Shown here: piece by piece, positions 1 through 47,095 of the stretch | How positions within the stretch are numbered: the first letter of the stretch is position 1 | Layout: every line of letters begins with the position of its first letter | Assembly (NCBI GenBank): GCA_946411525.1 | Contig: CAMKEI010000012.1 | Location: 1 to 47,095 of the forward strand | Direction: 5' to 3' | Origin: an uncultured Clostridia bacterium | Lineage (GTDB): Bacteria > Bacillota > Clostridia > Christensenellales > Aristaeellaceae | Length of the DNA: 47,095 nucleotides | Made by a program: the position numbers and the translations under genes | The notes under the pieces: model-generated | What the model was told of the DNA's origin: nothing | Seen by the model: the letters and a program-made list of their open reading frames with translations, nothing else | Databases searched by the model: none

Positions 1-27
1 CAGAAAAAGAACATGCCGTATTTTCAT
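1..27 (-). CDS. start of a CDS running off the left edge (partial)
   Basis: An ATG at 27 reading leftwards is preceded at about six bases by a very purine-rich site (GGGAGGGGGTG). The nine visible codons read MKIRHVLFL, a basic start followed by a hydrophobic run as in a signal peptide or first membrane segment. A promoter-like pair lies upstream at 72-100. Nothing can be said about function because only nine codons are inside the window. Confidence 0.4.
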
Positions 28-71
28 GGTTTTCACCCCCTCCCATATATATATGCTTCTGTGTAAAGATT

Positions 72-100
72 ATAATAGCATATATTGCTTTGTTATGCAA
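72..100 (-). promoter_or_regulatory. putative sigma-A promoter for the left-edge gene
   Basis: On the minus strand TTGCAT (95-100) is followed after 17 bases by TATTAT (72-77), which overlaps a TATAAT shifted by three bases. It points at the ATG at 27. Confidence 0.4.
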
Positions 101-524
101 TTATTGCTTTTTCAGAATAGACACCATTCTGTCGTTATCCGTACAGACATGGAATATGTTCAGTGTGGTTTTGTTTCCCATCCGGGTATAGAAAGGTCCC
201 TCCTATGTGTGCGTATGATAAAGAGAAGATACACACATCGCAGTTGGAAAGCTGAATACAAAGCTGTTTCTTTTCTATACAGGCACAATTTACTTTATCA
301 GTATCGTACAACCCAATAAAAGATGATCAGAGATTTAGCATACACTGCTTTTAAATTATCGCGACACTCGGGCTGTTTCCGTACTGTCCGTAGTTATCGC
401 TTTTTACATGACGAAAAGAGAGTAAGAACAGAATATTAGTCCAGGAATAAACGTGAATATAATCAAAATGATTGTTACGCTTTTCTTGTCAATGAATCTC
501 CTGCTGCAAGTGGGCTAAAAATGG

Positions 525-549
525 ACAGGCCGGGATTACAAAGCCCTGT
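525..549. terminator. weak bidirectional hairpin after the acyl-CoA ligase gene
   Basis: ACAGG (525-529) pairs with CCTGT (545-549). A T-run follows on the plus strand, and on the minus strand TTTTT follows after a short gap. It sits just past the stop codon of the ligase gene at 556, so it may end the long minus-strand operon. The stem is short and the call is weak. Confidence 0.3.
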
Positions 550-555
550 TTTTTA

Positions 556-1959
556 TCATCCGGAAATCTTTTCCAGCTCTGCAAACTTGACCTTTCCGTA
601 ATCATTCCTCGGAATCTTATCAATCACAAACACCCGGAATGCGGAATGATGAAGGTTTGTCTTGCTGCTGATGAAGGAAATAACTTCTTCCTTCAGGCCT
701 TCATCTGTCGTGAAGATGTTCATCCGCTTGTCATCGCCGGTACAGACAAAATCCGCCGTGGGCTGCCATGTCTTCAGAATCCGCTCCGTTTCGTCCAGGC
801 TGACACGGAGTCCAAACAATTTCAGGAACCGGCCTTTCCGGCCGATGATAAAGTAGAAGCCGTCCTGATCCCGTTTGGCGATATCCCCGGTATGGTACTC
901 TCCGCAGAATTCGTCGTCCTTCATCAGGTCGTCCCGGCAGACGGCGTAGCCCATCGTTACGTTCGGTCCGCGGTAACCCAGCTCGCCGGTGACGGTGCCG
1001 TCCTCGTTTTCCACTTCGTCCAGCAGGAACAGTTCCCCGTTCGGGATCGCCTTGCCCATGCTGCCGATCTTTTCCAGCGCCAGGCTGGGATCCAGGAACG
1101 CCATCCGTGCGCTGGTCTCGCTGGTGCCGAAGGTGGCGCAGAACCGCTTCCCGCTGTTTTTGCAGTAGGACGCGATCCAGGTGAACATCTTGTCCGTCAG
1201 TTTTCCGCCGCCCTCTGCCAGGGTGTACAGGTCCGGCAGGTCCATCTGGTCGAATCCGACCCGGCGCATGACCTCATAGCTGAAGGGCACACCGCAGAAG
1301 CTGGTCCCTTTGTTTTCTTTGATAAACTCCCAGAACTCGGGATCCATCAGGTTCGCCTTGATCATCAGCACGGACGCGCCGACCACCAGGTGGCTGTTGA
1401 TCACGTTCAGGCCCATCGTATAGTTCATGGGAAGGTCGCAGATGCCGATCTCCTCCGTGCTCCAGCTGAACACCTTTGCCACGTTCTCCGCGTTGGCTTC
1501 CAGGTTGCCGTACTTATGCCGGACCAGTTTGGGGCTTCCGGTGGAGCCGGACGTGGTGAGCAGCATTGAAAGCTTTTCGTTCAGCGGATATGGTTCGTAC
1601 CGGGTTTTCAGCAGAACATAACCACAGGCGGAATAGATCTTCTCACCGCCGATGCCTTCCGCCTTTTTTTCCGGAGCCCAGTAATAGGAGGGTGTGTACA
1701 TGCTCTCCAGGTTCATCCTTAATCCTTCGTCCAGGCTCGCGCTCAGGAGCAGCGGAACCTGCCTGTTGTTTTCGAACGCCATGTAGCCGATTAGGGATCC
1801 GGCGCAATTTTCGCACAGGCAGAAGATCACGCTCCGCGGAAGCTTCAGGTCGTCGAACTCCCGGATCGTTCTGCAGACGTCCCCGTAGGTCAGTGAATAA
1901 CCGCTGTCGTCCTTGATGGCCATTTTGGCCTGGTTATGTTTGTCAACGTTGAGAAACAT
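556..1959 (-). CDS. ANL-superfamily acyl-CoA/acyl-ACP ligase
   Basis: This 467-residue protein is a class I adenylate-forming enzyme, expected to activate a carboxylic acid as acyl-AMP and pass it to CoA or an ACP thiol in the cytoplasm. The P-loop-like motif LLTTSGSTGSPKLVRH lies near residue 135, the FGTSET motif near 277, and the hinge motif YHTGDIA with IGRKGRFLKLFG near 355-380. The late PRNDYGK carries the usual catalytic lysine near the C-terminus. It starts at an ATG behind AGGAGG and is the last gene of the operon, 53 bases after an ACP gene. That ACP is a plausible acceptor. Substrate cannot be read from sequence. O-succinylbenzoate- or 4-coumarate-CoA-ligase-like annotations would be over-precise. 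Confidence 0.85.
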   Translation of the reverse strand: MFLNVDKHNQAKMAIKDDSGYSLTYGDVCRTIREFDDLKLPRSVIFCLCENCAGSLIGYMAFENNRQVPLLLSASLDEGLRMNLESMYTPSYYWAPEKKAEGIGGEKIYSACGYVLLKTRYEPYPLNEKLSMLLTTSGSTGSPKLVRHKYGNLEANAENVAKVFSWSTEEIGICDLPMNYTMGLNVINSHLVVGASVLMIKANLMDPEFWEFIKENKGTSFCGVPFSYEVMRRVGFDQMDLPDLYTLAEGGGKLTDKMFTWIASYCKNSGKRFCATFGTSETSARMAFLDPSLALEKIGSMGKAIPNGELFLLDEVENEDGTVTGELGYRGPNVTMGYAVCRDDLMKDDEFCGEYHTGDIAKRDQDGFYFIIGRKGRFLKLFGLRVSLDETERILKTWQPTADFVCTGDDKRMNIFTTDEGLKEEVISFISSKTNLHHSAFRVFVIDKIPRNDYGKVKFAELEKISG

Positions 1960-2012
1960 ATTTCTTTCCTCCTGAAACAGTGCCGGTTGCTTCCTGATGG
2001 TCCGAATTCAGT

Positions 2013-2246
2013 TTATCCTTCGGCCTGGAGCTTCTCGATCAGTTCGATCATGGCGTCCACGGTGTTAAAGTTGTCGGGTTCAAGATCGTCGACATCGATT
2101 TCTACGTCGAACGTATCATTCATTTCCTGAACGATCGAGATAATGTCAAAAGAATCCAGTATACTTTCGTCAATCAGCTTTTTTTCTTTTTCAAACTCTA
2201 CGTCCGGGCGAATTTCCTCCAGTAAGGCAAGCAGTTGTTCTCTCAT
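2013..2246 (-). CDS. acyl carrier protein (DltC-like position)
   Basis: A 77-residue acidic helical protein with the carrier-protein signature LDSFDIISIVQEM. The serine near residue 35 would take the 4'-phosphopantetheine arm. The length is typical of ACP or DltC. A clear AAAGGAG precedes the ATG. It lies between a GNAT gene and an ANL ligase and downstream of DltA- and DltB-like genes, so its natural partners are the adenylation enzyme (3132-4640), which would load it, and the MBOAT protein (4660-6258), which would take the acyl group. It could equally be loaded by the neighbouring ligase at 556-1959. Confidence 0.85.
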   Translation of the reverse strand: MREQLLALLEEIRPDVEFEKEKKLIDESILDSFDIISIVQEMNDTFDVEIDVDDLEPDNFNTVDAMIELIEKLQAEG

Positions 2247-2338
2247 GATTCTTTTCTCCTTTACTTGATGATATTTATATTCTGTTTCTATTGAAAAAGA
2301 ATATTCAACAATTGTAGTTTTAAGCGGGAAACTGTATT

Positions 2339-3148
2339 TCAGCTATCCGTTTTTGTCCAGATATCCATCTGCCGTGTCGTATCTGCGAACCCTGTTTTTT
2401 CATACAGGGACAGAGCCGCTTTATTGGTCTGTTTAACCCAAAGAAGGTATTCCTTTTCCGGCCCTCCCCTGGCAATAATTGTTTGCAGTAATTCCTTTGC
2501 AATTCCTTTTCCGCGCATTGCCGGATTCACAGTAACATGCCGGATCCAGGACCGTCTACCGCTTGATTCGATCATGGCGCAGCCAATAACCTTACCGGAG
2601 ATGGAATCCCCATATACCCACATTTCATGATGGAGAATCGCTTCTGTCAATTCATCGCCGACAGGAAACGCGTCTGTCAGTCTGTCAAATGAGGAACAGA
2701 ACAATGACAGAATGGCTTCTTTATCCTGTAGATCGGCCTGCCGGATAACGCCTCCCGTTATGGATGGCATTTGAGAATCGGAAGGTTTGCAGCTCATCAT
2801 CCTGGCAGTGTCCGAAAAACGAAAACCGCATCGACGAAGGATATCTCTTTCTGCTTCTTTCTTTTCTGACAGCCGTGCGGAATAGATGATTTCAGAAACC
2901 AGTTCCATATGATCAGGAAGTATACATTCATAGGAATCCGTTTTGTCTGTGTGCGCCTGATAAAAGAACTGATTTCTTCCCTCTTTCACCAGAATCCAGC
3001 CAAATCCTCCTGCAGCGTCTGTTTCATACAATTGCTCTGACTGAATAGCTTTATCAATGTCATCCGGCAGCCAGTAGCAATTGCTGATATACCCTTTCAG
3101 AGAAAGCAGGCTGTTTCCTGTGTCTTTGATATCACTGATCTTCCGCAT
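2339..3148 (-). CDS. GNAT-family N-acetyltransferase
   Basis: This is a 269-residue protein whose C-terminal half is a GNAT fold. The acetyl-CoA-binding motif VNPAMRGKGIAKELLQ lies near residues 207-222, followed by NKAALSLYEKTGF, the usual final strand-helix. The first 110 residues are not assignable and may bind substrate. The start overlaps the end of the DltA-like gene by 17 bases, so the two are probably translationally coupled. A 92-base AT-rich gap separates it from the ACP gene. Its place inside a Dlt-like set suggests it acylates an amino group on the cargo or on the sugar, but that is inference. Confidence 0.8.
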   Translation of the reverse strand: MRKISDIKDTGNSLLSLKGYISNCYWLPDDIDKAIQSEQLYETDAAGGFGWILVKEGRNQFFYQAHTDKTDSYECILPDHMELVSEIIYSARLSEKKEAERDILRRCGFRFSDTARMMSCKPSDSQMPSITGGVIRQADLQDKEAILSLFCSSFDRLTDAFPVGDELTEAILHHEMWVYGDSISGKVIGCAMIESSGRRSWIRHVTVNPAMRGKGIAKELLQTIIARGGPEKEYLLWVKQTNKAALSLYEKTGFADTTRQMDIWTKTDS

Positions 3149-4640
3149 CTGTAATCATGCTCCGCAATTCGCTTCGGTCGATTTTTCCGTTTTTGTTCAG
3201 GGGCATCGTGTCGAGATGAACATAAATATTGGGGAGCATATATTTGGGGAGTTTTTCTTTTAGCCGGTTGATCAGTTCTTTCCGGTCAATATCACCGTCG
3301 TAGAACAGATAAATCTTGTTTTTGATCTGATCATAGATGCAGCAGCACATCCGGACTTCATCGATAGCCCCGGCAAAAGTTTCAATCTCTCCCAGTTCGA
3401 TCCGGTGACCCATATGCTTGATCTGGAAATCTTTTCTGGACGCAAACACATATTCATTCCGCTCATTCAGATATGCCAGGTCTCCGGTATGATAGATCAG
3501 TTCCGGATAATTGTTATGTTCAGGCGTCTGTTTGAATGCCTGTGCGGTACGTTCGGGATTGTTATAGTATCCCAGGGCCAGGCAGGTGCCGCGCACACAT
3601 ATTTCCCCTGTTTCTCCGGGGCCGATGGGAGTTCCGTCTTCCCTGATAACCATCACATGCTCATTGGCAAAAGCTTTCCCCAACGGTAATACTTCCGTAT
3701 CTTCAAACTGCCTGTCAATGACATAATACATGCAGTTGCAGGTAATCTCCGTCGGCCCGTACAGATTGACATACTGAACATCCGGCATGTATTTGCGCCA
3801 GATGTTCAGTTGTTTCATTGGCATTTGCTCTCCTGAAAACAACACATTTTTCAGAAAATGCGGAATATCATATTTGAAACTGTTAAACCCGGACGGAATG
3901 CAGATAGCCGAGACTGCCCAGATAATGGATGATACCTTTCTTTCATTCAGAAAATCGATGAGTTTCTTCGGCATCGTAAAGCAGACTTTGGGAATAATCT
4001 GCATCTGCGCTCCGCAATACAGCGTGGAATAAATATCCTTTGTGGAAACGTCAAAATCGAAAGGCGCCTGATTGCCAAATATCTCATCCTGTGTAAATCC
4101 GAATGTCCGGACAAACACAGGAATAAAATCGACAACAGACCGGTGGGAAATCAGCACCGCCTTGGGTACTCCGGTTGAACCGGAGGTGCAGATGGCATAC
4201 AGCGGATCCGTGTCCAGCGCCTTGTCCTGGACATCCTGGATAGCCTGCTCATTCACTTCTGCTTTGGATAATACATCATAATCGTATACAGTACAGATTC
4301 CCTGAACTGCCGTTTCAATTTCCGGAAGATCTGTCAGTTTGATTGCCGCAACGGGCCTGATTTGTTCAAAAATAGTCCTGATTCGGTCGATTGGCTGATT
4401 GACGTCAATCGGAACATAGAAGTTCCCGCTGAATATAATGCCGAAAATGGCGCAGATGCTCTGAATATTTCTGTCAATAAAGACAACGATTGGTTTCCGC
4501 GTTGCATTGTGTTTTTCAATAAGGGCGGATCCTATTCTTTTTCCGGTTTCTGTAAACCGGGCATAAGTTATGAATTGCTGTTCATCTGCGAAAACCGTTT
4601 TGTTCGGGTTGCCGTTTTTCAGCCAGTTAATTATTTCCAT
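3132..4640 (-). CDS. amino-acid adenylation enzyme, DltA-like
   Basis: A 502-residue stand-alone adenylation domain of the NRPS/DltA type. Visible core motifs are ICTSGSTGVPKAVLISH (A3), NLYGPTEITCNC (A5), GETGEICVRG (A6), YHTGDLA (A7), a hinge region with GHRIELGEIE (A8), and PLNKNGKIDRSEL with the A10 lysine. It should activate an amino acid and load a carrier protein. The start at 4640 is chosen because MEIINWL follows AAAGAAGGG, and an upstream in-frame ATG would overlap the MBOAT gene. The stretch FDFDVSTKDIYSTLYCG matches the DltA family, but the substrate may not be D-alanine: no lipoteichoic acid genes are nearby and the ACP gene is separated by a GNAT. Confidence 0.85.
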   Translation of the reverse strand: MEIINWLKNGNPNKTVFADEQQFITYARFTETGKRIGSALIEKHNATRKPIVVFIDRNIQSICAIFGIIFSGNFYVPIDVNQPIDRIRTIFEQIRPVAAIKLTDLPEIETAVQGICTVYDYDVLSKAEVNEQAIQDVQDKALDTDPLYAICTSGSTGVPKAVLISHRSVVDFIPVFVRTFGFTQDEIFGNQAPFDFDVSTKDIYSTLYCGAQMQIIPKVCFTMPKKLIDFLNERKVSSIIWAVSAICIPSGFNSFKYDIPHFLKNVLFSGEQMPMKQLNIWRKYMPDVQYVNLYGPTEITCNCMYYVIDRQFEDTEVLPLGKAFANEHVMVIREDGTPIGPGETGEICVRGTCLALGYYNNPERTAQAFKQTPEHNNYPELIYHTGDLAYLNERNEYVFASRKDFQIKHMGHRIELGEIETFAGAIDEVRMCCCIYDQIKNKIYLFYDGDIDRKELINRLKEKLPKYMLPNIYVHLDTMPLNKNGKIDRSELRSMITDAEDQ

Positions 4641-4659
4641 AATATACCCTTCTTTTAAA

Positions 4660-6258
4660 TTAAAACTGTTCATAAATAAAGCTTGCCGCATTATACTCAG
4701 GACCATAAATGCCAAAGATCAGAACTAGCAGAATAGCTGCGATATATATAGCCCACCGGAATATCAAATGCTGCCTGGCGAAGACTTCCCGGAAAGAAAT
4801 ACCTTTCTCATGTTTTGAGTCCACATACATCAGCAGGATCAGGAATAGCGCCAGGATAATCCAGTTGGCGTCGTTCAGGCCTAGTTTCAGAAGCGTGCCG
4901 TTGGTCAGGAACGAAATATTCCGCCAGTTCGTAAAGGTTCTGCCAAACATTGCCAATGCAGTCGGTAGATCGTTCGCCCGCGAAAAAAATCTTCCGACGC
5001 TTACAATTGTGAATGTGCGGAGAATCCGGAACGCCCGCCAGGTAACGGTTTTTTCATCGATCCGGCACAGTTTCCTTGCTTTGACATATACGTCTTCCAG
5101 CAGGATGCTGATCATGATAAACGTTCCGTTCCACACGCCGTAAGCTACATATTTCCAGTTCGCTCCATGCCAAAATCCAACGCAGAAATACACAATAAAC
5201 ATGGCAAGAAATGCCGGCAGTCGTTTGCCGACAAACTGTCCGAGTATCTTGCGACTCTTACGGCTCAAATTGGTAAATGCTTTGGATAATGAAAGCGGAT
5301 AAAATATATAATCCTTCATCCAGCTACCCATCGTAATATGCCAGCGGCGCCAGAAATCCTCAATGGAGCTGGCGTAATACGGCTGCTTGAAATTCAGTTC
5401 CAGTTCGATTCCCAGCATCTGCGCTACGCCACGAGCAATATCCATTCCGCCGGAAAAATCCGTATACACCTGCAAACCGTAAAGCGCCACAGCAAAGAAT
5501 AGAATCGGACCTGTGTACGATGTATAGTTTTCAAAAAGATAGTTGACAGGAATGGCAAGACGTTCTGCAATCACTAGTTTCTTGATAAAGCCCCATAACA
5601 TCAGCTGTGCACCAAAGCACAATCTTTGATAATCAAAAGAGTGTCCCTCATAGAGCTGATTTGCAAGCTGCTTATACCGTGGAATGGGTCCCTGGATAAT
5701 CTGCGGGAAAAAAGACATGAAAAGCAGGAATTTGGCAGGATTCCGATCAGCCTGCACCTTACCGCGATAAATATCGACCAGATAAGAAATCGCCTGTAGG
5801 GTATAGAAAGAAATGCCCAAAGGAAGAAGCAGATTCAGATACGGAACAGACCAGTTGGTTCCCAGAGAAAAGAAAAGGCTGTTCAGATTGTCACCGAAGA
5901 AATTATAATATTTCAAGAATAACAGGGCACCAAGTATCAATAGAATCCCTGCGCTCAGTATCCGACGGCTCTTCTTTTTCTGTTTTTCCTTCAGCGTCTT
6001 TTTCTCATCGCGGGTCAGTTCCGGATGGCTACTGAGATACTCTCGGTTCCGGTCGTTTGTCCACTGGAGAAGCAGGCCGAACAGATATGTCACCAGGCTC
6101 GTTGCGAGCAGGACGAACACCAACCATTTGCTGTTCAGCCAGTAAAAAACATAGCTGCCCGTAAGCAGGACTATCCACCGGATTTTCTTCGGGACAAGGT
6201 AATAAACCAGTACAACCGCCAGCACAAACAGGATGAACTGAAGTGAAACTATGCTCAT
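4660..6258 (-). CDS. MBOAT-family O-acyltransferase (DltB/AlgI-like)
   Basis: A 532-residue polytopic membrane protein of the MBOAT family, which moves acyl groups across the membrane towards extracytoplasmic sugars. The catalytic histidine lies in FCVGFWHGANWKYVAYG. The motifs VYTDFSGGMDIARG and IEDFWRRWHITMGSWMKDY are family signatures. The length is a little above usual DltB (about 400) and close to AlgI/PatA-like members (470-520). Translation starts at an ATGA overlap with the SGNH gene behind AGGAGG. The order SGNH, MBOAT, adenylation enzyme, carrier protein is a rearranged version of the dlt gene set. Confidence 0.92.
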   Translation of the reverse strand: MSIVSLQFILFVLAVVLVYYLVPKKIRWIVLLTGSYVFYWLNSKWLVFVLLATSLVTYLFGLLLQWTNDRNREYLSSHPELTRDEKKTLKEKQKKKSRRILSAGILLILGALLFLKYYNFFGDNLNSLFFSLGTNWSVPYLNLLLPLGISFYTLQAISYLVDIYRGKVQADRNPAKFLLFMSFFPQIIQGPIPRYKQLANQLYEGHSFDYQRLCFGAQLMLWGFIKKLVIAERLAIPVNYLFENYTSYTGPILFFAVALYGLQVYTDFSGGMDIARGVAQMLGIELELNFKQPYYASSIEDFWRRWHITMGSWMKDYIFYPLSLSKAFTNLSRKSRKILGQFVGKRLPAFLAMFIVYFCVGFWHGANWKYVAYGVWNGTFIMISILLEDVYVKARKLCRIDEKTVTWRAFRILRTFTIVSVGRFFSRANDLPTALAMFGRTFTNWRNISFLTNGTLLKLGLNDANWIILALFLILLMYVDSKHEKGISFREVFARQHLIFRWAIYIAAILLVLIFGIYGPEYNAASFIYEQF

Positions 6259-7616
6259 TTCGCTTTTCCTCCTGCTGTCTTGCTAATTCCCTGGACGTTA
6301 AATCGGCCGTACTGTTTTTCGCCGTTCACCGTACGGTACGGAACCACGGTATAGGTATACTTGACAGAAGCTTCCCGGTTGATATTGTTATATTGTGTGG
6401 TTGTTGGCTTAACTGTCTTGATCAGTTCCCATGGCTTCCCTCCGCCCTTACGGTAAATTACATATCCTTCTGCTCCGTCAACCAGTTCCCAATAGATGGA
6501 TATCGTCTGGTCCTTCGCGGTCGAACGGATCAGTTTCGGGGCGTCAAGATCCGCTCTTTCGGCATGATCCATTTCAAAGTCGAGGGCATAGAAGGCGATT
6601 TTATTGTTGTACTCTTCGGCTGCTTTGTCCCAGTCCTCCCATCCGGACGTCCCCCGCTTGTCCTCGAATCCATAATGGTCGATCAGGTACTTGCCCAAAT
6701 AATGGGAAAACTTCAGTGAACCGTGGATATTTGTATGTGTTTCATTGTAAAATTCCATTTTCATATCCAGACCAAGCAGTTCAACGTTGTTCAGGAGGTC
6801 CAGGCAGGGATAGCCGCGGGCAACCGCCATATCAGTCAGGCTATTCATATGTTCGACGGCCTTTTTTGTTGTGCTTTGCGGACACGTCACAAACAGCACG
6901 TTCAGCTTCTGTTCGTCGCAGTAATCCAACAGATCGGTAAAGGCAGCCTGTACGTCTGCCGGGGGATCAAGTCTCTGATCCGATTTAATATAAGATTTGG
7001 AGAGGTCTGTTACCTGTTTGAGTAATTTATCGGAGTATCGTGAGCTCTTATAGTCTGTTTCTGCGGCGTCAAAAACCCATGGCTGCAGCTCGTTCCACCG
7101 GCTGTGGAAGCGGATGATGGGCAGGTAATACTGCAGTTTTTCTTCCAATGTAGCCTCGGTATCCATATGATCAGTTAGGTTTTTGATCATCTGGTATTTG
7201 TTCAGGGACGCCGGAAGATAATCGACTGAGTGATGGATCCAGGCGGAATTGGTCGTGGCTGACCAGCCTCTGAACGCATTCATGTTGATGATAAACAGCG
7301 CGTTGGGCTGAGTTTTGTGCGCTTCAATCAGGTAGTGCTTCATTGCAAGCACCGGCGCCGAGTAATTGGCATATGTCCAGACGGCGATACCGTATTCAGA
7401 CCAGCCGAATAATGACTGGTAAAACTCAAACACCGCGCTGCCGCCGATATATACAGCGTCCAGGCTGCCCGGTTTCTCTTTGAGATACCCGACCTCAGCC
7501 TCATAGCTCCTCGGGTCGGAAACGCCGAAGTGCATTTGGACGAAATTGAATACAATGACAAAAACGATCAGAAACCCGATCGCCCTGAGCAAGTTCCACC
7601 AGCTGTTTTTCTTCAT
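6255..7616 (-). CDS. membrane-anchored SGNH-like protein with C-terminal FN3 domain (DltD/AlgJ-like)
   Basis: This 453-residue protein has an N-terminal membrane anchor (about residues 9-28) and an extracytoplasmic SGNH-hydrolase-like domain. YIGGSAVFEF (about 56-65) corresponds to the GDS block with its serine. NETHTNIHGSLKFSHYL (about 293-309) corresponds to the DxxH block, but asparagine stands where the catalytic aspartate is expected. Residues about 355-448 read as a fibronectin type III domain. The domain pairs with the MBOAT gene that overlaps it by four bases, so it likely completes transfer of the exported acyl group to a surface polymer. A GGAGGGG site lies just before the ATG. The FN3 tail is unusual for DltD. 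Confidence 0.75.
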   Translation of the reverse strand: MKKNSWWNLLRAIGFLIVFVIVFNFVQMHFGVSDPRSYEAEVGYLKEKPGSLDAVYIGGSAVFEFYQSLFGWSEYGIAVWTYANYSAPVLAMKHYLIEAHKTQPNALFIINMNAFRGWSATTNSAWIHHSVDYLPASLNKYQMIKNLTDHMDTEATLEEKLQYYLPIIRFHSRWNELQPWVFDAAETDYKSSRYSDKLLKQVTDLSKSYIKSDQRLDPPADVQAAFTDLLDYCDEQKLNVLFVTCPQSTTKKAVEHMNSLTDMAVARGYPCLDLLNNVELLGLDMKMEFYNETHTNIHGSLKFSHYLGKYLIDHYGFEDKRGTSGWEDWDKAAEEYNNKIAFYALDFEMDHAERADLDAPKLIRSTAKDQTISIYWELVDGAEGYVIYRKGGGKPWELIKTVKPTTTQYNNINREASVKYTYTVVPYRTVNGEKQYGRFNVQGISKTAGGKAK

Positions 7617-7678
7617 AGCCCCTCCGGATATTCAGGCGCTTTTCCGCCGCCTGTTATGCATAAGCGTCATAGCTGATA

Positions 7679-8443
7679 TCACATGATCGTGCATCCGTCC
7701 ACGGCCAGGACCTGGCCGGAAACATATTCCGACAGATCCGAAAGCAGGAACATGCAGGCCTTCGCGATGTCCTCCGGCTCAGCCAGGCGGCCCATGCAGA
7801 TGTTGCTGATGCGGTTCTGCAGTTTTTCGGGATCCGCCTGCTGCATCATCGCCGTGTTGGTCAGGCCCGGGGCGATCGCGTTCACCCGGATCTTCTTTTC
7901 CGCCAGCTCCTTGGCGGCGGATTTTGTCAGGGAAACCACCGCGCCTTTAGTCGCGGAATAGACCAGCTGGCCTCTGTTGCCGCGAAGCGCGACCATGGAA
8001 GCGATATTGACGATGCTTCCGCCGGTCTCCTGCCTGCCCATGATCCGGCTGACCATCTGCAGCATGTTGATCGTCCCGAAGACGTTGACGTTGAACATTT
8101 TCTGCATGTTCTCAAAGCTGATCATCCCGATCAGTTCGTTGAACTCCACGCCGGCATTGTTCACCAGCCCGTCGATATGCCCGCATTCCTTTTTGATCTG
8201 CATGACGGCTGTCTTCGCTTCCTGCTCGCTGCTGATGTCGAAGTACAGGGAGCGGATCTCTCCGTCTGCTGAATCATTCACTTCTTTGTTCCATTCCTCG
8301 ACGGATCCCGGGCGGACGTCCGTGGCATATACGGTCGCGCCGTTCCGGGCGAAGACCGTCGCCATGGCCTGTCCGATGCCCCTGCCGGCGCCGGTCACGA
8401 TGATCACTTTATCGTTTAGTAAGCCGTAGGTTTTCTCTTCCAT
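7679..8443 (-). CDS. SDR-family oxidoreductase, FabG-like
   Basis: A 254-residue classical short-chain dehydrogenase/reductase. The cofactor motif TGAGRGIG is at residues 17-24, NNAG at 95-98, and the catalytic Ser149, Tyr162 and Lys166 (YSATK) are all present. DVRPG after strand 2 points to NAD(H) or NADP(H) use that I cannot separate. It resembles 3-oxoacyl-ACP reductases. It sits 12 bases after the 5S-like carboxylase gene and before the Dlt-like set, and it is the second SDR of the locus. It could reduce a 3-oxoacyl thioester built by the KAS III enzymes, but a sugar or polyol substrate is not excluded. AGGAG precedes the ATG. Confidence 0.9.
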   Translation of the reverse strand: MEEKTYGLLNDKVIIVTGAGRGIGQAMATVFARNGATVYATDVRPGSVEEWNKEVNDSADGEIRSLYFDISSEQEAKTAVMQIKKECGHIDGLVNNAGVEFNELIGMISFENMQKMFNVNVFGTINMLQMVSRIMGRQETGGSIVNIASMVALRGNRGQLVYSATKGAVVSLTKSAAKELAEKKIRVNAIAPGLTNTAMMQQADPEKLQNRISNICMGRLAEPEDIAKACMFLLSDLSEYVSGQVLAVDGCTIM

Positions 8444-8455
8444 AGCCTGCTCCTG

Positions 8456-9868
8456 TTATCTGTCCCAGATCACCCGGATCTCACGGACCTTTTCTTTTTC
8501 AGGCTCCTGATACTTCTTTTTCAGGAACTCCGGCGCCACCTGCGGGAAAAGGGCGCAGCTCAGCACGTCTTCTTCCGTCCGGGCGTATTCCTTTGTTTCC
8601 TCTTTCAGCTTTTCCATCTCGGGCTCCAGCAGATCCGCCGGCCGGCAGGTGATGATTTCCTCGCCGCCAACCGCCTTTTCCCTGACTTCCTCGTTGACTT
8701 CGCCCGGGAGCCTGCCGTATTCGCCCTTCAGAAGCATTTTGGATTCTTTGGGGAACATTTTGTAGCGTTCCCCGCTGACCACGTTCAGCACGGCCTGGGA
8801 ACCGACGATCTGGCTGGTCGGCGTGACCAGCGGCGGATATCCGAAATCCTTCCGGACCCTCGGAACTTCCCGGAGCACCTCTTCAAACTTATCCTCCGCG
8901 TTTGCCTGCTTCAGCTGGCTCAGCAGGTTGGACAGCATGCCGCCGGGCACCTGGTACAGCAGGGTGTTCGGATCCACCCGGAGCACCTTGGGATTCAGGA
9001 TCCCCTGGTCCTGCATCTTCTGCGCCACGCCCCTGAAATGCCGGGCCGCCTTGCCCAGCTTCTTCTGGTCCAGTCCCGTATCCCGGCCTGTTCCCGCCAG
9101 CGCCGCCACCATGGATTCCGTCGCGGGCTGGGAGGTGCCGCCGGCCAGGGGCGACAGGGCGCAGTCGATGATGTCCACGCCGGCCATCGCGGCGAGGAGG
9201 TAGACCATGGCCCCCGTTCCCGTTGTGTTGTGGGTGTGCAGGTGGATCGGAACGCTGACCTTTTCCTTCATCTTTTTGATCAGGGCGTAGGCGTTGGCCG
9301 GCAGCAGCAGGTTCGCCATGTCCTTGATGCAGATGGTATCCGCCCCCATGTCCTCCAGCTGAACGGCCAGGCTGACGAAATAATCGTCGTTATGGACCGG
9401 GCTGGTCGTATAGCTGATCGCCGGCTCGCACAGCGCCTTGTTTTTCTTCGCCGCCTTCATCGCCACTTCGATATTCCGCGGATCGTTCAGGGCGTCGAAG
9501 ATCCGGATCACGTCGATGCCGTTCTCTACGGATTTCGCCACAAAGGCTTCCACCACGTCGTCCGCGTAATGCCGGTAGCCCAGCAGGTTCTGGCCCCGCA
9601 GCAGCATCTGCAGCCTGGTGTTCGGCAACGCCCTGCGCAGCGTCCGCAGGCGTTCCCAGGGGTCTTCGTCCAGGAAACGCATGCAGGAGTCGAAGGTCGC
9701 TCCTCCCCAGCACTCCAGGGACCAGTAACCAACGCTGTCCAGCGCTTCGCAGGCGGGGAGCATGTCTTCGGTCCGCATCCGGGTCGCGGCCTGGGACTGG
9801 TGCGCGTCACGGAGGATGGTATCTGTGATATACAGTTTCTGTTTCGGCATTTCAACCTGAAAACTCAT
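8456..9868 (-). CDS. oxaloacetate decarboxylase alpha / transcarboxylase 5S-like subunit
   Basis: A 470-residue carboxyltransferase of the OadA/PycB/5S family, which moves CO2 between oxaloacetate (or pyruvate) and carboxybiotin. ITDTILRDAHQS lies at residues 14-25. The lysine expected to be carbamylated is Lys182 in CIKDMAN, and the metal ligands are in HLHTHNTTG (His211, His213). The biotin domain found at the end of many OadA proteins is absent and is encoded separately just upstream. The start at 9868 is chosen because GAGGAAG lies six bases before it and the previous gene stops at 9885. With its three upstream neighbours it forms a complete soluble transcarboxylase-like set. Confidence 0.88.
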   Translation of the reverse strand: MSFQVEMPKQKLYITDTILRDAHQSQAATRMRTEDMLPACEALDSVGYWSLECWGGATFDSCMRFLDEDPWERLRTLRRALPNTRLQMLLRGQNLLGYRHYADDVVEAFVAKSVENGIDVIRIFDALNDPRNIEVAMKAAKKNKALCEPAISYTTSPVHNDDYFVSLAVQLEDMGADTICIKDMANLLLPANAYALIKKMKEKVSVPIHLHTHNTTGTGAMVYLLAAMAGVDIIDCALSPLAGGTSQPATESMVAALAGTGRDTGLDQKKLGKAARHFRGVAQKMQDQGILNPKVLRVDPNTLLYQVPGGMLSNLLSQLKQANAEDKFEEVLREVPRVRKDFGYPPLVTPTSQIVGSQAVLNVVSGERYKMFPKESKMLLKGEYGRLPGEVNEEVREKAVGGEEIITCRPADLLEPEMEKLKEETKEYARTEEDVLSCALFPQVAPEFLKKKYQEPEKEKVREIRVIWDR

Positions 9869-9884
9869 TTTCTGCTTCCTCTTG

Positions 9885-10268
9885 TTATCCGATTTCAAAG
9901 AGCGCGTCCCCGCCCTGGACCGAATCTCCCTGCTTAACGTGAAGCGCGGTGATCTTCCCGGCCTTCGGCGCGCTGATCTCGTTCTCCATCTTCATGGCTT
10001 CCAGCACAAGGACGGCCTGTCCCTGCTGCACTTCGTCGCCCTGGGATACGTTCACCTTCAGGATGGTTCCGGGCATCGGGCTGGTGACCGCGTTTCCGGC
10101 GGCGGGCTGCGCCGCCGCGGGCGCGGCGACAGCGGGAGCCGCCTGTGCGGGAGCCGCCTTGGCCGGCGCTTCGTCCTTCTTCGGAGCGGCAACGGGCGCG
10201 CTGCCGTCCATCAGTTCGATCTCCATCTCATAGGTTTTACCGTCCAGGGTAATTCTGTATTTGCTCAT
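9885..10268 (-). CDS. biotin carboxyl carrier protein (1.3S-like)
   Basis: This 127-residue protein has a short N-terminal part, a mobile Ala/Pro/Lys-rich linker (about residues 24-60) and a C-terminal biotinyl domain. The biotin attachment motif EAMKMENEI has Lys93. The size matches the 1.3S biotin subunit of transcarboxylase and the carrier subunits of Na+-pumping decarboxylases. The ATG follows GGAG. It shuttles carboxyl groups between the two carboxyltransferases encoded on either side. Confidence 0.93.
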
Positions 10269-10272
10269 ATCC

Positions 10273-10443
10273 TTAATCTCCTAACTGATATTTCCTGTAT
10301 TCGATCTGCCGGTCCGAAATATACTGTTCCAGCGCGCTCTTCGGGACTTCCCGGAAGGAAACCACCCGGATCGCGGAAGCGTCCGTCTGCGTTTCCTCCG
10401 CGATGGCGGCTACCGCCATGGCCACGATCTGTTCCTTTTCCAT
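10273..10443 (-). CDS. small carboxylase-associated subunit, OadG-tail-like
   Basis: This is a 56-residue acidic protein (64 residues if it starts at 10467, where ATGA overlaps the stop of the carboxyltransferase gene). I prefer 10443 because AAAGGCGG lies about ten bases upstream. The pattern [14 protein letters not shown] followed by RVVSFREV resembles the C-terminal tail of decarboxylase gamma subunits, but there is no membrane segment. Small subunits in this genomic position usually help assemble the carboxyltransferase complex; here that role is inferred only from position and the weak resemblance. Confidence 0.6.
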
Positions 10444-10463
10444 GCGTTCATTACCGCCTTTCG

Positions 10464-12014
10464 TCATAACGGGATATTCCCGTGCTTCTTCGCCGGAAGG
10501 CTCTTCTTCTTTTCCGCCAGCATTTCAAAGGCGGACAGAACCTTCCGCCGGGTCTCCTCCGGCCGGATGACCTCGTCCACATAGCCGCGCTCCGCGGCCA
10601 CGTAGGGGTTCATGAATTTTTCGTTGTATTCGTCCACAAGTTCCTGCCGCTTCGCCGCCGGATCCTCCGCCGCGTCGATCGCCCGCTTCCCGATGATCGC
10701 CACCGCGCCGGCGGCGCCCATCACCGCGATTTCCGCGATCGGCCAGGCATAGACGATATCCGCCCCCAGGCCCTTGCTGTTCATGGCGATATACGCGCCG
10801 CCGTAGGCCTTGCGCATGATCACGCTGACCTTCGGGACCGTCGCTTCCGAATAGGCGTACAGCATTTTCGCCCCGTGGCGGATGATGCCGCCGTGCTCCT
10901 GCTGGCTTCCCGGCAGGAAGGCCGGGACGTCCACCAGCGTCAGGATCGGGATATTGAAACAGTCGCAGAACCGGATGAACCGGGCGCCCTTGTCCGAGGC
11001 GTTGATTTCCAGCGACCCGGCCATGAAAGCGCTCTGGTTCGCCACAATGCCGATCGTCTTCCCCGCCAGCCGGGCAAAACCCACGACGATGTTCCGGGCG
11101 AAACCGGCCTGCACTTCCATGAAACTGCCCGCGTCCGCGAAGGCGCTGATCACGTCCCGCACGTCATAGCCATGTTTGGAATCCGCCGGAACGATGTCCG
11201 CCAGCGAGGCGCAGGCGTCCGTTTCCTGCCCGGGAACGGTCAGGGAACGGTCCCCGTTGTTCTGCGGGAAATAACCCAGCAGGCGACGGACTCCGTTCAG
11301 GCAGCTCAGGTCATCCGGATACACGAAATGCGCCACGCCGGAAGTGGTGCTGTGGACCGCCGCGCCGCCCAGTTCCGCCGCGGTGATCGTTTCACCGGTC
11401 ACGGATTTGACGACCGCCGGCCCCGTGATATACATCTGGCTGTTTTGCTCGGTCATGAAGATATAGTCGCAGATGGCCGGGGAGTAGCATGCGCCGCCGG
11501 CGCAGGGCCCCAGGATCACGGAAATCTGGGGGATTACGCCGGACGCGATCGTGTTGCGGTAGAAGATATCCGCATACCCGGCCAGGCTGTCGATGCCCTC
11601 TTCGATCCGGGCGCCGCCGCTGTCGTTGATGGAGATGAAGGGCGCCCCGACCTCCATGGCCATGTCCATGGCCCGGCAGATCTTCATTGCGTGCGCTTCG
11701 CCCAGGGAGCCTCCGCCCACCGTAAAGTCCTGGGAAGAGGCGAAAGCGGTCCGGCCGTGGATCTTTCCGTATCCGGTGATCACGCCGTCGCCGGGCTTTT
11801 TCTTTTTGTCCATTCCGAAGTCCGAGGCCCGGGTAGAGATCATGTCGTTGATCTCCGTAAAGGTGCCGTCGTCAAACAGCGCCTCCATGCGTTCCCGAGC
11901 GGTCAGTTTGCCGGAGGCGTGCTGTTTTTCGACGCGTTCTGGCCCGCCGCCACGCGCTGCCTTCTCCCGTAGTTTGTCTAGTTCCTGAATTTTTATCTTC
12001 CAAAAATCGTCCAT
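10464..12014 (-). CDS. acyl-CoA carboxyltransferase (12S / MmdA / PccB family)
   Basis: A 516-residue carboxyltransferase that moves CO2 between carboxybiotin and an acyl-CoA. The N-terminus (RGGGPERVEKQHASGKLTAR) and the crotonase-type halves with DSGGARIEEG and GPCAGGACYSPA are typical. YGGAYIAMNSKGLGAD marks the second oxyanion half. The length matches 12S and MmdA (about 510-525). Acetyl-CoA versus propionyl-CoA preference cannot be settled by eye. It is first in the carboxylase set, and no biotin carboxylase or OadB/MmdB membrane pump is present in the window. I see no Shine-Dalgarno site before the ATG (AGAAATAAAAC), unlike most neighbours. Confidence 0.9.
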   Translation of the reverse strand: MDDFWKIKIQELDKLREKAARGGGPERVEKQHASGKLTARERMEALFDDGTFTEINDMISTRASDFGMDKKKKPGDGVITGYGKIHGRTAFASSQDFTVGGGSLGEAHAMKICRAMDMAMEVGAPFISINDSGGARIEEGIDSLAGYADIFYRNTIASGVIPQISVILGPCAGGACYSPAICDYIFMTEQNSQMYITGPAVVKSVTGETITAAELGGAAVHSTTSGVAHFVYPDDLSCLNGVRRLLGYFPQNNGDRSLTVPGQETDACASLADIVPADSKHGYDVRDVISAFADAGSFMEVQAGFARNIVVGFARLAGKTIGIVANQSAFMAGSLEINASDKGARFIRFCDCFNIPILTLVDVPAFLPGSQQEHGGIIRHGAKMLYAYSEATVPKVSVIMRKAYGGAYIAMNSKGLGADIVYAWPIAEIAVMGAAGAVAIIGKRAIDAAEDPAAKRQELVDEYNEKFMNPYVAAERGYVDEVIRPEETRRKVLSAFEMLAEKKKSLPAKKHGNIPL

Positions 12015-12025
12015 GTTTTATTTCT

Positions 12026-12048
12026 GTATGATTCAGTAAAAATCATAC
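12026..12048. other. inverted repeat in the gap before the carboxylase genes
   Basis: GTATGATT (12026-12033) pairs with AATCATAC (12041-12048) around a seven-base loop. It lies in the 62-base gap between the hexapeptide acetyltransferase gene and the carboxyltransferase gene, 11 bases before the latter's ATG. No T-run follows on the minus strand, so it is not a normal terminator. An operator or an RNA element masking the start are both possible. Confidence 0.5.
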
Positions 12049-12076
12049 TCTGCCTTTCTTTATTTCTCACCTGTGT

Positions 12077-12622
12077 TCAATCCGCATCATTTTTCTCAAT
12101 CCGATGGACCGGACTGCCTACATATGTTCCGGGTTGTTCGATATCTTTGATAACTAACGAATTTGCCCCGATGCTGACATCATGACAAACTGAAATATCG
12201 CCTAAGATTGCACTTCCGGCAAACAACTTTACATTTTCACCGATACGCGGTCCAATCCCTTGCGCGCCTTCTCCGACATGCCGTGTGCCTATTGTGCAAT
12301 TCTGATAAATCGTAAAATTCTGGCCGATATTGCAAAAGCCGATGACGATTCCTACGGGATGCGCAATATAAAATCCTTTGTCTACTATCGCTTCAGAACC
12401 TATCCAGCAACCGAATTTATGCATGATTCTATTGTGATACAATTTTGCCAGCGTTTCCCATATTGCTCCGTTCTTTGATTGAAAATACCACATTTTCCTT
12501 GCAAGTAGCATGCAGTTGGTATTCGGTCGCAGGTGTTTTATACGAAACTGATTTATTATGTTTGTCTTTTTTCCCCGGAACAGTTCCCAATTTAAGATGG
12601 ATCTGTATTCTTTGTATGTCAT
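12077..12622 (-). CDS. hexapeptide-repeat acyltransferase (serine O-acetyltransferase-like)
   Basis: This 181-residue protein has a C-terminal left-handed beta-helix of the CysE/WcaB kind: GFYIAHPVGIVIG, NFTIYQNCTIGTRHVGE, PRIGENVKLFAGSAILGDI and IGANSLVIKDI. The histidine in IAHPVGIV matches the catalytic position of this group. The first 70 residues are basic and helical. It starts behind CAGGAGG and overlaps the upstream pyruvyl transferase gene by four bases. In surface-glycan loci such enzymes O-acetylate a sugar, which is the likely role here. A true serine acetyltransferase is less likely because no cysteine-synthesis gene is near. Confidence 0.82.
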   Translation of the reverse strand: MTYKEYRSILNWELFRGKKTNIINQFRIKHLRPNTNCMLLARKMWYFQSKNGAIWETLAKLYHNRIMHKFGCWIGSEAIVDKGFYIAHPVGIVIGFCNIGQNFTIYQNCTIGTRHVGEGAQGIGPRIGENVKLFAGSAILGDISVCHDVSIGANSLVIKDIEQPGTYVGSPVHRIEKNDAD

Positions 12623-13716
12623 ATTTTTGCCTCCTGTATGTTATGCGTTTCATCATATGCTTTTTCCAGGTTTTCCTGTAAAAAAGCCATAGATTCCTGC
12701 CGGATTTTATCAAGCTTACTGTCAGTATCTGAAAAATCAATCTCATTCGTATCGATCCGGTCCGGGCAATGATTCAGCATATGCTCCAGAAGGTCCAGTT
12801 CCCGAAGAAAATCATACATGCGTATATTGATTCCAGTTGTTTTTTCCCCTTTCATAACAGTGAAGAACTGTTTGTGATAGATCACCGAAAACGCGGTTGC
12901 GTGGAACGAATTCGTTACCACATACGCGGCGTCCCGCAGCAAACGGAGCCATCTCTGGGGAGTCGGCATGTTGAGTGTCTTCGCCTTGATGGATTTTGTG
13001 AAACCGGTCGTGGTGATAATAACCCGGTATCCGGTCATCCGGCTCAGTTTCTGATAAAACTGTACGATTTCTTCTGTCTGGTGGGTAAAATAGACGAAAA
13101 TGTAGGGTTCCGCCAACTTCTTCGGTTCGGCGATCTCATCCCACTCTTCCTTTCGCAGGAAAACCACGGGATCCAGCACAACGACGGCGTCCCTGCCTGT
13201 GTATTTCTTTATAATCTTCTGTCCGGATTCTTCCCTGACCCCTATCTCACGTAACTGTGACAGTTGATCCGGAAGTCTAGTTTTTTCAGAATCAGATATC
13301 TCCGCCCGTCCGAAGCTCGCGGCATACGAAAACGCGTATTTCTTCGCGAATTTGAGATAGTAGGCGTCACAGTTGCGGTTAAACCGTGGGTTCCAGATAA
13401 CATCGCTTCCGCAGACAAACGCGTCATACTGTTCGTTCAGCTTGTCCAGCTCTTTGAATGAATCACAATCCGCAAAATGGATATATTTGTTTTCGAACTG
13501 TTTAAACATTCCCCTTAGGCAGTAGGCCGCAGATTCCATGATCTTTTTCTTCCACGACGGGGATGGATATCCTTTCAGGTCACTGATGGGCAGCAGTGAA
13601 TATCTGCAGTTTTCTCCGCCGATCCGCTGTTTGTCGATGACCGTCTGAAGCGCATATGCCTGAAGACAGCTTCCGTAATTCATGGTCTTAATGAACGTTA
13701 CACCGCATACTCTCAT
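12619..13716 (-). CDS. polysaccharide pyruvyl transferase family protein (copy 1)
   Basis: A 365-residue protein of the PPT/WcaK/CsaB family, with a GT-B-like fold. It begins VCGVTFIKTMNYGSCLQAYALQ, and the conserved core VTNSFHATAFSVIYHKQFF lies near residues 266-284. The family includes enzymes that add ketal pyruvate to sugars from phosphoenolpyruvate, but many members in Gram-positive loci have no tested function. It is paralogous to the next gene upstream, sharing start, spacing of motifs and the phrase TPQRWLRLL. It lies in an overlapping run with an acetyltransferase gene. Some members may instead act as glycosyltransferases. Confidence 0.82.
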   Translation of the reverse strand: MRVCGVTFIKTMNYGSCLQAYALQTVIDKQRIGGENCRYSLLPISDLKGYPSPSWKKKIMESAAYCLRGMFKQFENKYIHFADCDSFKELDKLNEQYDAFVCGSDVIWNPRFNRNCDAYYLKFAKKYAFSYAASFGRAEISDSEKTRLPDQLSQLREIGVREESGQKIIKKYTGRDAVVVLDPVVFLRKEEWDEIAEPKKLAEPYIFVYFTHQTEEIVQFYQKLSRMTGYRVIITTTGFTKSIKAKTLNMPTPQRWLRLLRDAAYVVTNSFHATAFSVIYHKQFFTVMKGEKTTGINIRMYDFLRELDLLEHMLNHCPDRIDTNEIDFSDTDSKLDKIRQESMAFLQENLEKAYDETHNIQEAKI

Positions 13717-13742
13717 TTTTTTCTCCCTGTACTGACTGTTCC

Positions 13743-14888
13743 TTATGTTTTGTCCTGCTTTTCTCTCAGCGCGGCTTCAAGATGATCCCGGATATACCGG
13801 ATTGAATGATCCCTGACTGCCTGAAGCTGTTTATCCGCGGCAGTGAAATCCGGCGCTGTCGTCGGAATCGTATCCGGCGTCTCCGAATAAAGCCTGTCGT
13901 CCAATCCCAGTCCGTTCAGGAAATCATAAAGCCGGACATTGTTCCTAACACTCCGCTCTCCCTGGATCGCGACAAAGAATTTTTTATGGAACAGAACGGC
14001 AAAAGCGGTGCCGTGGAACGAATTGGTCACCACGTATTCAGCGTCGTGGAGCAGCCTCAGCCACCGCTGCGGGGTCGGGAAGGTCAGGGACTTCTGTTTG
14101 ATCGCGTCGGCCGGCGACCAGGTGATCTGCACCACCGGCAGTCCGGTCTGGCGGCGGAGCTTTTTCAGAAAGCTGGTATAATTCGGCCGAGTGCTGGTGC
14201 TGTAGGCAAAAATGTATTTCCCCTTCCGCTTCTTCGGATCGGCGATCTGCATCCATTCCTCCTCCGTCAGCAGGAGCGTGGGATCGCAGGTTACTTCTAT
14301 GTTTTTGTCCGTATAGAGCGCCAGCAGGTCTTTGGCGTATTCTTCCCGGACGCTGACGCCGTCCAGCCTGCCGATGCAGCGCCGGTAAAGCGCTTCCGCC
14401 GGTTCCGGGAGATTGACGCCTTCCCTGACCGCCTCCAGCGAAGCTTTCCCGAGGCTTGCCGCATAGGAGAACTTATACTTATCAGCAAAGTCCAGGAAGA
14501 ACATGGTGTCTCCCTTCGTATAGGTAAAATTCCAGATCACGTCGCTTCCGCAGACGAAGGCGTCAAACTGCGGATCAAGCTTCTTCAGATCTGCCCGGTC
14601 TCCGCATTCGGTGAAATGCAGGTATTTCTTTTCAAAAATTTCAAACCGTCTTCTCCGGTACCGGGTGATCCTGCCGAAGCACTTCTGTTTTACGCGCGCC
14701 GTCAGTTTCAGATTTGTTTTGTTCTGCGCCGCTTCTTTCCTTCTGATGATGACGGTGGTAAGCAGTGAACAATCACAGGGCTCCCCTCCGATCTCCATGC
14801 GGGAAATCGTACGCTGTAGCGCGTATGCCTGTAAGCAGCTGCCGTAATTGGTGGTCATCACAAAAGTTACTCCGCAGACCCGCAGCAT
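13743..14888 (-). CDS. polysaccharide pyruvyl transferase family protein (copy 2)
   Basis: A 381-residue paralogue of the preceding entry, with VCGVTFVMTTNYGSCLQAYALQ at the start and VTNSFHGTAFAVLFHKKFF in the C-terminal half. The start at 14888 is chosen because AGGAGG lies six bases before it; an earlier in-frame ATG at 14915 overlaps the upstream stop and has no good site. The two copies differ mainly in the middle third and in the C-terminal tail, so they may act on two different sugars. The 4Fe-4S/F420-dehydrogenase-like gene directly upstream is a common companion of this family in Gram-positive glycan loci. Confidence 0.82.
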   Translation of the reverse strand: MLRVCGVTFVMTTNYGSCLQAYALQRTISRMEIGGEPCDCSLLTTVIIRRKEAAQNKTNLKLTARVKQKCFGRITRYRRRRFEIFEKKYLHFTECGDRADLKKLDPQFDAFVCGSDVIWNFTYTKGDTMFFLDFADKYKFSYAASLGKASLEAVREGVNLPEPAEALYRRCIGRLDGVSVREEYAKDLLALYTDKNIEVTCDPTLLLTEEEWMQIADPKKRKGKYIFAYSTSTRPNYTSFLKKLRRQTGLPVVQITWSPADAIKQKSLTFPTPQRWLRLLHDAEYVVTNSFHGTAFAVLFHKKFFVAIQGERSVRNNVRLYDFLNGLGLDDRLYSETPDTIPTTAPDFTAADKQLQAVRDHSIRYIRDHLEAALREKQDKT

Positions 14889-14911
14889 TTGGTTGCCTCC
14901 TGTTTTTTCAT

Positions 14912-16093
14912 TCATCGAATCAGCTTTTTGATTTTCCGGACCAGGCCGGAGGGCATTTTGACCTTGATATACCGCTTCAGCCTGGGCAGATTCACCAGGT
15001 ACTTCCGTTCGGCTGATTTCCAGCCGTTTTGCCGGAGCTCTTCAAAGAACGCGTCCCGTTGCGCCGGGTGGCGGACTGTCTTGGCTTTTCCGTTGCAAGA
15101 AAGGTTGTTGGCCGCGGCAATGTGTTCCGTTTGGGTCGGTTTCAGCTCAAGGCTGCTCTCCGCTGCCCTGAGCAGTTCCGCGCCTTTGGCGGTGCTGACC
15201 AGCATGGCTGAAACGCCGGCCCGGATGTCCATATCCGGATGATACCGGCTGATCCCCCAGTAATCGCCCATCGTCAGGTCCGATATCCGCTGGTCTGTCC
15301 CGTACGGGCACTGATAGCAGGACTGCCGGTCAATGAGCCTGGTGTAAAAGCTGTAATAATACGGATTCGCGATGTGCTCGCCGACAGCTTTTGTTTTTTT
15401 TCTTTTGCCGGTATAGGTGATATGGACGCCGACCCCGTAAGGATCCTTGTCCCTGAATTTCAGGTGAAGGTCTTTTTTCTTCATGCCCGGCTGGCAGACA
15501 GTGTCCAGGTATTTCTGGAACGCCAGCGGGCTCGGAGAACCGCTGCACAGGAAATCCAGTAGGTACAGGTTGTCGTAATCCTTCCTGAGAAAATTTTTCA
15601 GGCCCGCTGCCTGGCAGGGCAGTCCGGTGAACAGGATCTTCCGCCCGGAATCAAGCTCCTTCCGGATCTCCGGGAAACAGTCGCTTGCTTTGCTCCAGAC
15701 GTATTTGGAACCCCGCATGGGTTTGATCTCTTCTTCATTTTCCGCCCGCCGCGTGACCGCGTTCATGTCGTCGTCCCACACGCAGCCGTAAACCGCTCCG
15801 CCCTGCCTGAACACTTCCCGGGACAGCGCTGTGAAAATGCCGCCCGACGTGCTCTCCCGCAAAGCGTCCCGGTCTTTCAGCTGAACGGCGTAAGCGACCT
15901 GGACCGGACGCGCCGCCGGCACGTGGATGGCCGGGCAGGTCTTTTCACACAGCCCGCACGAAACGCATTGATCTTCATTGATTACAGGAGTCGGAAAACC
16001 GTCCCGGTCCGCCTGCATGGAAATAGCGTTCCTGGGGCAGATCTCCCGGCAGGCTCCGCAGCCGGTACAGTGCTGTGCATCCGCCAGTTTCAT
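14912..16093 (-). CDS. 4Fe-4S / coenzyme F420 hydrogenase-dehydrogenase beta-like protein
   Basis: A 393-residue predicted iron-sulfur oxidoreductase. CTGCGACREICP (about residues 9-20) and CVSCGLCEKTCP (about 43-54) are two ferredoxin-type 4Fe-4S sites. The rest matches the FrhB/FdhB family N- and C-terminal domains, with SGGIFTALSREVF, FTGLPCQAAGLKNFL, CYQCPYG and LTMGDYWG. Members in polysaccharide clusters are common but their reaction is not established; F420 itself need not be involved. It starts behind AAAGGAG and its ATG overlaps the flippase stop. Dependence on a low-potential donor fits an anaerobe. Confidence 0.85.
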   Translation of the reverse strand: MKLADAQHCTGCGACREICPRNAISMQADRDGFPTPVINEDQCVSCGLCEKTCPAIHVPAARPVQVAYAVQLKDRDALRESTSGGIFTALSREVFRQGGAVYGCVWDDDMNAVTRRAENEEEIKPMRGSKYVWSKASDCFPEIRKELDSGRKILFTGLPCQAAGLKNFLRKDYDNLYLLDFLCSGSPSPLAFQKYLDTVCQPGMKKKDLHLKFRDKDPYGVGVHITYTGKRKKTKAVGEHIANPYYYSFYTRLIDRQSCYQCPYGTDQRISDLTMGDYWGISRYHPDMDIRAGVSAMLVSTAKGAELLRAAESSLELKPTQTEHIAAANNLSCNGKAKTVRHPAQRDAFFEELRQNGWKSAERKYLVNLPRLKRYIKVKMPSGLVRKIKKLIR

Positions 16094-17601
16094 CCTTCAG
16101 CATCTCCTTTGTCTGCAGTCTGTTTTTTCTGCCTGCCTTTTTTCAGTTTTCTGAATGTGTCCCCGAGGTATTTGAGGATAAAATGAAAATCGCGGTTCTT
16201 CGTTGCGGCGGACAGGCCGGTATAGACCAGGACGCCGGTGGCGATCTGGACCAGCAGCCGGACCGTGTTCGATCCCTGTATTTCCCCTGCCAGGAAAACG
16301 CAGCCGCCCATGACCGCCGTCATCAGCAGCTGCGGGATCACGTCCTTCAGCTGCTGGCGCAGGGAATAATCGAATTCCTTCCTGGCCGGGAAGGTGTTGA
16401 CGATCAGCGCGAAAACGCTCAGCGGAATCGCGCAGAAAGCCGTGGCGTACATGCTGATATGGATACAGATCACCAGGACGGTGACCGTTACCGCCTTTTT
16501 GATAATCTCCAGTTTCAGCGACAGGTCGCTTCTCCCGATCGCCAGAATCGCCTGCAGGTTGATCAGCTGCATCGGCTGCAAAGCGTAGAAAAAGCAGCAG
16601 ATCCGCAGATAGGGAGCGGCCTGAAGCCATTTGGCGGTATACAGGAATTGGATCAGGGAATCCGACACCAGCGCCAGCCCCGCCATGCAGGGAAAGATAA
16701 AATAAGTGCTCAGCGAGATCGCCCGCCGGATCATTTTTTTCAGTTCCGGCCGGTTGTCCGCTTTCTTGGCGTAAGCTGGGAACAGGACGCTCTGCACCGC
16801 GTTGGTCGTGTTCAGGTTGATCAGCGAGGGAATGTGCCTGCCCTTGTTGTAGAACGCCAGCTGGTCGGCGGAATAGTAACGCCCGATCAGAATGGAACGG
16901 AGGTTGTTGTAAAGCGTTTCGATCATCTGGGCGCCGTATGCCCGCCAGCCGAAGCTGTAAAGCGGCTTAAGCCGTTTGAAGGAGAATTTGAACTCCGGTT
17001 TCCATTTGATCGTAAACCACAGGAAGATCGTATCGATGACCTGGTTTGACAGATACTGCCCGACCAGCGCCCAGACGCCCATTCCGCGGACCGCCATCCC
17101 GATGCCGATAAAGGCGGAGATAATCGTCCCGGTGATGGTCGCCTTGAAGAATTTCTTGAACTGCATCTTCCGGGAAATTCTCGCCTGCTGGATCGCGTTC
17201 AGGCTGCCGATCACGAGCGTCAGCCCCAGCACGCGGAGAACGGGCGTCATATGCTCCTGGTTAAAGAATGAAGAAATAAACGGAGCGGCAAAAAACAGCA
17301 GGGCGTACAGGAACAGGCCGATCCCGATGTTGGCCCAGAGGGCTGTGGAACAGTCCAGGTTGTCGATATCCTTCCGCTGGATCAGCGCGGTCCCCAGCCC
17401 GGATGTGATAAAAACGCTCAGAATCGTGGTGAACGTCATTGTCAGCGCGCACAGTCCGTATTCGTCCGGCGACAGGATGCGGGCAAGGACCACCGAAACG
17501 ATAAAATTGACGCCCTGGGCGCAGACGCGTTCCCCGAGGCGCCACAGGGCGTTGGAGGTGATGCTTCTTCCCGTTACTTTGGGTTGTTGTTCATTGCTCA
17601 T
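16090..17601 (-). CDS. Wzx-like lipid-linked glycan flippase
   Basis: A 503-residue polytopic membrane protein of the polysaccharide transport family (MOP superfamily), with about 12-14 hydrophobic segments and the typical N-terminus ALWRLGERVCAQGVNFIVSVVLARILSPDEYG. It would flip an undecaprenyl-PP-linked product outward. The tail is short and basic. The gene begins four bases after the polymerase-like gene stops, and its own Shine-Dalgarno site is weak, so translation is probably coupled. Its presence implies a Wzy-dependent surface glycan or a flipped glycolipid. Confidence 0.88.
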   Translation of the reverse strand: MSNEQQPKVTGRSITSNALWRLGERVCAQGVNFIVSVVLARILSPDEYGLCALTMTFTTILSVFITSGLGTALIQRKDIDNLDCSTALWANIGIGLFLYALLFFAAPFISSFFNQEHMTPVLRVLGLTLVIGSLNAIQQARISRKMQFKKFFKATITGTIISAFIGIGMAVRGMGVWALVGQYLSNQVIDTIFLWFTIKWKPEFKFSFKRLKPLYSFGWRAYGAQMIETLYNNLRSILIGRYYSADQLAFYNKGRHIPSLINLNTTNAVQSVLFPAYAKKADNRPELKKMIRRAISLSTYFIFPCMAGLALVSDSLIQFLYTAKWLQAAPYLRICCFFYALQPMQLINLQAILAIGRSDLSLKLEIIKKAVTVTVLVICIHISMYATAFCAIPLSVFALIVNTFPARKEFDYSLRQQLKDVIPQLLMTAVMGGCVFLAGEIQGSNTVRLLVQIATGVLVYTGLSAATKNRDFHFILKYLGDTFRKLKKGRQKKQTADKGDAEG

Positions 17602-17605
17602 ATTG

Positions 17606-18904
17606 TTATTCGTACCTGACCTTCGTCGTTGGTTTCAGGATCAGTTCGCTGATCACGTCCGTCTTCCGGTGCTTCTGCGCCCGCAGGCATGCGGCTGACC
17701 AGCCGATGATCCCCCAGAACAACGGCTCTGACCAGTATGAACCGGAGATCAGAAGTTTTACGCACATTGCGAGCAGGATCATCAACACGCCGGTCTGTTC
17801 TCTGTCCCTGATCCTGAACACTTTCAGGATCATGATGACCAGGACGCACAGGAAGAGTATGCCGATCACCCATCCATAATCCAGAATGAATTCCAGAAAA
17901 ATATTATGAGGATATCCGTAATTGAAATAAGGCGCGATGATCGTCCTGCAGCCGAAGGGCCCCATGCCGAAAAAACCCTGTCTGCCAATTCCTTCCCAGG
18001 ATAATTCCGCAATCCTTGCCCGGCCGTGATCATCCGTAATTTCTCCGTTCAGCAGCATCTCCACAGTTCTGGAATTGATGTGGAGTTTCTGCAGAACCGA
18101 AACGCCGAAAGCCATGATCCTGTCCAGGTAATGGGAGATCGCGTAATATGCGCCCAGCAGCACAACGCTGATTGTGATTTTGTAGCGCATTTTCAGTTTT
18201 CTGGCTCTCAGGAATAGATACAGGACCACGAAAAAGACCAGGCAGATCAGAGGTCCCCTGGAACCGGCCTTGATTTCCATCACCAGGGAGACGCCCGCGC
18301 CTGCAAGATCGAGAATGTTGTGTTTTTCAAGGAAGAAAAACAGAAAGATGATACAGCACAGCATCGTTTTATAACCAAACACCAGGTTGTATCTCTGCTT
18401 TACCAGCACGCCGAGATCATTGTATTCTTCCCAGTATCCCAGCTTTGATGCTTTATAATACCGGTACAGGCAGTAAACCAGTAACAGAACTGCGGAAATA
18501 TGGATATCAGCCAGAACTGATTTTGATCTTCCGGCCAGTGAGAACACAAGAAATCCGAAAATCGCACCCCTTGATATACCGAAGAAAACCTCATATGCGC
18601 CGTACGTCTGCCTGGTATAGTATTGCTGATAGTCCGGATGAATCTTCAGGTTGACGGCAAACACAACCCGCAGGAGAAAATATAGCACAATGAAGGGAAT
18701 GATCGCCTTCATTCTTTTGATGTTCAGTGCTGAGATCAACAGAACGGGTAAAAAAATCACAGCAGCAGAGAAAGCGCCTGCCAGATTGCTCAATCCGGCC
18801 GGTGTCAGGACAGCCTGGAAGAATGTGTCCAGGGTATCACGGGCCAGAAATGTGATGATCATCCAGTCGTATGCTGCTTCTGTTGATAGTCGCAGTTTTC
18901 TCAT
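17606..18904 (-). CDS. Wzy-like O-antigen polymerase/ligase family membrane protein
   Basis: A 432-residue polytopic protein with about 10-12 hydrophobic segments and one large loop near residues 270-330. The loop contains GFFGMGPFGCRTIIAPYFNYGYPHN, here counted as a motif region rather than an active site; the G(P/L)-rich loop with PHN before a helix is typical of the O-antigen ligase/polymerase family. Divergent sequence is normal for Wzy. It is coupled to the flippase gene. A strong hairpin lies upstream at 18958-18986. AAAGGAG is present but about 16 bases from the ATG. Confidence 0.78.
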   Translation of the reverse strand: MRKLRLSTEAAYDWMIITFLARDTLDTFFQAVLTPAGLSNLAGAFSAAVIFLPVLLISALNIKRMKAIIPFIVLYFLLRVVFAVNLKIHPDYQQYYTRQTYGAYEVFFGISRGAIFGFLVFSLAGRSKSVLADIHISAVLLLVYCLYRYYKASKLGYWEEYNDLGVLVKQRYNLVFGYKTMLCCIIFLFFFLEKHNILDLAGAGVSLVMEIKAGSRGPLICLVFFVVLYLFLRARKLKMRYKITISVVLLGAYYAISHYLDRIMAFGVSVLQKLHINSRTVEMLLNGEITDDHGRARIAELSWEGIGRQGFFGMGPFGCRTIIAPYFNYGYPHNIFLEFILDYGWVIGILFLCVLVIMILKVFRIRDREQTGVLMILLAMCVKLLISGSYWSEPLFWGIIGWSAACLRAQKHRKTDVISELILKPTTKVRYE

Positions 18905-18957
18905 GGTTTCTGTCCGGTTTCTCCTTTTCCGAAATAGATTGCGCCCGGAAATAAGGA

Positions 18958-18986
18958 TACTCCGGAATGAAGATCATTCCGGAGTA
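18958..18986 (-). terminator. strong hairpin between the acyl cassette and the polymerase gene
   Basis: A perfect 13-base inverted repeat (18958-18970 with 18974-18986, core ACTCCGGAATGA) encloses a three-base loop. On the minus strand it follows the ACP stop by 13 bases and is followed by TCCTTATTTCC, a weak U-tract. It can act as a partial terminator, an RNA processing site, or protect the 3' end of the acyl-cassette message. Confidence 0.55.
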
Positions 18987-18999
18987 GCTGCGTCACAAC

Positions 19000-19239
19000 T
19001 CAGAAAGCAACGCCGTATCTCTTCAGTATTTCGATCCCGTTCAGGAAAGAACCGTAATGCAGGATATCATTCGATTCAAACATGACGTCAAAAGCGTCTT
19101 CCAGTTCGGAAATCAGCGCCAGATGCGCCACCGAATCCCAGCATGGAACATCCCTGAAAGTGAACTGTTCGTTCAGTATGGACTCGTCCACATTGAAGAC
19201 TTTAACAAATACATCCTTATATTTCTGTAAATTGTCCAT
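19000..19239 (-). CDS. acyl carrier protein-like protein (atypical)
   Basis: A 79-residue helical acidic protein with a carrier-protein signature, CWDSVAHLALISELEDAF, in which the serine near residue 35 would carry phosphopantetheine. It is followed by FDVMFESNDILHYGSF, matching helix 3. The aromatic and cysteine residues just before DS are unusual for a housekeeping AcpP. It is ten bases after another ACP gene and close to KAS III and SDR genes, so one of the two probably carries the growing chain and the other may deliver the product. Confidence 0.78.
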   Translation of the reverse strand: MDNLQKYKDVFVKVFNVDESILNEQFTFRDVPCWDSVAHLALISELEDAFDVMFESNDILHYGSFLNGIEILKRYGVAF

Positions 19240-19249
19240 ATCTTCCGCC

Positions 19250-19471
19250 TTATTTGTTCATCAGGGCCACGATATCTCCGACGGTTTCGAATCCTTTGAT
19301 CATGTCACCCGTCAGTTTGACGCCGAACTCGTCCTCCATCAGAACGATCAGAGACAGTTTCGCCATGGAATCATATTCATCGATATCATCCAGAGCCTTG
19401 TCTGTGGTCAGATCTCCTTCGTCCAGCTCCAGCATATCCTCCAGCAGGGCCAGCTTTTCCCGTTCGCTCAT
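19250..19471 (-). CDS. acyl carrier protein
   Basis: A 73-residue acyl carrier protein with EYDSMAKLSLIVLMEDEFGV around the modified serine (near residue 34) and the acidic helix 2 expected for docking to KAS enzymes. The ATG at 19471 is preceded by AGGAGG; upstream in-frame ATGs would run into the KAS III gene. Its neighbours (KAS III, SDR, KAS III, FabD) make it the likely acceptor of malonyl groups from FabD. Confidence 0.85.
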   Translation of the reverse strand: MSEREKLALLEDMLELDEGDLTTDKALDDIDEYDSMAKLSLIVLMEDEFGVKLTGDMIKGFETVGDIVALMNK

Positions 19472-19544
19472 TTGTATTTCCTCCTTAATCAATCTATATA
19501 CATCAGCTTTCGCCGGATGTAACGGAGTAGTATCATCGGCCTTA

Positions 19545-20621
19545 TTACACATGTGATGTTTCGGGTCCCACATCGTCCGGATACCCGTCATCAAAGGTGT
19601 CTTTCCCTTCGGAAAGCGGCAGGATATCCTTCACGCTGATCCGGAAACCGACGACGCCCCAGGACAGACCGATTCCGAAAGAACTGGTGAGCAGGTTCAC
19701 CGTCCGGTCTTCATCCGCGGAGCCGTACTTGTCCACGATTGCCAGCGGAACGGAACATCCGCTGGTGTTGCCGAACCGGTCAAGGCACACCGGCACTTTC
19801 TCCATAGGCATATTAACCCTTTTTGCGATATTTTTCAATATCATCATATTGGCCTGATGGAGTACCAGATCGTCGTATTCTTCAATTGCCGTCCCTGTCT
19901 TCGCCATGTATTCGTTCAGCAGCGCAGGCACTTCACCGATCGTAAAGTTGAAGACCGCGATATCATCGCCCGGGATATTTTCCGGTCCCTCCGGATGCTT
20001 CCAGGCGTTATACGGGGACGACAGGGCCTTATGCCCGTTCCCGTCGCTCATCAGGGCTGAGCAGAAAGAACCGCCCTCGCCTTTAACTACCAGAATCGCC
20101 GCGCTGGCGTCCCCGAAGAGAAGCCCGGTATTGGAAGACAGGTCTTTCTTTTTGAATCTTCTTCCTCTCGCCAGGGTATCGCCGACGGTAACCAGCGCTT
20201 TCCCGGCGGAAGATGTGCTCAGAATGCTTGCCGCCAGAGACACGCCGTAAACAAATCCGGAACAGCCCAGGTTAATATCGAAAACCAGGCAGCTTTTTGA
20301 AAGACCCAGCCGTTTCTGAATGGTCAGTGCCGTTGCGGGCGTTCTGTAATCCGGCGTCTGCGTAATATTGATTAGGACGCCGATCTCCTCCGGTTTGTAG
20401 TATCCCGCGTCCATGATCTGCTTTGCGGCGCTGAAGGAATAATCGGCAGCCGTCTGTTCAAAACCGCTTTTCCTCTTTTCCAGGATACCGGTATTCTTCA
20501 TAAAATTCTTGATATACTTTGGATCGGGATTGTCAAGTTCAGCCGCGACGTTGACGATGTTTTCCGGTACGGATGCCGCAATGGCCGCGATTTTGATGTT
20601 TTCAAATTTGCTGAATATCAT
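19545..20621 (-). CDS. beta-ketoacyl-ACP synthase III family protein (copy 1)
   Basis: A 358-residue thiolase-fold condensing enzyme with a complete KAS III triad: Cys120 in NLGCSGF, His255 in VLHQAN and Asn285 in FGNTSG. It would condense an acyl-CoA primer with malonyl-ACP. It is about 40 residues longer than typical FabH (about 317), as are many secondary-metabolism KAS III. AAAGGAG precedes the ATG. A second KAS III is two genes upstream, and no KAS I/II gene is visible in the window, so chain length is expected to stay short. Members of this family can also act as acyltransferases. Confidence 0.9.
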   Translation of the reverse strand: MIFSKFENIKIAAIAASVPENIVNVAAELDNPDPKYIKNFMKNTGILEKRKSGFEQTAADYSFSAAKQIMDAGYYKPEEIGVLINITQTPDYRTPATALTIQKRLGLSKSCLVFDINLGCSGFVYGVSLAASILSTSSAGKALVTVGDTLARGRRFKKKDLSSNTGLLFGDASAAILVVKGEGGSFCSALMSDGNGHKALSSPYNAWKHPEGPENIPGDDIAVFNFTIGEVPALLNEYMAKTGTAIEEYDDLVLHQANMMILKNIAKRVNMPMEKVPVCLDRFGNTSGCSVPLAIVDKYGSADEDRTVNLLTSSFGIGLSWGVVGFRISVKDILPLSEGKDTFDDGYPDDVGPETSHV

Positions 20622-20637
20622 ATTCTTCTCCTTTCAC

Positions 20638-21405
20638 TTAGCAGGCCGCAAACCCTCCGTCTACCGGAAGCATCACGCCTGTGATCTTTCTGGAGGCGGG
20701 GGACAGCAGGAAAATGATCGCGTTTGCTACATCCGCCGGCGCATTCATGCCCAGATACTGGCGCGGATTCGCCTGCATTTTCATTTCCGTATCCTTCATG
20801 GTCGCTTTCATTTCCATATATTCAGTATACATGGCTGTTTCCGTTGCGGCCGGCTGGACAGTGTTCAGGCGGATTCCCTTTTCGCCCAGTTCCTTGGCCA
20901 GACATCTCATCGCGCCGTCCATTGCCGCTTTGGAGGCGCCGTATGCTGCCTGTGCCGCCGCGCCGTGTGTGGCCGCGATGGAGGAAATGCCCACAATACT
21001 CATGCCCTCATTGTAGCGGCCTTTTTTGCTCAGGATGCGTACGATCTCAAAATATGAATAGAAATTTACGAGCATGATTTTGTTCAGGCGCTCAAACTTA
21101 TAATTAATCACGGGCAGGTTTTTAACAATCCCCGCGCACTGTACGTAACCGTCAAACGGCCCGGTTTCCTTCACGATACCGACGACCAGCGGCTCCAGTT
21201 CGTCGATCCGGGACAGATCCGCCACATGAATGCTGTGCCCTTCGCCCTTCAGCATGGAAAGAGTATCCTTCAGCCCTTCCTCCTGCAGATCCATAATGGA
21301 GACCCGGGCTCCGAGTTCACTGAGGATAATGGCCGTCTGCCGGCCGATACCGGACGCGCCGCCTGTAATCAGAATATGTTTCCCTTCCATCTTGATGTAA
21401 TCCAT
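20638..21405 (-). CDS. SDR-family oxidoreductase between the two KAS III genes
   Basis: A 255-residue classical SDR with TGGASGIG (residues 14-21) and the catalytic Ser141/142, Tyr155 and Lys159 (YGASK). The usual NNAG motif is changed to QCAG near residues 89-92, which is uncommon in FabG and hints at a specialised substrate. MDL after the second strand suggests NAD(H). Flanked by KAS III genes with 16-28 base gaps, it is the natural candidate to reduce the beta-keto group to a beta-hydroxy group. AAAGGAAG precedes the ATG. Confidence 0.88.
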   Translation of the reverse strand: MDYIKMEGKHILITGGASGIGRQTAIILSELGARVSIMDLQEEGLKDTLSMLKGEGHSIHVADLSRIDELEPLVVGIVKETGPFDGYVQCAGIVKNLPVINYKFERLNKIMLVNFYSYFEIVRILSKKGRYNEGMSIVGISSIAATHGAAAQAAYGASKAAMDGAMRCLAKELGEKGIRLNTVQPAATETAMYTEYMEMKATMKDTEMKMQANPRQYLGMNAPADVANAIIFLLSPASRKITGVMLPVDGGFAAC

Positions 21406-21432
21406 TGTCTTCTTCCTTTCTTTTCCTTGCTT

Positions 21433-22524
21433 TTATTTCAGCATCTCCGGTGTGATCTTTCCTTCCCGGTACCAGTCTTTTGTCTTTATGACCGGCAGCA
21501 GCGTGCCGATGTCGATCTCTGCGCTGGAAACGCCCCAGGACAGTCCGATCCCGAACCCGGCCATGAATATCTTTTTCAGGCCGTGTTCCTGCCCGCCGTA
21601 ATTCGCACACAGAGTCAGCGGGATGGATATTCCGCCGGTATTCCCGTATCTGTCCAGTGACAGGGGCACTTTTCCCGGAGGCAGCTTCAGCCTTTTGGCA
21701 AGCTGCTTGATAATAAACTGATTTGCCTGATGAAACAGGAACAGGTCGTAGTCATCCGGCGTGGTACCTGTATGTTCCAGATAATCCCGGATGGCCTGGG
21801 GGACATCCGTGATCGAAAAGGAGAAAACATTTGTTCCCTCCATATAGATATCATACAGAGACCGCTCAATCCCGTCATTGCAGATAAACCGTTCTGCGGA
21901 AGGATTCATGTCTCTGAATCCTCCGGCAGGCAGAATGATGCTTCTGAACCTGCTCCCGTCGCTGCGCAGAAGCGTGACGGTCCGCGCTTCGGTTTTTCTT
22001 TCGAGAAGAATGGCCGCGCCGGCGTCGCCGTACATCATAACGATGGATTTATCCATTGGATGAACCAGTTTCGAAGCCGTCTCTCCCATAAGCAGAAGGC
22101 AGTATTTTATGTCGGATTGTTCCATCAGGTTCATTGCCGTCTGGAGTCCGTATACAAAACCGGAACATCCCAGGCCGATGTCCATTGCCGCGCAGTCCGT
22201 ACTCAGGCTCAGGCGGTGCTGAAGGACACATGCTGTGGCCGGCCGGCGGTAATCTGGTGATTGGGTGACAAACAGGAGCGCACCGATCTCGCCCGGATCG
22301 ATCCCGGTCTCCTCAAACAACCTGACCGCCGCAGAATAGGCCAGATCCCCGGCAGTCTGTTCCGGCAAAGCCTTGTACATGGCCCTGATACCGGTCCCCT
22401 GCATGAATTTGCTGACTGTTTCATCGTCAAAACGGTCCCGGAAACTGTCAACAGTAACATGATTATCCGGCACAGCGCACGCGATTCCCGCGATTCCGAT
22501 TCCGGAAGATTGAAAAAAAGGCAT
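21433..22524 (-). CDS. beta-ketoacyl-ACP synthase III family protein (copy 2)
   Basis: A 363-residue paralogue of copy 1 with the full triad Cys120 (GLGCSGF), His265 (LFHQAN) and Asn295 (YGNTGG). Relative to copy 1 it has a longer insertion between the two halves. The match in length, in Cys position and in the phrase VTQSPDYRRPATA (ITQTPDYRTPATA in copy 1) indicates an old duplication. AAAGGAGG precedes the ATG. Two KAS III next to one FabD suggests either two condensations with different primers or one condensing and one transferring enzyme. Confidence 0.9.
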   Translation of the reverse strand: MPFFQSSGIGIAGIACAVPDNHVTVDSFRDRFDDETVSKFMQGTGIRAMYKALPEQTAGDLAYSAAVRLFEETGIDPGEIGALLFVTQSPDYRRPATACVLQHRLSLSTDCAAMDIGLGCSGFVYGLQTAMNLMEQSDIKYCLLLMGETASKLVHPMDKSIVMMYGDAGAAILLERKTEARTVTLLRSDGSRFRSIILPAGGFRDMNPSAERFICNDGIERSLYDIYMEGTNVFSFSITDVPQAIRDYLEHTGTTPDDYDLFLFHQANQFIIKQLAKRLKLPPGKVPLSLDRYGNTGGISIPLTLCANYGGQEHGLKKIFMAGFGIGLSWGVSSAEIDIGTLLPVIKTKDWYREGKITPEMLK

Positions 22525-22525
22525 T

Positions 22526-23173
22526 CTATTCCTCCTTTCCCTTTTGCTGTCCGTGAAGGATAAAAGGTCTGAAATGTCCCGGATAGACCTGAAGGCCGTC
22601 CGGCAACCGGCTCACGGCCGGTTTCCCCCATTCCTCCCATTGCCTGGCGCTCCCTCCGGGAAAACGCAGCGCAACGGGCCGGTCCTCAAAGATCGTATCT
22701 CCGGAAAACAGGTACCGGTTGTCCAGCAGGATCAGGATGCTTCCCGGGGAATGCCCCGGCGTTTCCGTCAGCCTGATCTCATGGCCCTGCCATTGAAAAA
22801 CTGTCTCCTGCTCAAACGTCCGGTCTGCTTCACAGGTATACGCCAGATCCGTCTGCGGGACGGAATCCAGTTCGAACCAGGTCTGCATCTCGCAGAATAT
22901 CGGGAAGAGCCTGGTCAGCGTCTTGTTCGGATCCCCGAGCCGGTCGGCACAGGATTTTGAGCACAGCACTCTCGCGCCCGTCCCGGTCTTCCAGGCATTC
23001 ACCCCTGAAATATGATCATAATGCTCATGTGTCAGGAGGATCCAGTCTACGGTTACGTTTCTTCCCGGCTCAGTGTCTGAACAGGGATCAATCACCACCG
23101 CGTGCCCGTTATCCCGGATAACATACATGTTGGAATGCAGCAGGCCTGAATCATAGGCATCAATCGTCATCAT
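22526..23173 (-). CDS. metallo-beta-lactamase-fold hydrolase
   Basis: This 215-residue MBL-fold protein has the metal-binding motif THEHYDH (about residues 52-58), then TPGHSPGS with a metal-binding histidine, SGDTIFED with the bridging aspartate, and YPGHFRP at the end. All ligand positions are present, so a dinuclear zinc or iron hydrolase is expected, in the glyoxalase II-like group. It starts in an ATGATG overlapping the FabD stop. Placed among FabD, KAS III and ACP genes, it may be a thioesterase releasing or proofreading the acyl chain. General hydroxyacylglutathione-type activity cannot be excluded. Confidence 0.85.
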   Translation of the reverse strand: MMTIDAYDSGLLHSNMYVIRDNGHAVVIDPCSDTEPGRNVTVDWILLTHEHYDHISGVNAWKTGTGARVLCSKSCADRLGDPNKTLTRLFPIFCEMQTWFELDSVPQTDLAYTCEADRTFEQETVFQWQGHEIRLTETPGHSPGSILILLDNRYLFSGDTIFEDRPVALRFPGGSARQWEEWGKPAVSRLPDGLQVYPGHFRPFILHGQQKGKEE

Positions 23174-24093
23174 GCGTTCAGTGCCGCCAGGGTGCTTTCC
23201 AGCGTTTTCCGGTCTTCGACGCGGTAGATATTCACTTCCTTCAGCGTCTTCTTCACGAGTCCTGACAGGGTGCGTCCCGGTCCGCATTCAATGAAGGTGT
23301 CAATGCCGTCCTCCTGCATTTTCTGCAGCGTCTGCACCCAGCGGACAGGGCTCATTGCCTGTCTGACGAGCAGGTCCGCGATCTGCGCGGATCTCTGAAG
23401 CGGAAGGCCGTTCACGTTCATATAGACCGGTATTTCAGGATCTGCAAACTGTTTGCCCGAAAAAACATCTTCCAGTTTCTTCGCGGCAGGCTCCATCAGC
23501 TTACAGTGGAACGGCGCACTGACAGCCAGCTTCACACACCGGATTCCCTGTGCTTCCGCAATCTCGCAGGCCTTATCCACTCCGGCCGCCGTTCCGGATA
23601 CGACGGTCTGCACCAGGCTGTTGTAATTGGCCGGGACCACATAATCCTCCACCTGTCCGCAGATGGCCTCCGCCTGCTCGGGCGTAACACCGACAAACGC
23701 GGCCATTGCGCCTTCTCCCTGGGGAACCGCTTCCTGCATGGCGTCCGCCCGGATCTGGATGATGTTGAACGCGTTCTCCTCCGGCATTGCGCCTGCAAAC
23801 GTCAGGGCAGCATATTCGCCCAGGGAAAAACCCGCCGCGGCATCCGGCCGGATGCCGTGATCCTTCAGGATCATGCCTGCGGCAAGATCCACCGCCAGAA
23901 CGCAGGGCTGCGTGTTATGCGTCAGGTTCAGATCCTCCTGCGTCCCGTCAAAACACAGGCTGGAAATGCTCCGGCCAAGCGTCCGGTCCGCAGCGTCGAA
24001 CACCGCCTTTACAGCCGGTTCCGTTTCGTACAGATCCTTCATCATCCCGGGATACTGGGCGCCCTGCCCGGAAAAGAGAAACGCAATCTTCAT
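23170..24093 (-). CDS. fabD: malonyl-CoA:ACP transacylase
   Basis: A 307-residue FabD. GQGAQ lies at residues 9-13, the nucleophile Ser90 in GFSLGEY, the carboxylate-binding Arg115 in QIRADAM, and the catalytic His196 in SAPFH. The arginine and the PFH motif fit malonyl rather than uncharged acyl groups. It starts behind GGAGG and is the first gene of the fatty-acid-type cassette, 17 bases after a NeuD-like gene. A copy inside a glycan operon, apart from the main fab cluster, implies a dedicated supply of malonyl-ACP. Confidence 0.93.
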   Translation of the reverse strand: MKIAFLFSGQGAQYPGMMKDLYETEPAVKAVFDAADRTLGRSISSLCFDGTQEDLNLTHNTQPCVLAVDLAAGMILKDHGIRPDAAAGFSLGEYAALTFAGAMPEENAFNIIQIRADAMQEAVPQGEGAMAAFVGVTPEQAEAICGQVEDYVVPANYNSLVQTVVSGTAAGVDKACEIAEAQGIRCVKLAVSAPFHCKLMEPAAKKLEDVFSGKQFADPEIPVYMNVNGLPLQRSAQIADLLVRQAMSPVRWVQTLQKMQEDGIDTFIECGPGRTLSGLVKKTLKEVNIYRVEDRKTLESTLAALNA

Positions 24094-24109
24094 GATAACC
24101 TCCGTAAGT

Positions 24110-24748
24110 TTATTGTTCCTTGACCCGTCTGGCCGGGTTGCCCGCGACCGTTGTTCCGGCTTTGACGTCTTTTACGACAACACTGTTGGGCATAACAACT
24201 GCGTTTTCATGAATTGTTTTCCCAATGACAACAGTATTGTCTCCGATAAATGCCCCTTCACCGATATGGGCTGTCGTAATGTTGGCATATGCCATCACGG
24301 AGGCATAATCCTCAACAACCGCATCAAATCCGACCATCGAGTGGAATAACGTAACAAACTTTCCGATCCGGGCGCTGTCCATGATGCTCTGTGCCGCGAT
24401 AACGCAGCCTTCCGGAAACTGCATGTCCAGGTGCGCCATGACCCAGGGTGCCCGGATTGTTTCAAACCGGGCGCCTTTATCCTTTAGCTGCCGGACCGCC
24501 TGTTCCTTTTTCTGAGGATTAAGAATACCCATCACGATGTATTCGTTCTCCGCCGGATGCCAATCTTCGATAGTCCCCAGTAAAGGTTGAAGATTCTGAG
24601 TTCCCTCGTTTTCCTCAGTAACCAGGAAACCCTTGATCTTATAGGGATCTGTCTGTCCTTTTTTGTTTAGGCTTTCATTGATGGCCAGTATGATCTTCTT
24701 GATATCAAGGCCGAAGGAGCCGTCCGCGACAATGATCAGGTTTTTCAT
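24110..24748 (-). CDS. NeuD/PglD-like hexapeptide protein without the usual catalytic histidine (copy 1)
   Basis: This 212-residue protein has an N-terminal Rossmann-like half (VADGSFGLDIKKI, then IEDWHP and NPQKKEQAVRQLKDKG) and a C-terminal left-handed beta-helix (IGEGAFIGDNTVVIGK, VVVKDVKAGTTVAGNPARRV). That is the PglD/NeuD architecture, which N- or O-acylates nucleotide sugars. The catalytic His usually seen as EHD/EHE before the IGDF turn is replaced: VGFDAVVEDY. It is paralogous to the next gene. Either it uses a different residue, has become a partner subunit, or acts on another donor such as acyl-ACP. Confidence 0.75.
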   Translation of the reverse strand: MKNLIIVADGSFGLDIKKIILAINESLNKKGQTDPYKIKGFLVTEENEGTQNLQPLLGTIEDWHPAENEYIVMGILNPQKKEQAVRQLKDKGARFETIRAPWVMAHLDMQFPEGCVIAAQSIMDSARIGKFVTLFHSMVGFDAVVEDYASVMAYANITTAHIGEGAFIGDNTVVIGKTIHENAVVMPNSVVVKDVKAGTTVAGNPARRVKEQ

Positions 24749-24749
24749 C

Positions 24750-25394
24750 TCAGCCTATCTCCTGTGCCGGCATGCCGAAAACGGTTACGCCGGATCTGAT
24801 GCTCTGTGTGACCACGCTTCCGGCCGAAACCCTGGACCAGCTGCCCACCTCGCATCCCTCGGTAATCACAACCTTGCTCCCGAGGTAGACGCCTTCGTGA
24901 ACCGTTGCCCGTTCAACCACGGTAAACCCTGTCGTTGTGCTGAAATCCCCGATCCTGGCACCGCTGTAGATCATGGAACCGTTGATGTTGACAAAATCCC
25001 CCAGCTCCGTTTCACAGCCGATATAGGACCCGGTTGAAATCAGGCATCCTTCGCCCATTTTAACGTCAGGCGTCAGGAAAACCCAGTCTGATATGACATT
25101 GATAAACTTTATTCCTCTCGGCCTGAGCAGATCCGCCAGTTTTTTCTTGTCCTCCGGCTTTCCCAGGCCAAGGGCATATTTTTCTCCCCCCCAGGGTTGC
25201 CAGTCCTGTATTTTTCCGAGAACCGGCAATTTGATTCCGTAATGCTCCAGGTCTACGGGAACATCGCTGAGGAAGCCCATAATGTTGTACGGCGCTTCCC
25301 GCCCTCGCTCCGCTGCCAGTCTGTTGTTCTCCTGCAGTATCCAGTATACTTCCCTTCCGTAACTCCCCGCGCACACGATGATGATGTCCTGCAT
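24750..25394 (-). CDS. NeuD/PglD-like hexapeptide protein without the usual catalytic histidine (copy 2)
   Basis: A 214-residue paralogue of copy 1 with VCAGSYGREVYWIL at the N-terminus, IQDWQP in the middle, and a beta-helix containing INGSMIYSGARIGDF and LGSKVVITEGCEVGS. The position of the catalytic His in PglD (EHE before IGEF) reads YSG here. The gene starts in TAATG overlapping the sugar transferase stop, so translation is coupled. The sugar transferase next to it is PglC-like, and the neighbourhood otherwise fits a PglF/PglD/PglC-like arrangement, which supports a role in amino-sugar acylation. Confidence 0.75.
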   Translation of the reverse strand: MQDIIIVCAGSYGREVYWILQENNRLAAERGREAPYNIMGFLSDVPVDLEHYGIKLPVLGKIQDWQPWGGEKYALGLGKPEDKKKLADLLRPRGIKFINVISDWVFLTPDVKMGEGCLISTGSYIGCETELGDFVNINGSMIYSGARIGDFSTTTGFTVVERATVHEGVYLGSKVVITEGCEVGSWSRVSAGSVVTQSIRSGVTVFGMPAQEIG

Positions 25395-26197
25395 TATGCT
25401 TTCCTTTCCGTTTCCATTTCCCTGCCGTATTTTTCGATGGCCAGGTCTTTGTAGATGGCCCGGCCTGAATCGTCATAACCGACAAAATAAATCCCGCCTG
25501 CGGCGCTGGTTCTGGCTTTTGTGGCAAACGTCATTTTTACCAGCAGAAAGATCATTTTGATATCGGTTCTGAAACTGACGTTTTCCACATACCAGACGTC
25601 GTTTTCAAACTGCTTCTGGTACAGTTCGCCCTCCACGTTGATCACACGCGGACATTCCAGTCCGGGCCGGACCGCACTTCTCATCCTGTGCCGGTCAGAC
25701 ATCCGGTCATAGAAGAAAGCGGGAAGCGGTCTGGGTCCGATAATGCTCATATCGCCCTTCAGGACGGACCAGAAATTCAGCAGCTCGTCCAGGGAATGGC
25801 TCCTCATGAAAAAGCCGAATTTCGTCACCCGCTCCCTGGCGGGCAGGAGCTTGCCGTCCTGATCGGTATTGTTGTTCATATTCCGGAACTTGACAATCGT
25901 AAACGGTTTTTCATCCTTGCCGATACGTGTCTGCTTGTAAAAGATAGGCCGGCCCACATCAAAAAAAGTACAGATGCCGAAAATGATATTGAATGGCAGC
26001 AGAATCACAAACGCCGGGAATGATACCAGAAAGTCCAGTCCCCGTTTGATAAACCTGGTATAAACTGTCCTCCGGGGATGTACCGGAGCGGATGACGCGT
26101 TCACTTTTGCCAGGTTCCTGCGTTTCAGAAAATCGGATATGGCTTCTTCGTCGTATTGGATCAGATTGACGTTTCCTACGGTTGCCTTGTCTTCCAT
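25394..26197 (-). CDS. polyprenyl-phosphate sugar-1-phosphate transferase (PglC/WbaP catalytic type)
   Basis: A 267-residue monotopic phosphoglycosyl transferase. A 50-residue N-terminal extension is followed by RGLDFLVSFPAFVILLPFNIIF, the re-entrant membrane helix, then KQTRIGKDEKPFTIVKFRNM, FFMRSHSLDELLNFWSVLKGDMSIIGPRPL and VRPGLE. The usual catalytic Asp-Glu pair is RSHSLDELLN. It starts the glycan by moving a sugar-1-phosphate from its nucleotide to undecaprenyl phosphate. It lacks the four-helix plus Rossmann N-terminal half of the long WbaP type; a module like that half sits on the FdtA protein (28313-29479). Confidence 0.92.
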   Translation of the reverse strand: MEDKATVGNVNLIQYDEEAISDFLKRRNLAKVNASSAPVHPRRTVYTRFIKRGLDFLVSFPAFVILLPFNIIFGICTFFDVGRPIFYKQTRIGKDEKPFTIVKFRNMNNNTDQDGKLLPARERVTKFGFFMRSHSLDELLNFWSVLKGDMSIIGPRPLPAFFYDRMSDRHRMRSAVRPGLECPRVINVEGELYQKQFENDVWYVENVSFRTDIKMIFLLVKMTFATKARTSAAGGIYFVGYDDSGRAIYKDLAIEKYGREMETERKA

Positions 26198-26226
26198 CTG
26201 TTTTGATTCTGTCCTTTCCGTCGGAT

Positions 26227-27207
26227 TCAGGATAATTGTTTCCGGAATGTGTATTTGAGACTGCGCTCACAGCCGACGCTTTCCTTGAAATTGCACAGCC
26301 CGTAATTGGGTATACTGTCTTCCGTTGCGATCGCCTTGTCAAGGATCCGGTATCCCTGATCTCCGTAATACCTGATAGTATAGTACGTAAGCAGGTTCAT
26401 CCCGTTGCAGTTCATATAATCCGGATGGGTTCCCGTATAGATTCCCTGTACGATCCGGTCGTTGATCCTGTAAAGAACTTCCGCAACGATTCCCGTTCCG
26501 TCCTTCCTGACGATAAACGCGTCATGTTCCACCAGTTTCAGCGTTTCAGTCAGTTGTTCAAAACTCAGCTTTACCGGAAAGCCTTTGGATTCATGACCGA
26601 TCTGTATAATATCATACGCTGCTTTATAGTCTTCATCGCTTTCGCATCGGAAGATCTCCAGCCCGGCCCGTTCCGCTCTCCTCAGGCCTTTCCTGCCTTT
26701 CTGCGTAATCAGCTGGCCGTAGGTTTCCTCATCGACGTTGAGTTTCTGCAGGTTCAGCGCATAGTTTATGTCAAGGTTCTGTATTGCGTATCCGTTCCGA
26801 AAAAACGCGCTGACCCATCCGCTGAGGAGATGCTCGTTATAAAACAACGGTGGGAAGATGAACCGGATCGACTGAGCGCCCTGTTCGGCGCAGTATTGTT
26901 CGAAAACGTCAAGCGCCGCGTCGATCGATTCCTGCTTGGATTCCTCAAGGATCGCGACAGGATAGGAATACGGTGCGGAGAACGGGGTCCTCATTTCCGA
27001 CCCCACTTTCCCCGCAATCAGTCCGAATCTTGCGGATTCCTCCCTCATGATAACCAGATAATATAATTCATCCGCCTTGTTCCGGTTCAATTCTGTAAAT
27101 GCCGGCTCGTTAAAGAAGACTTCCCGCCGGGGAACAAGCGCAGTATATTCTTCTGCAGATACCCGTTTGATGTACCACAGTCCCTTTTCATCCGAACAAG
27201 CTGTCAT
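26227..27207 (-). CDS. FemAB/GNAT-like acyltransferase
   Basis: A 326-residue cytoplasmic protein with the two-domain layout of FemAB/BioF2-like acyltransferases. KGRKGLRRAERAGLEIF (about residues 168-184) and the later YTGTHPDYMNCNGMNLLTYYTI with LDKAIATED match the conserved acyl-binding half. Homologues in surface-glycan loci put acyl or aminoacyl groups on amino sugars. It sits between the 3-aminotransferase and the sugar transferase, where an N-acyltransferase for the new amino sugar would be expected, because the two NeuD-like proteins lack the usual histidine. The Shine-Dalgarno site is weak. Donor (CoA or ACP) is unknown. Confidence 0.7.
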   Translation of the reverse strand: MTACSDEKGLWYIKRVSAEEYTALVPRREVFFNEPAFTELNRNKADELYYLVIMREESARFGLIAGKVGSEMRTPFSAPYSYPVAILEESKQESIDAALDVFEQYCAEQGAQSIRFIFPPLFYNEHLLSGWVSAFFRNGYAIQNLDINYALNLQKLNVDEETYGQLITQKGRKGLRRAERAGLEIFRCESDEDYKAAYDIIQIGHESKGFPVKLSFEQLTETLKLVEHDAFIVRKDGTGIVAEVLYRINDRIVQGIYTGTHPDYMNCNGMNLLTYYTIRYYGDQGYRILDKAIATEDSIPNYGLCNFKESVGCERSLKYTFRKQLS

Positions 27208-27221
27208 ATCTGCTCACTTTC

Positions 27222-28316
27222 TTAAAACCGGTTGATTGTATCGATCACACAGCTGATTTCTTCATCTGTCATCCCGTAATACATCGGAAGGCTCAGTTCC
27301 GTCCTGCTGATTTCCTCCGCAATCGGGAAATCGCCTTCTCTGTAACCGAGATCCCTGTAGCATTCCTGCAGATGCATGGGAATGGGGTAGTGCTTGTTGG
27401 TACCGATGCCTTTCCCGTTCAGGTGCTCTTCCAGCGCCTCTCTCTCCCGGCAGCGGATGCCGAAGATGTGCCAGACCGGCACCATCTCTTTTTCAACCGC
27501 CGGCAGAATCACCCTGCCGTTGGTAATCTCGTTCAGATACCTGTCAGCAATCCTGCGCCGTTCTGCATTCATCTTCTCAAGAATGGGAAGCTTTGCGGAA
27601 AGGAACGCGGCCTGCATTTCATCCAGACGGCTGTTGTTGCCTTTGTAAATATGATGGTATTTGTAATCCGAGCCATAATTGCCGAGCGCCCGGACCTTCC
27701 GGGCAATTTCTTCATTATCGGTTACGACTGCGCCGGCATCCCCGAGTGCGCCCAGGTTCTTTCCGGGATAGAAACTGAAACCGGCTGCGTCTCCGAAGGT
27801 GCTGACTTTCTGTCCTTTGTAGGTTGCGCCGTGGGCCTGGGCGCAGTCCTCGATGATCTTCAACCCGTATTTTTCTGCAATCGACAGGATCGGATCCATA
27901 TCACATGCCTGGCCGTACAGATGGACCGGCATAATGGCTTTTGTCTTTTTGCTGACTGCCGCCTCAATCCTGTCCGGATCGATATTGAATGTCCTGATCT
28001 TCGGCTCAACAAACACCGGCGTTGCGCCGACATAAGTCACCGCAAGTGCGGTTGCGATATATGTGTTGGAGGGAACGATCACCTCGTCTCCCTCTCCGAT
28101 GTTCAGCGCTTTCAGGATAAGCATCAGCGCATCCAGGCCGTTGCCCACGCCGATACAGTATTTCGTCCCGCAGTATTCAGCAAAAGCTTTTTCAAACGCC
28201 TCATCTTCCCTGCCTTCAATATACCAGGAACGGGTAAGCACACGGTCAAAAGCAGCCCGCAGTTCTGTGTTCAGTTCTTTCTCCATGGGAAGAAACGAAA
28301 CGAATGGCACTCTCAT
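27222..28316 (-). CDS. PLP-dependent sugar aminotransferase, FdtB/QdtB-like
   Basis: A 364-residue DegT/DnrJ/EryC1-family enzyme. [35 protein letters not shown] and [20 protein letters not shown] (PLP lysine in GKNLG) are clear. The overall pattern, including [16 protein letters not shown] and HYPIPMHLQ, is closer to the C3-aminotransferases FdtB/QdtB than to C4 enzymes such as PglE. It would make a 3-amino-3,6-dideoxy sugar nucleotide from the 3-keto product of the FdtA protein. Its ATG overlaps the FdtA stop (ATGA), so the pair is translated together. Confidence 0.88.
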
Positions 28317-29479
28317 GAATGGAATCCTTTCTCTGTCTGTTTCAGTGAATCCGCACCCTCGCGGTACTTCTTGTTATATTCAATAAACTCGTCATAGTTC
28401 CTGATGTATTCCTGCGCGTCGTAATACTCGGAAGCGAGTACGCACAGGACTGACCCGCTCTGCTGCCAGACCATCTCTCTCCACAGTCCCGGCATCAGAA
28501 TGAGGCCCTTTCCCGGCTTGTCCAGCGTCACGGTCGTTTTTTGCTGACCGTCGTCCAGGATGATATCGATCTTTCCGTAGGGACAGTAAAGCAGCTGACA
28601 GTTCAGTTTATGGGCATGAAATCCCCGATGCAGATCCGCTTCCGTTTCAGTAATCCAGTAGACTCTTCGGATCGGAAAAGGAATATCCCTCTTCCCTTCC
28701 AGGAAGGAAAGCGCGCCATACTTGGGATCTTCGTTCTGGATCGTCGTGACGTCTATCACCCGGTAATTGAAATCCACCAGATCAAAATTCAGTTTCATAT
28801 CCTTGCAGGCTTTGATCAGGAATCCGGGCACCATCTGATGATCGAGCCCGTAAATATACACTTTGTCAATCCACTTCCAGCAGATAACCGCGGCTGCTTC
28901 CTCCCAGGTCCTGACTGTCGGTATCCCGTTGACTGCATCCTTGTTCAGGTTCTTCAGCAGATAGATGTTCCTGACGTCAATGTTCAGTTTGTTCAGTTCC
29001 TCCAGGCCTTCGTCCACAAACCGGTCTGTGGTCATCAGCAGCGCCGTGGGCCTATCGTGTTTCCCGGAGCAGGCTTTCAGCAGGTATTTCCAGCACAGAT
29101 GAAGCGCTACAAGAAAAACAAAATAGAAAGCGTACGCCAGGTACACCGTAACCCGCGAATAATCCGCGCCGGCTTTGGTGGTGAACAGAACGACCGCCAG
29201 CAATACAAAACTGATGACGATATGCTTCCCGGAAGCGATTACTTCTTTCCGGACGCTTCGTCTGTACACCCTGTCCAGCGTGTTGAAAACGGTCGTAACA
29301 AGGAGGTCGATTGCGGCCATATAGAGGATGATCGAACTGTAGTCTTGAAAATCGTATCTTTTGTAATTCGGATCCAGATAGATATGCGCCGCCAGTACGT
29401 TGGCTCCGATAAGCGCGATCAGATCAAGAAGGATGAAACTGACATATTTCAGTTTTCCGTAACGGATCTGATTTTTCAT
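28313..29479 (-). CDS. membrane-anchored FdtA-type 3,4-ketoisomerase fusion
   Basis: A 388-residue fusion. Residues about 12-136 hold four membrane helices, and about 140-245 a Rossmann-like region ending [20 protein letters not shown]. Both resemble the N-terminal half of long polyprenyl-phosphate sugar transferases. Residues about 255-388 are a cupin of the FdtA/QdtA/WxcM family: [12 protein letters not shown], the catalytic RGFHAHK (two His), [18 protein letters not shown] and [12 protein letters not shown]. FdtA normally is a soluble protein of about 140 residues that shifts the keto group of dTDP-4-keto-6-deoxyglucose from C4 to C3. Here it is tied to the membrane. Its start has GGGGGGAAAG upstream. 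Confidence 0.85.
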
Positions 29480-29499
29480 GCTGCTTTCCCCCTGATTTC

Positions 29500-30150
29500 T
29501 TATTTCAGCAGCTGAATGATATCAGCCTGTATCTCTTCTATTGTTCGCATCTGTCTGCCTTTTTCGCATTCCACTGTCTTCCAGCCGAGCCTGTCCGCGC
29601 AGTATTCCGCGGCAGCCCGGCACCGGTTCAGGTATTCCAGGTCTTTTTCGTGAATATCCTTCTTCTCCTCATGGCCCTGGTATCTTCCAGTCATCAGCTG
29701 CTGACTGAGACAGGGATCCACCTTCAGATAAACAACCAGGTCGGGCGCAGGAATACCCAGAAGATTGTATTCATAATCAAACAGCCAGTCAAGAAAGGTA
29801 TCCCACTGTTCTTTGGGAAGTTTGCTGCATTGATGGATGGCGTTGGAAGTTGTGTATCGGTCTGCGATTATGATACCGTTCCGGTAAGTTTCCTGCCAGT
29901 CTTTTTTATAACTGGCATAGCGGTCGACAGCATAAAAGCTGGAAGCGGCGTAAGCGTTTACATCGTCCGGATGTGTCCCGAACTGTCCGGCCAGATACAT
30001 TTTGACCAGAGCGGAGCTTTCGCTTGCGTAATCCGGAAAGCTGACTTCCTGAACCGGCTTCCCTTCTTCTTTCAGCGTTTTCGCGAGCAGTTTGGCCTGC
30101 GTCGCCTTTCCGGATCCATCCAGGCCTTCAATCACAATCAGTCTGCCCAT
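29500..30150 (-). CDS. tmk: dTMP kinase
   Basis: A 216-residue thymidylate kinase that phosphorylates dTMP to dTDP. The P-loop EGLDGSGKATQAKLL starts at residue 8; DRYTTSNAIHQ is the DR(Y/W) substrate motif, and the short LID follows GRYQGHEEKKD. The length is normal. It lies in a glycan operon between the superoxide reductase and FdtA-fusion genes, with 20 and 12 base gaps. The presence of dTDP-sugar-type enzymes gives one rationale, but a chance insertion of a housekeeping gene is equally possible. AAAGGA precedes the ATG. Confidence 0.93.
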   Translation of the reverse strand: MGRLIVIEGLDGSGKATQAKLLAKTLKEEGKPVQEVSFPDYASESSALVKMYLAGQFGTHPDDVNAYAASSFYAVDRYASYKKDWQETYRNGIIIADRYTTSNAIHQCSKLPKEQWDTFLDWLFDYEYNLLGIPAPDLVVYLKVDPCLSQQLMTGRYQGHEEKKDIHEKDLEYLNRCRAAAEYCADRLGWKTVECEKGRQMRTIEEIQADIIQLLK

Positions 30151-30162
30151 ATCTGTTTTCCT

Positions 30163-30501
30163 TTATCCCTCCGCCTTCCACAGACCGTGGAGATTGCAGT
30201 ATTCATAGGCTGCGACAACCGGCTCGGTGACGGCAAAATCGGCTGTGGGTTTCTGGCCGGGTTTCAGATCTTTGCGCTGGAAGCCGGAAACCGTCTCCAG
30301 AATGATCCATTCGATGTAATGGGCGTTCAGCATGGGATGCTCGGCTGACCCAACCCTGACAGTAACATGATCTCCGTGCTGTTCAATCACGGGAACATGC
30401 TTTTCAAAGGCACCGTCAGTTGTGTTGGGTATAATCTGTTCAGCCTCCGGAACAGGTTCGTCTGCGGGAATGATTTTACCGTCGATCCTGTGGAAATACA
30501 T
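30163..30501 (-). CDS. superoxide reductase, one-iron desulfoferrodoxin/neelaredoxin type
   Basis: A 112-residue protein that reduces superoxide to peroxide with a mononuclear iron site. The ligands are present: His35 in EKHVPVI, with the neighbouring Glu33/Lys34; His55 in EHPM; His61 in NAHYIEW; and Cys102 with His105 in YCNLHGLW. The N-terminal desulforedoxin-type site (center I) is absent. This is a normal anaerobe stress gene, oddly placed second in a glycan operon just downstream of the CapD-like gene. AAGGAG precedes the ATG. Confidence 0.93.
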   Translation of the reverse strand: MYFHRIDGKIIPADEPVPEAEQIIPNTTDGAFEKHVPVIEQHGDHVTVRVGSAEHPMLNAHYIEWIILETVSGFQRKDLKPGQKPTADFAVTEPVVAAYEYCNLHGLWKAEG

Positions 30502-30517
30502 ACAGACATCTCCTTAT

Positions 30518-32338
30518 TTATGCTTCGTGGTAGGCCGGAAGAATCTCATGAAGGGTCTGTTTGATATCTCTGTGCTGTTCAATGGCTTCATTCAGCTTGT
30601 CGAGCCAGGCTTGAACGGTTCCCCAGTCATAATGGTCCTGAGGAGTAACGTAGATCCGGTCGCGTTCGGTCGCCTGGTCGTTCTCCTTGTCCAGAAGGAG
30701 CTCTTCATAAAGCTTTTCACCGGGCCTGAGCCCTGTGCAGACAATCTGTTCCCTGCCGGTACCGTAAAGCCGGATCATTTTTTCGGCAAGATCCTTAATC
30801 CTGACAGGTTCGCCCATATCAAGGATGAAGAGTTCTCCGCCCCTGGCAATGGAAACAGCCTGGAGAACCAGGGAGGCTGCTTCGGGAATGGTCATGAAGT
30901 AACGGATGATTCTCGGATCTGTCAGCGTCACCGGACCGCCAGCCCTGATCTGGCGCTCGAAGATCGGGACCACGGAGCCATGGGAACCGAGTACATTGCC
31001 GAACCGGACCGCCATGAATTCGGTGTTCCCCGGCGGAATGCTCGAGAGGATAATCTCGGCCAGGCGCTTGGAAGCACCCATAACGTTGGTCGGGTTCACG
31101 GCCTTGTCCGTGGAAATCAGGACAAAACGCTTCACATTGCACCCGATTGCTGCCTTCGCGGTTTTGTAAGTGCCGAAAACGTTGTTCAGGATCGCCTGCT
31201 CACTGCTCTGTTCCATCAGGGGAACATGCTTGTGCGCCGCTGCGTGGATAACAATATCCGGCCTGTATCTGCCCATCACCCGCCAGAGGGATTCCTCATC
31301 CCGGACGGAGCCGACTTCCAGCACCAGTGTATTGGCAACCAGTTCCCCGTACTTTTCCTTCAGTTCGAAGAAAAGATCATACATATAGTTCTCGGAGATG
31401 TCGTAAAGGATGAGTTTTTTCGGAGTGAATGCCAGGATCTGGCGGCAGAGCTCGGATCCGATGGATCCGCCGCCGCCGGTGATAAGTACGGTTTTGCCGG
31501 AAAGATATTCCTGGACTTCCGTCATGTCCAGATGCTGTTCCGGCCGGCCGAGCAGGTCGGCAATATTGATTTCCCTTGCTTCCGACCCTTCCTTGACCCC
31601 GGTGTAAAGGAGAACGTGCGCACCTGTGGCAATGCACCGGTTCAGCAGTTCCGCGGTGTCGCCCTGCGGGGTGGCGATGGCAATGATGATCTCATCAATA
31701 TTATATTTGTCAACGGTGTTCTGAATATCGTCCGTCTTTCCGACGACAGGGACCCTTGAAATGGAGGAATGCTGTTTCTCCTGATCGTCGTCCAGAATGG
31801 CCACGGCTGCCGCATTGCCGTACCGGCCGTTCTGAATATCCCGTATCACAGTCGCTCCGCCGTAGCCGGCGCCGATGACCAGGATCCGGGTCGTGTTTTG
31901 ACCGCCTTTCCGATGGCTGCCTGCCGCTCTGTATCGAACCAGAAAACGGGTGCCGGCTACCAGGAAAAGAGTGACGGCCCACTGGACGAAATAGATCGGA
32001 CGGGGCATGAGAATCAGGCGCATGCCGATCTCTCTTTCGTACGCGCGGCAGCAGAGGGAAACGATAAGGCTGACCAGATAAGTGACACCAGTACCGGCGA
32101 GGGTGCCGGTAATCGCCTGCAGAAGCGTATCCACGCCCGCATAGCGCAGAATGGATTTATAGATCCCGGAGATCAGCAGGCCCAGAAATGTTGCCGCGAG
32201 CAGGATTGGCAGGTTGCGGGCTGTCTGGAGCAGGCGGGTCGCCGTTATATCCGCAAAGAAATAAAAAGCCACAGAAACAAACAGGCCGGTCACGGTGAAA
32301 AGAGCATCCAGCAGGGGCCAGAGGAGTTTCTTTTTCAT
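30518..32338 (-). CDS. CapD/FlaA1-type membrane nucleotide-sugar 4,6-dehydratase
   Basis: A 606-residue membrane protein: four N-terminal helices, a Rossmann-like domain (ILVIGAGYGGATVI), then the extended SDR catalytic domain with VLITGGGGSIGSELCRQIL, HAAAHKHVPLME, STDKAVNPTNVMGASKRLAE (Met in place of the SDR Tyr, as is usual in this group) and a C-terminal half of the same type. PglF, WbpM and CapD convert UDP-GlcNAc to the 4-keto-6-deoxy sugar. The start at 32338 follows AAAGGCG; the frame continues upstream over a GC-rich leader. It is the first gene behind the consensus promoter at 32506-32534. Confidence 0.93.
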   Translation of the reverse strand: MKKKLLWPLLDALFTVTGLFVSVAFYFFADITATRLLQTARNLPILLAATFLGLLISGIYKSILRYAGVDTLLQAITGTLAGTGVTYLVSLIVSLCCRAYEREIGMRLILMPRPIYFVQWAVTLFLVAGTRFLVRYRAAGSHRKGGQNTTRILVIGAGYGGATVIRDIQNGRYGNAAAVAILDDDQEKQHSSISRVPVVGKTDDIQNTVDKYNIDEIIIAIATPQGDTAELLNRCIATGAHVLLYTGVKEGSEAREINIADLLGRPEQHLDMTEVQEYLSGKTVLITGGGGSIGSELCRQILAFTPKKLILYDISENYMYDLFFELKEKYGELVANTLVLEVGSVRDEESLWRVMGRYRPDIVIHAAAHKHVPLMEQSSEQAILNNVFGTYKTAKAAIGCNVKRFVLISTDKAVNPTNVMGASKRLAEIILSSIPPGNTEFMAVRFGNVLGSHGSVVPIFERQIRAGGPVTLTDPRIIRYFMTIPEAASLVLQAVSIARGGELFILDMGEPVRIKDLAEKMIRLYGTGREQIVCTGLRPGEKLYEELLLDKENDQATERDRIYVTPQDHYDWGTVQAWLDKLNEAIEQHRDIKQTLHEILPAYHEA

Positions 32339-32505
32339 GGTACGCCTTTCGTTCCGCTTATTGTTATCATTCAGGCACGGCTCCGCCCTCCGGAGCGGGA
32401 ATTCCGCTTCGGGAACAGGATGGTCCGTGATGCTCCGGCAGGCCACCGCGAGCGGACCTGTGTACAGGAAAAAGACATGCTTTTCCCCATACATATACAG
32501 AATAT

Positions 32506-32534
32506 ATTATACTGTTTCTTCTATTATATGTCAA
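32506..32534 (-). promoter_or_regulatory. consensus sigma-A promoter of the glycan operon
   Basis: On the minus strand TTGACA (32529-32534) is followed after exactly 17 bases by TATAAT (32506-32511), a perfect consensus match, in an AT-rich setting. It lies about 170 bases before the CapD-type start codon, so transcription should begin near 32499. Confidence 0.85.
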
Positions 32535-32610
32535 TGAAAAGGGATAGTTGAAGAACTTTCCGGCCATTCTCTCCCGGATATATACATTAAATGATTCTGA
32601 GCAAATAAAT

Positions 32611-32639
32611 ACAAGCCTTTTAGAGACTGAAAGGCTTGT
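32611..32639 (-). terminator. rho-independent terminator of the mutase fusion gene
   Basis: ACAAGCCTTT pairs perfectly with AAAGGCTTGT (10 bp) around a nine-base loop. On the minus strand it is followed by ATTTATTTG, a moderate U-tract. It is 14 bases past the stop codon of the mutase fusion and before the next promoter, so that gene is a separate unit. Confidence 0.75.
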
Positions 32640-32652
32640 CATGGGAATTGCA

Positions 32653-34659
32653 TTATTCCTCAGGGATCAGACGGATGATCTCCTTGAAGGGCATCAGGTT
32701 TTCGTCGCACTCCTGGGCACGGTGGTTGGTCAGGATGGACACCGCAGCGCTGCGGACGGCGGGAACTTCCGCCCGCATCAGTTGATTGGCGTAGATGATA
32801 ATGTTCGCGCCTCTGGCTTTCCATTCTTCCTCCTTCACACTGTTGAAGGAGGTGGGAACCAGCACAATCGGAGTCGCCGGGTCGTCTTTTCTGAATCTTT
32901 GAATAAATTCCTGAATTTCGCCCGGATCCTTATTCCGGGAATGAATCATGACAGCATCCGCTCCCGCAGCCGTAAATGCTTTCGCCCGGGCAAGGGCGTC
33001 CTCCATGCCTTTCTCGAGAATCAGGGATTCAATACGGGCGCAGATCATGAATTCCTGCGTGCGCTGAGCCTTTTTTCCGGCACGGATCTTTTCGCAGAAC
33101 TCCTCAACGGAAGCCTGAGTCTGCTGTACTTCCGTTCCGAAGAGTGAATTCTTTTTCAGGCCTGTCTTGTCCTCGATAATGACCATGCTGACGCCCATGC
33201 GTTCAAGGGAACGGACGGTGTAAACAAAGTGCTCGGTCAGGCCGCCTGTATCCCCGTCGAAGATGATGGGCTTGGTAGTTACTTCCATGATGTCGTCAAT
33301 CGTACGGAAGCGGGAAGTCATATCCACCAGCTCAATGTCCGGTTTTCCCTTGGCAGTGGAATCGCACAGGGAGGAAAGCCACATGGCGTCAAACTGACGG
33401 GCACCTCCGTTCTCATGTACGACCGTATTCTCGACGATAAGTCCGGTGAGGCCGTCATGGGCCTCCATGACGGTGATCAGGCCCTTCATGTCCAGCAGGC
33501 GGCGAAGCCGTCCCCTGCGGGTATCCGGCATTGCAAGCTCCGCGCGTTCCCGCCGCTGGAGTTCCCTGTATTTTTCATCGCTGCTGTAAGGGAATTCCAC
33601 CAGCTTCCCGCCGTAGGAGGACAGCACGGATAGAACTTCCTCCCGGATGGGCTGCTGGAAACCGCTGCACCAGTCGTCTCCGTGAACGACGATGTCCGGA
33701 CGGTATTTCTCCAGGTTTTCCCGATAGGAGAGGGTGCTCTGCTCCACGACCCTGTAAACCCCGGCTATATTTTCAAACAGCTTTATCCGCTCTGCCGCCG
33801 GCACCAGCGGAAAACGCTTGTATGATGCCACCGCCTCGTCGGACAGGACGCCGATGATGAGCCTGCCCAGCCGCTGAGCCCGGCGGATAATGGCGATATG
33901 CCCGCCATGGATGATATCCGTTGCAAAACACATGTAGACCGTGCGGTCCTCAATGGCTTTCAGCCGTTTTGATACGGTCTCCAGATCCTTCGGGTCATCC
34001 ACCTCCGCGCAGAGAAGGTCCTTTACATCAAGGGGGTAGATCTCCGCTTCACCGTTTAAGTCATTGAGGGCGTTCTCAGCATAGACTCTGCGATTGCCGT
34101 TTTCGCAGAAGTCGCAGATGCAGGCCAGCCATTTTTCCCAGTCTTTCTTTTTCAGAGAATACAGCGCCTGAGCTGCAACCGCGTCGTCAAAGAACTCAAT
34201 ACCGACTTTGTTGACTTTCCCGTCCCGGATAACCGCCTTAAAGTCTTTCTCCGGCAGGGGCAGAGTCGAGGATACCGCCATGCAGGAGGTTTCACAGGCA
34301 AGAAGCCTGTCCAGCACTTCGTTTTCAAAAACAAGATCACCGTGCATGAGCAGGATATCGTCATCCAGTTCCGCACGGGCACAGTAGATGCTGTAGATAT
34401 AATTGGTCTCCCGGAATTCCGGGTTATGGACATAAGTGATGGAAAGAGGCAGATCCAGGCTCTCACAATAGGCGATGAGCGCCTCGCGGAAAAGACCCGT
34501 GGTTATTACAACTTCCCGGATGCCCGCGTCAGCAAGCTGGCGCAGCTGGCGTGAAATGATCGTTTCCCGCGGAGAAATGCCGGTCATACATTTGGGATGC
34601 TCGCTCGTGAGCACCCCCATACGGCTTCCCAGCCCGGAATTCAGGATCAACGCTTTCAT
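32653..34659 (-). CDS. phosphoenolpyruvate mutase fused to two nucleotidyltransferase domains
   Basis: A 668-residue three-domain protein. Residues 1-225 are an NTP-transferase (LNSGLGSRM with HPK, then MHGDLVF) of the LicC/PntC type. Residues about 240-365 are a TagD/GCT-type cytidylyltransferase with FATDIIHGGHIAIIRRA. Residues about 385-640 are a PEP mutase: MEAHDGLTGLIVE, FDGDTGG (468-474) with the metal aspartates, and EDKTGLKKNSLF (496-507), the mutase signature. PEP mutase makes phosphonopyruvate, the committed step to phosphonates. Two nucleotidyltransferase domains suggest activation of a phosphonate or phosphoalcohol as a CDP/CMP adduct for transfer to a glycan. No phosphonopyruvate decarboxylase is in the window. 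GCGGAGG precedes the ATG. Confidence 0.88.
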   Translation of the reverse strand: MKALILNSGLGSRMGVLTSEHPKCMTGISPRETIISRQLRQLADAGIREVVITTGLFREALIAYCESLDLPLSITYVHNPEFRETNYIYSIYCARAELDDDILLMHGDLVFENEVLDRLLACETSCMAVSSTLPLPEKDFKAVIRDGKVNKVGIEFFDDAVAAQALYSLKKKDWEKWLACICDFCENGNRRVYAENALNDLNGEAEIYPLDVKDLLCAEVDDPKDLETVSKRLKAIEDRTVYMCFATDIIHGGHIAIIRRAQRLGRLIIGVLSDEAVASYKRFPLVPAAERIKLFENIAGVYRVVEQSTLSYRENLEKYRPDIVVHGDDWCSGFQQPIREEVLSVLSSYGGKLVEFPYSSDEKYRELQRRERAELAMPDTRRGRLRRLLDMKGLITVMEAHDGLTGLIVENTVVHENGGARQFDAMWLSSLCDSTAKGKPDIELVDMTSRFRTIDDIMEVTTKPIIFDGDTGGLTEHFVYTVRSLERMGVSMVIIEDKTGLKKNSLFGTEVQQTQASVEEFCEKIRAGKKAQRTQEFMICARIESLILEKGMEDALARAKAFTAAGADAVMIHSRNKDPGEIQEFIQRFRKDDPATPIVLVPTSFNSVKEEEWKARGANIIIYANQLMRAEVPAVRSAAVSILTNHRAQECDENLMPFKEIIRLIPEE

Positions 34660-34688
34660 GCAATTCCCTCCGCTTCGGTCGGAATAAC

Positions 34689-34717
34689 AGTATAAGTAAT
34701 GGCTTTCTGCGCTTCAC
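34689..34717 (-). promoter_or_regulatory. possible promoter for the mutase fusion gene
   Basis: TATACT (34689-34694 on the minus strand) is preceded after 17 bases by the weak -35 GTGAAG (34712-34717). The position, about 30 bases before the ATG, is right, but the -35 matches poorly. Confidence 0.35.
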
Positions 34718-34753
34718 ATGAAGAGATCCGGCATTCAAACTAATTATGAAATA

Positions 34754-35578
34754 TTATTGCAGCAGGAAGTAGGTTCCTTCCGCAATGTATGGAACACTCC
34801 AGTATCCTTTCTCATTCCAGACGCTCTCGGTTTCGATCAGGGTGTCCGCATCGGCAGGCGCCATGGATACTCTGATCTTTGATCGGGTCTGTACATAAAA
34901 CCGCAGGGAAATCCCGGAATAATCCGGCTCTGTCCGGTTCCCGGGATCAGAGACCAGGAACAGTCCGGCAAAAAGACTTCCGTCCTTTCGTTCCGCCATG
35001 TGTACGTACAGATCTGCGCCGGCCCGTTCGGTCTGATCATGCATTTCTTTTACGTCCAGGGCAATGGCTCCGTTGCCGGTTTCTCCCCGGATAACAGCGG
35101 TGGAGATATTCGCTTTCTCCATCTCGTCAAGCTCAGCGCCCGTTAAGGTCAGGGTAAGCAGTTCCTCTGCGGTATCTGTCTCTTCCCGGATGATAATGAT
35201 CCGTTCGCCGGTATCGTCCGTTTGACTGGCTTCCTTTGTTTTATCATCGCTCTTGTATCCGCACAGCGCGCATACGCCCTTTTTCATGCTGTGAGGTCGA
35301 ATCTCTTCCGTATTGTCCACCGTTTCGGAAGCAAGTACATCTCCGCAATCAAGACATACTGTCTCAATGGTTGCCGGTCCGGTAACCAGATGAGCTTCAG
35401 CGCTGATAGACTCATAAACGGGACTGTCAAAAAAATATATCGTAGTCTTCGTATGCTCATGTGCACAATCCAGGTCCGTAGGCGTAGCGGGATCCTGTTC
35501 CTCCGCGCCGGCCGTAACGGAAAGAAGAATGAAAAGCAGGAGCATCAGGAAGAAATACACGACTGATTTCCTGGTCAT
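34754..35578 (-). CDS. secreted protein of unknown function with Cys-X2-Cys boxes
   Basis: I do not recognise this 274-residue protein. The start at 35578 gives MTRKSVVYFFLMLLLFILLS, a good signal peptide with likely cleavage after SVTAGA. The mature part has two candidate metal-binding boxes, VCLDCGDVL and VCALCGYKSD, an acidic middle and a beta-rich C-terminal half ending YIAEGTYFLLQ. The ribosome site CAGGA is close to the ATG; an earlier ATG at 35620 lacks one. It is transcribed divergently from asnS. Cys boxes of this kind recur in the right-edge gene and the zinc-ribbon gene, so these may belong to a common cell-surface protein style in this organism. Confidence 0.65.
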   Translation of the reverse strand: MTRKSVVYFFLMLLLFILLSVTAGAEEQDPATPTDLDCAHEHTKTTIYFFDSPVYESISAEAHLVTGPATIETVCLDCGDVLASETVDNTEEIRPHSMKKGVCALCGYKSDDKTKEASQTDDTGERIIIIREETDTAEELLTLTLTGAELDEMEKANISTAVIRGETGNGAIALDVKEMHDQTERAGADLYVHMAERKDGSLFAGLFLVSDPGNRTEPDYSGISLRFYVQTRSKIRVSMAPADADTLIETESVWNEKGYWSVPYIAEGTYFLLQ

Positions 35579-35631
35579 TGGGTCCTGAAATCCTCCGTTC
35601 TTTAATGGGGTATATGCACCCATGATCAGTA

Positions 35632-35661
35632 ATTTTACTTCCATTAACAGGGAATCGTCAA
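35632..35661 (-). promoter_or_regulatory. promoter for the secreted-protein gene
   Basis: TTGACG (35656-35661 on the minus strand) and TAAAAT (35632-35637) are separated by 18 bases and point at the ATG at 35578. Its -35 is seven bases from the -35 of the asnS promoter on the other strand, so the two could compete. Confidence 0.55.
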
Positions 35662-35667
35662 GTCTTG

Positions 35668-35696
35668 TTGTTTTTCCGCGCCTGTTGTGATAGAAT
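35668..35696 (+). promoter_or_regulatory. promoter of asnS
   Basis: TTGTTT (35668-35673) is followed after 17 bases by TAGAAT (35691-35696), with TGA directly before it as an extended -10. It lies 32 bases before the asnS ATG. Confidence 0.55.
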
Positions 35697-35727
35697 TGCT
35701 GCATTATTCCGTAAGGAGGAACGGCTT

Positions 35728-37107
35728 ATGACCATTATCACCACCCGGGAACTCAAGGAGCGCCTCCGGGACCTGCAGGGGCAGGAAGTAACCCTGCTGG
35801 GCTGGATTCGCAATCACCGGAAGCAGAAAAACATGGGCTTCGTGGACTTTTTTGACGGAACCTGCTTCCGAAACCCCCAGGTGGTTTATGACAATACCCT
35901 GCCTGACTTCGAAGCGGTACAGGCCCTGCGGGTAGGCAGCGCCTTGAAGGTGACCGGTAAAGTAGTTCCCAGTTACAAGGATCCGGAAACTCCGGAGATC
36001 CAGGCGAGCGCGATCATCCTGGAGGGCGACTGCCCCGAGGATTATCCGCTGCAACCCAAGCGGCATACCGTGGAATACCTGCGGGAGATTGCTTATCTGC
36101 GCCCGCGCACAAGGCTTTTCCAGGCTGTGTTCCGCGTTCGGAGCGTGGCTGCCATGGCCATCCACACCTATTTCCAGGACCGAGGTTATGTCTACGTCCA
36201 TACGCCACTGATTACCGGGAACGACGCCGAAGGCGCCGGCAACACATTCACCGTAACCACCCTGCCCCAGGGCTCTGATGCGGATCCCTCCGAGGACTTC
36301 TTCGGAAAGCCCACGAGCCTGGCTGTAACCGGCCAGCTGGAAGGCGAAACTTTTGCCATGGCCTTCTCAAAGATCTACACCTTCGGACCGACCTTCCGCG
36401 CGGAAAACAGCAATACTAAAACCCATGCCGCGGAATTCTGGATGATCGAGCCGGAAATCGCCTTCTGCGACCTGGACCAGTTGATGGACCTGGAGGAGGA
36501 TTTCCTGAAGGCCGTCGTAAAGACCGTGCTGGAAAAGTGCCCGGACGAGCTGAAGTTCCTGGACCAGTTCACCGGCGGAGGGCTGCTGGACAAGCTGAAC
36601 GCGCTGCTTACCAGTACCTGCGCGCGGGTAACCCATGAGGAAGCCATCTCTATCCTGCGTAAGGCGATGGAAAACGGAACCGAGTTCAAGTTCGAGCCTA
36701 AGTATGGCGAGGACACCGCTAAGGAGCACGAAAAATACCTGACTGAGGAATACTTCCACAGCCCTGTGTTCGTCTATGACTGGCCGAAGGATATCAAGGC
36801 CTTCTATATGTACCAGAACGACGATGGAAAAACTGTCGCCGCGGTCGACCTGCTGGTACCCGGCGCGGGTGAGCTGATGGGCGGCAGCCAGAGAGAGGAC
36901 CGGTACGACCTGCTGGTGAAGCGTATGGATGAACTGGGCATCAGCAAGGAGGAAATGTACTGGTACGTCAACCTCCGGAAGTTCGGCGGCTGCACGCATG
37001 CGGGTTTTGGCATGGGCTTTGAGCGCCTGCTGATTTACCTCACCGGCGTGGATAATATCCGCGATGTCATCCCGTATTTCCGCACGCCCATGAACTGTGA
37101 TTTCTGA
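35728..37107 (+). CDS. asnS: asparaginyl-tRNA synthetase
   Basis: A 459-residue class IIb aminoacyl-tRNA synthetase that charges tRNA-Asn. An N-terminal OB-fold (LLGWIRNHRKQKNMGFVDFFDGT) is followed by motif 2 (TFRAENSNTKTHAAEFWMIEPE) and motif 3 (GFGMGFERLLIYLTG). THAAEFWMIEPE favours AsnRS over AspRS. The start at 35728 is set by AAGGAGGA seven bases upstream; in-frame codons before it are outside the family. Length is normal. It is a housekeeping gene flanking the glycan locus, with its own promoter. Confidence 0.95.
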   Translation: MTIITTRELKERLRDLQGQEVTLLGWIRNHRKQKNMGFVDFFDGTCFRNPQVVYDNTLPDFEAVQALRVGSALKVTGKVVPSYKDPETPEIQASAIILEGDCPEDYPLQPKRHTVEYLREIAYLRPRTRLFQAVFRVRSVAAMAIHTYFQDRGYVYVHTPLITGNDAEGAGNTFTVTTLPQGSDADPSEDFFGKPTSLAVTGQLEGETFAMAFSKIYTFGPTFRAENSNTKTHAAEFWMIEPEIAFCDLDQLMDLEEDFLKAVVKTVLEKCPDELKFLDQFTGGGLLDKLNALLTSTCARVTHEEAISILRKAMENGTEFKFEPKYGEDTAKEHEKYLTEEYFHSPVFVYDWPKDIKAFYMYQNDDGKTVAAVDLLVPGAGELMGGSQREDRYDLLVKRMDELGISKEEMYWYVNLRKFGGCTHAGFGMGFERLLIYLTGVDNIRDVIPYFRTPMNCDF

Positions 37108-37133
37108 TTTTGTTTTCCAGTAACTGGCAATTC

Positions 37134-37162
37134 TTGACAAATGTCCGTACTGCCGTTAATAT
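37134..37162 (+). promoter_or_regulatory. strong promoter upstream of rny
   Basis: TTGACA (37134-37139), 17-base spacer, TAATAT (37157-37162). Transcription would begin near 37169, about 300 bases before the rny start codon. Confidence 0.75.
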
Positions 37163-37168
37163 AATGTT

Positions 37169-37415
37169 GTTCGGCTGTGCGGATTTTTTATCCGCCGCTG
37201 TTATCGATAGAGTATCCCCCCAAATGTACCACCGTGAGCTCTGCTCGCGATCTGTAAGGCGCCGTTTTGGCGAACTGCATAGGATTTTTCCGCAGCAGGC
37301 CGGCATGCACTGCCCTTTTGATATATGCCTGCGGAAAAGATGTTACGATACCGGGAGTCCCTCGGTCGAAGCAGCGTACAGCCGTGCGAAGCGTTTGTTT
37401 TCGTACGGCTTTTTT
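37169..37415 (+). ncRNA. structured leader or small RNA between asnS and rny
   Basis: A transcript from the promoter at 37134-37162 would be about 247 bases to the hairpin at 37380-37415. Visible helices: GCGGA with TCCGC (37179-37195); CGCC with GGCG near 37264-37272; and a nine-base stem TTTTCCGCA with TGCGGAAAA (37286-37294 with 37330-37338), extended by GGC with GCC. A seven-base closing helix CGGCTGT with ACAGCCG (37172-37178 with 37378-37384) shares bases with the terminator stem, so the two cannot form together. That is the geometry of a switch, but the class is not recognised. Confidence 0.5.
37380..37415 (+). terminator. intrinsic terminator inside the rny leader
   Basis: AGCCGTGCGAA (37380-37390) pairs with TTCGTACGGCT (37400-37410) over 11 base pairs with one G-T pair and a nine-base loop, followed by six T. 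It lies only 56 bases before rny, so it either ends a separate small RNA or controls rny by attenuation. Confidence 0.7.
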
Positions 37416-37471
37416 GTGCGCCGGCACCTGAATGAAGAAATGAGATTTTTAAACAGAAAGGGAGGGAACAT

Positions 37472-39037
37472 ATGGATCCGATTGTCGCCGCGGTCATCGC
37501 CGCGGTTGTCGGCTGCCTGCTCGGCGGCCTGGTAGGCTACACTTACCGGAAGAGCTTTACCGAGAAAAAGATCGAACGGACGGAAGACTACGCCAAGCGC
37601 CTGTATGACGACGCCGTCCGCAAAGCGGAAGATTATAAAAAGGAAAAAGTGCTGGAAGCCAAGGAGGAAATCCTGAAGGCCAAGGCAGAAAACGACCGGG
37701 AACGGGCGGAGAACGAGAAGGAGATGCGGGAACGCCGCAATGAGATCCAGAAGAACGAACGCCGCCTGATTCAGCGCGAGGAAACCCTGGATAAAAAGGC
37801 AAGCAACCTGGAAACCCGGGAAGAAACCCTGAACAGCAAAATGGCTGACCTGACAAAAAAAGAAACCGAACTTGACGAAATCAAGGCAAAACAGCTGGCC
37901 GAGCTCGAACGCGTGGCCGGCCTGAGCCGGGACGAAGCGAAGCAGATCGTCATCGACCGGGTTCAGAAGGAAGCTTTCCACGATGCCGCCGCCCAGGTAC
38001 GCGAGATCGAGACCCAGGCAAAGGAAGAGGGCGAAAAGAAAGCCCGGAACATCATTGCCCTGGCAATCCAGAAGTGTGCGGCCGACCATGTGGCCGAAAC
38101 CACAGTCAGCGTTATCAGCCTGCCGAACGACGACATGAAGGGCCGGATCATCGGCCGCGAAGGCCGGAACATCCGTGCGCTGGAAACAGCAACAGGTGTG
38201 GACCTGATCATCGACGATACGCCTGAAGCCGTGATTGTATCCGCTTTCGACCCGGTGCGCCGTGAAGTGGCGCGCGTCGCGGTGGAAAAGCTGATCATGG
38301 ACGGACGGATCCACCCTGCACGGATCGAGGAAATGGTCGAGAAAGCCCGGAAGGAAGTCGACAACCAGATCCGGGAAGCCGGCGAGAATGCCGTGTTCGA
38401 GACCAACCAGCACGGAATCCATCACGAGCTAGTCAAACTGCTCGGCCGCCTGCGCTACCGCACCAGTTACGGCCAGAACGTGCTCAAGCACTCCATCGAG
38501 GTCAGCCACCTGGCAGGCCTGATGGCCGCGGAACTGGGCGCGGACGTCCAGCTGGCGAAGCGCGCCGGCTTGCTGCATGACATCGGCAAGGCCGTTGACC
38601 ACGAAAGCGAAGGCACCCACGTAACCCTAGGTGCGGAACTCGCCCGGAAGTATCACGAGAATGCGGATGTAGTGCACTGCATCATGGCCCACCACAACGA
38701 CGTGGAACCCCAGACCGTGGAAGCGGTGCTGGTGCAGGCAGCGGACGCCATTTCCGCCGCCCGTCCCGGCGCTCGCCGCGAGAGCCTGGAGAACTATATC
38801 AAGCGGCTGGAGAAACTCGAGGAGATCGCCAACAGCTTTGATGGCGTGGACAAGTGCTACGCGATCCAGAGCGGCCGTGAGGTACGCATCATGGTTAAGC
38901 CGGAGGACGTGAACGACGACGGCATCAAGGTGCTGGCGAGGGAAATCGCCAAGCGCATCGAGGAGCAGATGGAGTATCCCGGACAGATCCGGGTCAACGT
39001 CATCCGCGAAACCAGGAGTACGGAATACGCAAAATAA
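37472..39037 (+). CDS. rny: ribonuclease Y
   Basis: A 521-residue membrane-bound endoribonuclease that starts mRNA decay in Gram-positive bacteria. It has one N-terminal membrane helix (about residues 3-22), a long charged coiled coil (about 30-195), and a KH domain with [15 protein letters not shown] near residue 225. The HD domain has [29 protein letters not shown] and IMAHHNDVE, so the metal ligands are intact. The length equals that of Bacillus RNase Y (520). GGGAGGG precedes the ATG. Upstream is a structured leader with a terminator, which would allow its level to be adjusted. Confidence 0.96.
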
Positions 39038-39052
39038 AGCCGGCAATATCAT

Positions 39053-39081
39053 ACAGGCGGGGAGCGCTGCTCCCCGCCTGT
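39053..39081. terminator. bidirectional terminator between rny and the GT2 gene
   Basis: A perfect 13-base inverted repeat (39053-39065 with 39069-39081, core AGGCGGGGAGC) has a three-base loop. It lies 16 bases after the rny stop and 14 bases past the stop of the convergent glycosyltransferase gene. A T-rich stretch follows on the plus strand. Confidence 0.75.
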
Positions 39082-39094
39082 TCTGTTATTCTGT

Positions 39095-40744
39095 TCAGAA
39101 CTGATAATTCGCTTTCTTTTTCCCGAACCGGCTGCTGTAGCAGGGATCGTGGATATCCGTGCCCCAGGCGGTCTCAAACCGGGCGTTATCCCGCGCGTTT
39201 CGCTCTTCTCCGGAAAGCAGCAGGGCGCAGGGTGTCCGCTGCGCCTGCGCATGGGGCGTGAAAACAAACCACTTCCCGGTCCGGCGCTGCCTCATGCCCA
39301 GGTCTGCCGCGGCCAGGCCGCCCTGATAACCCTCGTCAAGATCCAGCCAGTTCGCCCGTTTGACCATCAGGCAGCACAGGCTCACCGCGCTGACGTTATG
39401 GACCTTGTTCATCATATCATGCCATCCGCCGGCAGTCACGTACATGCCTTCATTGACACACTGCGCGGTATGCGCCATGCCGAGGGCGAATCCACCGTGG
39501 GTAATGCGCTTCTTCTGATCCGTCAGTACGCCGGTAACGCCCGCCACGTCGTCCCGCTGGGCGTACATCAGCATCTCCCGGATAAAATATCGGTTCATCT
39601 CCGTAACCCGCGCATCCAGCAGCAGCAGGTAATCCGCTTTGCTTGTCCGCGCCGCCTCGTTGATGAGCGGAATACGGCCGTCTTCCTCCGCCACGAGGAT
39701 GCTGCCGGTCAGGTTCGGCCAGTCCGTCCGGAAGGCCAGCTCCCCGAGGCACTCCCGGCATTCCTCCTCGCTTTCGCCGTGCACCAGCGCCTCCACAGAC
39801 GCGTCCTCCGGAATATCGTACCACAGGCGGATCTCCTTGTTCACCGGCACGGCTTCTGCCTTCCTGCCGAGCCGCGTCTCGTGTTCCGCCGCAGCGCGGC
39901 AGCCGTTCTCCAGACAGGTATACAGCTCCGTATGGCTCTTGCTGGAAAAGACCTCCCGCCAGCTGTAAAGAACGTACGGGAGATGCTCGATCCGGTCCGT
40001 TTGTTCCGTAACGCGCAGGAACAGGTCATGGTCCTGGCTGCCGTCAAAACCGCTCCGCAGTCCGCCGGCCGCCTCCAGCACGGCTTTGCGGATGACCGTC
40101 AGATGGCAGATATAATTATCGCTTACAAGATTGTCCGGGCAGTAATCCGGTTTGTAATGAGGATCCATGTGTTTCCGGCCACCTTCGGTGATCCGGTCCT
40201 CATCGGAATAAATCATATCCGGTTGCTTCCGGGCGATGCAGTCTGCGACCCGCCACAGGGCGTCCGGGGAAAGCAGGTCATCATGGTCGCACAGGGCGAT
40301 ATATTCACCCTCCGCGAACCTGACCGCCTCGTTGGTGTTGCCGCTGATGCCTTTGTTTTCCTCCCCGCGGACCGGGCGGAACCGGGGTTCCTTTTTACAG
40401 CGGGCTTCCAGGACGTCCGCCGTCTCTGCCCGGGTGCTTGCCCCGTCGAACAGGACGGCCTCGAACTGCTCGTACGTCTGGGCTTCCAGGCTGTCCAGCA
40501 GGGCGTTCAGCATCCCGGGATCAGTATTGTATACCGGAATCACCACGCTGATCAGCCCGGCGTCCGGCTGATGCTGCCGCTGTGCATGCAACTCCTCTGC
40601 GGACGCCGCTTCCCGTTTCCGCCGGCGCTCATAGGTGCCCAGCATCTGCTGGGCTGCCTTCTGTCCCAGCCGCTTCAGGGTATAGGAAGCTCCGTGTCCT
40701 TCCAGGTATTCCCGAATGCGGTCCAGGGATTTTCCGATCATCAT
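39095..40744 (-). CDS. family 2 glycosyltransferase
   Basis: A 549-residue cytoplasmic or membrane-associated GT2 enzyme. A 60-residue helical basic N-terminus is followed by the GT-A domain: ISVVIPVYNTDPGMLNALL, LCDHDDLL (the DXD-type metal site) and DMIYSDEDRI with SQDHDLFLRV. The second half (about residues 330-520) is a related but degenerate GT2-like domain with YLLLLDARVTEMN. It resembles rhamnosyl-type transferases that extend cell-wall polysaccharides. The start among three nearby ATGs is uncertain; 40744 has the best spacing to AAAGGA, and 40750 is the alternative. It is the only clear GT2 enzyme in the window. Confidence 0.85.
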   Translation of the reverse strand: MMIGKSLDRIREYLEGHGASYTLKRLGQKAAQQMLGTYERRRKREAASAEELHAQRQHQPDAGLISVVIPVYNTDPGMLNALLDSLEAQTYEQFEAVLFDGASTRAETADVLEARCKKEPRFRPVRGEENKGISGNTNEAVRFAEGEYIALCDHDDLLSPDALWRVADCIARKQPDMIYSDEDRITEGGRKHMDPHYKPDYCPDNLVSDNYICHLTVIRKAVLEAAGGLRSGFDGSQDHDLFLRVTEQTDRIEHLPYVLYSWREVFSSKSHTELYTCLENGCRAAAEHETRLGRKAEAVPVNKEIRLWYDIPEDASVEALVHGESEEECRECLGELAFRTDWPNLTGSILVAEEDGRIPLINEAARTSKADYLLLLDARVTEMNRYFIREMLMYAQRDDVAGVTGVLTDQKKRITHGGFALGMAHTAQCVNEGMYVTAGGWHDMMNKVHNVSAVSLCCLMVKRANWLDLDEGYQGGLAAADLGMRQRRTGKWFVFTPHAQAQRTPCALLLSGEERNARDNARFETAWGTDIHDPCYSSRFGKKKANYQF

Positions 40745-40770
40745 CGTCATGATTCCTTTCAGTGTTTCAG

Positions 40771-40797
40771 CCATTCATAATGATGAATTATGAATGG
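40771..40797. repeat. palindrome in the divergent region of the GT2 and AraC genes
   Basis: CCATTCATAAT (40771-40781) and ATTATGAATGG (40787-40797) are perfect inverted repeats around GATGA. A related short motif, TTCATTATGATGAATG, occurs after the AraC gene near 41819. It could be an operator for the regulator beside it, or a small intergenic repeat. Confidence 0.5.
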
Positions 40798-40815
40798 ATT
40801 TACCATCGTTTCTCG

Positions 40816-40844
40816 TTGACAAACAGTATGCCCGGATGTATACT
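40816..40844 (+). promoter_or_regulatory. promoter of the AraC-family gene
   Basis: TTGACA (40816-40821), 17-base spacer, TATACT (40839-40844), followed 47 bases later by the ATG at 40892, which has an AGGAGG site. Confidence 0.75.
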
Positions 40845-40891
40845 GATTTCGAAATTTGTCATATTTGGTCAACTTCTCAGGAGGAAACACC

Positions 40892-41803
40892 ATGCACTCC
40901 TATTTGCTGAAAGAGGTCCCGGAACATCTGTCCGCCCTCGCGGTGGAAGGATACCACAAGCCAGGAAGCCTGACACAGGCCAGCGGCGCATGGATCTCCT
41001 GCGCCGGCTCCTTCGTGCTGGAAAAGGGCGTCTGGCCCCTGAACCCCCATGACCAGTGGGTCTGGCTCGCGGTGGAAAAGGGAAACATCGTCCTGTTCTG
41101 GGATAACCATGAACTTGCCCTGTCCGCCGGCTCCACCTGTTTCCTGCCCGGAGGAGACAAGCGCTGCGAGATCTCCACGGACGAGGATACCCGCTGCCTG
41201 TGGATCGCGCTGGAAGGTCCGCTCAGCCCTATGGTCGTGCGGAAAATGGGTGCGTTGCTCCACATGCCGCTCAAGCAGGGAGCCCTGCCCAGCCAGATCT
41301 ATCTCGCGGAGCAGATCGTGCAGGTTATCGTCCGTCACAGCGGAACCGCCGACGCGACTTATCAGCTGCAGCACCTGCTCTACGGCATGATCGCGTCCCA
41401 CTGGGGACAGCCCGTGGCCATGGACGCCATGCTCTCCCATGAGATCGCCAAAGTCGTAGACATGCTCCGCGCCAATCAGTATAAGGACAACTTCTCCCTG
41501 GCGGACATGGCCGCTATCTCCCGCATGCCGATGGAAACCTTCCGCAAGCGTTTTGTGGCGGAAGTGGGCATGCCGCCCCTGAGTTATGTGCTCCACTGCA
41601 AAATGGAGCGGGCCAAGGAGCTCCTGCGGGATCAGAACTGCTCCGTACGGGAAGCCGGCGCAGCCGTCGGGATGCAGGATCCCTACCACTTTTCCAAGCA
41701 GTTCAAGCATATCGTGGGCATCAGTCCCAGCGCCTTCATGAAGCAGGCGTCCGTGCCCAGCGCCACAATCCGCGGTGTCACGCCGAAGGTAAAGAAAAAA
41801 TAA
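40892..41803 (+). CDS. AraC-family transcriptional regulator
   Basis: A 303-residue regulator. The N-terminal half (about 1-140) is a cupin-like sensing domain with LNPHDQWVWLAVEKG and STCFLPGGDKR. Residues about 190-290 carry the double helix-turn-helix with SLADMAAISRMPMETFRKRF and VREAGAAVGMQDPYHFSKQFKHIVGISPSAF, the AraC/XylS signature. The start at 40892 follows AGGAGGAAACACC. It is divergent from the GT2 gene across a palindrome (40771-40797), so it may control that gene or itself. Ligand unknown; sugars are usual for this architecture. Confidence 0.9.
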   Translation: MHSYLLKEVPEHLSALAVEGYHKPGSLTQASGAWISCAGSFVLEKGVWPLNPHDQWVWLAVEKGNIVLFWDNHELALSAGSTCFLPGGDKRCEISTDEDTRCLWIALEGPLSPMVVRKMGALLHMPLKQGALPSQIYLAEQIVQVIVRHSGTADATYQLQHLLYGMIASHWGQPVAMDAMLSHEIAKVVDMLRANQYKDNFSLADMAAISRMPMETFRKRFVAEVGMPPLSYVLHCKMERAKELLRDQNCSVREAGAAVGMQDPYHFSKQFKHIVGISPSAFMKQASVPSATIRGVTPKVKKK

Positions 41804-41821
41804 CAGACAAGTCGCAGTTCA

Positions 41822-43009
41822 TTATGATGAATGCTTTGACCGCAGCCTGTTGATCAGACGGGCTGCGGGTTTTTCGATCAGGTAGGTTACGAGGACAGCC
41901 AGAAGCAGGGAAACCCCGAAAGCCAGCAGCGTATACTGCGTCTGCCAGGGCTGCTCGCCGGCCGTGTTCGGCGTATCGCTGACCGACGGCGGAAAACGCA
42001 GCCGCTTCAGATGGACGATCACCGTCTGGTGAATCAGGTAATAATTCATGCTGATACCGCCGAGGAATTTCGTCACCGGGTTGCCGAGAAGCCGGCGCAG
42101 CGGCAGCAGGGCAAACGGCGCGGAAAGCATCATCGCAGCGAAACACAGAGCGTAAACCGGGCGGTAGATCATCTGCCGCCGCTGGATCAGGACGTAATCG
42201 CCGGTCGAAGCCTGGAACCGCAGCATCTGTACCAGGCCGAACAGCGCCGCCGCGAAAACAGCCGTGGCCAGCGCCTGCCGCTGGTATCTGCGGCTGTTAT
42301 TTTCCGTTTTCTCCCCTGCACGCTCCTGCCGTTCGCTCAGCCGGTCATAAGCCATGGCTGCCAGGATCCCGGTCACGTAAACGTCCAGGAAATTGACCAG
42401 CTGGTTCACAACCATGCTGTAATCCGTCAGTGCCCAGATACACCATGCCCGGAATCCGAAGCATACCCCGCACATGACGCCCAGCGTCAGCGCGGGTTTT
42501 TTCATCACGCCCCGGGCAATCAGGGGAAAGAGGGCGTATGCCTGTACCTCGATGGCGAGGGTCCAGCTGGCTGCGCCCAGCGGCGTATAAAGGTATGTAT
42601 CCCGGAAAAAGGGAAAGATAAATGTCAGATGCGTGGCTACATCCTTGACGAGATACGGCGCGGAATCATACAGATTCCATGGGAGCGCGACACCCAGAAA
42701 GGTTACCAGGATAATGAAATAATATCCCGGCAGAATCCGCCGGGCTCGGCGGAAATAGAAATCCCGTGTATCCGGCGCAGGCAGGCGTTCCCGCATTGCC
42801 TTTGCGTAAGGCAGGAAAAGCAGGAAAGATGAAAGCAGGACCGTGCCGTCCACCCACACATAGCCGGACCGGACCAGCCAGTCCAGGCTGTAGCTGCCCA
42901 CGGTCGGCCTCAGCCAGCTCTGCTGCCAGATATGATACCAGCTGACAATGAAAATCATCATTACCCGCAGCCCGTCCAGCTCGGGGATCCGCTTTCTCGT
43001 TTTGCTCAT
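41822..43009 (-). CDS. OafA/YrhL-like membrane acyltransferase
   Basis: A 395-residue polytopic protein of the Acyltransferase-3 family. IPELDGLRVMMIFIVSWYHIW at the N-terminus has the conserved Arg/His pair, and ISMNYYLIHQTVIVHL lies near residue 325. About ten hydrophobic segments are visible. These proteins O-acetylate or O-acylate surface sugars, using cytoplasmic acyl-CoA. The gene starts in ATGA overlapping the zinc-ribbon/TPR gene stop, so the two are translationally coupled. Its C-terminus (RLINRLRSKHSS) is short and has no SGNH tail. Confidence 0.85.
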   Translation of the reverse strand: MSKTRKRIPELDGLRVMMIFIVSWYHIWQQSWLRPTVGSYSLDWLVRSGYVWVDGTVLLSSFLLFLPYAKAMRERLPAPDTRDFYFRRARRILPGYYFIILVTFLGVALPWNLYDSAPYLVKDVATHLTFIFPFFRDTYLYTPLGAASWTLAIEVQAYALFPLIARGVMKKPALTLGVMCGVCFGFRAWCIWALTDYSMVVNQLVNFLDVYVTGILAAMAYDRLSERQERAGEKTENNSRRYQRQALATAVFAAALFGLVQMLRFQASTGDYVLIQRRQMIYRPVYALCFAAMMLSAPFALLPLRRLLGNPVTKFLGGISMNYYLIHQTVIVHLKRLRFPPSVSDTPNTAGEQPWQTQYTLLAFGVSLLLAVLVTYLIEKPAARLINRLRSKHSS

Positions 43010-45009
43010 GGCTGGTCGTCCTCTGTCACCAGAAAAGGCGGCGCGGGAGTGGGTTCCGCGGCAGGTGCTGTCTCTGCTTCGCCCGGGACAGCTGAATCGG
43101 AAGCTTTGTCCGGGATGATATCACCGGGAACTACCATTGACGTGGTATCACCTGAAGGCCCGGCTGAAACAACCACATCGGTATCCTCCGTTTCCGTGGG
43201 ATACGGGTCTTTGCCGGCCTTTTTGCACGCTTCAAGATAGAGGGTTTCGATGTCCCGGTACCTGCGCTTCAGCGCTTCCCGGTCCAGTCCGCCGAGCATT
43301 TCCGCCGCCGTCTCCCAGTCTTCCTGTTTCACGGCCGTCTTCGCTTTCTGATAAGCGGCCTCCGAGCGGATCGATTTCGTGTCCCTGTACTCGTCAGGGA
43401 TGTCCCGGAGCAGTTCCAGCACCGTGGTATATTCAAGAATGGACGCAGCGTCCTTCGCCAACTGATACCGGCAGGTCAGATCTTTCTCATTCGCGTCCTC
43501 ATAGTCCGGAATGGAAGCGTAGAGCGGCTGAGCGGCTTTGAGATCCCCGGCTTCATACAGCGCCTGGGCCTGGGTGTAGGTCAGGGCGTTGTATTGTTTC
43601 TGCGCATCGCCCCAGCTGCCTGCCAGCAGGTATTCCCGGCTCGCTCCTTCGGTATCTCCGGCCTCAACCAGTTCTTCCGCCCTGTGATAATGGCATTCCA
43701 GCGTTTTCTCCCGGCTGTCCTGGTAGTCCGGAATCGTACTGAATTTTTCGATTGCGCCGTCCCAGTCCTTCGCTTCCATGAGCGCCTTTGCCGGTTCGTA
43801 TACGCACAGGGCTGCCTGCTCCCGCGCACCGGGCATATCGCTCAGAACCAGCCAGACTTCCCGGGCTTCTTCATACTGCCCGGCATTCTGCAGCGACCAG
43901 GCTTTCGCAGTCAGGCACGACTGTTCCAGTTCCGCCCGACCTTCATAATCCTCCGGCAGAAGGGCCAGCGCTTCCAGCGCCTCCTCCCACCGGTTGTTTC
44001 CCAGCAGGAGGCGGGCGCGGATCAGGTCTTTCTCGTTCGCCTTGTCGACCGCCTCAGGCCGGTCTTTCACCGCCCTGAGCAGGGCGGACGCGGTCGCGAG
44101 CTCTTCCGCGGTCACCGCGTTCTCCGCTCTCTCCTGCGCGATCATCCAGTCGCATTCTGGAATCAGCGCGTCAGCGCCGCCAAAGGTTCCCAGTGCCTGA
44201 AACACCTTCTTCGCGCCGTCCGCATCCCCGGTTTCCATGGCCCGCCGTCCGGCGGACAGGCGCAGCCAGGGCTCAAAGAAGAACAGAATGCCAGCGGTCA
44301 GGACCAGGGCAAAAGCCATCGCGGCAGCAATCCTGAGCCGGTTGCCCCGGCGGGCCTTTTTCCGCCGGTATTCCTCCTCCCGGATCCGCTGCAGGCGGAT
44401 CGTGTCCTCCCGCATGTTCCGGCTGCTCAGGTCCAGCTGCCGTTCCTTCATGCTGATCTGAGTTTCCACCGCCTCCGGAGTAAAGCGGGAAAATATCAGT
44501 TCCATCTGCCGGCCGCAACGGGCACAGTAGTTCACGCCCTCCGGATTCGGCCGGCCGCACACACAGACCCACAGTCCGTTCTGCAGGCTTGGATAGCCGA
44601 CAGCCGTATCTCCGGCCGCGTATTTCAGATTCGTAAGTGCCGGGCTGACCGGCAGCGCATTCGGCGTGTATTCCACACTGTTCGCGGGATCCCTCCGCCA
44701 GGTTTCGTTGTCCGCATACCAGACCTTTTCCACCGAAACATCCAGGGAATTCAGCTCCGACGATGATGCGCAGGGAACCGTCAGCAGGAACGTGGAATGC
44801 GGCCGTCCGTTCAGCGCCCTTCCGCGGAAAGCCAGCCGTTCTGTCTCTCCGCCGTTCTTGTCCAGCAAGCGCAGCAACACCTCGACCGAAGAAATCACCC
44901 GGCCGCTCAGATTAAACAGGGTCAGGGTTGCTGCGGGAATTCCCTCCGTCGGCATTGCCATCCGGAAGATCTCCACCGGGCAGGTCAGGTCAATCTGGCA
45001 ATTCATCAT
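43006..45009 (-). CDS. zinc-ribbon membrane protein with TPR-like repeats
   Basis: A 667-residue protein with no assigned function. Residues 1-150 are beta-rich. A zinc ribbon (CVCGRPNPEGVNYCARCG) lies near residues 158-175, a charged helix follows, and one membrane segment sits near residues 230-250 (AAAMAFALVLTAGILFFF). From about 255 to 600 it is a long helical TPR-like array with repeated phrases such as YQDSREKTLECHYHRA and YEDANEKDLTCRYQLA. A Pro/Glu/Thr-rich low-complexity tail ends it. The cytoplasmic ribbon and external repeats would suit a sensor or assembly scaffold at the membrane. It overlaps the OafA-like gene. Confidence 0.7.
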   Translation of the reverse strand: MMNCQIDLTCPVEIFRMAMPTEGIPAATLTLFNLSGRVISSVEVLLRLLDKNGGETERLAFRGRALNGRPHSTFLLTVPCASSSELNSLDVSVEKVWYADNETWRRDPANSVEYTPNALPVSPALTNLKYAAGDTAVGYPSLQNGLWVCVCGRPNPEGVNYCARCGRQMELIFSRFTPEAVETQISMKERQLDLSSRNMREDTIRLQRIREEEYRRKKARRGNRLRIAAAMAFALVLTAGILFFFEPWLRLSAGRRAMETGDADGAKKVFQALGTFGGADALIPECDWMIAQERAENAVTAEELATASALLRAVKDRPEAVDKANEKDLIRARLLLGNNRWEEALEALALLPEDYEGRAELEQSCLTAKAWSLQNAGQYEEAREVWLVLSDMPGAREQAALCVYEPAKALMEAKDWDGAIEKFSTIPDYQDSREKTLECHYHRAEELVEAGDTEGASREYLLAGSWGDAQKQYNALTYTQAQALYEAGDLKAAQPLYASIPDYEDANEKDLTCRYQLAKDAASILEYTTVLELLRDIPDEYRDTKSIRSEAAYQKAKTAVKQEDWETAAEMLGGLDREALKRRYRDIETLYLEACKKAGKDPYPTETEDTDVVVSAGPSGDTTSMVVPGDIIPDKASDSAVPGEAETAPAAEPTPAPPFLVTEDDQP

Positions 45010-45033
45010 TCTTTATTCCATACCTGTTGCGGT

Positions 45034-46212
45034 TTATACGGTCTGCAGCATGATCTCCGTCAGGTATTCCTCCGTGTAGCGCAAAAGCAGTTCCACCTGC
45101 AAACCGTCTCGGGTAACGGTAACATATTTCAGGCTTGTTTCCCCGGCGGACGGATCGTAGGATGCGAATCCCCAAGGCGCTGTGCCCTCAGTGCCATAGA
45201 GTAGCTCTGTCAGCTCCTCACTTGTTTCATTCTCTCCGTTGCGGAAACGGCTGTAGTCTTCATAAAACTTGTCACCCAGCCGGACGCACCGGGGCCCCTC
45301 GATCCCGTCGTCCCTGATGGAGAACGACAGGATCTGCGCGTTTTCCCCGTTTTCGCCGCAGCGGAACACCGCCTCATAGCCGTTACCCTCGCAGCACAGC
45401 AGCCAGGAGCCGTCCTCGTTGTCGATAATCTCCCGGTTCGGTTCACCGGGCAGCGTCTCAGGTGTCAGAGCTGTATAGGAAATTCCGCTGAAGACCAGGT
45501 CGTTCTCGCTGAAGGGCTCCAGTTCCAATCCATTGCTCCGGCTCGTTTTCACTGCACGGTATTCGTCGTGGCCAAGCACGTCTTCCATCTCCGCAAGGAA
45601 TTCCATCGCGTAGTTGGCATCTATCCTTGCCTGCTCCGGGTTCAGTCCGTCCACCCGGATGGCGGTCACCCTGGTTTCTTCCAGGGAAAAAGTAACTGCG
45701 GCACGGTAGAACCCGTCCGCGGCCGGAATCAGTTCGCCATATTCGACTGCGGTCACCCGCTGGCCGTCCCGCAAAATCCTCCCGTAAAAGAAGCCGTCCT
45801 GCTCCGTCTCTTTCAGGTACAGAACAGCTTCCTGACGAGTGCCGGCCAGTTCCCCGTTTTCCGTAGGAAAAGCAGCCAGCAGATCCTCCTGCAGGGAATC
45901 GATCCCAACGCCGCGAATCACGGGCCCTTCACTGTCTCCGAAAACCAGGACATTTACCTGTGTCTCCGCCGTCAGTGCCGTTCCGGCGGCATAGATCCGC
46001 GCGGTTTCATACAGGAACAGTATTCCATCCTCGCTCTGTGCTTCCGCGTCCGCGGGATCGTTCAGGGGTTCAGATGCCGCGACCTCCGTCCGGACGCTCT
46101 CCAGCAGGGCGTTGAGCTCTTCCGCTGTCACCGGCTGATTGGTTTCCGCCGCAGCCGGAAGCACAGTGCAGATCATCAGAATGGCCGTCAGGCACAAAAT
46201 CTTTTTCATCAT
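45034..46212 (-). CDS. secreted protein of unknown function
   Basis: A 392-residue protein beginning MMKKILCLTAILMICTVLPA, a signal peptide cleaved after AAA. No lipobox is present. The mature part is acidic and beta-rich, with no catalytic motif that I recognise; it may fold as two similar modules (residues about 40-200 and 210-390). The start at 46212 is taken because AAAGGGAG lies ten bases upstream. It is the first gene of a three-gene run with the zinc-ribbon/TPR gene, 24 bases before that gene's start. It is divergent from the repeat-protein gene at the right edge. Confidence 0.65.
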   Translation of the reverse strand: MMKKILCLTAILMICTVLPAAAETNQPVTAEELNALLESVRTEVAASEPLNDPADAEAQSEDGILFLYETARIYAAGTALTAETQVNVLVFGDSEGPVIRGVGIDSLQEDLLAAFPTENGELAGTRQEAVLYLKETEQDGFFYGRILRDGQRVTAVEYGELIPAADGFYRAAVTFSLEETRVTAIRVDGLNPEQARIDANYAMEFLAEMEDVLGHDEYRAVKTSRSNGLELEPFSENDLVFSGISYTALTPETLPGEPNREIIDNEDGSWLLCCEGNGYEAVFRCGENGENAQILSFSIRDDGIEGPRCVRLGDKFYEDYSRFRNGENETSEELTELLYGTEGTAPWGFASYDPSAGETSLKYVTVTRDGLQVELLLRYTEEYLTEIMLQTV

Positions 46213-46271
46213 GATGGGTTCACTCCCTTTGGCTGGTTCATTTTCGTCTTCCATAGGCAAATATATATAAA

Positions 46272-46300
46272 AGTATAGCACATCCCCATCATCATGACAA
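46272..46300 (-). promoter_or_regulatory. promoter of the three-gene run ending at 41822
   Basis: TTGTCA (46295-46300 on the minus strand), 17-base spacer, TATACT (46272-46277). It points at the ATG at 46212. Confidence 0.7.
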
Positions 46301-46332
46301 CTCAGGTCCATCCGGTACCAGATATAGGGGAA

Positions 46333-46362
46333 TTGCCAGGGGATCCGGCCCTTTGATATAAT
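46333..46362 (+). promoter_or_regulatory. promoter of the right-edge repeat-protein gene
   Basis: TTGCCA (46333-46338), 18-base spacer, TATAAT (46357-46362) with an extended TGA before it. The ATG at 46405 follows a CGGAGGAAG site. Confidence 0.7.
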
Positions 46363-46404
46363 AGCTTATAAAGATAGCTTAACGATCGATCCGGAGGAAG
46401 ATTT

Positions 46405-47095
46405 ATGAATAAACGCGTCTTGTGTTTTCTGATCGCTGCGGTTCTGCTTCTGCTGCCGTGGATTTCTCCCGCTGATGGCTGTCTTCATTCCGATCCCGTC
46501 GATTATGTGCTCCGGGGTGCAGTTGAAGCGCAAATCGGCGTGCCCGGCTATTCCGGGAACTACTGCTGTCCGCTGTGTGGAGCCGTAATGGTCCCCGGTG
46601 CGCCGATCCCAGCCCTGGAACCTTCCGCCGACGAACCGGGCGGCCAGGCACAGACCGAAGACCATACTCCTGAAATGCCGCAGGAAACAGAAGTTCCACC
46701 GGAACCTGAAACGACTATCCCGCCAGGTGAGGCAGAGCAACCGGAAGCACAGTCGGAAACGGATGTTCCTGAGCAGCAGGAGACTACTGATCTGCCGGAA
46801 ACTCAGCCGGAAACGGAAATACCCGCATCGCAGGAAGAGACGGATTTGCCGGAGGCTCAGTCCGAAACTCAGACAGAAGCTGATACACCCGTACAGCAGG
46901 AATCTACGGAATTGCCGGAAACCCAGACGGATGCCGAGACACCCGTACAGCAGGAATCAGCGGAACTGCCTCAAGCCCAGGCAGAAGCTGAAACACCCGT
47001 ACAGCAGGACACAACGGAACTGCCGCAGGCACAGGCAGAAGCTGAAACACCCGTACAGCAGGACACAACGGAACTGCCGCAGGCACAGGCAGAAG
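46405..47095 (+). CDS. secreted repeat-rich surface protein (partial, runs off the right edge)
   Basis: The visible 230 residues begin MNKRVLCFLIAAVLLLLPWI, a signal peptide, then a Cys box YCCPLCGAVMVPG of the kind seen in Gram-positive extracellular proteins. From about residue 75 the sequence is rich in Pro, Glu, Gln and Thr. From 46885 it becomes a tandem array of 18-residue units (consensus TPVQQxxxELPxxQxxAE), with three full copies and one cut by the window edge. No stop is reached. A wall-spanning stalk or adhesin-like role is inferred from composition only. CGGAGGAAG precedes the ATG. Confidence 0.75.
   Translation, partial: MNKRVLCFLIAAVLLLLPWISPADGCLHSDPVDYVLRGAVEAQIGVPGYSGNYCCPLCGAVMVPGAPIPALEPSADEPGGQAQTEDHTPEMPQETEVPPEPETTIPPGEAEQPEAQSETDVPEQQETTDLPETQPETEIPASQEETDLPEAQSETQTEADTPVQQESTELPETQTDAETPVQQESAELPQAQAEAETPVQQDTTELPQAQAEAETPVQQDTTELPQAQAE
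46885..47095 (+). repeat. 54-base coding tandem repeat
   Basis: Units begin at 46885, 46939, 46993 and 47047 (the last is cut off at 47095). Units 3 and 4 are identical over the 49 bases visible, while units 1 and 2 differ by several substitutions, which indicates recent duplication of the last unit. The repeat continues outside the window. Confidence 0.85.

Follow-up and report, generated by a model that had tools for sequence, protein, structure and literature searches.

Why should a surface-glycan operon carry enzymes of malonyl-CoA chemistry? The usual context of malonyl-CoA is acetyl-CoA carboxylase and lipid synthesis. The question is raised by a gene run of about 32 kb in a 47,095-nucleotide stretch of DNA (the window) from an uncultured Clostridia bacterium. 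All features discussed below lie on the minus strand, and from position 32494 down to 556 all called genes are co-stranded, with gaps of at most 95 bases. The run consists of amino-sugar enzymes, an acyl line, a flippase and a polymerase, a transcarboxylase-like set, and an SGNH/MBOAT/adenylation/ACP set. Family matches, which for most genes are far beyond chance (the strongest 8.4e-187, for MmdA; the weakest accepted 8.2e-5, for a FemAB-like protein), supplemented for ACP2 and the SGNH-like gene by relatives and motifs, placed every gene type named in an earlier sequence-only reading where that reading had put it. Not listed there were the biotin carrier and a conserved 64-aa gene, which complete the transcarboxylase set, two PglD/NeuD-type acyltransferases, an MBL-fold hydrolase, the FemAB-like transferase, two pyruvyltransferase-like genes, an FrhB-like gene, a second adenylating enzyme (AMP2) and a GNAT protein. 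We consider it probable that the run is a surface-glycan operon of the Wzx/Wzy type whose short-chain acylation line is self-supplied. What was observed is the content and order of the genes, their co-occurrence, the absences and the motif residues; from these we infer every reaction proposed.

A putative sigma-70-type promoter, which is a consensus match only (TTGACA-17-TATAAT, 12/12), is located at 32506..32534. The CapD/PglF-type nucleotide-sugar 4,6-dehydratase gene (30518..32338; PF02719 1.7e-113) has its longest open reading frame starting at 32494; the in-frame ATG at 32338, which is preceded by GAAAGG and at which the earlier reading had ended the run, is probably the true start. Downstream lie an FdtA-type ketoisomerase (28313..29479; PF05523 2.4e-39), which is a fusion whose N-terminal half matches polyprenyl glycosylphosphotransferases (N-terminal domain, TIGR03025 1.3e-14, residues 17-235), an FdtB-type sugar aminotransferase (27222..28316; PF01041 6.9e-120), the FemAB/GNAT-like transferase (26227..27207; PF13480 8.2e-5), an initiating sugar-phosphate transferase (25394..26197; PF02397 2.9e-46) and the two PglD/NeuD-type sugar N-acyltransferases (24110-24748 and 24750-25394), whose TIGR03570 matches (1.2e-28 and 3.1e-36) are both under the cut-off, the latter at 124.9 vs 160.8 bits. 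Thus, the locus contains both a sugar aminotransferase and a PglD/VioB-type acyltransferase, the pair found in N-acyl amino-sugar loci of the wfp and vio type. The remaining glycan genes encode a Wzy-type polymerase (17606..18904; PF04932 9.3e-8; 35% identity to a [Clostridium] symbiosum cluster gene), a Wzx-type flippase (16090..17601; PF13440 5.1e-94), an FrhB-like Fe-S protein (14912..16093; PF04432 6.2e-18), two polysaccharide-pyruvyltransferase-like proteins (12619-13716 and 13743-14915; PF04230 1.8e-28 and 2.6e-30) and a hexapeptide acetyltransferase (12077..12622; PF00132 1e-7).

The acyl line includes FabD, an ACP S-malonyltransferase (23170..24093) that scores 284.1 bits against TIGR00128 (cut-off 260.9) and has an SAPFHC motif, which we take to be of the malonyl type. 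It further comprises the MBL-fold hydrolase, a possible thioesterase (22526..23173; PF00753 3.3e-19 on a longer ORF), and two beta-ketoacyl-ACP synthases III, KASa (21433..22524; PF08541 3.2e-23; C119, H264 and N294 invariant in 5/5) and KASb (19545..20621; PF08541 1.3e-19; C/H/N residues kept), with the 3-ketoacyl reductase-like SDR1 between them (20638..21405; PF13561 1.5e-48; S, Y and K kept). ACP1 (73 aa, 19250..19471), whose start was set by aligning relatives, matches PF00550 (1.4e-6, in the longer ORF) and has 71% identity in genome G020 and 65% in C. symbiosum. ACP2 (19000..19239) gave no match in the Pfam search, and is identified by relatives at the same position (78% in G020, 70% in the metagenome-assembled genome RUG12222, 62% in C. 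symbiosum) and a WDSV motif. Two core members of the module lie apart from these genes: SDR2, a FabG-like reductase (7679..8443; PF13561 2.1e-61; 88% identity in G020, 80% in RUG12222, 70% in C. symbiosum), and AMP2, a divergent adenylate-forming enzyme of the acyl/aryl-acid type (556..1959; PF00501 2.7e-30; 90%, 79% and 61% in the same three and 49% in G064), in which Lys456, presumably the catalytic residue, is invariant (6/6). The residues expected of an N-acyl amino-sugar locus, namely KAS III Cys-His-Asn, reductase Ser-Tyr-Lys and the ACP Ser, are all present, and an AcpS-type transferase was found in all nine genomes bearing the module.

The transcarboxylase-like set starts with an MmdA/12S-type acyl-CoA carboxyltransferase (10464..12014; PF01039 8.4e-187; 790.8 of 998.8 bits for TIGR01117, mmdA). 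Between it and the biotin carrier lies the 64-aa gene (10273..10467), which gave no match in the family search and has counterparts of 59-64 aa in the same place in G020, RGIG2869 and RUG12222. The biotin carrier (1.3S type, 9885..10268) has an EAMKMEN motif and matches PRK06549 (3.5e-38) and MmdC (7.1e-27), both under the curated cut-offs, and the last gene encodes an OadA/5S-type carboxyltransferase of the pyruvate/oxaloacetate side, without a biotin domain (8456..9868; PF02436 2.8e-58, PF00682 4.7e-18). The PF01039, PF02436/PF00682 and EAMKMEN carrier genes are contiguous, as expected of a 12S/1.3S/5S transcarboxylase, and neither a biotin carboxylase nor an OadB-type pump was recognised in the locus. 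At the level of curated models, MmdA and the biotin carrier are under all equivalog and subfamily cut-offs, and OadA scores above the cut-off of the OadA equivalog PRK12331 (731.6 of 718 bits) but below that of the transcarboxylase-5S model PRK12330 (573.8 of 827 bits). The best PDB matches of MmdA are 1vrg, a propionyl-CoA carboxylase beta subunit (2.3e-201), and 1on3, a 12S chain (2e-187). Its Ile409 aligns with residue 422 of the Streptomyces coelicolor PccB chains (the PccB 422/AccB 420 specificity site), and Ile occupies this position in 8/8 module MmdAs compared. Ile409 would be an acetyl-CoA-permissive residue, and it is this one residue that supports the predicted carboxyl transfer from oxaloacetate to acetyl-CoA. 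As described in part of one report, the Ile/Asp site is "not sole determinant": a T. fusca enzyme with Asp accepts acetyl-CoA, and the gain from Ile was only 1.5-fold (PMC7835884).

In the pathway that we propose, oxaloacetate would donate a carboxyl group to acetyl-CoA by way of OadA, the biotin carrier and MmdA (together with the 64-aa protein), yielding malonyl-CoA and pyruvate. FabD would load the malonyl group onto ACP1 for condensation with a starter by KASa and KASb, and the keto groups would be reduced by SDR1 and perhaps SDR2; AMP2, SDR2 and ACP2 probably provide the starter or an extra reduction. Because no dehydratase or enoyl reductase was recognised in the locus, the chain would remain a short hydroxyacyl-ACP, which to judge by precedent would be 3-hydroxybutyryl or 3,5-dihydroxyhexanoyl. 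CapD, FdtA and FdtB would make the sugar, and the PglD-type enzymes would place the acyl group on its amino nitrogen, a step supported by family and precedent; the sugar would be placed on a lipid carrier, flipped and polymerised. Finally, the SGNH/MBOAT/AMP1/GNAT/ACP3 set may add an (N-acyl)aminoacyl ester outside.

Conservation in relatives bears on this proposal. Among 41 sampled genomes of the genus, KAS III is present in four and a full-length MmdA-type carboxyltransferase in exactly the same four, on the same contig at a distance of about 3-8 kb (2.9-7.5 kb); taking genomes as independent, the probability of this overlap by chance is 1 in 101,270. RUG12222 has nearly the same module order (MmdA 81% and OadA 77% identical), and the whole four-gene transcarboxylase also occurs in G020 and RGIG2869. 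In four of the nine module genomes the locus includes the complete transcarboxylase set; in the other five, MmdA has no OadA and biotin carrier next to it. Of 80 named KAS loci, 4 have MmdA nearby (5 when RUG12222 is counted), and the organism names place all of these in Clostridia. In the window genome (G000, 85% complete), we did not find FabF, the acetyl-CoA carboxylase carboxyltransferase (AccA/AccD) or a further KAS III; FabF (full matches) and AccA/AccD are present in six other genomes of the genus. Mutual exclusion of type II fatty acid synthesis and the module was not significant (p 0.52). Perhaps the malonyl-CoA supply is built in because the host apparently lacks acetyl-CoA carboxylase and fatty-acid synthase. 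Since C. symbiosum and Butyrivibrio have other carboxyltransferases beside the module MmdA, a missing acetyl-CoA carboxylase is not the whole reason. The co-occurrence in one locus, the absences in the window genome and the module order of RUG12222 support the earlier claim that transcarboxylation supplies malonyl-CoA to a short beta-hydroxyacyl-ACP line. The view that the modules form a unit whose gene set is conserved in relatives held for the first three, the acyl line and the carboxyltransferase being tied by conservation; all four modules were seen together in the window only, and the MBOAT set is only loosely tied.

This last set comprises an SGNH-like MBOAT partner (6255..7616), a DltB-like MBOAT (4660..6258; PF03062 1.3e-11), AMP1, a DltA-like, amino-acid-type adenylating enzyme (3132..4706; TIGR01733 4.8e-89), the GNAT acetyltransferase (2339..3148; PF00583 5.4e-14) and the carrier ACP3 (2013..2246; PF00550 1.3e-5), which aligns with the ACP3s of G026, G064 and G012. 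The SGNH-like gene had no Pfam or NCBIfam match over the cut-off (the best, GH85_C, 21.2 of 27 bits), and is identified by relatives beside MBOAT in G026, G062 and G064 and by S60, H294 and N296, invariant in 4/4. The set is probably an added, separately acquired cassette, because its GC is lower, it lies between SDR2 and AMP2, which adjoin in G020, and it occurs without KAS III in G026 and G062. None of the 80 KAS loci had MmdA and MBOAT together within the fetched flanks. G064, however, joins such a set to an acyl line in a single run of AMP2, AMP1, ACP3, KASa, SDRs, ACPs, MBL, MmdA, FabD, MBOAT and SGNH, and no sugar genes were found among the six flanking genes scanned. This run would favour an acyl line that, in the window too, feeds the MBOAT and yields an O-ester on an outside polymer instead of a sugar N-acyl group. 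We regard this as rather unlikely: the PglD-type pair abuts FabD in the window, the loci of RUG12222, RGIG2869, C. symbiosum and Lapin-011 each have a PglD-type gene nearby, and the MBOAT set, which includes a carrier and an adenylation enzyme of its own, exists, as noted, in genomes without KAS III.

The carboxyltransferase genes might instead serve ordinary energy metabolism, as a methylmalonyl-CoA:pyruvate transcarboxylase of propionate fermentation or in oxaloacetate decarboxylation, and lie beside glycan genes by chance. It would fit that OadA scores above the cut-off for oxaloacetate decarboxylase alpha and is the only OadA found in the window genome, that the top model of MmdA is methylmalonyl-CoA decarboxylase alpha, that the GC3 of the block (0.68-0.82) is above that of its immediate neighbours (0.42 and 0.60), and that in Butyrivibrio the gene for MmdA lies on the other strand. 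However, methylmalonyl-CoA mutase was found in none of the nine module genomes, the G020 MmdA has no raised GC3 (0.54), and the perfect co-occurrence with KAS III and the retained order in RUG12222 argue against chance. Moreover, the family scan of window genes did not recognise the OadB-type membrane subunit of a Na+-pumping oxaloacetate decarboxylase, whereas the genus has a separate OadA in a row that we read as PEPCK, OadG-like, biotin carrier and OadB-like genes (4/4 loci). We consider this explanation improbable, and equally so one in which MmdA converts propionyl-CoA to methylmalonyl-CoA and the hydroxyacyl products of the line carry methyl branches. In G012, MmdA has a neighbour that resembles methylmalonyl-CoA epimerase (61.6 bits, cut-off 114.95), a hint of methylmalonyl-CoA in that genome, and enzymes with Ile at the specificity position still accept propionyl-CoA, according to the part of the source consulted (PMC7835884); against this, no epimerase-like gene was recognised in the window and FabD is of the malonyl type by TIGR00128 and, presumably, by motif. 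It is very unlikely that the line supplies membrane or storage lipid precursors in place of a missing fatty-acid synthase. Although the genome's only ketosynthases found are in the acyl line, the locus has no recognised dehydratase, enoyl reductase or FabF, and so not the make-up of a type II fatty acid synthase, and 31 of the 41 genus genomes lack both the acetyl-CoA carboxylase carboxyltransferase and the acyl/MmdA module.

If our preferred reading of a self-supplied acylation line is true, malonyl-CoA chemistry can outlast the loss of fatty-acid synthesis and be kept solely to decorate the surface, and a complete acyl-coat cassette could be passed from one bacterium to another. We tentatively suggest, with somewhat less than even confidence, a self-contained, transferable glycan acylation cassette for hosts without fatty-acid synthesis. 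It would combine an ATP-free malonyl-CoA source (the transcarboxylase) with a malonyl loader, ketosynthases, reductases and carriers, and at least one member would also bring the sole phosphopantetheinyl transferase of its genome. The output of the cassette could be wired to sugar N-acylation or MBOAT export, and its malonyl-CoA would be used for surface decoration only. The reading is directly testable as the reaction of oxaloacetate and acetyl-CoA to malonyl-CoA and pyruvate, and this type of locus could help to recognise glycans decorated with hydroxyacyl groups in Clostridia, among them the sequenced strain [Clostridium] symbiosum ATCC 14940.

The individual module types are already known; in the literature searched, we found no description of glycan acylation with a built-in malonyl-CoA source. 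The wfpC-wfpG O-polysaccharide genes of Flavobacterium psychrophilum, whose roles are predicted, are associated with a 3,5-dihydroxyhexanoyl R group on Qui2NAc4N established by NMR (PMC6519341). They resemble the locus in having two 3-ketoacyl-ACP synthases, an ACP, a 3-ketoacyl reductase, a PglD homologue, pglF/pglE-type sugar genes and Wzy, but serve a Gram-negative O-antigen, and FabD, a carboxyltransferase, AMP2 and an MBOAT set are unmentioned in the portion of that report available to us. The viosamine island of Pseudomonas syringae (vioS/vioR/acp/vioB), where a vioR mutant was examined by mass spectrometry, likewise has a KAS III, a reductase, an ACP and an acyltransferase, by which a dTDP-amino sugar is N-acylated with 3-hydroxybutyrate; it differs in its single KAS III, in seven ORFs that, as listed in the part of the source seen, include no malonyl supply or polymerase, and in serving a flagellin glycan (PMC3927599).

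The window set has the same three subunit types as the methylmalonyl-CoA:pyruvate transcarboxylase of Propionibacterium, which is assembled from 12S, 1.3S and 5S subunits. In contrast to that enzyme, it lies in a glycan operon of a genome in which no mutase was found, includes the extra 64-aa gene and an OadA under the 5S cut-off, and has acetyl-CoA as its expected acceptor. The dlt operon (DltABCD) shares with the window a row of an adenylation enzyme, an MBOAT, a carrier and an SGNH-like protein. However, AMP1 (290.7 bits, TIGR01734 DltA cut-off 559.85) and the MBOAT (158 bits, DltB cut-off 375) are under the equivalog levels expected of Dlt D-alanylation, and the window set has an extra GNAT gene and lies inside a glycan operon.

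The run of genes between positions 32494 and 556 of the window, all called on the minus strand and separated by at most 95 bases, bears out the sequence-only reading of a glycan locus assembled from several modules, and is fuller than first described. In the direction of transcription it starts with a CapD/PglF-type dehydratase, a desulfoferrodoxin-like and a thymidylate-kinase-like gene (29500-30501, minus strand, within the operon and with short gaps), an FdtA fusion, FdtB, a FemAB-like gene and the initiating sugar transferase. These are followed by two PglD/NeuD-type acyltransferases, FabD, an MBL hydrolase, the KAS III gene KASa, SDR1, the second KAS III gene KASb, ACP1 and ACP2; by Wzy, Wzx, a FrhB-like gene, two pyruvyltransferase-like genes and a hexapeptide acetyltransferase; by MmdA, a 64-aa gene, a biotin carrier, OadA and SDR2; and finally by an SGNH-like gene, MBOAT, AMP1, GNAT, ACP3 and AMP2. 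AMP2 ends 555 bases from the end of the contig, up to which the locus was read; the window is an entire contig of the source genome, a 2.45-Mb draft that is 85% complete. A sigma-70-type promoter match (12/12) lies at 32534-32506. The gap between ACP2 and Wzy contains a perfect inverted repeat of 13 bp (18958-18986) whose T tail is weak, a candidate for a partial terminator; Rfam and tRNA scans found nothing. Upstream of the run, on the same strand, lie a PEP-mutase fusion (32653-34659, minus strand) and then an unknown gene, and beyond these are the genes for asparaginyl-tRNA synthetase and RNase Y, pointing away. The fusion combines nucleotidyltransferase, cytidylyltransferase-like and PEP mutase domains (TIGR02320, 395.8 bits, above the cut-off), and suggests that the glycan contains a phosphonate; the scanned window genes included none recognisable as a phosphonopyruvate decarboxylase.

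Genome comparison lends good support to the proposal that malonyl-CoA is supplied from within the glycan operon. Among 41 sampled genomes of the genus, the window's own included, the KAS III family PF08541 is present in four (G000, the source genome, and G012, G020 and G064), and every KAS III found in these 41 genomes belongs to one of the four module loci. The carboxyltransferase family PF01039 is present in ten, as a full-length MmdA-type gene in the same four genomes and as split AccA/AccD-like pairs in the six others. All four carry MmdA and KAS III on the same contig, at distances of 2.9, 3.0, 3.3 and, in the window, 7.5 kb. The chance of this coincidence is 1 in 101,270 if genomes are assumed to be independent, which they are not fully. 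A full FabF match occurs only in the six genomes with AccA/AccD-like pairs; in five further genomes, FabF hits above the Pfam cut-off span just 42-46 residues. Neither an ACC carboxyltransferase nor FabF was found in the 85% complete window genome, where the only KAS III genes found are those of the operon, and given completeness values of 85, 93, 88 and 89%, it is unlikely that all four genomes miss these genes through assembly gaps alone. The mutual exclusion of the module and FASII is not significant (p 0.52) and was not used as evidence. Fatty-acid synthesis seems to have been largely lost from the genus, 31 of whose 41 sampled genomes show no ACC-family carboxyltransferase. That the acyl line itself makes fatty acids is unlikely, because no dehydratase, enoyl reductase or FabF was recognised in the locus.

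The MmdA/OadA pair that had been noted is indeed present, but the set is larger, with a biotin carrier (motif EAMKMEN) and the 64-aa gene between the two; the latter recurs at the same position in G020 and, beyond the genus sample, in RGIG2869 and RUG12222. The locus shows no recognisable OadB or biotin carboxylase. Matches to PF02436 occur in 32 of the 41 genus genomes, and the source genome has the cluster copy only. A second OadA row was read in four loci (G064, G020, G012 and G001) in the order PEPCK, OadA, OadG-like, biotin carrier and OadB-like, with PEPCK, OadG and OadB named from sequence and gene order rather than by family search. Since the set in the window lacks OadB, and an OadB-like gene belongs to this separate row, the unit is composed like a transcarboxylase rather than a sodium pump, and a Na+-pumping decarboxylase is unlikely. 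The curated models, however, count against the name transcarboxylase: OadA scores above the cut-off of the oxaloacetate-decarboxylase model (731.6 bits against 718) and below that of the transcarboxylase-5S model (573.8 against 827), while MmdA and the biotin carrier do not reach the threshold of any equivalog or subfamily model. The full transcarboxylase set is found in the locus in four of nine module-bearing genomes (G000, G020, RGIG2869 and RUG12222). In the other five (G012, G064, [Clostridium] symbiosum, Lapin-011 and Butyrivibrio), MmdA occurs without adjacent OadA and carrier genes; in G012 and G064, the second OadA row elsewhere could supply the missing parts.

As to the substrate of MmdA, the absence of methylmalonyl-CoA mutase (PF01642) from all nine module-bearing genomes speaks against propionate metabolism and makes a propionate-type transcarboxylase unlikely. 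Ile409 of MmdA aligns with residue 422 of the Streptomyces coelicolor PccB chains 1xnw, 3iav and 3ib9 (there I, V and L), which we read as D422 mutants. According to one study, Asp is conserved at this site in carboxylases that accept propionyl-CoA, Ile is found in S. coelicolor AccB, which takes acetyl-CoA too, acetyl-CoA carboxylation by the T. fusca enzyme rose 1.5-fold with the D427I change, and the residue is important without being the sole determinant (PMC7835884). All eight module MmdAs aligned have Ile at the site; the ninth, from RUG12222, lies outside the alignment. FabD passes the malonyltransferase cut-off, and its motif reads SAPFHC in the window and SAAFHS in G012, both of which we take to be malonyl-type. 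On the other hand, G012 contains, adjoining an FkbH gene, a gene that resembles methylmalonyl-CoA epimerase but scores below the curated cut-off, which counts against an acetyl-CoA/malonyl-CoA role for MmdA. A carboxyltransferase as a source of malonyl-CoA is an idea already in use: a table in a review names 'mmc', a methylmalonyl-CoA carboxyltransferase, among the genes that were expressed in an engineered methanotroph for a malonyl-CoA pathway (PMC9960984).

Beyond the genus, named genomes of many phyla were scanned with the KAS alignment, and the best 80 of 590 loci were retained. Gene calling in relatives missed genes in AT-rich loci, for which tblastn was used. Near KAS in these best 80 of 590, an SDR is found in 63, a PglD-type gene in 32, an FdtB-type gene in 28 and both of the latter in 23; thus, KAS-reductase-amino-sugar sets are widespread. 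MmdA lies inside the fetched flank in only four of the 80 (C. symbiosum ATCC 14940, RGIG2869, Lapin-011 and, on the opposite strand, Butyrivibrio XPD2006), and RUG12222 is a fifth, with MmdA just past the flank, 8.6 kb from KASb. By organism name all five are Clostridia (5 of 13 such names, one Tissierellia included, versus 0 of 67 others within the fetched flank), and FabD is near in four of the five, compared with 3 of the 75 others in the best 80 of 590. RUG12222 repeats the module order of the window: its first block is PglD2-FabD-MBL-KASa-SDR1-KASb-ACP1-ACP1-ACP2 and its last MmdA-61aa-Bcc-OadA-SDR2-FrhB-AMP2, with different middle genes that include pyruvyltransferase-like and FrhB-like ones. 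Its acyl and carboxyltransferase genes share 43-81% identity with those of the window, its other genes 26-41%. The C. symbiosum cluster (KASa 66%, SDR2 70%, AMP2 61%, MmdA 53%, a Wzy relative 35%) also has rmlA- and rmlB-looking genes, named by likeness rather than by family search. The cluster MmdA genes are 34-38% identical to the paralogs Csym_C51 and Butyri_C22 (30-32% for the C. symbiosum cluster gene). As C. symbiosum has a further full-length carboxyltransferase, C211, which lies outside the cluster and is 45-51% identical to them, they may not form a closed clade.

Regarding the sugar, the dehydratase is of the UDP-GlcNAc type; FdtA is best known for acting on dTDP sugars. The FdtA fusion (28313-29479, minus strand), with a full-length relative in G020 (40-42%), combines the ketoisomerase with a polyprenyl glycosylphosphotransferase part that comprises the N-terminal membrane domain and lacks the catalytic one. 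No glycosyltransferase other than the initiating transferase was recognised in the operon (12077-32338); either the repeat unit is very short, or glycosyltransferases may be encoded elsewhere. Comparable acyl lines are described for two other bacteria. The 3,5-dihydroxyhexanoyl group of F. psychrophilum was demonstrated by NMR; its synthesis and its transfer to UDP-Qui2NAc4N are predicted to be the work of a pair of 3-ketoacyl-ACP synthases together with an ACP, a reductase and a PglD homologue (PMC6519341). In P. syringae, the 3-hydroxybutyryl group of modified viosamine is ascribed to one KAS III together with a reductase, an ACP and an acyltransferase, and modified viosamine was missing from the reductase mutant (PMC3927599). 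Two condensation rounds are plausible for the two KAS III of the window. AMP2 and SDR2 form a recurrent pair, which would serve in starter loading or an additional reduction. AMP2 matches at 1e-60 occur in five of the best 80 of 590 loci, all adjoining SDR2 and near ACP2, and the two are also paired in G020 and, with one gene between them, in RUG12222, while FkbH takes their place in G012. The individual parts are already known. As far as open-licence PMC text was searched, neither their combination in hosts apparently without fatty-acid synthesis nor a glycan locus with a transcarboxylase is described among the matches listed, and the locus is, to that extent, a previously undescribed variant of ACP-dependent glycan acylation loci.

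The most likely reading of the MBOAT set (2013-7616) is a cassette, Dlt-like in composition, that was added to the locus. Its GC content is 44-49%, versus 56-64% for SDR2, OadA, the biotin carrier, MmdA and AMP2 (the 64-aa gene has 54%), and it occupies precisely the space between SDR2 and AMP2, two genes that are direct neighbours in G020. A true Dlt operon is unlikely, as AMP1 and MBOAT score below the DltA and DltB equivalog cut-offs, respectively. Relatives of the set occur in G026 (AMP1 55%, MBOAT 70%) and G062, both genomes without KAS III. In G064, MBOAT and SGNH genes stand in a single run with the acyl line and MmdA, and no sugar genes were found in the six flanking genes scanned; the acyl line may therefore feed an MBOAT in some hosts. 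One of these six genes is a phage-type integrase gene (L075:5356-6540), which hints at mobility of the cassette. Of the best 80 of 590 loci, 17 have an AMP1 match close to KAS, at a loose threshold that also picks up AMP2-like genes. The only PPTase-family match of a further genome, G066, sits in its glycan cluster (L091:15706-16134), and G067 has a second such match, below the cut-off, in its own cluster.
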